This document shows, piece by piece, positions 1 through 53,027 of a stretch of DNA of 53,027 nt (positions within the stretch are counted from its first letter, which is position 1; each line of letters begins with the position of its first letter). The translations under genes were made by a program, and so were the position numbers. A model generated the notes under the pieces. That model was not told the origin of the DNA. It searched no databases and saw only the letters and a program-made list of their open reading frames with translations. The DNA comes from Paracoccaceae bacterium (GTDB lineage Bacteria > Pseudomonadota > Alphaproteobacteria > Rhodobacterales > Rhodobacteraceae). The stretch lies in the NCBI GenBank assembly GCA_026710155.1, contig JAPORQ010000034.1, forward strand, positions 1 to 53,027. Direction: 5' to 3'.

Positions 1-423
1 CGGGAATATCGGATAGCGATTGCTGCCGGTGTGAAGGCGATGAATGACCTTGGCCAGCCCACCACCACGCTGAAAAGCGGCGAAAAGGGACCTGGACACC
101 GGCCTCGGGGATTGCGGGTCGACAAGGTCGAGACGTTCCCTCATGGCCGTGTCGCCCGGTACGCAATCGATGCCGAAAAGCGTCTTGATGTTGTCTTCCA
201 GCTCAGGGTTGATCCTGTTCCCGCGGGCATCCGTGTCGAAGTGAAGGAGCGAGGCGTGTTTCAGCTTGAACGTCGCCAGTGCCGACAGCAGGCAGTCCGG
301 GAGTGTCAACCTGCGACCGGGGACAGGATCCTCAAGGCGTTCGAAACATGTGTGAATCGTTTCCACAATCCCGGCGGCACTCAGGTGGCGGCGCAGCCAC
401 CCAGGCTTTTTCGATTTTGGCAT
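1..423 (-). CDS. Transposase, N-terminal part (3' end cut by window edge)
   Basis: An open frame of 141 codons runs off the left edge of the window. It starts with ATG at 423, followed by MPKSKKPGWLRRHLSAAG. Recognisable stretches are DCLLSALATFKLK, a block around NIKTLFGID, and TAMRERLDLVDP followed by FAAFQRGGGLAK. These resemble the N-terminal half of a DDE-type transposase family usually annotated simply as transposase, in which the catalytic DGTGYF-type block follows this point and would lie outside the window. An in-frame stop lies just upstream of the start. The base composition is visibly GC-richer than the neighbouring sugar operon, which fits an imported element. The family call comes from remembered pattern, not a search. 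Confidence 0.6.
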   Translation of the reverse strand, partial: MPKSKKPGWLRRHLSAAGIVETIHTCFERLEDPVPGRRLTLPDCLLSALATFKLKHASLLHFDTDARGNRINPELEDNIKTLFGIDCVPGDTAMRERLDLVDPQSPRPVSRSLFAAFQRGGGLAKVIHRLHTGSNRYPIFP

Positions 424-661
424 TTCCACTGCCACTGCTCTGATTCAAGGGTGTCATTGCCCTCAAAATACCCTGAACAGGCAGAAAAGTCTACGAAAAA
501 GGCAATTCGGGGATCACCATGAATAAGGGTAATGGACGTTGGCGGGAATTACTGCTGAATTTGAGCAAATGAAGAGTTTTGAGATTCAATACTCGTGAGG
601 TCTTCGCATTGAATTCAGAGGATTTGCAATGATTAGAAATCAATTGAATTCAGGCGATGAA

Positions 662-1756
662 TCAAATTGGATATACTTTCTCCACCTGTCCGGATTTTAT
701 TGAATTTTCTGCCGCAACACCAACTGCAACTGCCCAATAACCATCGTTTAGGGTGACTTCGGGTTTGGTGCCACCTGAATGAATCATTTTTGCAAACCGT
801 TCCTGCTGGTAAAATGTTGCCCCATAATGCGAACCAGCTTCCAGTACGTCATCACAGAGATTGATTTCTTCCTTCAAAACCTCGGCGGTTGCACGATTTG
901 AATGTTGAACCAGTGACGTCTGGTTGTCAGAATCCTTCTTGAATTGCCATGAAGCTGGTACAAAGGCATCAATCCTACCTTTGGGGCCGGTTATGCTGAT
1001 CTCCTCCTGCCAGGGCACTGCGTCCGAAAACATGCACAGGTCCAGCATTCCCCGGCTGTTGTTCCCAAATTCCACGATCACAAAAGCGTTGTCATGAATA
1101 TCTGGAGTCTGTCCATCATAGGTTTCGTCCAAGTGATTCACATCCATACCGCTGGAACAGTAAACCCGAGTGGGATTGCTCTTGAAAAACAACCTCATCA
1201 AATCCCAATAGTGGCAGCATTTTTCAACCATCGTACCACCTGTATTTCGATTAAAGCGGTTCCAATCACCGACTTTGGCAAGAAAAGGGAATCGGTGTTC
1301 TCGGATGGAAGCCATGATAGGATTGCCAACAAGGTTCTGATGACACATTTCGACCAATTTGGCCACCGGGGGCATAAATCTGTATTCCATGGCTACCCAG
1401 ACCGGTACTCCCTGTCTTGCCTGCAGATCAAGAATATCCCGGCATTGTTCCAGATTAATGCATAGTGGCTTTTCTACCAATACGGGGGTGTTGGCTAGTA
1501 GAACATTCTTAAGAACTTCATGATGAGTGTGGTTTGGACTTGCAATTATGAATGCATCACAGGAAACATTCGAGAGCATTTCACGATAGTCGGTAAAGAC
1601 CGAAGGATTGGTGGGCAGAATATCACAGGCCATTCTGCTCATTTCTTCAATCGGATCAGCTAGTGCTATAACGTCAATATCCCCAATTATCTTGATATTC
1701 TCGAGATGTTCCTGAGCAATCATCCCACAGCCGATAAGTCCATACTTCAATGCCAT
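662..1756 (-). CDS. Gfo/Idh/MocA-family NAD(P)-dependent sugar oxidoreductase
   Basis: A 364-residue cytosolic dehydrogenase. The N-terminal Rossmann fold shows GLIGCGMIAQEH at residues 6-17, the family EKP motif is at 95-97 (VLVEKPLCIN), and the catalytic-loop region is GGTMVEKCCHYWDLM near 173-187 with His182 in the usual place. The length is normal for the family, whose members oxidise or reduce sugars, inositols or sugar acids. The ATG overlaps the stop of the upstream isomerase gene (TAATG), so translation is probably coupled. This is the last gene of a three-gene minus-strand operon with an isomerase-like protein and a PfkB kinase. Substrate unknown. Confidence 0.85.
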   Translation of the reverse strand: MALKYGLIGCGMIAQEHLENIKIIGDIDVIALADPIEEMSRMACDILPTNPSVFTDYREMLSNVSCDAFIIASPNHTHHEVLKNVLLANTPVLVEKPLCINLEQCRDILDLQARQGVPVWVAMEYRFMPPVAKLVEMCHQNLVGNPIMASIREHRFPFLAKVGDWNRFNRNTGGTMVEKCCHYWDLMRLFFKSNPTRVYCSSGMDVNHLDETYDGQTPDIHDNAFVIVEFGNNSRGMLDLCMFSDAVPWQEEISITGPKGRIDAFVPASWQFKKDSDNQTSLVQHSNRATAEVLKEEINLCDDVLEAGSHYGATFYQQERFAKMIHSGGTKPEVTLNDGYWAVAVGVAAENSIKSGQVEKVYPI

Positions 1757-3129
1757 TACAACTCCAAAACAGATAGCCCAAAACCAGAAGCAAATTCGCT
1801 TATTGCACTGTCATGTTTGCCATATGCCAATACCAAATGGTGTTCGATCCGCTCTTCAATTAAACCTTCAAGAACCTTTTCAACACCATTGTCAAATTTG
1901 ATTACTCCTGAAGTTCCGGTATAAGCCATGGGTTTGTCAAGAACCTCCCCATTAATTCGAATTATCCTTAACCTGCCCAATGATTGGGTTATTCGAAATA
2001 AGGTAATGCCACCTTTTTTGAGGGGAAATTGAAAGAGCAGGGGCTTTTTCCTATTGGTATGAACAGTTGCTTCAATATCATGGGAAGGGTTTCTCATTGA
2101 AAAAGGCGCTTGTCCACAGTGCCAAACCACCCCCGTATCATCCGAGACATCCATATCCACTAGATCAACCAGGAAAGTAGGCTCTTGCGTGACTTTTTGT
2201 AAATAAAGTTGAGACAGTGCACCCATGACATCGGCTTCACAGGCACAGGGAACTTTCTTTTCCACCATCAGGGAAACCGGTCCACAAATTGCTGCACCAT
2301 ATTTGGTGAAGGTTTCCGGCCAACATCTTATGGCAAAGGCATCCAGAGATTGTTGCTTTTGAAGTGCTTCCAAGGCAAGTTTTAGTTTCAGGGATTTGTT
2401 TAACTCCCCCTGATCAAAACCATCCAAGCCTATGACATGTGATATGCTTTCCCTGATCTGATTTACTTCAGTATTGGTAAAGGTTTCTGCAGAGTTGAAC
2501 AATTCATCCAGGGTAATCTGAGTTATCTGTGTATTGAATATGTTTTCCAAAGACTGGTCGTTGTATTTACATGTATCAAAACCAGGAGGGTGTTGTCCCA
2601 GCAGGCCAATCTTGAAGGCTTCCCCATTCTGGTTTTGATTGGAGGTGTTTTCGATTGATCCGATTGGCTGAACTTCTCTTCGCTTTCTACCAATACCGTC
2701 CATGGCAGAAATCAGATCATCTGATGAGGTTGTTGAGGGATTTCTATAGATCCAGTTGAAATCCCTGTTTCTAAGTCCAAGCGCATGACTGGCTAGGTTT
2801 AAACCACAAAATGAATTCAGTTTTAGGCGATTACCATCACGGGGTTCATTGGTTGCCCATATCGTTATGGGGTGTTCGAATTCTGAACCTATTTTACAGA
2901 TTGTTTCGGCATCCCTGAATGTAAGTTGGAGAATTAGAATGGCATCGAATTCAATTTCCGACAGGTATCGTATGAAATCCTGGGCATCCTCTTCATCCAG
3001 CAGAATGTTTTGTGGATAAATCAACTCAAGATTGAGTTGCTTGAGAACTTCCATTTTTTGGGAATGAACCTGCTCTGCCAAAACCATATCAAAGGTGGAA
3101 CGGGCAAGTGGGAAAACAGCTAATTTCAA
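1756..3129 (-). CDS. L-fucose/L-arabinose isomerase-like protein
   Basis: A 457-residue protein resembling the FucI/AraA isomerase-like superfamily. The N-terminal part looks like the alternating alpha/beta region (MKLAVFPLARSTFD, then FDAILILQLTFRDAETI). A second block runs from FKIGLLGQHPPGFD through DAFAIRCWPETFTKYGAAIC to CACEADVMGALSQL, the central region where this superfamily places metal and substrate residues. The C-terminal part is beta-rich. The likely start is TTG at 3129: no ATG gives an intact first strand. It overlaps the downstream oxidoreductase gene by one base and follows the kinase gene, so an aldose/ketose isomerisation ahead of phosphorylation is plausible. The family assignment is from pattern only. 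Confidence 0.6.
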   Translation of the reverse strand: MKLAVFPLARSTFDMVLAEQVHSQKMEVLKQLNLELIYPQNILLDEEDAQDFIRYLSEIEFDAILILQLTFRDAETICKIGSEFEHPITIWATNEPRDGNRLKLNSFCGLNLASHALGLRNRDFNWIYRNPSTTSSDDLISAMDGIGRKRREVQPIGSIENTSNQNQNGEAFKIGLLGQHPPGFDTCKYNDQSLENIFNTQITQITLDELFNSAETFTNTEVNQIRESISHVIGLDGFDQGELNKSLKLKLALEALQKQQSLDAFAIRCWPETFTKYGAAICGPVSLMVEKKVPCACEADVMGALSQLYLQKVTQEPTFLVDLVDMDVSDDTGVVWHCGQAPFSMRNPSHDIEATVHTNRKKPLLFQFPLKKGGITLFRITQSLGRLRIIRINGEVLDKPMAYTGTSGVIKFDNGVEKVLEGLIEERIEHHLVLAYGKHDSAISEFASGFGLSVLEL

Positions 3130-3175
3130 CTAAATTTCTTTCTGCATTGCTTTGACAGGATTTCAATTCGTATTA

Positions 3176-4069
3176 CTATGTATTTTCATTACATTTGCCA
3201 ATAAAAGTCTCTACTTCTCGACGAGTTGGATAATTTTCTCTTCCATTGTTCGTTTGGCACTTCAGGGCAGCAGTGGCATTGGCAAATTCCATGGCCTGTA
3301 TTTCAGAACCACCTTCAGCCAATTTTAACGCAAATGCACCATGCCAAACATCACCGGCACCCAGGGTTTCCCGGGGTTCAATGGCATGTCCAGGTATATG
3401 TTCCACCGTGGTGCCATCAAGAAAATAGGCTCCCTTTTCACCATTGGTCACACATAGCCAGCCAGGCAATCTGTCCTTGATCATTTTCAATCCCTTCACG
3501 GGATCCTTAGATTGAGTAAGCGAATACAAACCCTGGTAGGAAAATGCAACATGGCTGGCATCCTTAAGACAGGTATAATCTTGTAGGGGTTCTACATCAA
3601 TGATACCTGGTTTATCTCGTTTTTTGGCAACTTCCATGATTGTTTGAGCCCCCTTTGACCAAATAACATCAGTCAGGTATGCATCTACATTTGGTGCATC
3701 CCAGATCCAATTCGTTTCTTCAATCAGGTTTTCACCCCTGAAATTGATAATCTGCCTTTCTCCACTGGGATCAATGGCAACCGAAGAATACGATGATTTT
3801 GAATTGGGTGCCCTGCAAATCATCAATGATTCTAAATCATGGTTTTCCAGGTCCTGGATAATCAGGTCACCTATGACATCACTGCCAACCCTCCCACCGA
3901 ATGAAACCTCTCCTCCCAATTTACTGATGGCCACTGCAGCATTGGCAGCACATCCTCCACCGATTATATAGGAATCATTTGTAAAGTACTTGTCTCCTGT
4001 AGAAGGAAGGGCTTCAACTCGATAAACAAAATCGACAACCGATAACCCGAATGCAAAAATACTTGCCAT
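3176..4069 (-). CDS. PfkB/ribokinase-family carbohydrate kinase
   Basis: A 297-residue kinase from the ATG at 4069 (MASIFAFGLSVVDFVYRVEAL). The first PfkB signature is GGGCAANAAVAISKLGG (about 37-53) and the second contains the catalytic GAGD at 237-240 (ETLGAGDVWHGAFALKLAEG). The overall pattern (VYRVEALP near the start, GGRVGSDVIGD, TGAGD-like loop, AALKCQ..GR near the end) recalls the sulfofructose kinase/YihV subgroup, but substrate cannot be read from the sequence. It is probably the first gene of the operon with the isomerase-like and Gfo/Idh genes. No strong ribosome binding site precedes the start. Confidence 0.85.
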   Translation of the reverse strand: MASIFAFGLSVVDFVYRVEALPSTGDKYFTNDSYIIGGGCAANAAVAISKLGGEVSFGGRVGSDVIGDLIIQDLENHDLESLMICRAPNSKSSYSSVAIDPSGERQIINFRGENLIEETNWIWDAPNVDAYLTDVIWSKGAQTIMEVAKKRDKPGIIDVEPLQDYTCLKDASHVAFSYQGLYSLTQSKDPVKGLKMIKDRLPGWLCVTNGEKGAYFLDGTTVEHIPGHAIEPRETLGAGDVWHGAFALKLAEGGSEIQAMEFANATAALKCQTNNGRENYPTRREVETFIGKCNENT

Positions 4070-4383
4070 AATTAACGAAATCCAATTCAATGATGCTGAT
4101 CCAGAAAAAATGTATCATTAAGCTATTCAAATATCAGTTCAAGTAAGTCAACTGAATTGAAACGCAGTGATAAATGGTCAAGTTCCAACTTTAAACTTTA
4201 TTAGGAGACCATCAAGTAATAGAGATTAATAAACGGCATAGACCATTCAGATCCCTATAACCATTCATAATCTTGATACTATCTTTAGCTGCAGTCAAAT
4301 TGATGCTGACGCGCTAAATTTTGCCTTGAAGATAGACATTGAAACATACTGTCCTATGAACAGTTATCAAAAATACATAAACC

Positions 4384-4695
4384 TGCAATTGGCCGGAAAG
4401 TGTTTTTACAATTGGCCGAGGTTAAAACCTGCAATTAGCCGTTAATGTTTCTTGCAATTGGCCGGAAAGTGTTTTTACAATTGGCCGAGGTTAAAACCTG
4501 CAATTAGCCGTTAATGTTTCTTGCAATTGGCCGGAAAGTGTTTTTACAATTGGCCGAGGTTAAAACCTGCAATTAGCCGTTAATGTTTCTTGCAATTGGC
4601 CGGAAAGTGTTTTTACAATTGGCCGAGGTTAAAACCTGCAATTAGCCGTTAATGTTTCTTGCAATTGACCGGAAAGTGTTTTTACAATTGGCCGA
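4384..4695. repeat. Tandem array: 23-bp monomers in a 69-bp higher-order unit
   Basis: Fourteen cores of CAATTGGCCG or CAATTAGCCG occur exactly every 23 bp, beginning at 4386, 4409, 4432, 4455 and so on to 4685. Three monomer types follow in strict order: A (core then GAAAGTGTTTTTA), B (core then AGGTTAAAACCTG) and C (CAATTAGCCG then TTAATGTTTCTTG). A, B and C together form a 69-bp unit repeated about 4.6 times almost without change. Only the last A core differs (CAATTGACCG at 4662). The final core ends at 4695, on the A of the ATG of the downstream ATPase gene. The core contains the palindrome CAATTG. Confidence 0.95.
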
Positions 4696-6053
4696 TGACG
4701 AAATCCACCTTATATCCTAGATCAATTCAGCGACGATTAGTTGAAGCTCTTCAAGACTCTCCGGTTGTGTTGATTCATGGTCCGCGTCAATGTGGAAAGT
4801 CTACACTTGCTCAGGTAACCTGTACACCTACCAACTTTCTCCGGGATAGTGCCAATTCAGTTTGGCAATCTCAATCAATTGAACATTTCCGGGATTACAG
4901 TTATTTTACCTTTGATGATCCAGTAACCAGAGAAAGTGCACAACGAGACCCCATAGGATTTGTTGACTCACTGCCTGATCGTGTCATTCTTGACGAAATT
5001 CAACGCGTTCATGACTTATTTGAAGTAATCAAGATGTCCGTTGATCGAAAACGGGTTCCCGGGCGATTTTTACTAACGGGATCCACAAACGTACTTCTTA
5101 TTCCACAATTATCTGAGTCACTAGCAGGACGTATGGAGATAGTGCCATTATTTCCATTGGCACAATATGAATTGTCAAGCAATTCTGATCCTTCTTGTCT
5201 AGATGCAGGTTTCCTGGTCAATCTATTTGGAACAGGTTTCTCAACTTGCCGATTTAATCGTCTTGGGAAGGAACTGATAGAAAGAATCGTTACCGGTGGC
5301 TATCCAGCAGTATTTGATCGTCCTACTGAGAGGCGTAAGGCAGATTGGTATCAAAATTATGCAGAAGCACTCGTACAGCAAGATATAAGAGATTTAAGCC
5401 AGGTACAATCATTTGACATGTTACCAAAACTCTTGCGGGCCGCAGCCACACAAACAGGACAGATCTATAACTTAAGTAAATTGGCTTCGCCGTTTAGACT
5501 TAGTCGTCCAACAATTGGAGATTATATAACATTACTAGGGAGAATATTTCTGGTTGAACAACTTCCGGCATGGCATGGAAACAGACTGAAAAGATTAGTC
5601 AAAAGTCCAAAGTTACATATCGCTGATACAGGCTTGGCTAATGCTTTACTAGGAACTGATACAGCAGCACTTGAAAGGGACAGGATTTTACTTGGACATC
5701 TTTTGGAAACTTTTGTGTATCAGGAATTACGAAAACAGGCGAGCTGGCAAGAAATGCAGACCGAGTTCTTCCACTTTAGAGATAAGGATGGTTATGAAAC
5801 GGATATCGTAATTCAACAATCATCGGGTAGTGTTGCAGGCGTCGAAGTAAAGGCATCGGCTACTGTGAAATGGGAAGATTTTCGTGGGTTAAGAAAGCTT
5901 CAAAAATTAGTAGGTGATCGCTTTGTTCGGGGTGTTGTACTTTACGATGGTGATGCAAGTTTACCATTCGGCAAACATTTTCATGCAGTACCCATCTCTC
6001 GCTTGTGGAAAACGGATCAACCAATTCAGACACATAAGACAGGTGACGATTAG
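4695..6053 (+). CDS. AAA ATPase with C-terminal DUF4143 domain
   Basis: A 452-residue protein from ATG 4695 (MTKSTLYPRSIQRRL), immediately after the last repeat core. Walker A is GPRQCGKST at 29-37, Walker B is VILDE at 97-101, and a sensor-like FLLTGST is near 125-131. The block ESLAGRMEIVPLFPLAQYEL is typical of this ATPase family. The C-terminal half is of DUF4143 type and carries a PD-(D/E)xK-like arrangement (DGYETDIVI, then GVEVKAS). Function of the family is poorly known; links to toxin-like or mobile systems have been suggested. The array directly upstream is the obvious candidate control region, since it leaves no room for an ordinary promoter and leader. A longer TTG start within the array (4659) is possible but unlikely. 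Confidence 0.85.
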   Translation: MTKSTLYPRSIQRRLVEALQDSPVVLIHGPRQCGKSTLAQVTCTPTNFLRDSANSVWQSQSIEHFRDYSYFTFDDPVTRESAQRDPIGFVDSLPDRVILDEIQRVHDLFEVIKMSVDRKRVPGRFLLTGSTNVLLIPQLSESLAGRMEIVPLFPLAQYELSSNSDPSCLDAGFLVNLFGTGFSTCRFNRLGKELIERIVTGGYPAVFDRPTERRKADWYQNYAEALVQQDIRDLSQVQSFDMLPKLLRAAATQTGQIYNLSKLASPFRLSRPTIGDYITLLGRIFLVEQLPAWHGNRLKRLVKSPKLHIADTGLANALLGTDTAALERDRILLGHLLETFVYQELRKQASWQEMQTEFFHFRDKDGYETDIVIQQSSGSVAGVEVKASATVKWEDFRGLRKLQKLVGDRFVRGVVLYDGDASLPFGKHFHAVPISRLWKTDQPIQTHKTGDD

Positions 6054-6078
6054 AAGTTACTTAATCTAGGTTTCCCGG

Positions 6079-7582
6079 CTAAGTGGCAGTATTGAGGGTG
6101 CTGGCCATTGCTGGGAGATCGATTGTGTCAAAGCCCCGCTTTTGTAGCTCTGCATGCTGTTCATGGGTGAACCCAGGTGAACTCAGGAAATATCGAACAG
6201 TTGGGGGACTGTTCAACCCTTTTTTGTCATAGAGGTGCTGCAAGAATGAACCGAATACCTGTGCGGGTGATTTTGAATCCATGTGTCCTAGGGGATTGCG
6301 TTTACTACTTCCTAACATGAGCCCATTTTCTTGGCCTCTTATCTTACCGGGAAGGCTAACAAGAGTATCAATCTCTGGTCCATTGTTCGGCAACTGAACA
6401 CCATAATGGGTGCTGTGAATCGGAAAGCCATTTTCAACCTTATGAAGCGTTCCGAAATACTCAGCGGTTAGACGCTCAAGATCAAGTCCTTAATGTCTTT
6501 TGGTTAAATCAAGCATTAAGATATAATTGCTTGATAAAGCATCTCGAATTTCATCAGAATCTAACCCCATTCTCCTGACCATTAACTGGTGTCTGGTATC
6601 ATTGTCGATGAGTCGGTATTTGTGTTGTGATCTGGTGTTAGAATCATAGGGTTTGATCCCCTTGATCATCTGCAGATGATCTTCCAGAACTTGGATTTGC
6701 CTTTTCTTCTCCTGCTTCCAGCCATCATCTAATTCAGCATATTTTCGAGGTGGTTTGATTTCCATCAATTGAGAATGACGATATCCCTCAAGGTGCTCGC
6801 TAAGCTGATTAATTAGGCATTCTGCAATCGGATTCATCTCCACCCAACCTCTAAAGTCGTAACTTTCCCTTTTGTCAATGAGAGGACGAAGCGATTCATA
6901 TTGCCAGAACCTTTCCTGCCAACTGGCATAATCCTGAATTTTCAATTCAGGGTTCATCTCTTCTGCTTTCAGTTATTTGGCCCACAAGCCTTGTACACCA
7001 CCATATGCTGAATAGAGAGTTAGGAATTGCCGGGCATCATGAAGCCAGCCTCTGTCCGATGCCATCTTGACTAAAGGTGCTGTTTGCAATTGCTTGAGAT
7101 GGATTCCCTTGGTAAATCAATCATAAAGTGGTTCTCTCGGACACCCCAATAACCCCAACATGTCCTGCTGGTGTGAGCCAGATGCAACAATATCACCGCC
7201 TGAAGGGTAAGGGGAAAGTGTTGACGAGTTATTCACATCAATAATTCGTTTGATGTAATAGATCAGTTGTCCGCCCTTGACATCAATATTATGAAATTCA
7301 TCCATGCAAAGTACTGCACCTTTTGAAATCAGATGACAAGCTTGGTCAAAAAAGAAGTACTCCGAATCATTGGAATCCCAGTCTGGAGTTCGATGAAAAT
7401 CAGTCATGAGATCGGCGAGTCCTGCTTCCCGGATGGCTAATTGCAACTTCTCTCCAATTTGGGTTGGATTAGGTTGGACCTCAAGATAAACAATGGGCTT
7501 GCTCTCTTTTGGTGGCATGGTCTTGATGTGTTTGATGACCTGTGTAATGAGTTCTGTCTTACCTATACGACGCCTTCCGTAA
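6079..7582 (-). pseudogene. AAA ATPase pseudogene, C-terminal part
   Basis: One continuous frame reads from the Walker A motif (GRRRIGKTELITQVIKHIK) through Walker B (AVLCMDEFHNID) and REPLYD to the end near FTHEQHAELQKRGFDTIDLP. It is broken by in-frame stops: TGA at 7119-7117, TAA near 6973 and TAA at 6492-6490. No frameshift is needed. The sequence after each stop still looks like the same protein (FTKGIHLKQLQTAPL, then MNPELKIQDYASWQERFW). The 5' part of the gene is missing here and is found at 10423-10532, beyond a 2.84-kb insertion. Joining the two across the duplicated CCTTCCGTAA restores ALYGRRRIGKTEL exactly. Confidence 0.85.
7573..7582. repeat. Left 10-bp target-site duplication (CCTTCCGTAA)
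   Basis: CCTTCCGTAA directly abuts the CAGGGC end of the inserted element at 7583. An identical copy lies at 10423-10432 directly after the other end. On the minus strand this sequence encodes the YGR part of the interrupted ATPase Walker A region. Confidence 0.9.
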
Positions 7583-8134
7583 CAGGGCTATCGCTTTTGA
7601 AATTGTTTGAGTGATATCAGTTGTCTTTTTTGTGAATCCATTGTTCACAAACCTGATTGGGAGCAGAAAATGGCAGGTTTATCACCGCTTAGTTCAAAAT
7701 ATTTGTATCAAGGGCAATAATTTGGGAATTATATACAATAGTTAAAATTCGGGATTGACAAGGTCTCAGGCAGCCGGTTTTGTTATCAGGTACTGTTTCC
7801 CTTGACACTATTGCAATGACCGCATGGCAATTGAAGGTTTTCAATGTGATCCGTTCCGCCGTTTGATTGGGAAATGATACCAATACAACTAATTAATAAC
7901 CGATAGGCTAATCATAATCATATGGTTTTTGATACCCTTGTCTAATTGGAATTTAACCTGGTAACAGCGTCCAATGGTGATTGAGTCTGTGGTTTCAAAT
8001 TTTACTGGTAGTTGGTTAAGGGCTATGAGTCTTTAATTAGTTGTATTGGTATAATTAGTTGTTCTGGTATTATATATACATGGGTAGACATCCAGAATCA
8101 CACCTGATCCCACGATCAACCGATGTTGAAATCA

Positions 8135-8530
8135 TTATTCAAACTGTGAACAATCAAAATTTTCTGGTTTCTGATCAGAATTACAAACCAAAAACACTAC
8201 GCCGTTTTCAATACTGCCAAAACGTTCGACCAGGTCATTCAAGTTCTTGGTATTTTGGATTTGTACGTGTTTCAAGTCTTCCAGAGCATGTTTCAAGTCT
8301 TCTTGATCTACTTTCAAGTCTTCCAGAGCGTGTTTCAAGTCTTCTTGATCTTCTCTTAATGCTCTTGACTCGGCTGAGAGTTCTTGAGCTTCGCCCAAGA
8401 AATAAACCACGAATACAGTCACAGCAGATATGACAGCAATCAACATTGTGATGGCCTGGCTGAATTCAGACGGTATCCAAACCCTTTTTCGTTCAGAGGG
8501 GTTTTTGTCAACAACTGTTTTTTCAACCAT
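8135..8530 (-). CDS. Small membrane-anchored coiled-coil protein
   Basis: A 131-residue protein of unknown function starting at ATG 8530, preceded by AAGGAGA at good spacing. A basic N-terminus (KNPSERKRVW) leads to one hydrophobic segment at about 26-45 (AITMLIAVISAVTVFVVYFL). A heptad-rich coiled coil follows to about 103. This contains two exact copies of DQEDLKHALEDLK (61-73 and 75-87), a 42-bp DNA duplication. The short C-terminal tail has a single Cys (FLVCNSDQKP). It lies within the 2.6-kb GGGAATTATATAC element, so it is probably cargo. The topology (one membrane span plus coiled coil) resembles phage-type or small accessory membrane proteins; no function can be claimed. Confidence 0.6.
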   Translation of the reverse strand: MVEKTVVDKNPSERKRVWIPSEFSQAITMLIAVISAVTVFVVYFLGEAQELSAESRALREDQEDLKHALEDLKVDQEDLKHALEDLKHVQIQNTKNLNDLVERFGSIENGVVFLVCNSDQKPENFDCSQFE

Positions 8531-8548
8531 CTCGATTCTCCTTGTCAA

Positions 8549-8929
8549 ATACTATATACTAAGTCATATGGCACATGCAACTTCAATACACAGGTGTATC
8601 CAAACTCTTGACCCTACCTTTTTTCGCGGGCAGATGCTGCACCAGTTCCTCTTGCAAAATCATCTGGAATTCCCCATTTACCAGCCAGGGTTGGCACGGT
8701 TTTCAGTCATGATGCAGCTCACCTTTCGTCCAGGAGGTTACGGTTGATTGGATATATGGGAATCGGTGTGGAATCCTGCAATATCCATAAACATAAAGGA
8801 TGAAGTAAGGGTCTGTACTTGTGTTTTTGTGGTATGTCCACTCCCCCCATCGAAAACCACCTCGTCGAGATTCTCGTCATTCTTTTCCAGCAAGGGTTCA
8901 AGTAGCTTGCGCCAGGTCGTGGCCATGAT
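8549..8929. other. Non-coding or decayed sequence inside the nested element
   Basis: No intact gene is seen. A minus-strand frame at 8738-8926 (MATTWRKLLEPLLEKNDENLDEVV, then FDGGSGHTTKTQVQTLT) reads like real protein and lies just downstream of the methyltransferase fragment. It may be a further piece of the same decayed restriction-modification locus. I do not recognise the family. Confidence 0.35.
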
Positions 8930-9045
8930 TTAATTGGGCATGGATCCCGCAGCTTCACTGCCGATCGGAGTTGCATAGTTGGCATTGGAGTTGAATGGCG
9001 GATCAAGGTAAATCAAATCGACCAAATTGGAATTCATGCTCTCAT
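8930..9045 (-). pseudogene. DNA methyltransferase fragment (motif IV region)
   Basis: A short minus-strand frame reads SMNSNLVDLIYLDPPFNSN followed by ANYATPIGSEAAGSMPN and a TAA at 8932-8930. VDLIYLDPPFNS is the catalytic DPP(F/Y) motif and its surroundings as found in N4/N6 site-specific DNA methyltransferases. Neither the SAM-binding region nor the rest of the enzyme is present nearby, so this is a remnant. It sits about 90 bp from the element carrying an hsdS fragment, pointing to a broken restriction-modification locus. Confidence 0.6.
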
Positions 9046-9137
9046 GGTGGGGAGGTTGTACCTGTCCATATGGTTTGGTTTTTCCAGTTCCGATTTGTCA
9101 CGAATTTTGCAAAAAAAGTTAAAAAATGAAATAAATT

Positions 9138-9690
9138 GGGGATTATATATTTGAATAGATTTTAAGTTTCGGGATTACATATTTGATCAAGCACACCTGA
9201 AGCGATCAATCCACCAGTTTGTCGCGGTAATACTCAAACTGCTTCTGCCTCAATTCGATTTCCCTCGCCAATTCCCTGGTCAATTCCTCCCAGCAATCCA
9301 GTTTTCCAACAATCCCCGCCTGTTCCTCGATGGAAGGGGGGATATGGGAATGGTTTGCAGGTCTCCAATGCATGCATGCGGAACACCGGCACCTTTTTTC
9401 AGCCTGAGGTGTCTTTGCAGCAGAATGGAATCGTCGGCATGGATTGAAAACGAATCGGACAGCCAGACGGGAACCGTCCAGAAACCCACAAAACCTGCAT
9501 GCACTCCCGATCCGGCGACGGCTATCGTCTCCCCTTCGCGATTGGACCCATTGTGGAAACATGCGGGCTTCCTTCACCCTGAAACAACCGGAACATCCCC
9601 TTCGACAACATCCTTCCGCGTGATCGGGATTCCTCTTTTGAACTCTGCAACATTTCCAAGTTTCATCATCTATTCAAATATATAATCCCC
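9138..9690. mobile_element. Inner nested element with GGGGATTATATA ends carrying hsdS
   Basis: A perfect 26-bp inverted repeat (9135-9160 and 9668-9693; outermost ATTGGGGATTATATAT) brackets 507 bp. An identical 8-bp direct repeat AATAAATT abuts the GGGG/CCCC termini on both sides (9130-9137 and 9691-9698). The terminus matches the larger enclosing element at GGG(A/G)ATTATATA. The subterminal TTAAGTTTCGGGATT resembles TTAAAATTCGGGATT of the larger element. The interior is essentially only the hsdS fragment. Confidence 0.8.
9206..9669 (-). pseudogene. hsdS: Type I restriction specificity subunit (HsdS) fragment
   Basis: The first frame starts at ATG 9669 (MMKLGNVAEFKRGIPITRKD, then VVEGDVPVVSG) and hits a stop. 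The same frame then continues with RKPACFHNGSNREGETIAVA, then GSGVHAGFVGFW and VWLSDSFSI. After a frameshift, SIEEQAGIVGKLDCWEELTR is followed by ELAREIELRQKQFEYYRDKL. This is one target-recognition domain plus one conserved spacer helix of a type I S subunit (the GETI...SGxxAGFV...SDSFSI pattern and the EEQxxIV..L helix). It is about half of a full HsdS and non-functional. Its start codon lies inside the right inverted repeat of the inner element. Confidence 0.75.
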
Positions 9691-9703
9691 AATAAATTAC
9701 CTA

Positions 9704-9719
9704 AATAGTTTAAACTATT
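9704..9719. promoter_or_regulatory. 16-bp perfect palindrome upstream of a small membrane protein gene
   Basis: AATAGTTTAAACTATT is perfectly self-complementary. It is followed at once by TTGACA-like sequence (TATTGACATAACTC) about 80 bp before the ATG at 9801. This is a plausible operator overlapping a promoter; the role is inferred. Confidence 0.4.
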
Positions 9720-9800
9720 GACATAACTCAAGTTGTGTAACCTTAAAGAAGTTAACTCAAAAAGAATTTGAAATGGTAAGTTTGATTTAATGAGGATAAC

Positions 9801-10299
9801 ATGGAATTAACCTGGACGCATATAATAAGTCTTGCAGGCATATTAATTGCCATAGGTATTTTGATTTTCAAACTAGGTGCATGGAAAGGCAGTGTCGATA
9901 AAAACCTTTCAACTGTTAATGAATTCATAACAGAAATTCGTAATGATGTAAAAGATATTCTCAAAAGACTTGGCCCTGCACCAATAAGCAGTGCAAGTCC
10001 AGTTCGATTAACTGATCTTGGAGTAAGAATATCAAATGATATAAATGCAAAAAACTGGGCTGAACACACTGCTCATCAAATGGTCGAACAAACCAAAGGG
10101 TTGGATCCTTTTGAAATCCAAGAGAAAACCTTTGATAAAGCCAACAGTTTTGACCCCGATGAAGGCACTACTTAAAAAGATGCGCTCATCTGCATTTAAA
10201 GAGGGATTGAATCTTGATGGTATTCGTGATGTACTTGGGGTTGTATTAAGAGACCGCTTGCTCGATAAAAATGGTATAGATATAGAATCCTTGGACTGA
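9801..10299 (+). pseudogene. Small membrane protein gene with a frameshift
   Basis: It starts MELTWTHIISLAGILIAIG with one membrane span in the first 25 residues, then LGAWKGSVDKN and a cytosolic domain (NEFITEIRNDVKDILKRLG). The first frame stops at 10175 (FDPDEGTT). A second frame carries straight on from the same point with LLKKMRSSAFKEGLNLDGIR, then DVLGVVLRDRLLDKNGID, ending at 10299. Together they give one coherent protein of about 165 residues, so a single indel near 10165-10175 splits it. The junction reads ACT ACT TAA AAA. Sequencing error or recoding cannot be excluded. The family is unknown to me; the gene lies inside the 2.6-kb nested element and ends about 40 bp before its right terminus. 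Confidence 0.55.
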
Positions 10300-10422
10300 T
10301 CATTCATTGGGTCAATCCTGCATTTTAAGTATATAATTCCCAATAATTTTTTGTCTGAACTACCCCGAAAAAGCGAATTATTGATAGAATATAATTGTGA
10401 GATTTCAAAAGCGATTGCCCTG

Positions 10423-10532
10423 CCTTCCGTAAAGAGCTATGGTTGGTACGGATCCGAGCGTTATTGCCCTTATCAATTCGTCCAGTTCTTTTTCCGGCCG
10501 TAAAACTTCAAGGGTACTGATTCAGAGGCCAT
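10423..10532 (-). pseudogene. AAA ATPase pseudogene, N-terminal part
   Basis: ATG at 10532 gives MASESVPLKFYGR. A one-base deletion then shifts to the frame EKELDELIRAITLGSVPTIALYGR, which ends at the insertion boundary. The KFYxREKELDEL...ALYGRRRxGKTEL pattern is the standard start of this ATPase family. The missing remainder continues at 7582 on the same strand. The 10-bp CCTTCCGTAA at 10423-10432 is the right copy of the target duplication. Confidence 0.8.
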
Positions 10533-11776
10533 GGTTAAGTCCAATTTAGAATATTTTTAGAAACTTATTCGTAAGTAATATAAAGAGGCGTTCAATCCAT
10601 GACCAAAGGTAATGAAACTCAAGTAAAAGTAATTGTTCTGAAACAAAGATACCTAAATTGAAAGCTATTTTCCTGATCAACATATATATGATATTTTTGG
10701 GGCTTATAAAGATGGGTTGGCGGATGTGCGATTTTTCTCCCGGTCTGAACTATCCCACCTGATGGAACCTGGGGATGCCGCGCATGTCCAGACCGTAACC
10801 CAGTTGGATGAGGCCCCAATGGCAATGACGGGGAAACACCCCGTCATGAATGCTACCGTGTTCACACATCTTTTTTTCAGTTGTTCCCTGCCTCTTTTCC
10901 TGCGATGCGATTCTCCCTGGCTGTCATTGAATTGAAGCAGGCGATTGACAGATGGAATAGGAGGCACCATCCCCTGGGGACCGTCGCATTGACCAAGCCG
11001 TTCCTTATGCGGGCGCCGGAGCTGCCGCTGAATGGCCAAGTGCAACGGGGAGTTGTTGGGGGATATGCGTCCATGGTGACGGTTGTTGCCGACCGGGAAG
11101 CCGACATCCACGGTATGCCTGCCTGTCGCCCGGGTTCAGGCGCGCCCTGGAGGGCGGCACCGTTGTCATGGAAAACCCAGACCGGTTGTCATGCTGCGGG
11201 GACTGTACCGATTCCGGGCCATCCGGCCTGGACATGACCCGGGAGGATTTGTGTGAATCCAGTAGGGAGTGACTGGGAGCGTGAGTTTCTGTGGTATCCC
11301 GACTGGGAAGGGGACATGCCGTTCAGTGCCTCGGAAAACGGTTCCTGATAGCCTTGGGACCGGCACCCCGTGCGCCGAGGAACGGCGGGAATTGGCATGG
11401 GTGGACTAGATGCCTGGCAGGAATTGGTGAATGAATTGATGGGGGAGCATGGATTGTGACAGGACCGGCTTGAAGGCTGCTTTGACAAGGCTGGTGGATT
11501 GATTCATCATCAACCTATCTTTATAAGCCTCATATTTTTTTGTAACTATTCATGTATTAAATTTGTCAATATCTTGAAGGTTTTGGAATTTTACAGACAA
11601 AAATGTACAGGATTGTGCAGAAAAATATGTTGGGGGATACCGATTTCGCCTATTTTCAGGGCACTCAGGATACCTGAATAGTTACATTTTTTTGTCATAA
11701 CCTAACCACTTAATTACTAATCAAATAAAGATTATTACATTGGTTAAAATGATAAAATAAACTCAAGAAGTAATTG
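10533..11776. other. Gene-free debris with a GC-richer block
   Basis: No intact gene is recognised in this 1.2 kb. The part from about 10700 to 11480 is clearly GC-richer than its surroundings and contains several overlapping short open frames on both strands, none with a recognisable domain, so it looks like decayed foreign sequence. From 11500 the sequence returns to AT-rich and leads into the ABC-F gene. Confidence 0.6.
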
Positions 11777-13594
11777 ATGCAGTCAAATCTCCAGATACGT
11801 GTTCAGGAATTAGAAGTGAACTTTGGTGGTGATCCATTGTTCTCAAACATTTCCTTTAATCTTCATGAAGGGAACAAGGTATCACTGGTGGGACGAAATG
11901 GTTGTGGTAAATCCACCTTGTTTAAGGTTATCGCTGGAGATGTCGAACCTGATCATGGTACAATGGACACGAGCAAAGGTCTCAGGATTGCCTATCTGGG
12001 TCAAAAGGAAAATTTTGACAACTACCGAACTTTGGGTGATTTTGCGTCAAGAGATCTTGATGAAAGCGAAAAATACCTGGTTGATGTGACAGCGCAGGTG
12101 TTGGGATTTGATCCTGATGCACTTGTGGATGAGTCCTCTGGTGGCGAAAAACGAAAGGCAGCCTTGGCAAGGGTTTTTGCCAAGGAACGGGACCTGTATC
12201 TGCTGGATGAACCAACAAACCATTTGGATATCAACGCCATTCTTTGGTTGGAAGAAACAATCAAGACCTCTGTTAAAAGTTTTGTCGTAATAAGTCATGA
12301 CAGAAAACTCTTGTCTAACATGGGAGGAATGACCTTTTGGCTGGATCGGGGTCAATTGCGTATTTGCCCCTACGGCTACAATAGGTTTGAGGAGTGGCAG
12401 GAGGATATTCTTGATCTGGAAAATACCCATCGAACCAAGTTAGACCGGCAGATAAGAACGGAAACTCTCTGGTCCAAAGAAGGGATTAGTGCCCGACGAA
12501 AAAGAAATCAGGGCAGATTGAAGGCCTTGGAAAAACTGAGGGAAAAAAGAGCCGGGTTTGCCCAGCGGGAAACAACTTTTTCAGTAAATATCAACCAGCC
12601 GAAAAGTGACACTCAAATGGTGTTGGAAGCTTTCAATATCAATAAGACGCTTGGGGACAGGGAAATCATCAAGGATTTTTCATTACGTATTCTGAAAGGT
12701 GACCGAATTGCGATCGTTGGCCCTAACGGGGCCGGCAAGTCGACTTTGTTAAAGACTTTGACAAAGGAAATCGGAGTTGACCGGGGGAAAGTCAGGTTGG
12801 GATACAATTTTGATCTGGCAGCGATGTGGCAGGACAGGACCGTGGACAATCTGAACATCAGTGTTCAGGAATTCTTGGTCGGTAAAGGAGCAAATACAAG
12901 GGACCAACCGGACCAGGTGATTTTTCAGGGAAGGGGCCTTCATATCATTTCCTATATCAAGAAGTTCCAATTCGAATATTGGAAGGCAAAATCTCCATTG
13001 AAGTCGTTGTCAGGTGGCGAATTGGGCAGAATGTTGCTGGCCAAGATATTCTTGCGGGAAAGCAATTTTTTGGCACTTGATGAGCCAACAAATGATCTCG
13101 ATGTTGAAACCCTCGATATGTTGAAGGAAATTCTGGCCAACTACAAGGGCACCGTGGCATTCGTATCGCACGATCGTGATTTCATCGATAATGTCGCCAA
13201 CATAACCATTGCATATGAAGGTAATGGTGAATGGCAGGCCTACAGTGGCGGTTGGTCTGATTGCCTGAAGCAGAAAAAGAATCCTGCCGGTACTGGAAAT
13301 ACCTACTTACCAATAGCAAAAATCCCAAAGAAAAAAGAAAAACCGATAACCAAATCAATCAATGGGAATCTGCTTTCCTTTACAGAAAGGCATCGTTTGG
13401 AAATCCTACCTGATTTGATTGAAAACAAGGAAGCGAGGATATCCGAATTGACAGTCAAGCTGGAAGATCCAAACCTCTACTCCGATAATTCCAATTTGTT
13501 TGAAGAGTTAACCAATGATTTGGCAGAGGAGCAGACCAAACTGGTTTCGCTTGAAGAGGAATGGTATCAACTTGCATGCAAGCAGGAAGGATAG
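11777..13594 (+). CDS. uup: ABC-F family ATPase, Uup-like
   Basis: A 605-residue soluble protein with two ABC cassettes and no membrane domain. Cassette 1 has Walker A GRNGCGKST (39-47), signature SSGGEKRKAALARVF and Walker B LYLLDEPTNHLD. Cassette 2 has GPNGAGKST (315-323), LSGGELGRMLLAKIF and FLALDEPTNDLDV. The linker between them (ETLWSKEGISARRKRNQGR) and the C-terminal coiled coil (ENKEARISELTVKLED...) are typical of Uup rather than EttA. Uup proteins act on ribosomes or on branched DNA, limiting precise transposon excision in E. coli. Start chosen at ATG 11777 over an upstream TTG. The gene converges on parE with six bases between stop codons. Confidence 0.9.
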   Translation: MQSNLQIRVQELEVNFGGDPLFSNISFNLHEGNKVSLVGRNGCGKSTLFKVIAGDVEPDHGTMDTSKGLRIAYLGQKENFDNYRTLGDFASRDLDESEKYLVDVTAQVLGFDPDALVDESSGGEKRKAALARVFAKERDLYLLDEPTNHLDINAILWLEETIKTSVKSFVVISHDRKLLSNMGGMTFWLDRGQLRICPYGYNRFEEWQEDILDLENTHRTKLDRQIRTETLWSKEGISARRKRNQGRLKALEKLREKRAGFAQRETTFSVNINQPKSDTQMVLEAFNINKTLGDREIIKDFSLRILKGDRIAIVGPNGAGKSTLLKTLTKEIGVDRGKVRLGYNFDLAAMWQDRTVDNLNISVQEFLVGKGANTRDQPDQVIFQGRGLHIISYIKKFQFEYWKAKSPLKSLSGGELGRMLLAKIFLRESNFLALDEPTNDLDVETLDMLKEILANYKGTVAFVSHDRDFIDNVANITIAYEGNGEWQAYSGGWSDCLKQKKNPAGTGNTYLPIAKIPKKKEKPITKSINGNLLSFTERHRLEILPDLIENKEARISELTVKLEDPNLYSDNSNLFEELTNDLAEEQTKLVSLEEEWYQLACKQEG

Positions 13595-13600
13595 GTTGAA

Positions 13601-15568
13601 TCAAATATCCAGATTTGAAGCAAAGGAAGCCTTTTCCTGTATGAACATGAATCTTTCCTCTGCTTTTCGTCCCATCAGCCGTGAAATCAGATCATCAGTG
13701 TCATCATCTTCATCTCGGGCAACACAAACTCTCAGAAGCGTGCGAGAATCAGGATTCATGGTGGTGTTTTTCAAATCCTTGGCATCCATTTCACCCAGAC
13801 CCTTGAATCTGGAGACCCTGACCGGACCACGCCCCCCCAACCCTTTTTCAAAAAGTTCCTCCTTGGTGTTGTCATCAAGGGCATATACTTTTAATGGACC
13901 CTGGGAAAGACGGTACAGGGGAGGGCAGGCAAGATAGAGATGCCCATTCTCAACGATTGGTTTCATTTGGGAATAGAAAAAGGTCATCAAAAGGGAAGCA
14001 ATATGGGCACCATCGACATCTGCATCGGTCATGATGATGATCTTGTCATAACGCAAATCCTCAAGTTTGAAGCCACTGCCCATTTCGACGCCAAGTGCCT
14101 GACAAATATCCTTTATTTCATTGTTGGTCGTTATCTTGGAGGAGGCAGCACCAAGGACATTCAAAATCTTACCTCGCAAGGGAAGCAGTGCTTGGGTATT
14201 TCTGTCCCTGGCCATTTTGGCTGAGCCACCGGCCGAATCTCCTTCAACCAGAAAAATTTCCGAATTTTCCGGATCAGTAGACGAACAATCAACCAATTTT
14301 CCAGGCAGTCTCAATTTGTTGATCGCAGTCTTGCGACTTGCAATCTTGGCTTTTTTCCTTCGTATCCTTTCGTCGGCCCTCAGGGCAACCAAATCAATCA
14401 ACTGGTTGGAAACCCTGGGATTTCCGACCAGCCAGTTTTCGAAATGATCCCTGACGGAATTTTCAACCAGCCTTTGGGCGCCAGAGGTTACCAGCCGTTC
14501 CTTGGTTTGACCCGAGAATCTTGGATCCTGGATAAAGCAGGACAGCAAGGCACATCCATTGGATTGTATGTCTTCCCTGATGATTTGCTCGATCTGCTTG
14601 TTTCCAACTATTCCACCATAGGTTTTCAATCCCTTGAGAATGGCTGCCCAGAAGCCTGATTCATGGGTTCCGCCCAATGGTGTCGGAATGGTATTGCAAA
14701 AGGAATGGCTATAACCATCCATATAGGGACCCCAGTTGAGGGCCCATTCAACGGAACCTACGGATTTCTTGCCAAACTTCTCTGAAAAATCAACCTTGCC
14801 GACAAAATGGTTTTCGGCGAGCATTTCCGAATCATTTGTTGTTTCCGATAAAAAGTCGGAAAGACCTCCGGGAAAATGAAAAACCGCCTTGGGTGGAATC
14901 TCCGATGTTTCATAATTGCAAACCCAGGTGATTTTGACCCCGGAGAAAAGAAATGCTTTGGCCCGCACCAACTTGAAGATGATGCCGGGTTTCAATTTGA
15001 TCTTGTCACCAAAGATTTCCCTGTCCGGCAAAAACCTGACGGAAGTTCCCCGCCGGTTGTAAATCTTGCCGGCATGGGTCAGTTCATTCGTGGGCATGCC
15101 CCTGGCAAAACCCTGGGTATATAATTCCTGGTTACGGGCCACTTCCACTTCCATATATTCGGAAAGGGCATTTACAACGGAAATGCCAACCCCATGGAGA
15201 CCACCGGAAGTGGCATATATCTTGTTGGAGAATTTGCCACCTGCATGAAGGGTGGTAAGAATTACTTCAAGGGCCGACTTGTCCGGGAATTTTGGATGCG
15301 GATCAATGGGAATGCCACGGCCGTTGTCCCTGATGGTCAAACTGCAATCCTCGTGAAATTCAACATCAATCCGGTCGGCAAAGCCGGCGACGGCTTCGTC
15401 CATTGCGTTATCTATAATTTCTGCGGCCAGATGATGAAGCGATTTCTCATCAGTACCACCGATATACATCCCGGGATGACGTCTCACAGGTGTTAAACCC
15501 TCAAGGACTTCTATATCTTCGGCACTGTAAGAATTATCTTCGGGTTGGTCTTGTGAAAATAAATCCAT
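13601..15568 (-). CDS. parE: DNA topoisomerase IV subunit B
   Basis: A 655-residue type IIA topoisomerase ATPase subunit that decatenates chromosomes with ParC. The GHKL ATPase motifs are present: catalytic Glu50 in AAEIIDNAMDEAV, DNGRGIP (81-87) and GGLHGVG (122-128). The TOPRIM block shows EGDSAGGSAK and DADVDGAH, and the C-terminal GLGEM segment (RFKGLGEMDAKDL) is intact. The short length without a GyrB-type insertion and the HPGMYIGGTDEKSLHHL stretch favour ParE over GyrB. Start taken at ATG 15568 (MDLFSQDQPED); a TTG at 15580 is an alternative. Transcribed divergently from the MATE gene. Confidence 0.92.
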   Translation of the reverse strand: MDLFSQDQPEDNSYSAEDIEVLEGLTPVRRHPGMYIGGTDEKSLHHLAAEIIDNAMDEAVAGFADRIDVEFHEDCSLTIRDNGRGIPIDPHPKFPDKSALEVILTTLHAGGKFSNKIYATSGGLHGVGISVVNALSEYMEVEVARNQELYTQGFARGMPTNELTHAGKIYNRRGTSVRFLPDREIFGDKIKLKPGIIFKLVRAKAFLFSGVKITWVCNYETSEIPPKAVFHFPGGLSDFLSETTNDSEMLAENHFVGKVDFSEKFGKKSVGSVEWALNWGPYMDGYSHSFCNTIPTPLGGTHESGFWAAILKGLKTYGGIVGNKQIEQIIREDIQSNGCALLSCFIQDPRFSGQTKERLVTSGAQRLVENSVRDHFENWLVGNPRVSNQLIDLVALRADERIRRKKAKIASRKTAINKLRLPGKLVDCSSTDPENSEIFLVEGDSAGGSAKMARDRNTQALLPLRGKILNVLGAASSKITTNNEIKDICQALGVEMGSGFKLEDLRYDKIIIMTDADVDGAHIASLLMTFFYSQMKPIVENGHLYLACPPLYRLSQGPLKVYALDDNTKEELFEKGLGGRGPVRVSRFKGLGEMDAKDLKNTTMNPDSRTLLRVCVARDEDDDTDDLISRLMGRKAEERFMFIQEKASFASNLDI

Positions 15569-15821
15569 TTTTCTGCTCAATATGTCTGCTTATCACCACA
15601 TATAGTAAAAAATGCATGCTTAATGCAATATATTGTGGATTATTCATTAAATTTTGTTGTGGGTAACCCTGACAATCCAAATTTTTAAAGACTTGTTATT
15701 CTCAAGGTGTAAATTATTGTTCCTGTAACAGTATATTGAACATTCCCCTTCTGATTTTCAAACCGTTGGTCTTGATTTAATTCAGTTCTCCGGGAAAACT
15801 GAAAGCTCCAGAAATTCAATC

Positions 15822-17195
15822 ATGGTTGTACAGAAACTGCTTTCCGGCAAAAGAATTGAGGCCTATCGGGCAACCTTGGCATTGGCGATTCCACTTATCG
15901 GGAGTAACATGGCACATTCAGTCAAGCATTTGACCGATACCATCATGCTTGGAAGGTATAGTGTTGATGCCCTTGCAGCAGGGGTGCTGGGAGCAACCAT
16001 TTTTATCTTCCTGATGATAACCGGATCAGGTTTTTCGATAGCCGTGATTTCACTGGCATCTAATGCCGAGGGTAGCCACAAATCATGGATGGTGCGCCGT
16101 TACATTCGCATGGGATGCTGGATTACCATTCTCTATTGTTTTGTCATGTTGCTACCCATGTGGTTTTCACGGCCCCTATTTCTAATGATGGGACAAGATT
16201 CGGCAATATCCGAATTGGCAGCCGATTATCTTCTCTATGCCATGTGGGGACTTTTTCCGGCCCTGATCCTGATGGTGTTCAAGGCCTTTTTTCTGGCCTT
16301 GGTCAGACCGAAGATCATTTTTGTTTCAACACTGCTTGGTGCGCTCTTCAACATTTTTGCCAACTATCTGTTAATTTTCGGAAATTTCGGTTTTCCGGAA
16401 TTGGGTGTCAGGGGCGCTGCCATAGCTTCAACAGTATCCCATTCACTGGCCTTGCTGATCATGCTTGCCTTCCTGATCAGGGTAAGGGCCTTCATGCCCT
16501 ATAAACTGTTATCGAATTTCCTTTCTTTTCATTCTTCGAGCTTCAAGGAAATTTTCAGTCTGGGATGGCCCATTTGCGCAGCCATGATTGCTGAGGCATC
16601 CTTTTTTTCTGGTGCTGCCATAATGATGGGATGGATCAATACCTCTTCACTTGCTGCTCATGGCATCGTGATTGAGATTTGTGCCATGGTATTCATGATT
16701 TATTATGGCCTGTCCTATGCCGGAACAACCCAAATCAGCAGCGCACTGGGGAGAAATGATCCGGCAGAAATAAAAACCATTGCGAATGCGATCCTTGAGT
16801 TGAATCTTATGGCTGCCAGTGTTGTCATTACCATATTCCTTTTATTCCCTGAAACACTTATTTCCGTCTTCCTGAAGGAGAATACACCTGAAACCAGGGA
16901 AGTTTTGGATATTGGAATGAAAATCCTGTTGCTCGCAGCCTTTTTTCAGTTGTTTGATGCCTTTCAGGCAGTATTGCTTGGTTTCCTGAGAGGATTGAAG
17001 GACACCCTTATCCCCATGATCATAGCGGCATTAAGTTACTGGGTAGTGGGAATGCCAACCAGTTATTTTCTGGCCTTCAACTTAAGTTTGGAAGGAGAGG
17101 GGATATATGGTGGTTTTATTATTGGTCTGGGCTTTGCTTCAATTCTGTTTTACTTTAGATTTCGAAAAAAATTATCCAAAATCCACTTAGAATAA
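15822..17195 (+). CDS. MATE-family multidrug efflux transporter
   Basis: A 457-residue inner-membrane protein with about 12 hydrophobic segments in two homologous halves. It begins AIPLIGSNMAHSVKHLTDTI with MLGRYSVDALAAG, the typical MATE first helix and loop. The second half opens with SLGWPICAAMIAEASFFSGA. Length and pattern match NorM-type antiporters that export cationic compounds using Na+ or H+. Nothing about substrate can be read. It stands alone, divergent from parE. Confidence 0.88.
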   Translation: MVVQKLLSGKRIEAYRATLALAIPLIGSNMAHSVKHLTDTIMLGRYSVDALAAGVLGATIFIFLMITGSGFSIAVISLASNAEGSHKSWMVRRYIRMGCWITILYCFVMLLPMWFSRPLFLMMGQDSAISELAADYLLYAMWGLFPALILMVFKAFFLALVRPKIIFVSTLLGALFNIFANYLLIFGNFGFPELGVRGAAIASTVSHSLALLIMLAFLIRVRAFMPYKLLSNFLSFHSSSFKEIFSLGWPICAAMIAEASFFSGAAIMMGWINTSSLAAHGIVIEICAMVFMIYYGLSYAGTTQISSALGRNDPAEIKTIANAILELNLMAASVVITIFLLFPETLISVFLKENTPETREVLDIGMKILLLAAFFQLFDAFQAVLLGFLRGLKDTLIPMIIAALSYWVVGMPTSYFLAFNLSLEGEGIYGGFIIGLGFASILFYFRFRKKLSKIHLE

Positions 17196-17503
17196 GAATC
17201 ATATGGTATTTTTCAGAGGGCAGTATTCAATCGTAAAGAAACACGAAGTTTTAGAGCTTGTTCCATAAGTCTGATGACTTAGAGTATGCTCAAAAATACA
17301 GCACAGAATAACCCATCTTTATCTGTGGTGCAAATAATGGTCTAAATTTGAAAAAAACCAACTAGAACTGTCTCATGACTTATGATTCAAGCTCTCAGGC
17401 CTTTTCAGTTTTGATTGTTGATAAATGGAAGGAATTGAAACCTTAACCGGAGGAATATTCCATAACTTTAACCTCGATTGAATGGAAGCAAGCAAAGAAG
17501 GAT
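17196..17503. other. Intergenic region with an imperfect inverted repeat
   Basis: No gene is seen. AGAGCTTGTTCCATAAGT at 17253-17270 is matched in inverted orientation by ACTTATGATTCAAGCTCT at 17378-17395 (15 of 18 bases), bounding 143 bp. This could be a decayed miniature element or an extended hairpin. Confidence 0.5.
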
Positions 17504-17528
17504 GTGGTGGAATTTGAAATTCCACCAC
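17504..17528 (-). terminator. Strong hairpin downstream of glnA
   Basis: GTGGTGGAATTT and AAATTCCACCAC form a perfect 12-bp stem with a 1-base centre, 13 bp past the glnA stop. On the minus strand it is followed by ATCCTTCTTTGC, a weak T-tract, so termination efficiency is uncertain. Confidence 0.7.
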
Positions 17529-17540
17529 CAAGGAGGTTAA

Positions 17541-18950
17541 TTATGCAGCATAATACATTTGGTATTCAACAGGATGAGGTGTATGTTCAAAATTATAGAC
17601 CTCTTCCCATTTCAATTCGCTGTAGCCTTCGACCTGATCCTTTGTGAACACATCACCGGCCAGAAGATAATCCATGTCTTCATTCAATGAATCAAGTGCT
17701 TCCCTCAAGGAGGAACAAACCGTTGGTATGCCCTGCAACTCTTCAGGTGGAAGATCATACAGGTTCTTGTCCATGGCCTCCCCTGGATTGGTCCTGTTAA
17801 GAATTCCATCAACCCCAGCCATCATCAGTGCTGCAAAACAGAGATAGGGGTTGGCCATGGGATCGGGAAAGCGGGCTTCAACCCTCTTTGCCTTGGGATT
17901 TTCAGTCCATGGAATTCGAATGCAACCGGATCGGTTACGGGCTGAATATGCCCTGAGGACTGGTGCTTCAAAACCCGGAATCAACCTTTTGTAGGAATTG
18001 GTTGTGGGATTGGTAAAGGCATTCAGTGATTTTGCATGCTTCAACAAGCCACCAATGAACCATAGGCCTTCGTCACTGAGGTCAGCATACCTGTCACCCG
18101 AGAACAAGGGATTGCCATCCTTCCAGATAGACATGTTGACATGCATTCCTGTACCGTTGTCACCAGCGATTGGCTTGGGCATGAAGGTTGCCGAGCGCCC
18201 GTAGAAATCAGCGACATTCTGAACGACATATTTGTACTTTTGAAGCTGATCACCCTGATCGGTCAGAGAGGAAAAGATCAATCCGAGTTCATGTTGGCTT
18301 GCAGCCACTTCGTGGTGGTGCTTGTCGACATTCATGCCGATGCTTTTCATGGTTGAAAGCATTTCCGAACGAATATTCTGGGCTGAATCAGTCGGGTTTA
18401 CCGGAAAGTAACCGCCCTTGACGCCCGGTCGGAAACCGGTATTTCCCGTTGGATATTTGGTGTCGCTGTTCCATGGGGCATCAACGGCATCCACCTCAAA
18501 CGAAACCTTTTGCATCTCGTTGCTGAACCGAACATCATCAAACATGAAAAATTCGGCTTCCGGCCCAAAATAGGCAACATCACCCACACCTGAATTCTTG
18601 AGAAAGGCCTCGGCTTTTTCGGCTGTGCTTCTTGGATCACGCTCGTAAGGTTCACCCGTATCAGGTTCAACGACCGAACAATGCAGGCACATTGTCCTTT
18701 CGGAATAGAAAGGATCAATATAGTGGGAATTGAGGTCTGGCATGAGTTTCATGTCAGATGCTTCGATTGATTTCCAACCTGCGATGGATGATCCGTCAAA
18801 CATCATTCCTTCTTCAAGGAAATCCTCGTCAACTTGGTCAGCAATGATTGTTACATGCTGAAGTTTTCCCTTCGGGTCGGTAAACCGAAGATCGACAAAA
18901 TCAATTTCCTCCTCCCCGATCATGGATATTATTTTTTCATTGGAACTCAC
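17541..18950 (-). CDS. glnA: Glutamine synthetase, type I
   Basis: A 469-residue dodecameric enzyme making glutamine from glutamate, ammonia and ATP. It shows the N-terminal beta-grasp (EEEIDFVDLRFTDPKGK with MFDGSSIAGW), the catalytic GPEAEFFMFDDV, the KPIAGDNGTGMHVN block with HVNMSIWKDG, and the C-terminal NRSGCIRIP. The adenylylation target is Tyr398 in NLYDLPPEE, so GlnE-type control is expected. The start is GTG at 18950 with AAAGGAG eight bases upstream. It lies 39 bp downstream of glnB on the same strand, the classic glnB-glnA pair. Confidence 0.97.
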   Translation of the reverse strand: MSSNEKIISMIGEEEIDFVDLRFTDPKGKLQHVTIIADQVDEDFLEEGMMFDGSSIAGWKSIEASDMKLMPDLNSHYIDPFYSERTMCLHCSVVEPDTGEPYERDPRSTAEKAEAFLKNSGVGDVAYFGPEAEFFMFDDVRFSNEMQKVSFEVDAVDAPWNSDTKYPTGNTGFRPGVKGGYFPVNPTDSAQNIRSEMLSTMKSIGMNVDKHHHEVAASQHELGLIFSSLTDQGDQLQKYKYVVQNVADFYGRSATFMPKPIAGDNGTGMHVNMSIWKDGNPLFSGDRYADLSDEGLWFIGGLLKHAKSLNAFTNPTTNSYKRLIPGFEAPVLRAYSARNRSGCIRIPWTENPKAKRVEARFPDPMANPYLCFAALMMAGVDGILNRTNPGEAMDKNLYDLPPEELQGIPTVCSSLREALDSLNEDMDYLLAGDVFTKDQVEGYSELKWEEVYNFEHTPHPVEYQMYYAA

Positions 18951-18989
18951 AAGATTCTCCTTTCATATTAAATCCAATTGCAAATTAAA

Positions 18990-19663
<674 letters not shown>

Positions 19664-21220
19664 ATGCGATCAATTTGTTCGACTGAAGAGATGCAGAAAA
19701 TTGAGCGTTTGCAGATCAAGGATGATATTCAGGTTGCCACCGGTCTGATGGAATGTGCTGGAACCAAGGCTGCCGAATCAATAATTGAATGGAGTCAGGA
19801 AGCAGGCAGGAAAAGCAGGAACCATTTTCATGTACTATGTGGCCCGGGAAACAATGGTGGTGATGGTTTTGTTATAGCCAGAACGCTATTTGACCTCGGC
19901 AAAAAGGTTTCCTGTTGGGAATTGGGGAATCCAACAGGAAAGTCTTCTTCATCCACGTTGATGCGTTCGAAATGGCTGCAGCGGGGTTCGATTGCGCCCA
20001 TTGGTCAATTTCAGATGGCAGAATTGAAAAATGGTGATATCGTCGTTGATGCCCTGTTCGGTATTGGTCTAACCAGGCCGCTGGATAAAAAATGTTCAAT
20101 TATTTTTGAAAGAATACCCTCCAGTGTCCCGATTATTGCAATAGATATTCTTTCAGGTCTCAATTCCACTTCCGGCGAATTGCTATCTGTTAGTGATTTG
20201 CCAGCTTACAAAGCGGCACTGACCCTTACCTTCCAATTGGCCAAATGGGGTCATTATTTACAGGAAGGAAGTGCAAGATCAGGCAAAATCGAGGTTTTGC
20301 CCATAGGATTGGATAAGGGAATGAGGGAATATAACAAGTCCAACACTTCACTGGTTGAATTGGTGGATACCAATCCACCTGATTTTGCAAAGTTTTTGGA
20401 TAAGCATGGTGCAAGTCACAAATACGATCACGGCCATGCCCTGATTTTATCTGGTTCGCAGGGGAAAATGGGTGCTGCTGAGTTGGCTGGAGCTTCAGCC
20501 CTCAGAATAGGTTCGGGATTGGTGACCCTAGGTTTGCCCAGGGATGCTTTCCAGATTTATTCGAACAACTTGAAAGCTCTGATGGTGACCCCAGCCGATG
20601 AACCAAAAGATTTGCAGGAATGCCTTGAGGATACAAGGATTAACGCTTTATGCCTTGGACCCGGTCTTGGTCTTGGCAGGAAAACCAGGGAATTCACAAA
20701 TGCAGCACTGGCATCTGGGCGAAATGTTGTATTGGATGCAGATGCATTGACCTCGTTCAAGGACAATCACAAATCTTTATTCATGCAACTTCATGAAAAA
20801 ACCGTACTCACCCCCCATTTTGGTGAGTTTGCCAAATTATTTCCAGATTTGGCCACCAGAATGAAATCTGGCAATTATCCACTCCTGACATCGGTTCAAA
20901 AAGCCAGTACGAGATCAGGTGCAATCATCCTCCTGAAAGGCAGGCAAACAGTTGTTGCCTCGCCTGATGGCAAAACCTATCTCGTTGACGGGGTAAAATT
21001 TGAAAATTCATCCTGGCTGGCCACAGCCGGGTCGGGAGATGTGCTGGCTGGAATGATAACCGGTTTAATGGCCCGAAACATTACACCATTAAAGAGTGCC
21101 GTACTTTCTGTCTACCTCCACCTCAAGGCTGCCAGTCTGCTAGGACCGGGATTAATAGCAGATGATATCCCGAATACTATCCCCAGAGTCATTGGGCATG
21201 TCCTTAATCAATCTCCATGA
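19664..21220 (+). CDS. nnr: Bifunctional NAD(P)H-hydrate epimerase / dehydratase
   Basis: A 518-residue repair enzyme. The N-terminal YjeF domain epimerises damaged NAD(P)HX (GPGNNGGDG at 60-68, then DALFGIGLTRPL). The C-terminal ribokinase-like domain dehydrates S-NAD(P)HX using ADP (HGHALILSGSQGKMGAAEL, then LCLGPGLGLGRKT, VLDADAL and AGSGDVLAGMITG at 455-467). The start is ATG 19664 with GAGG nine bases upstream, preferred over a TTG at 19649. In many Alphaproteobacteria this gene sits next to glnB-glnA, as here, but divergently. Confidence 0.93.
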   Translation: MRSICSTEEMQKIERLQIKDDIQVATGLMECAGTKAAESIIEWSQEAGRKSRNHFHVLCGPGNNGGDGFVIARTLFDLGKKVSCWELGNPTGKSSSSTLMRSKWLQRGSIAPIGQFQMAELKNGDIVVDALFGIGLTRPLDKKCSIIFERIPSSVPIIAIDILSGLNSTSGELLSVSDLPAYKAALTLTFQLAKWGHYLQEGSARSGKIEVLPIGLDKGMREYNKSNTSLVELVDTNPPDFAKFLDKHGASHKYDHGHALILSGSQGKMGAAELAGASALRIGSGLVTLGLPRDAFQIYSNNLKALMVTPADEPKDLQECLEDTRINALCLGPGLGLGRKTREFTNAALASGRNVVLDADALTSFKDNHKSLFMQLHEKTVLTPHFGEFAKLFPDLATRMKSGNYPLLTSVQKASTRSGAIILLKGRQTVVASPDGKTYLVDGVKFENSSWLATAGSGDVLAGMITGLMARNITPLKSAVLSVYLHLKAASLLGPGLIADDIPNTIPRVIGHVLNQSP

Positions 21221-21297
21221 TATTCCTCTAATGGAATTATTTAACGCAATGATAAGTTATGGGCTTGACTTTCATTTACTGGGATTTGCTTTTTATC

Positions 21298-21456
21298 GGG
21301 AATTATATCCTTGGTTGAATTTCCCATTTACCGAAAATACAAGGGGTGTTCAGACACCTCGAGGGGATACCATTGCACTCCAGGGGGAAACAGCGTGGGA
21401 GGTTTTTTAGAAAAATGGCCGAAAAACCAGGAAATTCAACCAAGTATATAATCGCC
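21298..21456. mobile_element. 159-bp GGGAATTATAT-type miniature element (copy 3)
   Basis: The left end GGGAATTATATCCTTGGTTG and the right end, read on the opposite strand (GGCGATTATATACTTGGTTG), agree at 24 of 27 positions including a following AATTTCC. The terminus matches the family at 7724 and 22455, but the interior is different and non-coding. It contains a short hairpin GGTGTTCAGACACC. No convincing 8-bp flanking duplication remains. Confidence 0.65.
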
Positions 21457-21671
21457 AAATTTTTCATAGCTTAAAATCATACTTGATGAGAATCCCATTG
21501 CAGTTTTGGTATCTTTGTTCCGATAGACCCAACCATGATATTTTGTCATTTTGAAAGTTAACATATTCAAATCACTCCATATAGTGATCATATACTTGGT
21601 CATATGACCTGCCCGTTTAATTGTAATTGAATAGCCCAGCCTCCATAATATTGATTTCAGAGGATAATACC

Positions 21672-22313
21672 ATGCCAGAAAATTCAAACAACATATTCGT
21701 ATATTGGGACAACTCCAACATCTTTCATGAGGCCCAAAGGTTGGCCGAAGAGTACAATGGATCTCCAGATGCGAGGTTCCGGGTAAGGATCAATTTTAAC
21801 AATTTGCTCAATCTGGCTACGGCAAATCGGACATTGCATTCAGCTTTTGCCGCCGGTTCAATCCCGCCCGAATTAAGTAGTTTGTGGAACAGGCTGGAAA
21901 ATGAGGGAGTAGAGGTGGAACTATATGACAGGAGCAATTCAAGTTTGGGTGAGCAACAAGTACCCGATGGTTGGATACAATTGAGGATGCTTCAAGATGC
22001 CCTTCGGTATGATCCTGGAATCGTGGTGGTGTTGACAGGAGACGGTTCTGGTTACAGCCAGGGCAGCGGGTTTCATACTGCCCTTGAACTCCTTCATGAT
22101 AAGGGGTGGGGGATAGAATTGCTTTCCTGGAGACATTCTTGCAAAAGGTTGATGCGGGAGTGGGCTGAAACCAACGGGGTGTTCATTCCCTTGGACGATT
22201 TTTACAATTCCATCACCTTTCTTGAGCCTTCAAGGCCGGGCCACCCTCTTGCAACTGCACGTCTTTCAGAACCGTTGGATTTAAGTAATCGTCCGACTGT
22301 ACATACAAATTAA
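21672..22313 (+). CDS. NYN-domain (PIN-like) putative ribonuclease
   Basis: A 213-residue cytosolic protein from ATG 21672, preceded by AGAGGATA. It shows the NYN/LabA-type acidic motifs: IFVYWDNSNIF at the start (first Asp), GVEVELYDRS, a conserved DGWIQLRMLQDALRYDPG and VVVLTGDGSGYSQGSGFHTA (second acidic site), then GIELLSWRHSCKRLMREWA. NYN domains are metal-dependent RNases related to PIN domains. It stands alone between two miniature elements (21298-21456 and 22455-22635). The target RNA is unknown. Confidence 0.75.
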   Translation: MPENSNNIFVYWDNSNIFHEAQRLAEEYNGSPDARFRVRINFNNLLNLATANRTLHSAFAAGSIPPELSSLWNRLENEGVEVELYDRSNSSLGEQQVPDGWIQLRMLQDALRYDPGIVVVLTGDGSGYSQGSGFHTALELLHDKGWGIELLSWRHSCKRLMREWAETNGVFIPLDDFYNSITFLEPSRPGHPLATARLSEPLDLSNRPTVHTN

Positions 22314-22454
22314 GTAAAAGCTTTCCGGATAATTACGGAAAATCACTCTTTACTTTTATTATTAAGGTAGCCCCAATGAATAAACCCTCACAAAATAACC
22401 CAAATGTACTTTCACTTCTCGAAAGGTTAATTTTATCAAATCAATATAAAATTT

Positions 22455-22635
22455 GGGAATTATATACATAACTACACAACAGCTTCCTTTTTCTACTTTT
22501 AGTCACTTTTAGGCTTCATTCATGGAGTTTGGCAGGTAATTTGTGAGTGAAAAAACACGTCCATACCAACATGAAGTAGAAAAAGTGAATGAATCCGCTA
22601 ATTTTGGGATTTGTGTAGTTATGTATGTAATTCCC
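22455..22635. mobile_element. 181-bp GGGAATTATATAC miniature element (copy 4)
   Basis: The left end GGGAATTATATACATAACTA and the right end on the opposite strand GGGAATTACATACATAACTA agree at 24 of 25 bases (continuing CACAA). The interior is an imperfect palindrome: TTTTTCTACTTTTAG on the left against AAGTAGAAAAAG on the right. It is homologous throughout to the element at 42285-42463, sharing blocks such as GGTAATYTGTKRGTGAAAAAA and AGTGAATGA followed by AATTTTGGG. Flanks TAAAATTT and TAAAAAAA may be a decayed duplication. Non-coding. Confidence 0.8.
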
Positions 22636-22636
22636 T

Positions 22637-22662
22637 AAAAAAAGGGCAGTCAATGCCGCCCC
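22637..22662 (-). terminator. Rho-independent terminator of the secreted-protein pseudogene
   Basis: On the minus strand GGGCGG-CATTGA-CTGCCC (one G-T pair) is followed by seven T residues. It lies about 13 bp past the stop codon at 22675 and directly abuts the miniature element copy 4. Confidence 0.8.
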
Positions 22663-22674
22663 TTTGTGTGGTTG

Positions 22675-23228
22675 TTAGCCACAATCCATTTTTAATTTTT
22701 CATATCTTTCTTCGCGGGCATCCTTCTCCACATCGCTCCTACCTTTCGGATACGGTTCATTTGCGCCATCATTGTCCAGATAGACAACATAATCGAACCC
22801 TTGGCCGCGTGTGTAGGGCATGGCCCTGTAAAGGCCGGGAGCAAGGGAATACACGTTAGGAATCAACTTGTTACAGCAGTGGGCAACCTGGTCGTCGGAG
22901 ATGACAACGATCAATGTGTCGGATTCATTTTTATTCGCCGGAATAACCGGTGACCTGTTGTCCACGATAGGTCGATTGTCAAGGGCCGTCCCGACGTATT
23001 AAGTTCATTCTTCTTGACATAGACTTTGAACCATGGAGAAAAATGACAGTCTTGCCGACCACCCTCACAATGTCTGGCATCAGGAAGTTCTCGGCGGATT
23101 CCGACTTCCGGCATGTCCCTCGAAGACAGACCATTGAACCACGTATCAAAGTCAAACGCCTGGCTATTCGCGACGGCGGGAAAAGCCGCCACCAGACCGG
23201 CGGCAAGGGTTGTTAATAGTTGTTTCGT
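22675..23228 (-). pseudogene. Secreted protein of unknown function, decayed
   Basis: A clear Sec signal peptide (KQLLTTLAAGLVAAFPAVANS, written from its second residue) lacks an ATG: the codon in that place is ACG at 23228. The mature part begins QAFDFDTWFNGLSSRDMPEV and contains Cys residues (RHCEGGRQDCHFSPW). Near 22985 the frame shifts, and the protein continues TALDNRPIVDNRSPVIPANK to QVAHCCNKLIPNVYSLAPG and ends KLKMDCG. One frameshift and a lost start codon make it a pseudogene, apparently recent because terminator, signal peptide and both halves are well preserved. The family is not recognised. Confidence 0.6.
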
Positions 23229-23455
23229 TGTCTATCTCTTTAAAGGTTGCCTGCTGAATAAGGTGATAATCCAGCAGGCGGATTATTAGATATGGGTATA
23301 TCTTATCAAAATATTCACAGAATGCAAATTGGAAGCATCCCCCTTCACACAATACGATTTCCTTGCCAGGATCTGAATACCTTCAACCAATTCTATTGCA
23401 TCCCACGGCAATCTGTGGGGCAGGTTTCGGGTAATTTCGGAAAAATTAATCGGAT

Positions 23456-23719
23456 TCAAGCAAATATCTCAGCCATTCCCTTTTTTTGATGCCATTTAGG
23501 ATTTTTGGCATCCGTTTTTTTTCGGTGGCAATTCGGGCAAAGAGCTTGAAGGTTTTCCAAAGCATATTTTTCACCACCCTGGGATAACTGCCTTTTATGA
23601 TCAATTTCCAATCTTCCTGCAGTGCCGCAGTTGCAGCACCTATACCCGTCCCTTTTCAATACCTTCAATCGCATACGGCGCCATATCCGTTGATTTAATT
23701 TTGACTGGTAATGTGCCAT
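23456..23719 (-). CDS. Small HNH endonuclease
   Basis: An 87-residue protein: a basic N-terminus (MAHYQSKLNQRIWRRMRLKV) and a complete HNH core. The zinc-knuckle Cys pairs are C28/C31 and C61/C64. The core runs through LEIDHKRQLSQGGEKYALEN, with His41 in IDH and Asn56, and ends CPNCHRKKT with His65. Length and layout match standalone small HNH nucleases often found near phage or mobile DNA. Nothing adjacent indicates a partner. It is flanked by the decayed secreted-protein gene and by 500 bp of empty sequence. Confidence 0.8.
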   Translation of the reverse strand: MAHYQSKLNQRIWRRMRLKVLKRDGYRCCNCGTAGRLEIDHKRQLSQGGEKYALENLQALCPNCHRKKTDAKNPKWHQKKGMAEIFA

Positions 23720-24220
23720 ATCAGTATGTAAACATCAGTTTTTGCCTTGGCAGTGCAAGCCCGCGGCGAGTGTAAAAGCAAAACCTATATCATTCTTTTT
23801 AAGCGATTGTTAGATTCTACAATTGCCCTGGTCATCTGATTTGATAGTGGTGAAAGCCAAACTGGTTCGCATCATCAACCGGCTTTCCTCCGAACATGAG
23901 AAGTTTTTTTCAATGCAGTATTTCCTTGTTGATTCAATGGATTGCAGGGGATTGGGCATGTTCGGAAACTTCCCGGCAAATGCTTAGGGGTAGTCATGTC
24001 TCCAGTCATCGGGAATGCTCCCTTTGGTGGTGCAAGGTTACAATTTGTGGCATTCCTGAACCTTCCAAAAGGGGCCAGAATGACCGTTCCAAACCAAAAA
24101 GTGGAAAATGGACATATGCCGAAAACGAATCAACCGGAAAAGTCCGAAAACGCCGTTGATGACCTGATTTACACCTAAATCTGTTGCAATACCAGATTTA
24201 CACCCGGTAGAATCAATTGA
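23720..24220. other. Intergenic region without a supported gene
   Basis: No coding region is supported. A direct repeat GATTTACACC occurs at 24166-24175 and 24195-24204, just past the end of the catabolic operon. Otherwise nothing is seen. Confidence 0.5.
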
Positions 24221-25096
24221 TTATGCAGGTACCAATACAAAGTCATGTACAACATGATGGAAGGGAGTGGTCATTCCAAGGGCTTCCATTGATGCCGGGT
24301 CCTCTATCCAATCAAATTTGGCCATCAAACTTTCCTTTACCCCAAATACTGCATCAGAATGGATGTAGGGATCATCAGGATCAAAGATATGGGTTGTCAA
24401 ACTCTTGTATCCCTGTGCCGATATAATATAGTGCAGGTGTGCAGGGCGGTAGCAATGCCGTCCTAGGGCAGCCAACATCCTGCCAACCGGTCCGTCCCCG
24501 GGTATGGGGTAATATTTGGGTTTGACACCCCTGAACCAGTAAGTTCCATCAGCAGAGGTCCTGAACACTCCCCTGAGGTTGAAATCGGGTTGAATGCCCT
24601 TTTGCTGGACATCGTAAAAGCCTTCATCATTGGCTTGCCAAACATCCAGTTTGGCACCGGCTACGGGATTTCCTCGGGTATCCAGGATGCGCCCCTCTAC
24701 CAGCATTGGCTCTCCCTTCTGGTCCAGGCATATATCGGACCCCATTTCCAATTCCGGTGCATCGGCTACATGGAAGGGGCCAAGAACAGTGGATTCCGAA
24801 GCTCCGGAAGGTTTGCGATTATTTATGGCATCCACCAGCATGGAAACGCCCAGGACATCGGAAAGCAGTATGAATTCCTGTCGCCACTCATCACATTTAT
24901 GTCCTGTCTCGGTCAAAAACTTTACACCCTCAAACCATTCCTCTTCTGTCAATTCAAGTTCCTTGACAGCAGCATGGATGTGCTTGACCAGAACAGTGAT
25001 GATTTGCCCAAGCCTCGGATCGGCATTCTCAGAAATACGACCTGCCACGACCTTGGCAGAATCCTGTTCAGTAAAATATCCCGTTTCCATAGCCAT
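24221..25096 (-). CDS. Intradiol ring-cleavage dioxygenase, hydroxyquinol 1,2-dioxygenase type
   Basis: A 291-residue non-heme Fe(III) enzyme, probably opening hydroxyquinol (1,2,4-trihydroxybenzene) to maleylacetate. The N-terminal helical dimerisation domain is followed by the TVLGPFHVADAP stretch and the catalytic beta-sandwich. Likely iron ligands are Tyr161 (GFYDVQ), Tyr196 (KPKYYPIP), His220 and His222 (RPAHLHY), with the spacing of catechol 1,2-dioxygenases. The hydroxyquinol preference is inferred mainly from maleylacetate reductase in the same operon. Start ATG 25096 has AGGAG at good spacing, 9 bp after the monooxygenase stop. Last gene of the operon. Confidence 0.88.
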   Translation of the reverse strand: MAMETGYFTEQDSAKVVAGRISENADPRLGQIITVLVKHIHAAVKELELTEEEWFEGVKFLTETGHKCDEWRQEFILLSDVLGVSMLVDAINNRKPSGASESTVLGPFHVADAPELEMGSDICLDQKGEPMLVEGRILDTRGNPVAGAKLDVWQANDEGFYDVQQKGIQPDFNLRGVFRTSADGTYWFRGVKPKYYPIPGDGPVGRMLAALGRHCYRPAHLHYIISAQGYKSLTTHIFDPDDPYIHSDAVFGVKESLMAKFDWIEDPASMEALGMTTPFHHVVHDFVLVPA

Positions 25097-25105
25097 TATT
25101 TTCTC

Positions 25106-26863
25106 CTATTTTCCGAGAATCATTGAAAGAACACGCAACAGTTCGGCTTCTGGATTCTCCACCATCTCCTCCGTTCTCCAGGCAACATGGTGATCAGGCC
25201 TGATCAACAGACAACCGGTATCCTTGATTTCCGAGGCCCGTGCCCAGTCACCAACATGATCAACATAAGTTTGGCGCGGGCCAATGATATAGGTATTGAT
25301 GAAGATGCCCAGTTTATTGCCGACCTTTTCCGAAGCACTGGTCCAAGCATCTCCACCAATTCCCGTAAAGAGGCTGAATTCACCCTTGCCGCACAAATCT
25401 AATGACGAAATGCTTTCGCCGGTATCATGATGGAACAGCCAGACATGGGGCAGGCGGGCACCCGGCCATGTGGTTGGTTGGAAATGCAATTCCTCATCCA
25501 ATTCAAAGGCCGGTTCCATCTGTCCATCTGTAGCTACAGCCCCTGATTTGTAGCGTTGGTTCATTTCCACACCATGGGCATCAAATTCATATTTCTTGAA
25601 GGCTATGGCTTCACGAATGGCATTGCGTTGCCTTTCACCTTCAGGACCGGGAGAGGTTCTAGCATTCATGCTGGCCTGGATTTTCTTGAAGTCAGTTCCA
25701 CCCGTCATTCCCAAGGCTTCAAAAATTGGTCCGAATTCTGCAATGGACTGGTTTGCCCGTGTTACAATTTGCTTGGCAATGGGTGCTCTTTCTTCGGAGT
25801 AACTTTCCAACAAGGATCCTCCTGCCGAACCTTTGATTACAAGAGCCAGCTTCCATGCCAGATTGAAGGCGTCTTGAATGGAAGTATTGGATCCCAGTCC
25901 ATTTGATGGTGGATGACGATGTGCGGCATCTCCCATGATAAAGACCCGATCTTTTTGCATATGTTCGGCATAGGCATTGTTTACCGTCCAAGTACTTGCG
26001 GAAAGCAGTTCAATCTCAAGATCGGGATCACCGACCAACTGACGAGCAACATCAGTGGCAAAAGCTTCATCCACTTCGGGCTCGTGTTCATTAATATCAT
26101 ATCCCCATACAATCAACCATTCATACCATGGTCTTATCATACGCACAAGACCCATGCCTATGCCACCAACATCAGCCCCTGGCTGCATGATCCAGTAAAG
26201 TACCGAGGGGCGGTGGGCAACGTATTTTGAGAGATCAGCACGAAAAAGAATGTTCATGGAACCGCCAACGCCCATCTTACCCTTGATTTCTGTCCCTATA
26301 TGTTCAGCAACCAGTGAGTTTCCTCCATCCGCACCAATGAGGTATTTGGATCTTACTTCAAATTCGCGCTTGGAAAGACGGTCCCGCAATACGGTTGTTA
26401 CTCCATCTCTGTCCTGGGTGTGATTCAAATATTCGGTTGACATCCTGCCTTGGGTGCCACGAGAACAGGCTGTCTTGTATAACAGTGGTTCCATGAAGGT
26501 CTGGGGCAAATCATTCATGAAGCATGGTGAGGAAAGTTGATGCTCGGCTCTGGATAGCGGATGTTTACCCCAGCTTTTCATACGGCCTATTTCCTCTCCT
26601 GCCAGGCTCTCGCAAAAGACATTCTCACCCATCAGGTCCTGTTCGGTGGCTTGCATGTAGGCTTCGTCTTCAACTTCTTTTCCCAGATCGCGCAATACCT
26701 CCATGGCTCGTTGATTGGTAATATGGGCCCGAGGGGTATTGGCAAGCCACCTGTATCGATTGACAACCATGTTTTCAACGCCATAGGAAGACAGGAGTGC
26801 CGCCATGGATGATCCGGCCGGACCGGTACCAATAATCAATACATCTGTATTAATTTCAGCCAT
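25106..26863 (-). CDS. FAD-dependent aromatic (phenol-type) monooxygenase
   Basis: A 585-residue class A flavoprotein hydroxylase of the TfdB/phenol hydroxylase group. The FAD-binding dinucleotide fold is VLIIGTGPAGSSMAALLSSY near the N-terminus. The family stretch PRAHITNQRAMEVLRDLG, the DG motif (YLIGADGGNSLVAEHIG) and the GD motif (VFIMGDAAHRHPPSNGLGSN) are intact, and the C-terminal thioredoxin-like domain is present. In this operon the expected reaction is ortho- or ipso-hydroxylation of a dihydroxybenzene-type substrate (for example resorcinol or a related acid) to hydroxyquinol. Its ATG directly follows the stop of the permease gene (TAAATG), with AAAGGAG as ribosome binding site. Confidence 0.85.
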   Translation of the reverse strand: MAEINTDVLIIGTGPAGSSMAALLSSYGVENMVVNRYRWLANTPRAHITNQRAMEVLRDLGKEVEDEAYMQATEQDLMGENVFCESLAGEEIGRMKSWGKHPLSRAEHQLSSPCFMNDLPQTFMEPLLYKTACSRGTQGRMSTEYLNHTQDRDGVTTVLRDRLSKREFEVRSKYLIGADGGNSLVAEHIGTEIKGKMGVGGSMNILFRADLSKYVAHRPSVLYWIMQPGADVGGIGMGLVRMIRPWYEWLIVWGYDINEHEPEVDEAFATDVARQLVGDPDLEIELLSASTWTVNNAYAEHMQKDRVFIMGDAAHRHPPSNGLGSNTSIQDAFNLAWKLALVIKGSAGGSLLESYSEERAPIAKQIVTRANQSIAEFGPIFEALGMTGGTDFKKIQASMNARTSPGPEGERQRNAIREAIAFKKYEFDAHGVEMNQRYKSGAVATDGQMEPAFELDEELHFQPTTWPGARLPHVWLFHHDTGESISSLDLCGKGEFSLFTGIGGDAWTSASEKVGNKLGIFINTYIIGPRQTYVDHVGDWARASEIKDTGCLLIRPDHHVAWRTEEMVENPEAELLRVLSMILGK

Positions 26864-27919
26864 TTATTTCTCCTTTGAAAGTTTTTTATTCATGAATAGT
26901 CTCCTTTGTACCGGGAACAATTGTATTCCTGTATTCTCAGTGAGCAAACCCCACAGTCCACGGGGTGCAAAAAGCATGACAAAGATTCCGATCAAACCCA
27001 ATGTTATGAGATACCAGGTACCGTAACTGGCCAAAATACTTTGCAAGAGCAGAAAGACAAGTACACCCAAAATCGGACCCTCGATTGTGCCTATTCCACC
27101 AATCACCACAATGAAAATAACATAGGCTGTCCAATCAACCACTGAAAAGGCGGCATCCGGAGATATTCGAGCTTTTTGCATGTAGATCAGTGCTCCTGCC
27201 AAGCCGGTGCCAAAGGCTGCTGACAAAAAGGTTAACCATTTTATCTTGTTGGGATTCACGCCGACAGAACGGGCAGCTTGCAGATTGTCCCTCACTGCAG
27301 CAAGGGCCAGCCCCCTACGGGTTCGCAAGAGCCAGTAAATTGCTGCAATTGTCAGGACAACCAAGATCAAGGCAAGCCAATAGGCCAAAATGTCGCGTGC
27401 TACCGAGGTTTTGGTATCGAATAAAACCTTGATGCCATCAACAAACATCATATCCCTGGTTGCAGATCTAGGCAGGGAGGTTCCGGTTCCACCCCCTAAT
27501 TGTTTCCACTGGGCAATGGTCAATCTTGTGATTTCAGCTATGACCCATGTACCGATGGCAAAGTAGGCTCCCTGCAGCCGGAAGGCAAAAAAGGCAGTGG
27601 GCAGAGCCAAAAACAGAGCTGCAATCCCACCGGCCAGAATGGATGGTACAGGGTCCCAGCCAAGAAGGATTACAGTACCAAACATGGCATAGGCCCCCAT
27701 ACCAATAAAGGCCTGCTGACCAACCGATACAAGTCCGCCATAACCAGCCAGCAGGTTCCACCACTGGGCAAGAGTAAGCATCGTGAATATGAAGAATAGA
27801 TCCTGCAATAGTGAACGTGAGGCAAAAAGTGGCAGAACAAATGCCACCGGGATGAGGATGGCAGCGCCAATCACAGCCATGCGTGAAGCGGTGGTTTGAA
27901 CCTTGACTATGTAACTCAT
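26864..27919 (-). CDS. Branched-chain-type ABC transporter permease (LivM-like)
   Basis: A 351-residue inner-membrane permease with multiple hydrophobic helices and the family core GLVSVGQQAFIGMGAYAM, then GTWVIAEITRLTIAQW and AAFGTGLAGALIYMQKARI (EAA-like region near RDNLQAARSVGVNPNKIKW). This is the HAAT-type LivM partner of the LivH-like permease encoded directly upstream. Because it lies inside an aromatic-degradation operon, the transporter probably imports an aromatic acid or related compound, not leucine. The stop overlaps nothing but abuts the monooxygenase start. Confidence 0.9.
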   Translation of the reverse strand: MSYIVKVQTTASRMAVIGAAILIPVAFVLPLFASRSLLQDLFFIFTMLTLAQWWNLLAGYGGLVSVGQQAFIGMGAYAMFGTVILLGWDPVPSILAGGIAALFLALPTAFFAFRLQGAYFAIGTWVIAEITRLTIAQWKQLGGGTGTSLPRSATRDMMFVDGIKVLFDTKTSVARDILAYWLALILVVLTIAAIYWLLRTRRGLALAAVRDNLQAARSVGVNPNKIKWLTFLSAAFGTGLAGALIYMQKARISPDAAFSVVDWTAYVIFIVVIGGIGTIEGPILGVLVFLLLQSILASYGTWYLITLGLIGIFVMLFAPRGLWGLLTENTGIQLFPVQRRLFMNKKLSKEK

Positions 27920-28782
27920 CAGTCAAATGCCCTTGGCAGGAGTCCCCTGGGCCTGACCATCAGAACCAGTAAAAATGCTATGTGTCCTGATAGTATCTGC
28001 CATTCGGGATTGATGGTAGCTCCAACAGTTTGGGCAACGCCAATGATTATTCCACCAAGCAATGTTCCCCATAAAGAACCCAAACCTCCTATGATAACGG
28101 CCTCAAAGGCATAAATCAGTCTGGCAGGGCCGATGCTGGGATCAAAATTTGATCTGACACCAAGATAGAGGGCCGCAATTATGGCAACGATCATTGCCAA
28201 GCCTGTTGCAACAGAAAATATGTTTTTGGGTTTGATCCCCATCAGGCTTGCTGTAACCGGATCATCGGATGTGGCTCGAAAGGCACGACCAAGGGAAGTA
28301 TGATAGATAATCAGGTTGAGTACAAGAATGACGACTATCGCAGAAATAAAGATAAGCAGGGGCATGATACCCACATTAATCGGTCCAATGGTCAGTGATG
28401 CAGTTTCCAAGGCACCTGCCGAAAGCCGCTTGCTGTCTGCCGACCAAGTTTCCAGCAATACATTCTGCATGACAATAGATAAACCAAATGTAACAAGCAA
28501 GGGAGGAAGAATATCATCTCCCAGGACCCTATTGAGTATAAATTTCTGCAATATCCAGCCCAGGACAAACATGAAAGGTGCCGCCACCAAGGTTGCAACA
28601 AAGACATTCAAATTCAGTAGTGAAACCAGGAGCAGGATCAGATAGGCTCCAAATACAATTAGGTCGCCATGGGCAAGATTGACCAGCCTCATTATTCCGA
28701 AAACCAGGCTGAGGCCTGCTGCAAACAGGGCATAAAGTCCACCCAAAAGGATTCCCTGTATGAGACTGTCAAGGAAGATCAT
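27919..28782 (-). CDS. Branched-chain-type ABC transporter permease (LivH-like)
   Basis: A 287-residue permease: FLDSLIQGILLGGLYALFAAG at the start is the standard LivH first helix, followed by LVFGIMRLVNLAHGDLIVFG and, near the C-terminus, YAFEAVIIGGLGSLWGTLLG. The gene overlaps livF by 4 bp upstream (ATGA-type) and livM by 1-3 bp downstream, so the three genes are translationally coupled. Confidence 0.92.
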   Translation of the reverse strand: MIFLDSLIQGILLGGLYALFAAGLSLVFGIMRLVNLAHGDLIVFGAYLILLLVSLLNLNVFVATLVAAPFMFVLGWILQKFILNRVLGDDILPPLLVTFGLSIVMQNVLLETWSADSKRLSAGALETASLTIGPINVGIMPLLIFISAIVVILVLNLIIYHTSLGRAFRATSDDPVTASLMGIKPKNIFSVATGLAMIVAIIAALYLGVRSNFDPSIGPARLIYAFEAVIIGGLGSLWGTLLGGIIIGVAQTVGATINPEWQILSGHIAFLLVLMVRPRGLLPRAFD

Positions 28783-29492
28783 GATTCTTCTTCTCCAAAA
28801 TAGGCGGCATGAATCATGCCCATGGAAAGATCATCAGGTCTTCCCGACAGGGTTATTTTCCCTTCCATCATGCAGCATACACGATCTGAAACCTTCATGG
28901 CCTGAACGATATCCTGTTCGACAATTATCAGGGAAGCACCGCATTTCTTGATTTTCGGGAAAGCCTCGTAAAGATTTTTGATGACAACAGGTGCCAGCCC
29001 GAGGCTGATTTCATCACACAGCAATAACCGCGGATTTGACATGAGGGCACGCCCCATTGCAACCATTTGCTGTTCACCGCCGGAGAGTGAAGTTCCAGGT
29101 TGATTATGTTTTTCCTTCAAGGCCGGAAAGAGGTCATAGACATTATTCAGGTTCCAGTATCCCGTTTGCTTTTTGCCATGGGCACCAATCATGAGATTTT
29201 CTTCAACATTAAGGGACGGGAACAGTCGCCGACCTTCCGGTATCATGGCAATTCCCAGAGAGGTGATTTCATCTGCATCCAGATGGCCGATCGGCTTGTC
29301 GTCAAGCAATATGCTTTCAGATGGTGATTTCAAAACACCTGAAATAGAACGCAACAAACTGCTTTTGCCAGCTCCGTTGGCCCCAATTATTGCCAATGTT
29401 TCATCCTGGTTCAAAGTTATGTTGATTCCAAAGAGAGCTTGGAAATTACCGTAGAACGCGGTCAGGTCTTGTGTTTTCAGAAGTGCCATCAA
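28779..29492 (-). CDS. ABC transporter ATP-binding protein (LivF-like)
   Basis: A 237-residue ATPase with Walker A GANGAGKSS, the signature SLSGGEQQMVAMGRAL, Walker B LLLCDEISLGLAP and a switch His replaced by Gln in IIVEQD, as is normal in LivF. The AMIPEGRRLFPSLNVEENL stretch is diagnostic for LivF. Overlaps livG by 4 bp and the LivH-like gene by 4 bp. Confidence 0.93.
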   Translation of the reverse strand: MMALLKTQDLTAFYGNFQALFGINITLNQDETLAIIGANGAGKSSLLRSISGVLKSPSESILLDDKPIGHLDADEITSLGIAMIPEGRRLFPSLNVEENLMIGAHGKKQTGYWNLNNVYDLFPALKEKHNQPGTSLSGGEQQMVAMGRALMSNPRLLLCDEISLGLAPVVIKNLYEAFPKIKKCGASLIIVEQDIVQAMKVSDRVCCMMEGKITLSGRPDDLSMGMIHAAYFGEEES

Positions 29493-30208
29493 ACTTCTAT
29501 TCCAAGGTAAATCTCCCGGACCTCCCTTGATTTCATAATTTCTCCCGGGTCACCTATTGCGATGACTCTTCCAAAATCCAGTACAAGAAGACGTTCCACA
29601 ATGGATGTCAGGGCATGCAGAACATGTTCAATCCAGACAATGGTCACACCTTTTTCATGAATGGACTTGATGGTTGCTAAAAGTGAATTACACTCGCCCT
29701 GGGTCAGGCCACCAGCAATTTCATCAAGCAACAGCAATTCCGGATTTGTCGCGAGTGCCCTGGCAAGTTCCAGACGCTTTCGTTCCAGAAGGGAAAGTTG
29801 ACCGGCCGGCAAGTTGGCATGTTTTGCCAATCCTGTCTCCTGTAGAATTTCAACACAGTTGTCAGTAGTTCCGGCTTCATCAAGGTTGCAGCCAAAAGTA
29901 CCTGCCACAAGCAGATTTTCAAACACGGTAAGTTTCTCGAAGGGTTGTGGTATCTGAAAACTGCGGCCAATACCTGATAGGGTGCGCTTCATCGGTGAGG
30001 CTTGGGTTATTTCCTCGTTTTGAAAGAAAATATGCCCTCCATCAGAAGATATGTACCCCGTTATCAAGTTGAAAAGGGTTGATTTCCCTGCGCCATTGGG
30101 GCCGATAATCCCCAAAGCCTGACCAGCAGGCACATCAAATGAAATTTCATCAGCAACTTTTAGAAAACCGAATGATTTGTTCAGTTTGGAGATGCTGAGG
30201 ATGGACAT
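29489..30208 (-). CDS. ABC transporter ATP-binding protein (LivG-like)
   Basis: A 239-residue ATPase with Walker A GPNGAGKST, the LivG-type GIGRSFQIPQPFEKLTVFEN and Walker B LLLLDEIAGGLTQGE. The signature region reads QLSLLERKRLELARAL, departing from the usual S-x-G-Q core (normally LPYGQQRRLEIARAL in LivG). Whether this affects activity is unclear; the second ATPase has a normal signature. The switch residue is His in VWIEHV. Confidence 0.9.
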   Translation of the reverse strand: MSILSISKLNKSFGFLKVADEISFDVPAGQALGIIGPNGAGKSTLFNLITGYISSDGGHIFFQNEEITQASPMKRTLSGIGRSFQIPQPFEKLTVFENLLVAGTFGCNLDEAGTTDNCVEILQETGLAKHANLPAGQLSLLERKRLELARALATNPELLLLDEIAGGLTQGECNSLLATIKSIHEKGVTIVWIEHVLHALTSIVERLLVLDFGRVIAIGDPGEIMKSREVREIYLGIEV

Positions 30209-30245
30209 TGTAGGGTTGTGCCTGCCGAAATACTATTTACGCTGT

Positions 30246-31517
30246 TCAGGAAATTTCTTCCATGGAACCGCCGGTGGCAATCATGGGAGCCGTCAGGTTA
30301 TCGACAACAACCAAATCATAGCCACCACCCTCAGCCAAACGCCATTGACCTCCAACCAGGGGTGTCTTGGCAATATTCTGTGCAGCGAAAGGGGGCAAAC
30401 CATTTCCGTTCCAGGCAATCGGACCAACAACCGTGGAAAGGTCGGTTGCTGAAATGGCCTCGGCAACTTCATCACCATCATCTATTTCGGAAACCCTTCC
30501 GGCCACATCCCAGGCCAATTCGAATAGGGCGTGAATAAACCCTATTGGCTGGGTCCATTGACGTCCGGTGGAAGCAGTGTAATCTTCGGCCAACTCACTC
30601 GATGTTTGACCGGTCAGGGTTGACGAGAAAGGATGGCTTGGAGACCACCAGACTTCCGAAGACAGATTATGACCTGCATCACCCAGAGCTTCGACTGATA
30701 CCGGAAACAGTATCGCCTTACCAATGGAAGCAGCCTTTGGGACAAATCCCTGTTGTTTTGCCTGAGTCCAGAATGTGGTAAAGTCGGGCGGAATCGGCAC
30801 ACCGGTAACGATTTCACAGTTGGCCTGCTTAAAGGCATTTATTTGGGCCGAAAAATCGTCAGTAAGATTCTGATAGCGGCCGGTATCAGTCAGGGTGTAG
30901 CCCAGTTCAGCCAGTACCGGTGGGAAGCCGACAACAGGATCTCCCCATGCATTGCCATCACCGTCATTGGGGTAGAGAGCACCTACGGATTTATTTGTAT
31001 CGAGCTGATTCCACAAATTGGTGAAGACTTGGATGATATCTTCCAGACCCCAGAAGAAATGATATCCGTAATTGAATGGTTCCCAACTTGCCGGATCACC
31101 AGGATTGCCCTGCTGTCCAATAAAATAGGGTTGCCAGGGTGCTATCGTGGAAATAACCGGGATTTCCTCGGCTTCACAAGTTGTGGTGACTGGATTCGTT
31201 GTTTCGGGTGTTGAAGCAACTAGCATCAAATTGATTTCGTCATCGACAATCAGTTCCTTGGCAACCTCTGCCGCCCGATTCGGATTGGACTGGCTGTCCT
31301 TGACAATAACCTCGAAATCCGAACCCGCAACATTGAGAAAACTTTCAATGATGAAATTGTCAGCTTCAGCAAAGGCAGCCAATGGGCCGGATGCGGGAGT
31401 AACATATCCAAGGCGAATTTTTGAACCCTGCGCAAGGGCAGGTGCGGCAAGACCGCCTGACGCAACCAGCAATCCGGTTGCAGCAGATGATTTTAATAAT
31501 TTACGACGTGAGATCAT
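30246..31517 (-). CDS. ABC transporter periplasmic substrate-binding protein
   Basis: A 423-residue type I periplasmic binding protein. The N-terminus MISRRKLLKSSAATGLLVAS has a twin-arginine-like signal ending near APALAQG. The mature part begins SKIRLGYVTPASGPLAAFAE, the usual Leu/Ile/Val-binding fold start, with VIVKDSQSNPNRAAEVAKEL and INLMLVASTPETTNPV. It supplies the importer encoded by the next four genes. Position in the operon, between maleylacetate reductase and the ATPases, argues that the ligand is the aromatic growth substrate. Confidence 0.9.
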   Translation of the reverse strand: MISRRKLLKSSAATGLLVASGGLAAPALAQGSKIRLGYVTPASGPLAAFAEADNFIIESFLNVAGSDFEVIVKDSQSNPNRAAEVAKELIVDDEINLMLVASTPETTNPVTTTCEAEEIPVISTIAPWQPYFIGQQGNPGDPASWEPFNYGYHFFWGLEDIIQVFTNLWNQLDTNKSVGALYPNDGDGNAWGDPVVGFPPVLAELGYTLTDTGRYQNLTDDFSAQINAFKQANCEIVTGVPIPPDFTTFWTQAKQQGFVPKAASIGKAILFPVSVEALGDAGHNLSSEVWWSPSHPFSSTLTGQTSSELAEDYTASTGRQWTQPIGFIHALFELAWDVAGRVSEIDDGDEVAEAISATDLSTVVGPIAWNGNGLPPFAAQNIAKTPLVGGQWRLAEGGGYDLVVVDNLTAPMIATGGSMEEIS

Positions 31518-31545
31518 GATTGAGTCCTCCTATTTCAAATGATCA

Positions 31546-32604
31546 TTATTCAGGGACTGAACCAGCCCATGCATTTCTTAACAACTGGTGAATTCCGTCA
31601 CGTGTTATTTCACGAGGATTCCAATAAGGGTTTGTAACCGCAATATCTACGGCCAGGTTGATGTCACCCTCTTTCATCCCCAGTTCACCGAGACTGAGTG
31701 GTGCACCAAGTGACTTTGCAAATTCCCAAACAGCCTTGCCTGTATCCCGATTATTGAGCATCGCACCAAGGGGTTCCAGCAAATCTGGTACGGCCAATGC
31801 ATTATAGGCTATGGCATGTGGCAGAATGATCGCATGGGTTTCAGCATGAGGAAGATCAAAACTTCCTCCAAGTGTATGACACAATTTGTGGTGAAGGGCC
31901 ATTCCAACATTGCCCAGAACTGTACCACACGCCCAAGCTCCCCTTAGAGTATCTTCACGGGCCTTGATGTTTTCAGGATTCACCAGTACATCAGGAAGAG
32001 ATGAAACAAAATACTGCAAGCCGTCCATGGCAATTTGAGTGGAATCATCTGAACGGTCCTTGGCATAAAGGCCTTCAACTGAATGGGCCATTGCATTGAG
32101 ACCGCTGGAAACACTCAAATGAGAGGGCAGGGTAACGACCAGTTCAGGATCGTAGAGAATAATTTCAGGAAGTACCCTGTCGTCTTTAATGGTTGTCTTG
32201 ATTCCGTCTTCGGTCTGTCCCAGAATGGGGGTGGCTTCACTACCTGCGTAGGTCGTGGGTATTATGATTTGAGGTAAATCCGTATGCAATGCTATGGCTT
32301 TGCTTAAACCTGTTGTTGAACCGCCTCCAACTGAAACGAGGCAATCGGCATTAACGTGTTTTGCATGTTCAAGCGCCTTGGCGGTGACTTCAACTGGGGT
32401 ATGCATTTTGGCACCTGTGAATGCTCCCACAGTGATGCTTCCCAGCTTTTCTGCCAAATCCCTTGCTGCATCAGCATGTCCGGGTGTTGATAATACAAGC
32501 GCCCTCGAACAGCCAATCTCCTTAATGAAAATATCCAATTCATTACGTATTCCAGCACGAAAGTGTACCGATTGATTGGTTGCCAGATGTTTGTTGATTC
32601 CCAT
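31546..32604 (-). CDS. Maleylacetate reductase (iron-type alcohol dehydrogenase family)
   Basis: A 352-residue NAD(P)H enzyme reducing maleylacetate to 3-oxoadipate. The nucleotide-binding DCLVSVGGGSTTGLSKAIAL, the PQIIIPTTYAGSEATPILGQ stretch and the metal-region sequence HKLCHTLGGSFDLPHAETHA are typical of maleylacetate reductases, including TYAGSE. The start is ATG 32604 (MGINKHLATNQ) with AAGGGA five bases upstream, preferred over TTG at 32619. It is the promoter-proximal gene of the catabolic operon and divergent from the LysR gene, the usual arrangement. Confidence 0.9.
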   Translation of the reverse strand: MGINKHLATNQSVHFRAGIRNELDIFIKEIGCSRALVLSTPGHADAARDLAEKLGSITVGAFTGAKMHTPVEVTAKALEHAKHVNADCLVSVGGGSTTGLSKAIALHTDLPQIIIPTTYAGSEATPILGQTEDGIKTTIKDDRVLPEIILYDPELVVTLPSHLSVSSGLNAMAHSVEGLYAKDRSDDSTQIAMDGLQYFVSSLPDVLVNPENIKAREDTLRGAWACGTVLGNVGMALHHKLCHTLGGSFDLPHAETHAIILPHAIAYNALAVPDLLEPLGAMLNNRDTGKAVWEFAKSLGAPLSLGELGMKEGDINLAVDIAVTNPYWNPREITRDGIHQLLRNAWAGSVPE

Positions 32605-32691
32605 AGTTTCCCTTGGCAAAATTTGATGTTTGACGTTACAGAACTATAACAAAGATACAATTAGCCCTTGATTGAATTATGGCTTGTTAAT

Positions 32692-32706
32692 ATAACCCAA
32701 AGTTAT
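32692..32706. promoter_or_regulatory. LysR-type T-N11-A palindrome at the regulator start codon
   Basis: ATAAC-CCAAA-GTTAT is a perfect 5-bp-arm inverted repeat containing the TAA-N7-TTA form of the LysR T-N11-A motif. It overlaps the first base pair of the regulator ATG (32705), which suggests negative autoregulation. It lies 87 bp upstream of the divergent maleylacetate reductase start. Confidence 0.5.
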
Positions 32707-33655
32707 GAAGTTGGATCCACGTCATCTTGAAATTCTGGCAGCTGTTGTTGACAATGGCGGAGTAACAGAAGCCGCACGAGCAATTGGTAAAAGCCAACCA
32801 AGCCTTTCCCGTACGATTAACCTCTTGGAATGCAGGGTTGACAGACCATTGTTTGCCGGCAAAAAGAGACCGTTGCTTCCCACGGAATTTTGCTTGCAAC
32901 TGGCAGCCGAGGGTCGAAAGATTCTCAAAGCCAATCAGGCTGCCGGTGAAATAGTATCCAGCCACAAGGCCGGCCGAAGCGGCGCGGTAAGGCTGGCAGG
33001 CACTCCCTTTTTCATGGATGGTGTGATTTCAGGTATGATTGCGGCCTTCCAGACCTTGCATCATGACATCAGAATCGATCAAAGCTATTGCTACCCCCTT
33101 GATATATTTGCTGACCTGAGGAATGGGGTGCTTGATTTGGGAATAATTCCCATCCGTGCTTCCGAAGTTCCCGAGGATATGACCTTTGACCAGATATTGC
33201 GAGGAAGAAATGTCATTGCCTGCCGAGCAGGTCATTCACTTGCCCAAAAGTCGGTGGTAAGACTGAATGACCTGACCTCCTATCCCTGGATTGCCCCACC
33301 TGTTGATAGTCCATTGTATCATGATTTGAGAGCAGGTCTTGAAAGCATAGGTGTCAGGCATTTCAAGATCAGTTTCACTGGTGGAAGCTTGAGTGCCGTG
33401 ATCAATATCCTGTCTGAATCGGACGCCTTGACGGTACTTCCATACTCTGTCGTTTTCCGAATGCGCCCACAAAACAGGCTGACTGCATTAAGCATACGAA
33501 TTGGTGATCCCGAGCGTCATCTGGGAATACTGACCTTGACCAATAATTGTCTTGAACCCGCAGCCAAGAGGCTTGTGAATTACATTGCGACAGAATTCAA
33601 GAGTCTGAGCGCGATCATTCATCATCATGAACAAAATGAATTGTGGCGTAAATAA
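32705..33655 (+). CDS. LysR-family transcriptional regulator
   Basis: A 316-residue regulator: the N-terminal helix-turn-helix is HLEILAAVVDNGGVTEAARA followed by IGKSQPSLSRTINLLE, and the C-terminal effector domain begins near GRSGAVRLAGTPFFMDGVIS. It is transcribed away from the catabolic operon with only about 100 bp between the starts, so it very probably controls that operon, with a pathway intermediate as co-inducer (family knowledge). Confidence 0.9.
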   Translation: MKLDPRHLEILAAVVDNGGVTEAARAIGKSQPSLSRTINLLECRVDRPLFAGKKRPLLPTEFCLQLAAEGRKILKANQAAGEIVSSHKAGRSGAVRLAGTPFFMDGVISGMIAAFQTLHHDIRIDQSYCYPLDIFADLRNGVLDLGIIPIRASEVPEDMTFDQILRGRNVIACRAGHSLAQKSVVRLNDLTSYPWIAPPVDSPLYHDLRAGLESIGVRHFKISFTGGSLSAVINILSESDALTVLPYSVVFRMRPQNRLTALSIRIGDPERHLGILTLTNNCLEPAAKRLVNYIATEFKSLSAIIHHHEQNELWRK

Positions 33656-33760
33656 GGATATTCATTTTGAAATCATCCAACCAACCCCCAACCACACGGA
33701 TTTTTCATGCAGGGATTACAGGTGGTGTGCGGGTTAAACATATCAGCTTTTACCAATAAT

Positions 33761-33778
33761 AGGTCAAGCGACCTTTTT
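33761..33778 (+). terminator. Short hairpin with T-tract after the LysR gene
   Basis: AGGTC-AAGC-GACCT is followed by TTTT, about 105 bp past the regulator stop. A second inverted repeat TATCAGG/CCTGATA follows at 33781-33805. The stem is short, so this is only moderately convincing. Confidence 0.5.
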
Positions 33779-33948
33779 GATATCAGGGATTTTCATCTCC
33801 TGATAATTGAATTAAAGCCAACAAATACCTAACTTCAACTTCTTGAGAACAAAAAGTGAATACCAGTAATTCAAAGTAGGTCAAGTCAGGAGAATTAATA
33901 CTCCAGGCAGGAGTAATTAAAAACCAAACTATTCCAAACAAACAGAAT

Positions 33949-34033
33949 GCGGGTGTGGCGGAATTGGTAGACGCACCAGATTTAGGATCTGGCGCTTTGA
34001 TGCGTGGGGGTTCAAGTCCCTCCACCCGCACCA
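33949..34033 (+). tRNA. tRNA-Leu (UAG anticodon)
   Basis: An 85-nt class II tRNA with encoded CCA. The acceptor stem GCGGGTG pairs with CACCCGC, the D-loop contains GAATTGGTAGACGC, and the anticodon arm CCAGA-TTTAGGA-TCTGG gives anticodon TAG (33983-33985). There is a variable arm, and a T-loop GGTTCAAGTCC. It directly precedes tig, a common alphaproteobacterial arrangement. Confidence 0.97.
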
Positions 34034-34050
34034 GGAAATGAAAGTTGCTA

Positions 34051-35637
34051 ATGTCAGACAGTGAAATTGTTTTTCAAGAAGATTTGGATGAGCCGCAAAC
34101 CCATGTGGCTGAGGATGGTTTCAGCCGAGTGTACCAATTAGGCGTTACCAAGAGTCTTTTGAACAAGAAGCTCACACAGGAAATTTTAGAATACAAGGAT
34201 AGGGTCAACATTCCAGGATTCCGTAAGGGCAAGGCCCCATTGAGTGTCATTCTCAATCGTGTTCCAGAAAAGGAAAAGGAAGAATTCCTGCAGAGATATG
34301 TCAGTGAACAAATTCATGAACATTTGTACGATTCAGGTAAAATTGTCATAGGTACACCTGAAATAGATACGGACTATAATACCGAAACCGATATGGTTGC
34401 CAGGATATCGGTTTCCTACGAGGTGTCTCCTGAACTCCAGGATTTGGATTATGACAAATATTCCATCATTAAGTTTGTACCGGAGGATAGGGAAAAGTTG
34501 CTGGAAAAGATCAGACAGGATTTTTTGGCTGCTAATCCGGAAAAGGTAACCCAGGACAAGGATTATAAGTCCGAAATCGGAGATTATCTGCTGGTCAACC
34601 TCACCATAGAAGCACCGGGTAGTAGTGCTGATGGTTTTATTGATAAGACAAGAGAAATATTGGTCGAAGAAAACTCAAGTATTTATGAGGTGAAGTTCAA
34701 TTCCCGCGGATTGGTTACGGATGAGGAATTCACGATTGAAGCAAAATTACCTTCGTTTTATGATGGTTTTGAGGACGAGGGGAAACCCTGCAGGTTTCAT
34801 TTCAAAATAGCAGAAGTCCTCAAATGCAATATAATGGAGGAAACCACCCAGGAAATGGCAAAAAAATTCGGCTTCCAGGCGGTAGAGGAATTGGATGTAG
34901 AACTTTTGAATAGGAAATTACAACAGTTTGAAAGCATTTCCACTCACCTCATGACGGATCAATTTGTACTTAAAATGCAAAAGGAACTGGATTTCGATGT
35001 TCCAAGAAAGATACTGAACTCAACGATGGAAAATCTTTGGCACGAGGAGTGCAAAGATGATGGAACTTCCGAAGCCACAAATTCCGAAGAAGATGATGAA
35101 GAGAATGGAAAGGGTTCAAATGATATGTCGAATGGGGAAGTTGAGGATGGTTTGTCGGAACAGACCGATGAAGGTTTCTCAAATGATGATATTGGTGCAG
35201 AACCCAAAAGCGTTGATTGGGATACCATTGATACCGAAAAGGTCACGGAAATAAGGAATGCCGCACTTAGTCAGGTCAGGTACATGATCCTTCTGAAAAA
35301 CATCGCAAAAAAGGAAGATATAAAAGCATCCAGGGAAGAGATTGTTGATGAGTGGGCTGTTATGCTTGCACGCTACAACCGCTCTTCTCGTATTAACATG
35401 GAAGAACTCAGAAGCAGAATTAAGTATGAAGACATTCCGGATTATTTTGCCTTAAGTTCCCAAAACAAAATTGTTTCATACAAGGTGGAGCAATTTATCA
35501 TTGGCAAGGTTGGTACCACCGAAAAGAAGGTAAGTTTTGAAAAACTTATGGAAATACGGCAGATGGAAAGAGACAAATTGATTGCATTTGTGGAATCAGA
35601 TCATGTTGAACGGGCAAGCGAGCCGGAAAAGGATTAA
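34051..35637 (+). CDS. tig: Trigger factor with a large acidic insertion
   Basis: A 528-residue ribosome-associated chaperone and peptidyl-prolyl isomerase, about 90 residues longer than the usual 430-450. The ribosome-binding signature GFRKGKAPLSVILNRV is intact in the N-terminal domain, followed by the FKBP-like domain (IGDYLLVNLTIEA to FHFKIAEVLKCN). The C-terminal arms domain is interrupted at about residues 336-388 by a very acidic, low-complexity segment (SEATNSEEDDEENGKG, then EVEDGLSEQTDEG). The start is ATG 34051. It heads the tig-clpP-clpX block. Confidence 0.93.
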   Translation: MSDSEIVFQEDLDEPQTHVAEDGFSRVYQLGVTKSLLNKKLTQEILEYKDRVNIPGFRKGKAPLSVILNRVPEKEKEEFLQRYVSEQIHEHLYDSGKIVIGTPEIDTDYNTETDMVARISVSYEVSPELQDLDYDKYSIIKFVPEDREKLLEKIRQDFLAANPEKVTQDKDYKSEIGDYLLVNLTIEAPGSSADGFIDKTREILVEENSSIYEVKFNSRGLVTDEEFTIEAKLPSFYDGFEDEGKPCRFHFKIAEVLKCNIMEETTQEMAKKFGFQAVEELDVELLNRKLQQFESISTHLMTDQFVLKMQKELDFDVPRKILNSTMENLWHEECKDDGTSEATNSEEDDEENGKGSNDMSNGEVEDGLSEQTDEGFSNDDIGAEPKSVDWDTIDTEKVTEIRNAALSQVRYMILLKNIAKKEDIKASREEIVDEWAVMLARYNRSSRINMEELRSRIKYEDIPDYFALSSQNKIVSYKVEQFIIGKVGTTEKKVSFEKLMEIRQMERDKLIAFVESDHVERASEPEKD

Positions 35638-35661
35638 CAAAGTTGAAGTGAGGCAGGTAGA

Positions 35662-36279
35662 ATGGACCTTTTGAAAAATGCATTGATTCCTACGGTAGAT
35701 GAGCAAACACCACGAGGAGAAAAAAGATATGATATTTTTTCCAAGTTGCTTAAGGAAAGAATTGTTTTTTTATGCGGCGAAATCAACGAGGAAGTATCGA
35801 CGCTTGCCGTAGCTCAATTGCTGTTTCTGGAGTCCGAGAATCCAAAATCGGAAATCTTCATGTATATTAACAGTCCCGGTGGTGAAGTGGATTCGGGTCT
35901 GGCCATTTATGATGCCATGCAATATGTTTCCCCACCAGTCTCCACGCTGGCATTTGGGCGGGCAGCCTCCATGGGAGCCCTGTTATTGACTGCTGGAGCG
36001 GAGGGCAAACGTTATTCGCTACCCCATTGCTCGCTTATGGTACATCAATCAATGGGAGGATTTCGAGGAAGATTCAGTGATGTCACCATACATTATGATC
36101 ATATGAAACAACGGGAAAACACCTTGCGGGACATACTCATGAAGCATACTGGAAGGACTAGGGAGGAAGTGAGTGATGCCATCAGGGATGGCGACAAGCA
36201 TCTCAACCCCCAACAGGCACTCGAGTGGGGGTTGATTGACAAAATTGTCACAACTCGTTCAAATGAGTCGGGTCAATAA
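35662..36279 (+). CDS. clpP: ATP-dependent Clp protease proteolytic subunit
   Basis: A 205-residue serine protease forming the tetradecameric Clp chamber. The catalytic residues are visible: Ser103 in GRAASMGALLL, His128 in HCSLMVHQSMGG, and an Asp near 178 in DGDKHLNPQQALEWG. The oxyanion-hole SPGGEVDSGLAIYD stretch is present. It lies 24 bp after tig and upstream of its partner clpX. Confidence 0.97.
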   Translation: MDLLKNALIPTVDEQTPRGEKRYDIFSKLLKERIVFLCGEINEEVSTLAVAQLLFLESENPKSEIFMYINSPGGEVDSGLAIYDAMQYVSPPVSTLAFGRAASMGALLLTAGAEGKRYSLPHCSLMVHQSMGGFRGRFSDVTIHYDHMKQRENTLRDILMKHTGRTREEVSDAIRDGDKHLNPQQALEWGLIDKIVTTRSNESGQ

Positions 36280-36352
36280 ACCTTTTTCCATTTTTTTGGT
36301 ATTAGGTTAATATCAACCATAACTGTTTTGACAATAAATTGGGTAATCGCTC

Positions 36353-37615
36353 ATGGTAAATCAGACTCCGCCTGAAGATAGTGAACTTCTCTGTTCATTC
36401 TGCAGTAAAAGCAAAAGTGAGGTCAAGAAGTTGATTGCCGGTCCCAACGTATACATGTGTGATGAATGTGTGGAACTTTCTGTGGAGATAATCAAACAGG
36501 ATAAGGAGGTAATTTCCCGAAAGCAGAGGCATCAGTCGACACCGCCGCAGGAAATCTACCGGTTTCTTGATGATTATGTAATCGGCCAGTCCCATGCCAA
36601 GAAGGTGCTATCCGTAGCGGTTTACAACCATTACAAGATGCTGAATAATCTGGATACCGACCTCGGTGTTGAAATCGCCAAGTCCAATATTCTATTGATT
36701 GGTCCAACCGGCAGCGGCAAAACCCTGCTGGCCCAGACCCTGGCCAAATTGTTGGATGTTCCCTTTACCATGGCTGATGCCACTTCCCTCACGGAAGCCG
36801 GATATGTGGGTGAGGATGTTGAAAACATAATTCTGAGGTTGTTGCAGGCCGCAGAATATAATGTATCGAAAGCCCAGCGGGGAATTGTCTATATTGATGA
36901 ATTGGACAAGATCACCCGCAAGACCGACAATCCCTCGATTACCAGGGATGTAAGTGGAGAAGGGGTTCAACAGGCATTGCTCAAGATCATAGAGGGTACG
37001 ATTACCTCCATCCCGCCCAGAGGAGGAAGAAAACATCCACAACAGGAATTCCTGCAGGTGGACACCACCAATATCCTGTTTATTTGCGGTGGTGCCTTTG
37101 CCGGCTTGGAAAAGGTAATCCAAAAGCGTACGAGACCATCAGCCCTCGGGTTTGAGGTGGCAATTTCCGATCTGGAAACCAAGGGATTGAGTGAACTTCT
37201 GGAGGATCTTGAGCCTGAGGATTTGATGAAATTCGGCCTTATCCCTGAATTCGTCGGAAGATTGCCAGTCGTTGCAACCTTGAATGAGCTCGATGAGGAT
37301 GCCTTGGTAAGGGTACTTACAGAACCCAGGAATTCACTTATCAAGCAATTCAAAAAACTTTTTGAACTGGATGGCATCAAGTTGACCTTCACGGACGAGG
37401 CAATCAGGGTCGTAGCGCGAAAGGCGACCGAATTGAAGACTGGTGCAAGGGGGCTGAGGTCCATCATCGAACAAATATTGCTTGATACCATGTTTGAATT
37501 GCCACTGGACGAAAGCGTGGTTGAGATTGTTGTCAATGAGGAAAGTGTCGTATCGAACACGCCCCCAATGAAGTTCTATTCTGAAAGTAACCTTTCCAAG
37601 GTTGTGGGGTCCTGA
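36353..37615 (+). CDS. clpX: ATP-dependent Clp protease ATPase subunit ClpX
   Basis: A 420-residue AAA+ unfoldase. The N-terminal zinc-binding domain has Cys14, Cys17, Cys36 and Cys39. Walker A is GPTGSGKT (117-124), the pore loop is EAGYVGED, Walker B is [11 protein letters not shown], and the RKH loop is [16 protein letters not shown]. The ClpP-docking loop reads SALGFEV, the IGF equivalent. Standard length. It follows clpP by 73 bp. Two bases after its stop a complex I accessory gene begins, where lon is expected in many relatives. Confidence 0.97.
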
Positions 37616-37617
37616 AC

Positions 37618-38004
37618 GTGTCAGGATTGATTAACTTTGTTGTTCGCTTGCTGACCTGGTGGAATTCCCAGACCCTGGGTACCCAGTTCTACACGTGGCG
37701 CAAGGGCCAGAAGGTGGGGGAGGATCACGAGGGCAATATCTTTTACCAGACAAAGGATGGTAAAAGAAGGTGGGTGGTCTACCGTGGCAATATAGAGGCT
37801 AGTAGGGTTTCACCACAATGGCATGGCTGGTTGCATCATACCTTTGAACATCCGCCAACCGAGGATCCGCTGCCCATGAATGCATGGGAGAAGCCCCACA
37901 TTGAAAACAAGACCGGCATGCCGGAAGCATATTCTCCGCTTGGATCATTACGAGGAAAAAGGAGGGATTTGACCCAGGATTACATTCCCTGGAGTCCCGA
38001 ATAA
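37618..38004 (+). CDS. NDUFA12 / B17.2-like complex I accessory subunit
   Basis: A 128-residue homologue of the mitochondrial complex I 17.2-kDa accessory subunit, found in Alphaproteobacteria. It shows the hallmark sequence GTQFYTWRKGQKVGEDHEGN, YYQ-type FYQTKDGKRRWVVY and WHGWLHHTFEHPPTEDP. GTG start at 37618, two bases after the clpX stop, so it is probably translated from the same transcript. A peripheral complex I role is known for the family. Confidence 0.92.
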   Translation: MSGLINFVVRLLTWWNSQTLGTQFYTWRKGQKVGEDHEGNIFYQTKDGKRRWVVYRGNIEASRVSPQWHGWLHHTFEHPPTEDPLPMNAWEKPHIENKTGMPEAYSPLGSLRGKRRDLTQDYIPWSPE

Positions 38005-38017
38005 ACCAGGTTGGATT

Positions 38018-38461
38018 ATGGCCGAAAACAAATTGGAAATAGTTGTTGGTGCAGCCGTCCTGTTGATTGCCGGAATATTTTTCTACCTTCTCCTGCTTGA
38101 AAACGACACCTTTTTGGAAAATGGGGGGTATGAACTGGTGGCAGAATTCAATTCCGCCCAAGGTGTTTCTGTCGGTACCGATGTCAAGTTGGCAGGAATA
38201 GCGGTGGGTTCGGTTACGGGCATGGCCATAAATCCGGCGACCTACAAGGCCGATGTGAAATTGATAATCAGCTCGGACCTGGACATACCCGTTGACAGTT
38301 TTCTTGCCGTATCCTCCGAGGGATTGCTTGGGGGAAATTTTATTGAAATCCTCCCGGGAATTGATTTCGAATATTTTCAACCTGGTGAAAAAGTGGTTCA
38401 AACCCAATCATCGGTTGATTTAATGAGCGTTATGGCTGGTTTTGCAAATTCACAAAACTGA
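38018..38461 (+). CDS. mlaD: MlaD-type phospholipid-transport substrate-binding protein
   Basis: A 147-residue periplasmic protein anchored by one N-terminal helix (LEIVVGAAVLLIAGIFFYLL). It has a single MCE domain (YELVAEFNSAQGVSVGTDVK, LAGIAVGSVTGM, then SEGLLGGNFIEILPG). MlaD hexamers bind phospholipid for the Mla inner-membrane complex. The other mla genes are not in the window, which is common for this alphaproteobacterial cluster. The short length fits the family. Confidence 0.92.
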   Translation: MAENKLEIVVGAAVLLIAGIFFYLLLLENDTFLENGGYELVAEFNSAQGVSVGTDVKLAGIAVGSVTGMAINPATYKADVKLIISSDLDIPVDSFLAVSSEGLLGGNFIEILPGIDFEYFQPGEKVVQTQSSVDLMSVMAGFANSQN

Positions 38462-38463
38462 AG

Positions 38464-38859
38464 ATGTGGCATCTGGGATATATTTTCCTGACCGCTCTCC
38501 TGCTTCCAGGGATTGCCCTTTCACAGACAAGCCTTCAGGGTGATGGAGCCATTTTAAGATCACTTGATACCATTACTGGCAGGGCCATGGACCTGACAGT
38601 GGAAGTGGGGCAAAGCCTTGATTTCAAACACTTTGAAATTGCCCTTGAGGAATGCAGGTTTCTACCTGAAAACCCGGTAAAATTTTCCTATGCCTATGTC
38701 ACCATCACCAATCAGAGAAATCAATCGGTTTTATATTCCGCCTGGATGATTTCACACTTGCCGGCCTTGTCGGCATTTGAACATCCCCGTTTTGATTTCT
38801 GGTTAATCCGCTGTATCACCCTTGCACCGGAAGATTCCAATGGCATGGAAGAAAACTGA
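38464..38859 (+). CDS. DUF2155 secreted protein
   Basis: A 131-residue exported protein: signal peptide MWHLGYIFLTALLLPGIALS, then the DUF2155 domain ending in the conserved GWM-type segment, here YSAWMISHLPALSAFEHPRF followed by DFWLIRC. Function unknown; the family travels with mlaD and NDUFA12. Its last 139 bp overlap the 3' end of the convergent aat gene. Both frames contain conserved family residues here or nearby, so the overlap is real on the DUF2155 side. Confidence 0.88.
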   Translation: MWHLGYIFLTALLLPGIALSQTSLQGDGAILRSLDTITGRAMDLTVEVGQSLDFKHFEIALEECRFLPENPVKFSYAYVTITNQRNQSVLYSAWMISHLPALSAFEHPRFDFWLIRCITLAPEDSNGMEEN

Positions 38860-39431
38860 ACGTTTGTCTTGAGGCAGGTTTCACCAATCAAGCGCAGGAA
38901 TTTGCTTTCCGAAATTCGCCTTCCGCCCATATTTGCCAAATGCAAACTGGGAATCTGGGCATCCAAAACCTCAAAGCCCGTACGATTCAGGTGATCAACA
39001 AGATAAACCAGGGCAATCTTGGACGCATCCGATTTGACAAAAAACATGCTTTCACCAAAAAACACACCCCCGATGGCAACTCCATAAAGTCCACCAACAA
39101 GATCATCGCCATCCCATACTTCAAGTGAATGCACAAGATCAATTTTGCTCAGTTGGATATAGATGTGCTTGACTGCTGGATTGATCCAGGTTGATTTTCG
39201 CCTTGAACACTGGTTGATGACCAGATGAAAGTTCTTGTTTATGGTCAGATGAAATGGGTCAGACCTGATTTTTCGCCTTAACCTTTTTGAAACCCGCAAA
39301 TCATCAAGCGGTATGATAAATCGTTCCCTTGACCTTGCCCATTCGAAGGAATATGGGTCATCTTCATCACCCATGATGAAATTACCCTGATGATAGTTCA
39401 ATATGAATTGATCGACAAACCCATCAGTCAT
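38721..39431 (-). CDS. aat: Leucyl/phenylalanyl-tRNA--protein transferase with extended C-terminus
   Basis: A 236-residue enzyme that adds Leu or Phe to N-terminal Arg/Lys, marking proteins for ClpAP (N-degron pathway). Core motifs: HLTINKNFHLVINQCS, TWINPAVKHIYIQLSKI, LVHSLEVWDGDDLVGGLYGV and ESMFFVKSDASKIALVYLVD, then QIPSLHLANMGGRRISESKF. The family normally ends shortly after that last block. Here about 45 extra residues (LKTNVQFSSMPLESSGARVI onward) run antisense into the DUF2155 gene. It lies 19 bp downstream of accC. Confidence 0.9.
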   Translation of the reverse strand: MTDGFVDQFILNYHQGNFIMGDEDDPYSFEWARSRERFIIPLDDLRVSKRLRRKIRSDPFHLTINKNFHLVINQCSRRKSTWINPAVKHIYIQLSKIDLVHSLEVWDGDDLVGGLYGVAIGGVFFGESMFFVKSDASKIALVYLVDHLNRTGFEVLDAQIPSLHLANMGGRRISESKFLRLIGETCLKTNVQFSSMPLESSGARVIQRINQKSKRGCSNADKAGKCEIIQAEYKTD

Positions 39432-39450
39432 GAAACAATCACTGCAGCCC

Positions 39451-40821
39451 CTAACCGTTTTTCAGCAAACCACCGTTTTTCTTCAACCATTTCTCCAGCC
39501 AATGGATGTCATAGCTCGATTCAAGGAAATCCTTGTCTTCGAGAAGCAATTGGAAAAGAGGAGCGGTGGTGCTGATTGGATGAACGATCAACTCCTCCAA
39601 GGCCCGCTTCAATTTGGCGATAGCCAAGGTTCTGTTTTCACCATGTGATATCAATTTGCCAATCAGGCTGTCATAGTTTGGCGGAACCGAATAACCGTTG
39701 TAAAGGAATGAGTCCATTCTTATGCCCAAGCCTCCGGGTGAATGGTACAAGCCAACCTTGCCAGGACTGGGAATGAAATCGGGTACGGTTTCGGCATTGA
39801 TTCTGACCTCGATGGAGTGTCCCCTGGCCTTGAGGTCTTCCTGCTTGAGTTCCAAGGCAATTCCAAAAGCAACCTTGATTTGTTCCTTGACCAGGTCAAT
39901 GCCGTATATTGCTTCTGTAACAGGATGCTCAACCTGCAGGCGGGTATTCATTTCAATGAAATAAAATTGTCCACTATCATACAAAAACTCGATGGTTCCA
40001 ACCCCCTTGTAGCCCATCTCGGCAATTGCCTTGGAACAAATTTCACCTATTTCCATTCTGGTTTGGTCATCAAGAACCGGACTGGGGGCTTCTTCAAGCA
40101 GTTTCTGGTGCCGTCTTTGGATGGTACAATCCCGTTCCCCTAGATGAATGGCATTGCCCTGGCCATCGCCCAAAACCTGGATTTCGATATGCCGACCATG
40201 AAGGAGGAACTTTTCCAAATAAACTTCTTCATTGCCAAAACTGGCACCAGCTTCCTGTTGGGCGGCATGGTAGGCCTGTTCAAGATCACTTTCGGATCTT
40301 ACCACCTTCATTCCTCGTCCCCCACCACCGGCAGAAGCTTTTACAATCACCGGATAACCGATGTCTCTGGCAACACTCCGGGCCATTTCAACGGAATCGA
40401 TGCTCTCATTTGGCCCTGGCACACATGGAACCCCAAGATTCAGCATTGTTTCCTTGGCCGTTATCTTGTCTCCCATGAGTTTGATATGCCCGGAGGAAGG
40501 TCCGATGAAGGTGATGTCATGGTCCTCCAACTGTTCAACAAATTCGGCATTTTCAGACAGAAAACCATAGCCCGGATGAACGGCATGTGAACCGGTTATT
40601 TCACAAGCTGAAATGATGGCCGGAATTGACAAGTAACTTTCCTTGTTGCCAGGGGACCGGGGTTTGCCGATGCAAACGGCTTCATCCGCAATCCGGACAT
40701 GCATGGCGTCCTGATCAACAGTCGTGTGGACTGCTACGGTATCTATTCCCATCTCCTTGCAAGTCCTGATTATTCTAAGGGATATTTCGCCACGGTTGGC
40801 AATGAGTATTTTTGAAATCAT
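39451..40821 (-). CDS. accC: Acetyl-CoA carboxylase, biotin carboxylase subunit
   Basis: A 456-residue ATP-grasp enzyme that carboxylates biotin on AccB. It shows ISKILIANRGEISLRIIRTC, the glycine-rich ATP loop KASAGGGGRGMKVVRSE, HIEIQVLGDGQGNAIHLGER, YIEMNTRLQVEHPVTEAIYG and the R-region HSIEVRINAE. The start is ATG 40821; an upstream in-frame TTG (40857) adds an unconserved tail. It lies 53 bp after accB, the normal operon order. Confidence 0.97.
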   Translation of the reverse strand: MISKILIANRGEISLRIIRTCKEMGIDTVAVHTTVDQDAMHVRIADEAVCIGKPRSPGNKESYLSIPAIISACEITGSHAVHPGYGFLSENAEFVEQLEDHDITFIGPSSGHIKLMGDKITAKETMLNLGVPCVPGPNESIDSVEMARSVARDIGYPVIVKASAGGGGRGMKVVRSESDLEQAYHAAQQEAGASFGNEEVYLEKFLLHGRHIEIQVLGDGQGNAIHLGERDCTIQRRHQKLLEEAPSPVLDDQTRMEIGEICSKAIAEMGYKGVGTIEFLYDSGQFYFIEMNTRLQVEHPVTEAIYGIDLVKEQIKVAFGIALELKQEDLKARGHSIEVRINAETVPDFIPSPGKVGLYHSPGGLGIRMDSFLYNGYSVPPNYDSLIGKLISHGENRTLAIAKLKRALEELIVHPISTTAPLFQLLLEDKDFLESSYDIHWLEKWLKKNGGLLKNG

Positions 40822-40874
40822 TGTGTTAAAGTCCGTTTGGCTTGACGGGAGATTCAATGGTCACCGGATTGACA

Positions 40875-41345
40875 TCAATCGATAATCATCAATTCGGAAC
40901 CGAACTGCACCGGTTCCCCATCATCCACCATGATTTTGCGAACGGTGCCAGCATGGGGTGCACCAATGAAATTCATTGTCTTCATCGCTTCGATGATAAG
41001 AATTGTATCACCCTCGTTGACACTTTGACCTAACTTGACAAAGGGAGTGGGGGCCTCGGGGCTTTGCTTGAGATAAACCGTTCCAACCATCTCTGATGAA
41101 ACCAGGCCGCTTTTTTCGGATTGGTTCTCATCCGGTTGGTGTGAGGGGGTAGGGGCTTCTGGGCATGGGGCAGGCAGGGGCAAACTGTTGGAAACCTGGT
41201 ATCCACTGGAATAATTGGCCATTCTCAATTTAATTCGGGATGTATCCTCTTCCTTGAATTCCACCTCAAACTCTCCAAGTCCCTTTTCCTTGAACATATC
41301 AATGAGTTTGGAAATCATTTCCAATTTCGAGTCTTGCTTGGCCAC
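40875..41345 (-). CDS. accB: Acetyl-CoA carboxylase, biotin carboxyl carrier protein
   Basis: A 156-residue carrier: N-terminal segment (SKLIDMFKEKGLGEFEVEFK), a Pro-rich linker (SLPLPAPCPEAPTPSHQP) and the C-terminal biotinyl domain (VGTVYLKQSPEAPTPFVKLG to SELMIID). The biotinylated Lys is in EAMKTMN, where Thr replaces the usual Leu/Met. The start is GTG 41345 with GGAGG five bases upstream, preferred over TTG at 41357. aroQ, often found just before accB, is absent. Confidence 0.94.
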   Translation of the reverse strand: MAKQDSKLEMISKLIDMFKEKGLGEFEVEFKEEDTSRIKLRMANYSSGYQVSNSLPLPAPCPEAPTPSHQPDENQSEKSGLVSSEMVGTVYLKQSPEAPTPFVKLGQSVNEGDTILIIEAMKTMNFIGAPHAGTVRKIMVDDGEPVQFGSELMIID

Positions 41346-41377
41346 CTGAACCTCCAAAAATTAGCTTGTCGTATCTA

Positions 41378-42193
41378 CTAGTTTGTTGTTGTTTCCAATT
41401 GATCCAATTCATACTGGAATTCTTCAGAAGTCAGAAAACCCCTGATGATCTTTGTACCCAAGATAAATGTTGGAGTTGCATTTATTTCCAGCGCCTGAGC
41501 AAGCTGATAATTGGTATCCAAAACGTCCATAACAGAGGAGTCAACCATTTTGTCCATCAAATCCTGCAAATCCAATGAGGTCATTTCCGCTACTTCAGAA
41601 ATGACCTTCTCGCTGACTGGCCCCTCAAGTGACAGGAGAAAATCATGAATCATCTTGTATTGTTCGGGTCCGGCAAGTTGAAATACGGCTATCGCAAGTC
41701 TGGATGAAATATCAGATTGCTCGCCCAGAATTGGAAATTCCCTGACAACCAGACGCAAGTCAGAATTGGTGTCAATGATGTCTTCGATAACTTGTTGGGA
41801 ATTACGACAATAGCCACAACGATAATCAATGAATTCAACCAGATTAATTTCTCCTTCGGGATTGCCGCCCACCCAAGAATTCGGATCATGGAATATTTCG
41901 TCCGCAAAGGATTCAATAAATCCCCTATCCCTTTCCAGGTTTGCCTCATTTTCCTGTTCCTGCAACCTTTCGATAACATCAAGCAATATTTCGGGGTTGT
42001 TCAATAAATACTCTTTCACCAGTTCACCAAAAACCGTCTTTTCATCAGAACTGAGGTTTTCCAGGTCAAAGGCATTTATAGGTGATGTCAGGAAGAAAAG
42101 AAGAAACCCAACACCAAGTATCCGCCTCACCAGTAAGGTTAGTCCAAAACCCGATAGATTAATATGAAAAAAATTGCCGAATTCGCTTTTCAT
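41378..42193 (-). CDS. DsbA-family periplasmic thiol-disulfide protein
   Basis: A 271-residue exported protein with a long N-terminus ending in a hydrophobic signal (RRILGVGFLLFFLTSPINAF). An N-terminal helical segment (VKEYLLNNPEILLDVIERLQ) is followed by a thioredoxin fold with active site YRCGYCRNS and the cis-Pro loop INATPTFILGTKIIRG. This is the Com1/ScsC-like DsbA subgroup (DSBA_oxidoreductase with the PEILLDVIERLQEQE head). It probably catalyses disulfide formation or isomerisation. Directly upstream of accB by 32 bp. Confidence 0.88.
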   Translation of the reverse strand: MKSEFGNFFHINLSGFGLTLLVRRILGVGFLLFFLTSPINAFDLENLSSDEKTVFGELVKEYLLNNPEILLDVIERLQEQENEANLERDRGFIESFADEIFHDPNSWVGGNPEGEINLVEFIDYRCGYCRNSQQVIEDIIDTNSDLRLVVREFPILGEQSDISSRLAIAVFQLAGPEQYKMIHDFLLSLEGPVSEKVISEVAEMTSLDLQDLMDKMVDSSVMDVLDTNYQLAQALEINATPTFILGTKIIRGFLTSEEFQYELDQLETTTN

Positions 42194-42284
42194 GATATTG
42201 ATACTCCTTTGGCTATTGGAACATGATTAAAGTTACAAGATTCATTATTTTCAATTTCCATGAAACTTCAAAGCAATTTTTTGG

Positions 42285-42463
42285 GGGATTACATGCATAG
42301 TCGCACCATTCTTGCTTTTACTCCTTTATGTCGTATTTCCACTTCATTTATGTGGTTTGGAAGGTAATCTGTTGGTGAAAAAAGTCAACTGCATCAAAAT
42401 GAAGTGCAGCAAGTGAATGATTCTGCCAATTTTGGGGTTTGTGCAGCCATTTATATAATTCCC
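42285..42463. mobile_element. 179-bp GGGAATTATATA miniature element (copy 5)
   Basis: The left end GGGATTACATGCATAGTCGC and the right end on the opposite strand GGGAATTATATAAATGGCTG are diverged inverted repeats. The interior aligns along its whole length with copy 4 at 22455-22635, for example CTTCATTYATG, GTTTGGMAGGTAATYTGT and TGAAGTRSARMAAGTGAATGA. It lies between the DsbA-like gene and the 3' end of rne, where its hairpin could act as a transcript end. Confidence 0.8.
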
Positions 42464-42486
42464 TTTTTTACCTGTAATCATTTGGT

Positions 42487-44961
42487 TTATTCCAGGTCTG
42501 AAGGAGAATAAAAGCTCAAATTGGTCCTGATATCCCCCCAGTCATTTTCATCCCCTGGAGCAATTTGGTTTATCGTGTTTTCAAATTCATTGTTACCTTG
42601 AGATTTGAGATGCGATGAATCCCCATCCTGAGAAGTTTTTTTGGAAACCGGTCTCTTTTTTGGCGCGGGTTTTCTTTGTTTGACTGTTTTACTGCCGGTT
42701 TTTGCAACCTTGGATACAGATTTCTCGAGAGTATCCGCCTTTATCGATTCCTTCTGCTTGTCTTTGCTTGGCGAAGTTGATTCATTTTCTGTTATTCCCT
42801 TTTTGGTTTCTTTCTTGGGAGTATTCTGTCTTGCCCTGGACTTTTGCCCATCTTTCTGATCCTTGGTCCTTGCTCCTTTTCTTTTTACCGATTTGCTTGA
42901 CTTTTCCTCCTTGTTTGTTTTTCCAACAGCTGGATCAACATCACCTTGTTCTGATTCTATTGGCGAGGCACTTTCAAACTCCTTGGATGTATTGCCGATG
43001 GAACGATCATTTTCTGGTTCTGAAGTGATCTGCCCATCCTTGTTTGCAGTCAAATGGGTAGGGATTTGATCAATGGCTGCGTTTGAGGAAGTATTATCTC
43101 TCTTGCTGTTATTTTCATCTGAAACTTTGGTGTTGCCATTATATGATCTTGCTGTCGAACCGGTTTTGGACGAATTTCTGTTTGCTTTCTTGGATGACCA
43201 GGTCGGTTTGGGAGTATTATGGTTGTTGTGCAAATATTTTGGTGGATATCTGAAAATCTCCTTGTTTTTATCAGCACTGTACAAAATAAAACTGTATTCC
43301 TGGGAGAACAAGTTGTCGGTTGCTTCGAATCGAATGCGGCATCCGTAAACATCCTCCAATCTTGAAATCTCCCGGCGCATTTCATTGAGAAAATAATTCT
43401 CAAGTGGCGCTGAAACGGAAACCATCACATTCCCTGCTTTCTTCAGCGAACATTCCGCCTCAATATGCCGGAGAATTATTACAGCAAGGGTTTCGTCAAG
43501 TATAACCCGGCCGGTTCCACTACAGGCAGGGCAAACCTTGGTTGTGTTGGTAGCCAGATTTTCACCGGCCCTCTGTCGTGTCATTTCCAATAAACCCAAT
43601 TTGGAAATATACCCGCAGTTGATCCAGGCCTGATCCCTTTGCAGCGCAGTACGAAGAGCAGTTTCAACCTCCTTGCGATGAGGTTGGTATTCCATGTCTA
43701 TGAAATCAATTACAATGATACCTGCCAAATCCCGCAACCGTAATTGCCTGGCAATTTCCCTGGCTGCCTCGATATTGGTTTTTAGTGCTGTTTCGGAAAG
43801 GGTTTTTCCTTGGTTTGATTTGGCCGAGTTGACATCAATTGATACCAGCGCTTCGGTTGGCTGAATTATCAGGTGACCACCAGAAGCCAATTCCACACGC
43901 GGATTATAAAGATTCCTGAGGTCCTCATGAACCCCATGCAGAACAAACAAGGGTTTCAAACTGTTGTGCTTGATGACCTTGCCGGATTCATGTGGAACCA
44001 GTGAGTTGACAACCTCGACGGTGCGTTCATATCCCCTGTTCCCGGCAACAATGATTTCATTTATTGAATCACGGAAGTAATCCCTGATGGTCGTTTCAAT
44101 CAGATCACTTGTTGGTTTCAAAAGTATCGGGGCCTTGGAAACCACTGCTTTTGCGAGGATATCCTTCCAGGTATCAACCTGACGGCTGATATCAGCTTCA
44201 ATGACCTCTCCGGGGGGAATTGCATTGATGGTTCTCATTATCAGGCCAGCCCCCTGTGGGAAATTGAAGTTATTGAAGATTGATCTCAAATGCTGGCTTG
44301 TTTCCACCGAATTGATTTTGCTGCTGATTGAAAATCCCTTGTCGCTGTTTGGAAGCAGGACACAATATCTACTCGGCAAACTGATATAGGTGGTTAAGGT
44401 TGCCCCTTTGGCATTCAATTCATCCCTAGATACCTGGACAAGTACAATCTGGCCCTTGGTTATGACATCCTGTATCAGGAGGTCCCTGGGGATTTTTCGT
44501 GAAGTCCTTCTATGGTATTTGTTTCTACCCTTGTTGCCATGACCATTTAAATGAATTTGATTGCCCGGGGCAGCCTGCAAATTCATGGTACGTGTGATGA
44601 TGCCAAAATCGGTCGTGTAATCTTCAAACTCCCTGAGAAAGTTTGAGTTATCTGCATCAGCCCCACCTGTTGAGGCCTCTTCTGGACCGGTGGGTTCAGA
44701 ATCAAGGCTATTTATATCGATATTGTAATAATCGGGATGAATGGCCCGAAACGGTAAAAAACCGTGTTTGTCCGTGCCGATGTTTACGAAGGCAGCCTGT
44801 ATTGAAGGTTCGATTTTATCAATTCTGGCAAGATAAATATTCCCTGCCAGTCGATTGGAGGTCTTGGCTTCCCTTTTGAATTCCTGTACCTTACCTCCTT
44901 CAAGTACCAATATCCGGGTTTCATCTCCTCCGGTGGTATCAATGAGTATTGAAGAATGCAT
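42487..44961 (-). CDS. rne: Ribonuclease E
   Basis: An 824-residue endoribonuclease that initiates mRNA decay and matures rRNA. The start is ATG 44961 (MHSSILIDTTGGDETRILVL). An S1 domain (GNIYLARIDKIEPSIQAAFV) is followed by the RNase H-like and DNase I-like core (ALVSIDVNSAKSNQGKTLSE, then GIIVIDFIDMEY) and the zinc link CPACSGTG. From about residue 590 to the end the protein is disordered and rich in Lys, Ser and Asn, a degradosome-scaffold type tail, ending in the more ordered DWGDIRTNLSFYSPSDLE. This length and tail favour RNase E over RNase G. Confidence 0.93.
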   Translation of the reverse strand: MHSSILIDTTGGDETRILVLEGGKVQEFKREAKTSNRLAGNIYLARIDKIEPSIQAAFVNIGTDKHGFLPFRAIHPDYYNIDINSLDSEPTGPEEASTGGADADNSNFLREFEDYTTDFGIITRTMNLQAAPGNQIHLNGHGNKGRNKYHRRTSRKIPRDLLIQDVITKGQIVLVQVSRDELNAKGATLTTYISLPSRYCVLLPNSDKGFSISSKINSVETSQHLRSIFNNFNFPQGAGLIMRTINAIPPGEVIEADISRQVDTWKDILAKAVVSKAPILLKPTSDLIETTIRDYFRDSINEIIVAGNRGYERTVEVVNSLVPHESGKVIKHNSLKPLFVLHGVHEDLRNLYNPRVELASGGHLIIQPTEALVSIDVNSAKSNQGKTLSETALKTNIEAAREIARQLRLRDLAGIIVIDFIDMEYQPHRKEVETALRTALQRDQAWINCGYISKLGLLEMTRQRAGENLATNTTKVCPACSGTGRVILDETLAVIILRHIEAECSLKKAGNVMVSVSAPLENYFLNEMRREISRLEDVYGCRIRFEATDNLFSQEYSFILYSADKNKEIFRYPPKYLHNNHNTPKPTWSSKKANRNSSKTGSTARSYNGNTKVSDENNSKRDNTSSNAAIDQIPTHLTANKDGQITSEPENDRSIGNTSKEFESASPIESEQGDVDPAVGKTNKEEKSSKSVKRKGARTKDQKDGQKSRARQNTPKKETKKGITENESTSPSKDKQKESIKADTLEKSVSKVAKTGSKTVKQRKPAPKKRPVSKKTSQDGDSSHLKSQGNNEFENTINQIAPGDENDWGDIRTNLSFYSPSDLE

Positions 44962-45479
44962 ATTTTTCTCTTTAAAATCAGTGCACTTTCCCATCCATGC
45001 TTGATAAACTGGGTAGTGTCAAAATTGGTTTGTTGAATTTTCATTCGCTTGTATTTTTCCGTAATTCGCGGCCACGACTCATTGGGTGGAGCATAGGTGG
45101 TTGACGTTTTGTAGGTCTTCATTTCACTATGTATCTTGTAAATCACCAGAAATCTGTTTGCCGTTTATCGGACCAAAATAAAAATCTTGGGTAAGTAATA
45201 AGTATGATTGTGAACGGACATGTTTTGCCATCGTGACAACAAGGATGATTTTATCTCCACATCCATTCTGCTACCCGAATTATTATTTTTTTAAAGGCAG
45301 CGACTTGAAAGGTTAACTACTGATACACAATCCAAAGTCAACAAAATACTAAAAAAAAGTTGTTCAAAGAAATTTTATCTTTCAGAATGTGAACAAACCC
45401 AAGAATCAATTACTATTTAAATGTAGTGCTAAATTGAAAACATCAATGATTATCGGAACGATTAGCCAAGCAGCAAACC
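44962..45479. other. Divergent intergenic region between rne and mrcA
   Basis: No gene is seen in 518 bp. It must contain the rne leader and promoter (minus) and the mrcA promoter (plus). An N-acetylmuramoyl-L-alanine amidase gene, present here in many alphaproteobacterial genomes, is missing and leaves no recognisable trace. Confidence 0.6.
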
Positions 45480-48119
45480 ATGAAACCCATCCGTACATTC
45501 ACCAGATACCGTAAGGAGCCACTCAAAAAGGTGCTGCCCCAAACAGAGGAGTTGGGGCAAAAAGTTCTGAGGGCAATTGCCTGGGGGTTCAGTGAAGTTT
45601 GCCTCGGCATCACATTTGTCTTTGTTGCCTTGACCAGCATGGTTGTGGCTGTAGGTTCCAATCTGCCGACCTTTGAGGAGTTGGAAAATTATTCTCCTCC
45701 GACCATAAGCAGGGTCTTTTCTTCGGAAGGAAAGCTGGTTGATGAATTTGCCAGGGAACGCAGGCTGTTCAGCCCTTACGAGGAAATACCGGATTTGGTC
45801 ATTCATGCAGTTGTCTCTGCGGAAGACAAATATTTCTTTCAACACCGGGGTCTTGACCCATTGGGAATCATCAAGGCAGGAATTCAGGCCATGCAGGGTG
45901 AACGTCTCAGAGGTGCATCCACCATCACCCAGCAGGTAATGAAAAATTTTCTTCTGTCCAGAGAACGTTCAGTGGAACGGAAACTCAAGGAAATCCTTTT
46001 GGCCGTAAAGATCGAAAAAGCCCTTGGGAAGGAAAAAATCCTGGAACTGTATCTGAACGAAATCTTTTTGGGCCAGAATTCCTATGGCATTACAGCTGCA
46101 GCCCAAACCTATTTCAACAAGTCACTCGATGAACTTTCCATTGAGGAAGCTGCCTATCTGGCAGCCCTGCCCAAGGCACCCTCGAACTATCATCCGGTCA
46201 GGGATCGTGTTCGGGCCATGACACGCAGGAATTTTGTTATAACCGAAATGGTTCAAAACAAGCACATTTCTGAAGAAGAGGGTAGCTTTGCCAAGTTGCA
46301 GAGTCTGAAAACAGTCATGAATGGTGATTACCCCTCATTCATGCAATCGCTACCACCAAGAAGTTATTTCACCGATGAAATCCGCAGGCAACTTTCCAGG
46401 GAATTTGGGGCTGACGAATTTTTTGAAGGAGGTTTGAATATTCGTGCAACCATTGATCCCCAATTGCAGGAAATTGCCACTTCGGAACTTCGCCAAAGCT
46501 TGGAGGACTATGACCACTCCGTGGGAACTTGGATAGGCACAAATCAGCATATCGCTTCCAGTTCCCAGGAAGGAAAAGAGCCCTTTGAAGTTGATTTGCC
46601 CAGAGATATTGACGGATGGTCATTGGCTTATGTTGTCCGTTTTGAAGGGAACAAGGCATATTTATCCATTGAAGGCCAGCCACAAGAGGCAACCGGTATT
46701 TTAGATGAAACAAGTTTTCAGTGGGTCCGGAGCTTGAATGGGGCCAGGCTGCCGGAGGGAGACCGCAAGGCCGATGAGTTTCTGCGGGAGGGTGAATATG
46801 TTTATGTTTCACCCAACAAAAATGATGAAGGCAATATTGTTTCATGGGATTTGCACCAACTGCCTGTGGTTCAAGGCGCCTTCATTGCAATGGATACAAC
46901 CACTGCCAGGGTTCTTACCATGGTTGGAGGTTTTTCCTATCAACAGTCAAGTTTCAATCGGGCAACCCAGGCCCTCCGCCAACCGGGGTCGGCATTCAAG
47001 CCCATAGTTTATGCTTCTGCCCTGGATTCCGGCCTCACACCGGCGAGCATCATATTTGATGCACCGATCAACCTGGACACTCCCCAAGGTATCTGGCGGC
47101 CGGTCAATTACAGTAACAAGTTTTATGGGCCTGTTCCACTGAGAACAGGTATCGAGCAGTCAAGAAATCTCATGACTGTCCGCCTAGCCAATGGCATTGG
47201 ATTGGAAAAAATATCCAGATTTGCTGAAAAGGTTGGTATTTATGATGCAATGCCTCCATTTTTAGCCAACTCTCTGGGTGCGATGGAAACAACTCTCATG
47301 AAGCTTGTTGTTTCCTATGCCATGTTTGCCAATGGTGGGTTTAAGGTTACTCCGACACTTGTTGACCGGGTTCAGGACAAGAACGGCAATACCATTTACA
47401 AGGAAAGCTTGCAGGTATGCGGCGATTGCACCAATCCCATTTTACCCAAAGGTGAAATTCCAAAGGTTCTGTCCCTTAGCCCCCAGATCATTGATCCTGT
47501 TACTGCCTATCAGATTACCTCGATGATGCAGGGTGTTGTGGAACGAGGGACTGCTTCCAGAACAGTCAAGGCAGATTTTCCGGTTGCCGGTAAAACTGGA
47601 ACGACCAATAATGCAAATGATGTGTGGTTTATCGGTTATACTTCCGAAATCGTTGCGGGGTGTTATATTGGCTATGACGATCCCAGATCCATGGGCAAGC
47701 GTGCAACCGGTGGCAGCCTCTGTGCACCAGTCTTCAGCAATTTCATGAACAGGGCTGTAGAGATCTACGGCAATTCGGATTTCATGGTTCCCGAAGGTGG
47801 CGTATTCGTGGATATAAACAGATTTACCGGAGAGCCCGTACATTCAGGTGGCAAAGAGGAGGAAGGAACTGTAATTGCCGAATTCTTCCGTTTGGGCACA
47901 GAACCTCTAGAAGGGGATCTTCGCGTGATAGATGGTGGATTTCCAATGGCTTCCGATTTGCCGGTAATCAAGTTTGAAGATTGGGACGAGGGAATTTATC
48001 AGGCAGTTGAAGTTGCATCTGAGACCCATAATCAGGATTTGAATGCACCCGACACCGCACCCGAAAAGCAGGATGAAAGGGGATCATTTGGCTCCATTTC
48101 TGCCGGTGGGCTTTATTGA
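45480..48119 (+). CDS. mrcA: Penicillin-binding protein 1A (bifunctional)
   Basis: An 879-residue inner-membrane peptidoglycan synthase. One N-terminal membrane helix (LGITFVFVALTSMVVAVGSN) is followed by the glycosyltransferase GT51 domain with catalytic Glu115 in SAEDKYFFQHRGLD and STITQQVMKN, an OB-like insert, and the transpeptidase domain with Ser504 (SAFKP), Ser561 (SRN) and Lys705 (KTGTT). A Pro/Glu-rich tail ends the protein. Length and domain order are standard for PBP1A. In relatives it is followed by prfB; here an MFS gene and debris separate them. Confidence 0.95.
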   Translation: MKPIRTFTRYRKEPLKKVLPQTEELGQKVLRAIAWGFSEVCLGITFVFVALTSMVVAVGSNLPTFEELENYSPPTISRVFSSEGKLVDEFARERRLFSPYEEIPDLVIHAVVSAEDKYFFQHRGLDPLGIIKAGIQAMQGERLRGASTITQQVMKNFLLSRERSVERKLKEILLAVKIEKALGKEKILELYLNEIFLGQNSYGITAAAQTYFNKSLDELSIEEAAYLAALPKAPSNYHPVRDRVRAMTRRNFVITEMVQNKHISEEEGSFAKLQSLKTVMNGDYPSFMQSLPPRSYFTDEIRRQLSREFGADEFFEGGLNIRATIDPQLQEIATSELRQSLEDYDHSVGTWIGTNQHIASSSQEGKEPFEVDLPRDIDGWSLAYVVRFEGNKAYLSIEGQPQEATGILDETSFQWVRSLNGARLPEGDRKADEFLREGEYVYVSPNKNDEGNIVSWDLHQLPVVQGAFIAMDTTTARVLTMVGGFSYQQSSFNRATQALRQPGSAFKPIVYASALDSGLTPASIIFDAPINLDTPQGIWRPVNYSNKFYGPVPLRTGIEQSRNLMTVRLANGIGLEKISRFAEKVGIYDAMPPFLANSLGAMETTLMKLVVSYAMFANGGFKVTPTLVDRVQDKNGNTIYKESLQVCGDCTNPILPKGEIPKVLSLSPQIIDPVTAYQITSMMQGVVERGTASRTVKADFPVAGKTGTTNNANDVWFIGYTSEIVAGCYIGYDDPRSMGKRATGGSLCAPVFSNFMNRAVEIYGNSDFMVPEGGVFVDINRFTGEPVHSGGKEEEGTVIAEFFRLGTEPLEGDLRVIDGGFPMASDLPVIKFEDWDEGIYQAVEVASETHNQDLNAPDTAPEKQDERGSFGSISAGGLY

Positions 48120-48472
48120 TTTTTGGCCATCAATTGAAAATCAGGATTAACCCAGATTAGTTCACAAATTTAGATTTGCAATTTCATATCAGATCAAATT
48201 CTATTCCCAAACCTTCGATTAATGACTCCATGGATTATACCAAATTGCCACATCAAACGGGTTTGAGTCCCACAGCCAGATGTTATGCACTAGCCTCAAG
48301 GCGTGGATACCAACCGTAAGAGTGGGGAAGATGAGGGTTTTGGGATGTCAATGAAATCAGAAGGGATAGGGGTAGAAGAATTTTTCCGAAAAATGATCTG
48401 AAGCAATAAATGGAAAATCTAGGAAATTGTAATTTCCCCTTTACATGGTAACCGATTGCTAACCAAATTTTT
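48120..48472. other. Intergenic region, nothing recognised
   Basis: 353 bp between mrcA and the MFS gene. No gene, repeat or convincing terminator is seen. Confidence 0.5.
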
Positions 48473-49705
48473 GTGGATTGTCCAGAACAAGTGACCAAAC
48501 AACCACCTTATTACGAATTTGTTGCCATGATTGCCTTGCTTTGGTCTCTGGTTGCTTTTGCCACTGATGCTGTATTGCCATCCTTCCCTGCAATCGGCAG
48601 GGAGTTTGGTCTTCTGGATATCAACAAAACCCAACTGGTAATCATTGTTTTTGTAGCCGGTTCGGGTATTGGCCAGCTAATCATGGGCCCCCTTTCAGAT
48701 TCATTTGGGCGAAAACCCATAAACAATTTGGGAATAATTCTTTTTATTGTTGCGAGCGGATGGTCATTTTTCACGGAATCATTTTATGGATTGCTCCTGT
48801 CTCGTTTTGTACAGGGTTTAGGAATCTCAGCACCACGAACAGTAACCCAGGCTTTGATACGTGACCTCTACAAAGGCAGGGACATGGCCCGTGTCATATC
48901 ACTTTCAATGATGCTTTTTGTACTTGTACCAGCCGTGGCCCCATTTATTGGCCAAACCATTATGCTTTCCCTGGGGTGGCGATTTATATTCGTTTCGTTT
49001 CAGATAGTGGCACTTGTTGCCCTGGTCTGGTTCATGGTCAGGCAGCCCGAAACACATCCCCCTGATCAGCGGATAAAATTCAGAACAGCGAACATTGCAA
49101 AATCAGTTGTAGAAGTATTCTCCTTCCCGCGTGTCATTATTTGTACCATCAGTCTTGCACTGGGATTAACCTGCATTTTTTCCTACCTTGTTTCAGCCCA
49201 GCAGATTTATGTGGTCTGGTTGGATACCGGCCATGATTTTCCACTTTATTTTGCCATCGTTGCACTCATCTCAGGGAGTGCAAGTTTTCTGAATGCATCT
49301 CTCGTATTGCGCCTGGGAATGTGGGCCTTGTCAACATTCGGATATTTTGCCATCTGCCTGCTTTCACTTGCTTGCTCCTTCATAATTATTACTGGCAACT
49401 TACCCATTCACTGGTTGTTGTGGCTGTTTATTGCATGGTCAGCCAGCATGTTTTTCCTGCTTGGATTGTGTCTAGCCAACCTTAATGCACTGGCTCTCGA
49501 ACCGATGGGTCATATTGCAGGTATGGCAGCATCGATTATTGGTGCCATTTCCATACTGATCTGCGTTGTTCTGTCCATTCCAATCGGCCAGCTGTTTGAT
49601 GGAACAGGATTGCCACTTATATTAGCTGTTGCTCTTTGTTCAGCGGGAGCATTTGCAGCGAATTTGGCCCTGAAGCTCAATCGTTTTTCGTTAAACCCTA
49701 CCTGA
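48473..49705 (+). CDS. MFS drug efflux transporter, Bcr/CflA type
   Basis: A 410-residue transporter with about 12 hydrophobic helices. The first helix (MIALLWSLVAFATDAVLPSF) with its Asp, the conserved GQLIMGPLSDSFGRKP loop between helices 2 and 3, and LLSRFVQGLGISAPRTVTQA are typical of the Bcr/CflA group. Start assumed at GTG 48473; there is no ATG before the first helix other than the internal one. Substrate unknown. It separates mrcA from prfB. Confidence 0.85.
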   Translation: MDCPEQVTKQPPYYEFVAMIALLWSLVAFATDAVLPSFPAIGREFGLLDINKTQLVIIVFVAGSGIGQLIMGPLSDSFGRKPINNLGIILFIVASGWSFFTESFYGLLLSRFVQGLGISAPRTVTQALIRDLYKGRDMARVISLSMMLFVLVPAVAPFIGQTIMLSLGWRFIFVSFQIVALVALVWFMVRQPETHPPDQRIKFRTANIAKSVVEVFSFPRVIICTISLALGLTCIFSYLVSAQQIYVVWLDTGHDFPLYFAIVALISGSASFLNASLVLRLGMWALSTFGYFAICLLSLACSFIIITGNLPIHWLLWLFIAWSASMFFLLGLCLANLNALALEPMGHIAGMAASIIGAISILICVVLSIPIGQLFDGTGLPLILAVALCSAGAFAANLALKLNRFSLNPT

Positions 49706-49937
49706 TGGCATGTTTATGGATGTTTCAACAGTCTATATGTCCTGATATGAAAAAATGGAAATGCCTCTTGGCATGATCAAATATACCATTAAAATCGAGT
49801 CAACCAAGACAAGTTCAACATCACTTCAGAGAATATTTTGCACTTGTCAGAAGTTATTTTGATAGGTAGTGTCGCACTTTGAAATTCTCTTCCTGCCTTT
49901 TGTGTCCGGCAGGTGCCGTCAACGGTATCCCGTGCCA

Positions 49938-50690
49938 TCAGTCCGCAAACAGGCAGACGCAGCGGCTGTACCGCTTCGTCTGGCAGCCGTACTGCCCCTC
50001 CGCACATGTCCTGTTGGGACGAGGGTCTTTGATGCGCCCAGCGCGGCTTTTATCCCAGCCAATCTTGTAAGGATGGTGGTTCAGGCTCCCGATGTACGGT
50101 CTCGCCTCATCGTCCTCGACGGTCAACATCGCGAACACTGTTCCATTGACCTGGAAATTCCACACGCGATCACCGTCCTTTTCGCGATTTGGTATTGATA
50201 CCATTTTGAAGCGAATGGTGCGGCGACTGTTGGCCGCCACAGGTATAGCGGAATAATTGAAGTTGTTTAAAGTAGGATTTATCTCATCCAGGTCGGCGCT
50301 TTCCCACATGAAGATGCCTGAGCTTGCAATGGTCGTATTACATTTTATACCGGAGCCGCTTTCCCTGGCGAGGGTCAGGTTCGCATTTGCGTCGGTGCCG
50401 GTCGTATTCTCTAGGATAAGCGTAAGCCGGCCAGCCCGTCCGCGGGGATTCCCATAGGGTCGGGGATTGCCGGAACGGCAAACAGGACCCATGTCGGTGG
50501 GCGTCTCGGGAAATCGGGCATGCGGTGGGGAATGGAAGGAGGACAGGTGGTTCCGGCCTTCCGGTCGCTGGTGAAATCCGTAAGGTTCGACAGCACATGG
50601 GAAAGGATCATGGTGGAAATTGACCGGAGGGAACCCGACAATGACAATCGGGAAGGACATGGCATGGCAAAGGCAGCTTGAAATGATCAA
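49938..50690 (-). pseudogene. Decayed protein of unknown family, GC-richer than surroundings
   Basis: A long minus-strand frame carries protein-like sequence RLTLILENTTGTDANANLTL, SSGIFMWESADLDEINPTLN and RTIRFKMVSIPNREKDGDRV with WNFQVNGTVFAMLTVEDDE, likely a beta-sandwich type domain. Upstream the sensible frame switches near 50455 (VLFAVPAIPDPMGIPADG in another frame), so at least one frameshift exists. The Cys-rich end (NRTCAEGQYGCQTKRYSRC) may be real or read-through. I do not recognise the family. GC content is clearly above the neighbouring MFS and prfB genes. Confidence 0.45.
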
Positions 50691-50791
50691 TCATGTCGCA
50701 ATATGAGATTCACACCCCTACCATTTTGATGTTGAATTTGTATAATTCTTCAACTCGATGAATCGTAATGTAATATGAAAAGTAAAATTGA

Positions 50792-51898
50792 ATGCGTACG
50801 GATATCCTCAAGCTACTGGAAGAAATCAACAATTCCCTTGATCTCCTCAAGGAGAAAAACAAGCGGGATGATCTGGAACGAAAACTCAATGATCTCAATA
50901 CTAAAATAGAGGATCCTAAGTTATGGGATGATCAACTTGGTGCAACTGCGATAATGAAGGAAAGACAAAGCATTGTTGAAAGGATGGAAACATTTGAGCG
51001 TTTGCGGTCAACCGTTGAAGATAATGCCGAACTGATTGCATTGGGCGAGGAAGAGGGTGATGAGGAGATTGTTCTGGAAGCAGAAAAATCAATCAGCGAC
51101 CTGCATGTGGAAATCAAGAAGATAGTTGTGGAAGCACTCCTTGATGATGAGGCAGATAAAAACGATGCCTTTCTTGAAATTAAGGCTGGTGCCGGTGGGA
51201 CGGAGTCATGCGATTGGGCCCAAATGTTATCAAGAATGTATGAAAGATGGGCCCAGAGGCGGGGTTTCAAGATTGAACTGATATCTCAAAATAGGGATGC
51301 GGAAGCGGGATTGCGATCAATTACTTTCAAAATAAAGGGCATGAATGCTTACGGGTGGTTGAAATCCGAATCAGGTGTTCATCGTTTGGTCCGTATTTCA
51401 CCGTTTGACAGTGCTTCAAGAAGACACACATCCTTCAGTTCTGTTGGCGCCTTTCCGGTGATTGACGAAAACATCGAGATTGAAATAAATCCCAGTGATT
51501 TGCGGGTTGACACTTATCGTGCATCCGGAGCTGGTGGACAACATGTGAACAAAACAGATTCTGCTGTCAGAATGACCCATCTTCCGACAGGGATTGTTGT
51601 AACTTCATCTGAAAAATCACAGCACATGAACAGGGCCAATTGTATGGATGCCCTCAGATCCAGGCTTTATGAACTTGAACTTCGCAAACGCAACGAAAAG
51701 CAACAGGAATTGCATCAAAACAGGGGGGAAGCGGGTTGGGGGAATCAAATTCGGTCGTATGTTCTTACACCCTACCAAATGGTCAAGGATTTGCGAACCA
51801 ATTTCGAATCACCAAATCCCCAAGCTGTACTGGATGGGGATTTGGATGGATTCATGGCTTCTGTATTGGCACATAATGCCGCAGGGTGTTCAAGGTAA
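50792..51898 (+). CDS. prfB: Peptide chain release factor 2
   Basis: A 368-residue class I release factor reading UAA and UGA. Domain 2 with the specificity region (ISPFDSASRRHTSFSSVGAF, containing SPF, the RF2 tripeptide) and the catalytic loop GAGGQHVNK in domain 3 are intact. The frame is continuous from ATG 50792: there is no internal UGA or CUU-UGA programmed frameshift like that of E. coli prfB. Confidence 0.96.
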   Translation: MRTDILKLLEEINNSLDLLKEKNKRDDLERKLNDLNTKIEDPKLWDDQLGATAIMKERQSIVERMETFERLRSTVEDNAELIALGEEEGDEEIVLEAEKSISDLHVEIKKIVVEALLDDEADKNDAFLEIKAGAGGTESCDWAQMLSRMYERWAQRRGFKIELISQNRDAEAGLRSITFKIKGMNAYGWLKSESGVHRLVRISPFDSASRRHTSFSSVGAFPVIDENIEIEINPSDLRVDTYRASGAGGQHVNKTDSAVRMTHLPTGIVVTSSEKSQHMNRANCMDALRSRLYELELRKRNEKQQELHQNRGEAGWGNQIRSYVLTPYQMVKDLRTNFESPNPQAVLDGDLDGFMASVLAHNAAGCSR

Positions 51899-52199
51899 TT
51901 GAACCAGTTTGATTTTATTCAATTGACAACTAATAAAAGTGCAATCAGCAAGAAGATAAATTTTGAGCGATCCATTTTAAAAAGTAAATCGATGATCGTT
52001 TGTTTTTTGGAATTAGAGCCTGAATCAGAAGTCACAAAAGTGGTATGAATGATGTTGTGCAAACTAAAATCAAGTGTAACTATTCGGCCACTTGGAATCC
52101 AATTGTAGTTCAGGCAAGAATCACTTCCAATGCAATTGGACTTCCGGCACTTCATGCTGCTGGCCAATGCCAGGGGCCTGGGCACAATGGATCAAGAAG
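51899..52199. other. Intergenic region, nothing recognised
   Basis: About 300 bp past prfB with no supported gene. Confidence 0.5.
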
Positions 52200-52590
52200 C
52201 TAGGTCTTGCCTTTGCCGATTGGTCCATCGGCAGTGATAATCGCTCGGTTTCCAAGGGGGAAATGGTGTTCTACATGGTCGGGCCTTTCGGAACTAAGCA
52301 GGGCATGCCCCTTGTTACTCATCTGTCCACCTGGCCTGCGTCCTTTCACACTGGTACGTTTCGGTGCCGGGGGCTTACCTAGCCCATCACTCGAAGGTGG
52401 CTTGCCACTGTTCCGGCCAGGACAGCGCTGGAGTTTGGATATCACCTCGGCCTGCCTAACCACGGTTTGTTCCAATGCCACATAGGCATCTTCCAATTCC
52501 TAAAACCTTTCCTCAAATTCCAGGAACTTTTTTCCTGTCCTCCCCAAGTTGGACTTCCAAATCCCAAATATACACATCCCTGACAGCAAT
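52200..52590 (-). pseudogene. IS66-family transposase (TnpC) N-terminal fragment
   Basis: The minus-strand frame reads ELEDAYVALEQTVVRQAEVI, SKLQRCPGRNSGKPPSSDGL, GKPPAPKRTSVKGRRPGGQ and HALLSSERPDHVEHHFP. The N..N.GKPPSSDG and GRRPGGQ...HKGH-like series is the hallmark of the IS66 TnpC N-terminus (leucine-zipper helix, then the zinc-finger lead-in). The frame stops at 52200 after unrelated residues. Upstream, a stop codon and a probable frameshift interrupt the coiled-coil part (LEFEERF, then stop). The rest of the transposase is absent. Confidence 0.75.
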
Positions 52591-52811
52591 GATCTCAAGC
52601 AGGGATTGCACATCTTTCAATTCGGAAATGGGACAGGATGACTTCACTTGCCTGTATCAAAATCTGGGCAACGGATTGTTGGCCCCATGTGAGGCCCGAT
52701 ATCTTTTCCGGCTTCGGCTCTACCAGATTCACACATTTCCTGCAAGGTCGCGTTCCATCTGCCCCCCCTCCAATGACGGGGGAGGGCATCGCCGGACAGG
52801 GGGCCGGCCCG

Positions 52812-53027
52812 TCAGTTGGCGTTGGCACAGCCCAAGGTCCTCCGTTGGGCGGTGTTTCGGTCATCATCATTCCAGATGCGCGACCGTCCGCACAGGCAGT
52901 TGCGAATGTCCTGGAAGGTCCGGGGGCTGATCGAGAAGCAGCCGCTTGTGGTGTTGGCCACGTAGCCGGGCTGGCCGCTCTCGTTCGACGGCGTGTAGGT
53001 GCCACCCGTCATGAAGCAGCGCCTCAG
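52812..53027 (-). CDS. Unrecognised protein, cut by the window edge
   Basis: An open minus-strand frame enters from the right edge and ends at a TGA at 52814-52812. It includes MTGGTYTPSNESGQPGYVAN, TTSGCFSISPRTFQDIRNCL and CGRSRIWNDDDRN. The composition (Cys, Gly, Ser, Asn) suggests a secreted or phage-type protein end. No family is recognised and it may be part of the decayed, GC-rich debris between the IS66 fragment and the window end. Confidence 0.3.
   Translation of the reverse strand: MRRCFMTGGTYTPSNESGQPGYVANTTSGCFSISPRTFQDIRNCLCGRSRIWNDDDRNTAQRRTLGCANAN

Follow-up and report, generated by a model that had tools for sequence, protein, structure and literature searches.

Introduction

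The insertion sequences of the IS1595 family fall into the IS1595, IS1016, ISPna2, ISH4, ISSod11, ISNwi and ISNha5 groups; members usually have a single transposase gene, and every group except IS1016 is described as having an N-terminal zinc ribbon (PMC8101967). Two elements with transposases of this type, MTnSag1 and tISCpe8, have been described as mobilizable (PMC5704250).

How does the present locus compare? The window, a stretch of 53,027 nt from Paracoccaceae bacterium (GCA_026710155.1, contig JAPORQ010000034.1, positions 1-53,027), holds small elements that we assign to the non-autonomous IS1595 type because IS1595 transposases are encoded by other copies in the genome whose ends are of the same kind. 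It is highly likely that the window copies are non-autonomous derivatives whose ends are served by these transposase-bearing copies, the latter often carrying exchangeable methyltransferase or restriction-modification (RM) cargo.

Copies in the window

An earlier note on this DNA had listed five members with inverted GGG(A/G)ATTATATA-type ends, and all five have such ends at the positions it gave (Table 1), the start of the last being readable as 42284 or 42285. The two perfect A+T-only 8-bp duplications that it had reported, around 7724-10341 and 9138-9690, are there as well; no clear 8-bp duplication is left at the three small copies. Both ends of element A are exact (GGGAATTATATA; duplication 8/8), and element B is 98.5% identical to the C59 element over 203 bp. 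The members had been said to contain no transposase, and tblastn with two transposases matched none in the window copies; the window contig has none of the genome's 16 PF12762 matches. The "genes or gene pieces" ascribed to them turned out to be remnants of methyltransferase, a fragment of HsdS and one small ORF with a relative in another element. The HsdS of C70 matches B over 132 residues at 9301-9660 (45% identity, E 5e-29), with shorter matches from 9209 on, and the 137-aa ORF of A had no relative in the stretches searched.

Table 1. Elements, target duplications and cargo in the window.
Feature	Position	Strand	Details
Element A, very likely non-autonomous IS1595-type, without transposase	7724..10341	.	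2618 bp including nested B
A target duplication, left copy AATAATTT	7716..7723	.	8 bp
A target duplication, right copy AATAATTT	10342..10349	.	8 bp
Element B, non-autonomous, nested in A	9138..9690	.	553 bp; ends exact GGGGATTATATA; duplication 8/8
B target duplication, left copy AATAAATT	9130..9137	.	8 bp
B target duplication, right copy AATAAATT	9691..9698	.	8 bp
DNA methyltransferase gene remnant, A cargo	8942..9043	-	tblastn with C21 methyltransferase-HNH protein, 79% over 34 residues, E 2e-10
Second short methyltransferase-HNH remnant, matching C21 protein	7789..7878	-	tblastn, 63% over 30 residues, E 2e-6
Degenerate HsdS (type I specificity subunit) fragment, B cargo	9209..9660	-	tblastn with C70 HsdS
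Two-frame relative of 184-aa protein of C64a element	9873..10290	+	tblastn, 27% over 112 and 37% over 51 residues, E 1e-12
137-aa ORF in A	8135..8548	-	no relative in the stretches searched
Old shortened relative of 181-bp MITE	21298..21456	.	85-89% identity to 181-bp copies over ~133 bp; flanks 3/8
181-bp MITE, other subfamily	22455..22635	.	93.9% identity to C45 copy; flanks 5/8
Diverged MITE, subfamily of 22455-22635	42284..42463	.	78% identity to C45 copy over 120 bp; flanks 5-6/8

Ends and transposases across the genome

With at most two mismatches, the end motif occurs 19 times in the window against 8.6 expected, a count reached by 0 of 100 shuffles. The 3.13-Mb genome has 100 exact matches (49 forward, 51 reverse), whereas the reversed control has 1. 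The genome stretches that were extracted gave 473 inverted pairs as candidates, of which 25 are flanked by an exact 8-bp duplication (shifted controls, n = 224: mean 0.02, maximum 1); these 25 duplications are 93% A+T, and the end consensus is GGG(A/G)ATTATATAC. In a sister species one insertion site is empty and has a single 8-bp target (G006 and G005). Nine 181-bp MITEs elsewhere in the genome have 8/8 duplications. The earlier note had regarded an absence of further copies genome-wide as telling against its family; instead, exact ends are plentiful, paired and accompanied by duplications.

Copies with a transposase, which the note had proposed to look for, exist: eight two-ended copies in the genome encode an IS1595-family transposase. 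NF033547 scored over its cut-off in all six genome transposases tested with it, as did PF12762 and PF12760 in both of the two tested. The duplication is 8/8 at six of the eight copies and 7/8 at C65; none was found at C64a, nor at the paired-end C20, C59, C27 and C77. Across 50 aligned transposases D148 is invariant and D218 and E250 are each conserved in at least 90%, a pattern that suggests a catalytic DDE triad; C48, C66 and C69 of the N-terminal zinc ribbon are invariant. Several genes look broken: the C65 transposase is missing a core stretch, in that of C64a the second catalytic residue is replaced by N, and the C51 gene is split over two frames. The ends of C11 (GGGGGTTATACGCTTG) depart from the consensus. 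A transposase profile had 0 matches among PDB sequences, and when the modelled transposase (pLDDT 87) was compared with known folds, the best hit was a retroviral integrase, a weak one (E 6e-4, TM 0.30).

The layout with a single transposase gene is not what these elements have, most of them holding further ORFs; this does not exclude IS1595 membership, because passenger-bearing members of the family are already known. The C2 element has no transposase, its two ends are 98-99% identical to those of the transposase-bearing C10 (89 and 64 bp), and it has a duplication of its own: it is a deletion derivative of a transposase-bearing element at its own site.

Cargo

Seven of the eight two-ended, transposase-bearing elements of the genome have a gene for a DNA methyltransferase or a remnant of one, and among the copies without a transposase some have HsdS genes or pieces of them, or a gene for a secreted protein. 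Among the foreign elements, L122 and L170, taken from cluster sizes as HsdS carriers, are not such carriers according to Pfam. Pairing of a mobile HsdS with a resident type I HsdM was unsupported, the C70 HsdS being only 25% identical to that of C51. A 202-aa putative nuclease of C13 matched no Pfam family and no PDB sequence, and its single-sequence model (pLDDT 39) was useless. Across 15 elements, how alike the methyltransferases are does not follow how alike the transposases are, as if cargo had been swapped between elements.

The secreted-protein family has 31 matches in the genome. When 30 of its loci (25 in this genome, 5 in G004) were examined with a limit of at most three mismatches per end, a pair of GGG-type ends together with a target duplication was present only at L217 (duplication 8/8), L219 (7/8) and L223 (7/8); capture therefore touches a small part of that family. 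L225 has an 8/8 match but poor ends (4 and 3 mismatches) and was taken as a chance case.

Relatives in other bacteria, viral contigs and plasmids

Beyond this genome, 56 of 80 loci with an IS1595 transposase, from 12 phyla, have such ends together with duplications of 7-8/8, a count made with pair criteria that also pass chance pairs and after four pairs had been dropped; a credible element was absent at the other 24. The target duplication is 8 bp in 53 of the 56, and DNA methyltransferase genes or remnants, or restriction-modification genes, are present in 22. Names of bins from sponge studies are attached to 40 of the 80 relatives. Of 80 IS1595 transposases on viral contigs, 45 lie between ends and duplications of this sort, and all 376 plasmid records with a match are below 60% identity. 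In a tree of 65 transposases the phyla are mixed (25 changes, against a minimum of 13 and a shuffled mean of 33), which suggests, short of proof, transfer between phyla.

Competing explanations

Could the motif be an A+T-rich promoter or regulatory element that pairs by chance? It is A+T-rich, and some copies are unpaired within the stretches taken, but against this stand 25 exact 8-bp duplications where controls average 0.02, the site found empty with only one copy of its 8-bp target, and 100 motif matches against 1 for the reversed motif; inverted pairs, duplications and the empty site rule this explanation out, and we give it next to no credence. The earlier note's own proposal, an undescribed transposon family, could be kept if the IS1595 genes between the ends were chance insertions and something else were the mover. 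Although the window copies contain no transposase, this is very improbable, since IS1595 transposases sit between such ends in eight two-ended elements of this genome, in many phyla and on viral contigs (the 56 of 80 and 45 of 80 above, duplications 7-8/8), and since an 8-bp duplication is itself listed among the features of that IS family (PMC8101967). The family is accordingly not undescribed.

A further question is whether the cargo matters. IS1595 elements might pick up any neighbour, with methyltransferases frequent only through MTase-rich hosts and useless to the element, an explanation to which we grant somewhat less than an even chance. Similarity among methyltransferases is uncorrelated with that among transposases (Mantel r 0.09, p 0.28, n = 15 elements), the carried classes are unrelated (PF01555, PF02384, PF00145, PF02086), secreted, protease-like and IS66 genes are carried too, no methyltransferase was found in 34 of the 56 foreign elements, and RM genes are reported as abundant in sponge symbionts (PMC8163846). 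Against indiscriminate pick-up, PADLOC MTase_II models match as many as 19 of the 109 cargo proteins and at most 1 of 94 flanking ORFs on the same contigs; 6 of the 25 PF01555 matches in the genome fall inside two-ended elements, which make up 1.3% of its sequence; in 11 of the 22 foreign elements with such cargo the methyltransferase lies directly behind the transposase, on the same strand and within 40 bp; and in C11 and C13 of this genome the two genes overlap by 4 bp.

Proposed mechanism and implications

In the reading that we prefer, that of IS1595 derivatives served by related copies, a DDE transposase from transposase-bearing copies elsewhere in the genome would recognise the consensus ends and insert the segment that two inverted ends enclose into an A+T-rich target, of which 8 bp would be duplicated. 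Internal deletion, nesting and recombination of transposase-bearing elements would yield both MITEs and elements that carry gene pieces. The transposase-bearing elements often bring along genes for DNA methyltransferases or for restriction-modification, which in many cases follow the transposase gene directly, and they seem to exchange this cargo. The earlier note had spoken of non-autonomous elements moved in trans with cargo: the elements are real, the window copies lack a transposase and cargo is present, and mobilisation in trans is very probable, to judge from the deletion derivative C2. Some copies may still be active, and the cargo may serve the element as an addiction module, in defence or not at all.

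Such elements with methylation and restriction genes suggest one route by which these genes spread. In sponge symbionts of many phyla, RM genes are reported to be enriched and laterally transferred, "potentially mediated by MGEs"; "transposon" and "transposase" occur 0 times there and the vehicle is unnamed (PMC8163846). Small IS1595 transposons whose ends are recognisable, whose target duplication is fixed and which carry RM cargo offer a concrete vehicle, and one open to scanning. The end sequence is nearly constant though the transposases share only about half of their residues with one another, and one transposase might therefore serve many foreign passengers. A bolder and rather doubtful proposal is that this IS1595 clade is a main cross-phylum RM vehicle in dense symbiont communities such as sponges, with transposase and methyltransferase or nuclease forming one operon, the RM part acting as a swappable addiction and defence module that stabilises the element, and the HsdS genes of transposase-less copies being mobile, recombining specificity cassettes.

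Comparison with known systems

The window copies resemble MITEs and passenger-carrying non-autonomous IS derivatives in having an autonomous element's ends while lacking a transposase. Such passenger carriers are termed mobile insertion cassettes. What sets the copies here apart is their parent family, IS1595, and the cargo of some of them: HsdS genes or pieces of such genes, or a gene for a secreted protein. The transposase-bearing copies share with the IS1595 family the DDE_Tnp_IS1595 domain, the zinc ribbon and the 8-bp duplication (PMC8101967) but, unlike typical members, most have ORFs beyond the transposase, often a DNA methyltransferase. Merlin, the eukaryotic relatives, have terminal GG, an 8- or 9-bp duplication and a related DDE domain, yet are described as being without the zinc ribbon (PMC8101967), for which PF12760 is present here. 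Also among the closest known systems are MTnSag1 (tISSag10) and tISCpe8, which combine an IS1595-type transposase, terminal inverted repeats, an 8-bp duplication and passengers; tISCpe8, however, is a lincomycin-resistance element, whereas the passengers here are mainly methyltransferase and restriction genes (PMC5704250). Passenger-bearing IS1595 elements are already known; the methyltransferase and restriction cargo is the unusual part.

Ends, Target Duplications and Copy Number

The five elements described in the earlier note lie where it had placed them, and each is bounded by paired inverted ends. In A, and in B nested within it, the inverted ends are exact and the 8-bp duplications perfect (see table); in the three small copies the ends are paired and the duplication is not clear (flank identity 3/8, 5/8, and 5–6/8). 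The family also extends beyond the window: in the draft genome (3,134,940 bp, 83 contigs) the end motif GGGRATTATATA occurs exactly 100 times (49 forward, 51 reverse), vs. one match to a reversed-pattern control. Among 473 inverted candidate pairs, drawn from 60 stretches around motif matches and from the window, the 8-bp duplication is exact in 25 and at least 7/8 in 31; 224 shifted controls gave means of 0.02 and 0.34, respectively. The A+T share of the 25 exact duplications is 93%. The motif is present in 12 of 61 genomes (own included), among them seven of the eight other species of the genus, at 1 to 47 copies. Across the class, GGGRATTATATAC turns up in 25 genomes of 289, this one counted, with 83 copies here and 12 in the next highest. 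Exact end motifs are concentrated at contig ends (14 of the 99 on contigs of known length are within 500 bp of one vs. 2.6% expected): the assembly breaks at these elements, and full-length copies are probably undercounted.

An empty site records one insertion. In a sister genome, G006, the sequences on either side of C64b (1267 bp) adjoin directly (identity 89% and 92%), as they do in G005 (67%, both flanks); the left flank has no match in the other six species of the genus. An overlap of exactly 8 bases between the two flank matches means that the target, present twice around C64b in the window's genome, stands once at the empty site.

Features of the window and its genome (C, contigs or elements; L, extracted loci)
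Feature	Location	Duplication	Content
A	window 7724-10341	AATAATTT	methyltransferase remnants; relative of a 184-aa ORF in common with C64a
B	window 9138-9690	AATAAATT	
Small copies	window 21298-21456, 22455-22635, 42284-42463		
Transposase element	C10	8/8	as C21, in pieces
Transposase element	C11	8/8	PF02086, then PDDEXK_11
Transposase element	C13	8/8	PF01555, then 202-aa ORF without family
Transposase element	C21	8/8	PF01555 with HNH
Transposase element	C51	8/8	methyltransferase fragment
Transposase element	C64a	none	as C21, in pieces
Transposase element	C64b	8/8	
Transposase element	C65	7/8	PF01555, then RE_CfrBI
Proteinase gene	C82, L086 1241-2188	8/8	SDH-type ClpP-like serine proteinase
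GGG-ended segment	C27, L049 1075-4297	absent	KAP NTPase
Tandem array	window 4384-4695		69-bp unit
ORF	window 4659-6053		464 aa
Dispersed family	window 52827-53024 (-); L035 5129-5737		about 200-aa proteins

Transposases and Non-autonomous Copies

The earlier note had proposed movement in trans, and copies with a transposase do exist: eight are two-ended. All six long-copy transposases tested match the IS1595 family model NF033547 (E 8e-43 to 4e-58), both of two tested match PF12762 together with PF12760, and six are 41–52% identical to the first one. PF12762 has 16 matches in the genome, several of them fragments; those on C6, C15, C18, C29, C44, and C73 were excluded because a bracketing pair was not found or the match was fragmentary, and C77 because only a transposase fragment lies inside. 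The C65 transposase lacks a core stretch, in that of C64a the second catalytic residue is N, and the C51 gene is split over two frames. The C11 ends are a variant, GGGGGTTATACGCTTG, and are identical to each other over 16 bases.

Among the copies without a transposase is a 181-bp MITE. Both ends are present in nine of its copies (C8, C29, C51, C54, C55, two on C70, C78, and C82), each with an 8/8 duplication and about 90–100% identical to the C29 copy. The 717-bp C2 element matches the transposase-bearing C10 at one end over 89 bp (98.9%) and at the other over 64 bp (98.4%), differs from it in its duplication, and includes a 93-bp stretch resembling the right end of C11 (94.6%); it is a deleted, chimeric derivative sitting at its own site. 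The C59 element is a mosaic, 97.3% identical to the C70 element over 442 bp and 98.5% identical to B over 203 bp. A itself has no transposase, and the window copies are very probably IS1595-type non-autonomous elements.

The genome also has other cargo and repeats. The C82 proteinase gene lies in a 1394-bp element without transposase; the 3.2-kb C27 segment adjoins HsdS remnants, and its NTPase is related, below the family cut-off, to QatA of an anti-phage system. A dispersed gene family (31 matches here; GC 0.52–0.65 in a 44% GC genome), whose proteins apparently begin with a signal peptide, has members in this genome and in G004 but in none of the other 11 of the 13 genomes searched; a few copies lie inside IS1595-type elements. 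The tandem array (4.5 copies, 99% matches, a weaker 23-bp period) stands just before the 464-aa ORF.

Distribution Beyond This Genome

Transposase alignment against genome_contigs revealed relatives encoded in at least 580 stretches (580 of 585 candidates listed), of which the best 80 were surveyed. A bracketing pair (start GG, ends at least 11/16 alike, duplication 7–8/8) was found at 60; L134, L161, L162, and L171, which include the sole archaeal locus, were dropped because their ends are unlike the motif, leaving 56. The duplication is 8/8 in 53 of these (78% A+T), and positions 6–8 are invariably T, T, A over the 112 ends; the leading GG was a condition of the search. The elements have a median length of 2.9 kb, with GC below that of the flanks in 49. 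Their hosts span 12 phyla, with two unplaced (a count that omits three extra rows of the transposase tree). Among the best 80 relatives in viral_contigs, 45 combine two ends that differ from the motif at no more than three positions with a duplication matching at 7/8 or better. Since such ends bracket so many foreign and viral-contig relatives, the motif marks a broad IS1595 clade, not the window's genome in particular.

An RpoB tree of 26 rows places the window's genome among alphaproteobacteria, grouping it on a starred branch with a row of Roseovarius (69% identity). Of the best-listed 80 relatives, 21 carry bin prefixes that seem to match sponge species sampled in PMC8163846, 18 have jk18x names, which PMC9531527 gives to bins from Ircinia sponges, and one is Spongia_Bin9; drawn from the best 80 of at least 580, this share is no estimate of sponge-specificity, and the viral-contig relatives speak for a wider range.

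Methyltransferase and Restriction Cargo

What do these elements carry? Seven of the eight two-ended transposase-bearing elements of this genome contain a methyltransferase gene or remnant; C64b has neither. C55 encodes a methyltransferase with a T5orf172 domain, and no transposase was seen inside that element. The 36 two-ended elements make up 1.3% of the sequence and hold six of the genome's 25 PF01555 matches (p 7e-7, a rough value because the matches are not all separate genes).

Methyltransferases recur in 22 of the 56 foreign elements. In 17 the protein belongs to a single BLAST cluster of N6_N4 type, in which some members are fragments (that of L163 has no Pfam match); three elements (L111, L152, and L166) carry N6_Mtase and two (L129 and L150) C5 enzymes. 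Eleven of the 22 genes lie on the same strand as the transposase, starting no more than 40 bp from where its match ends, and four on the opposite strand; in C11 and C13 of the window's genome there is a 4-bp overlap between the two genes. Sixteen of the 109 cargo proteins are hit by Pfam N6_N4_Mtase, a family absent from the 25 listed, of 100, for controls. In PADLOC, the highest count for any single MTase_II model is 19 of the 109, vs. at most 1 of 94 element-flanking ORFs; the type IIG, REase_MTase_I, and mad2 models each match 2 of 94 flanking controls, and for mad2 the cargo count is 16 of 109. Pfam families among the 58 cargo ORFs of the 45 viral-contig elements include N6_N4_Mtase (7), C5 (2), N6_Mtase (1), MvaI_BcnI nuclease (2), and P63C (3). 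P63C, RhuM, or KilA-N stands directly behind the transposase in L299, L332, L342, and L368 from predicted viral contigs. In Bryobacterales, L149, L158, and L163 (1.7, 2.9, and 2.2 kb) have close transposases and form a decay series: L158 keeps the whole methyltransferase gene, and the other two have shortened versions.

No methyltransferase was found in the other 34 foreign elements; eight large ORFs from these gave one CsgG-like, one trypsin-like, and one sub-threshold match, and five had no family at 0.01. Methyltransferase and transposase similarity are uncorrelated across 15 elements (Mantel r 0.09, p 0.28), as if elements exchange their cargo. Seven HsdS domain matches in the genome represent five loci, four of them between GGG-type ends: C70 (8/8 duplication), C10 (6/8), and C59 and C20 (none); the fifth, on C51, is near an HsdM gene. 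We judge the chances about even that the cargo, whose enzymes are predicted, is a functional module and not incidental freight.

Comparison With Known Elements

We found no report in the open-access literature in which restriction-modification genes recur as passengers of IS1595 elements, and an earlier one may exist. The family features used here for comparison follow PMC8101967, and passenger-bearing IS1595-type elements as such are already known (MTnSag1 and tISCpe8, PMC5704250).
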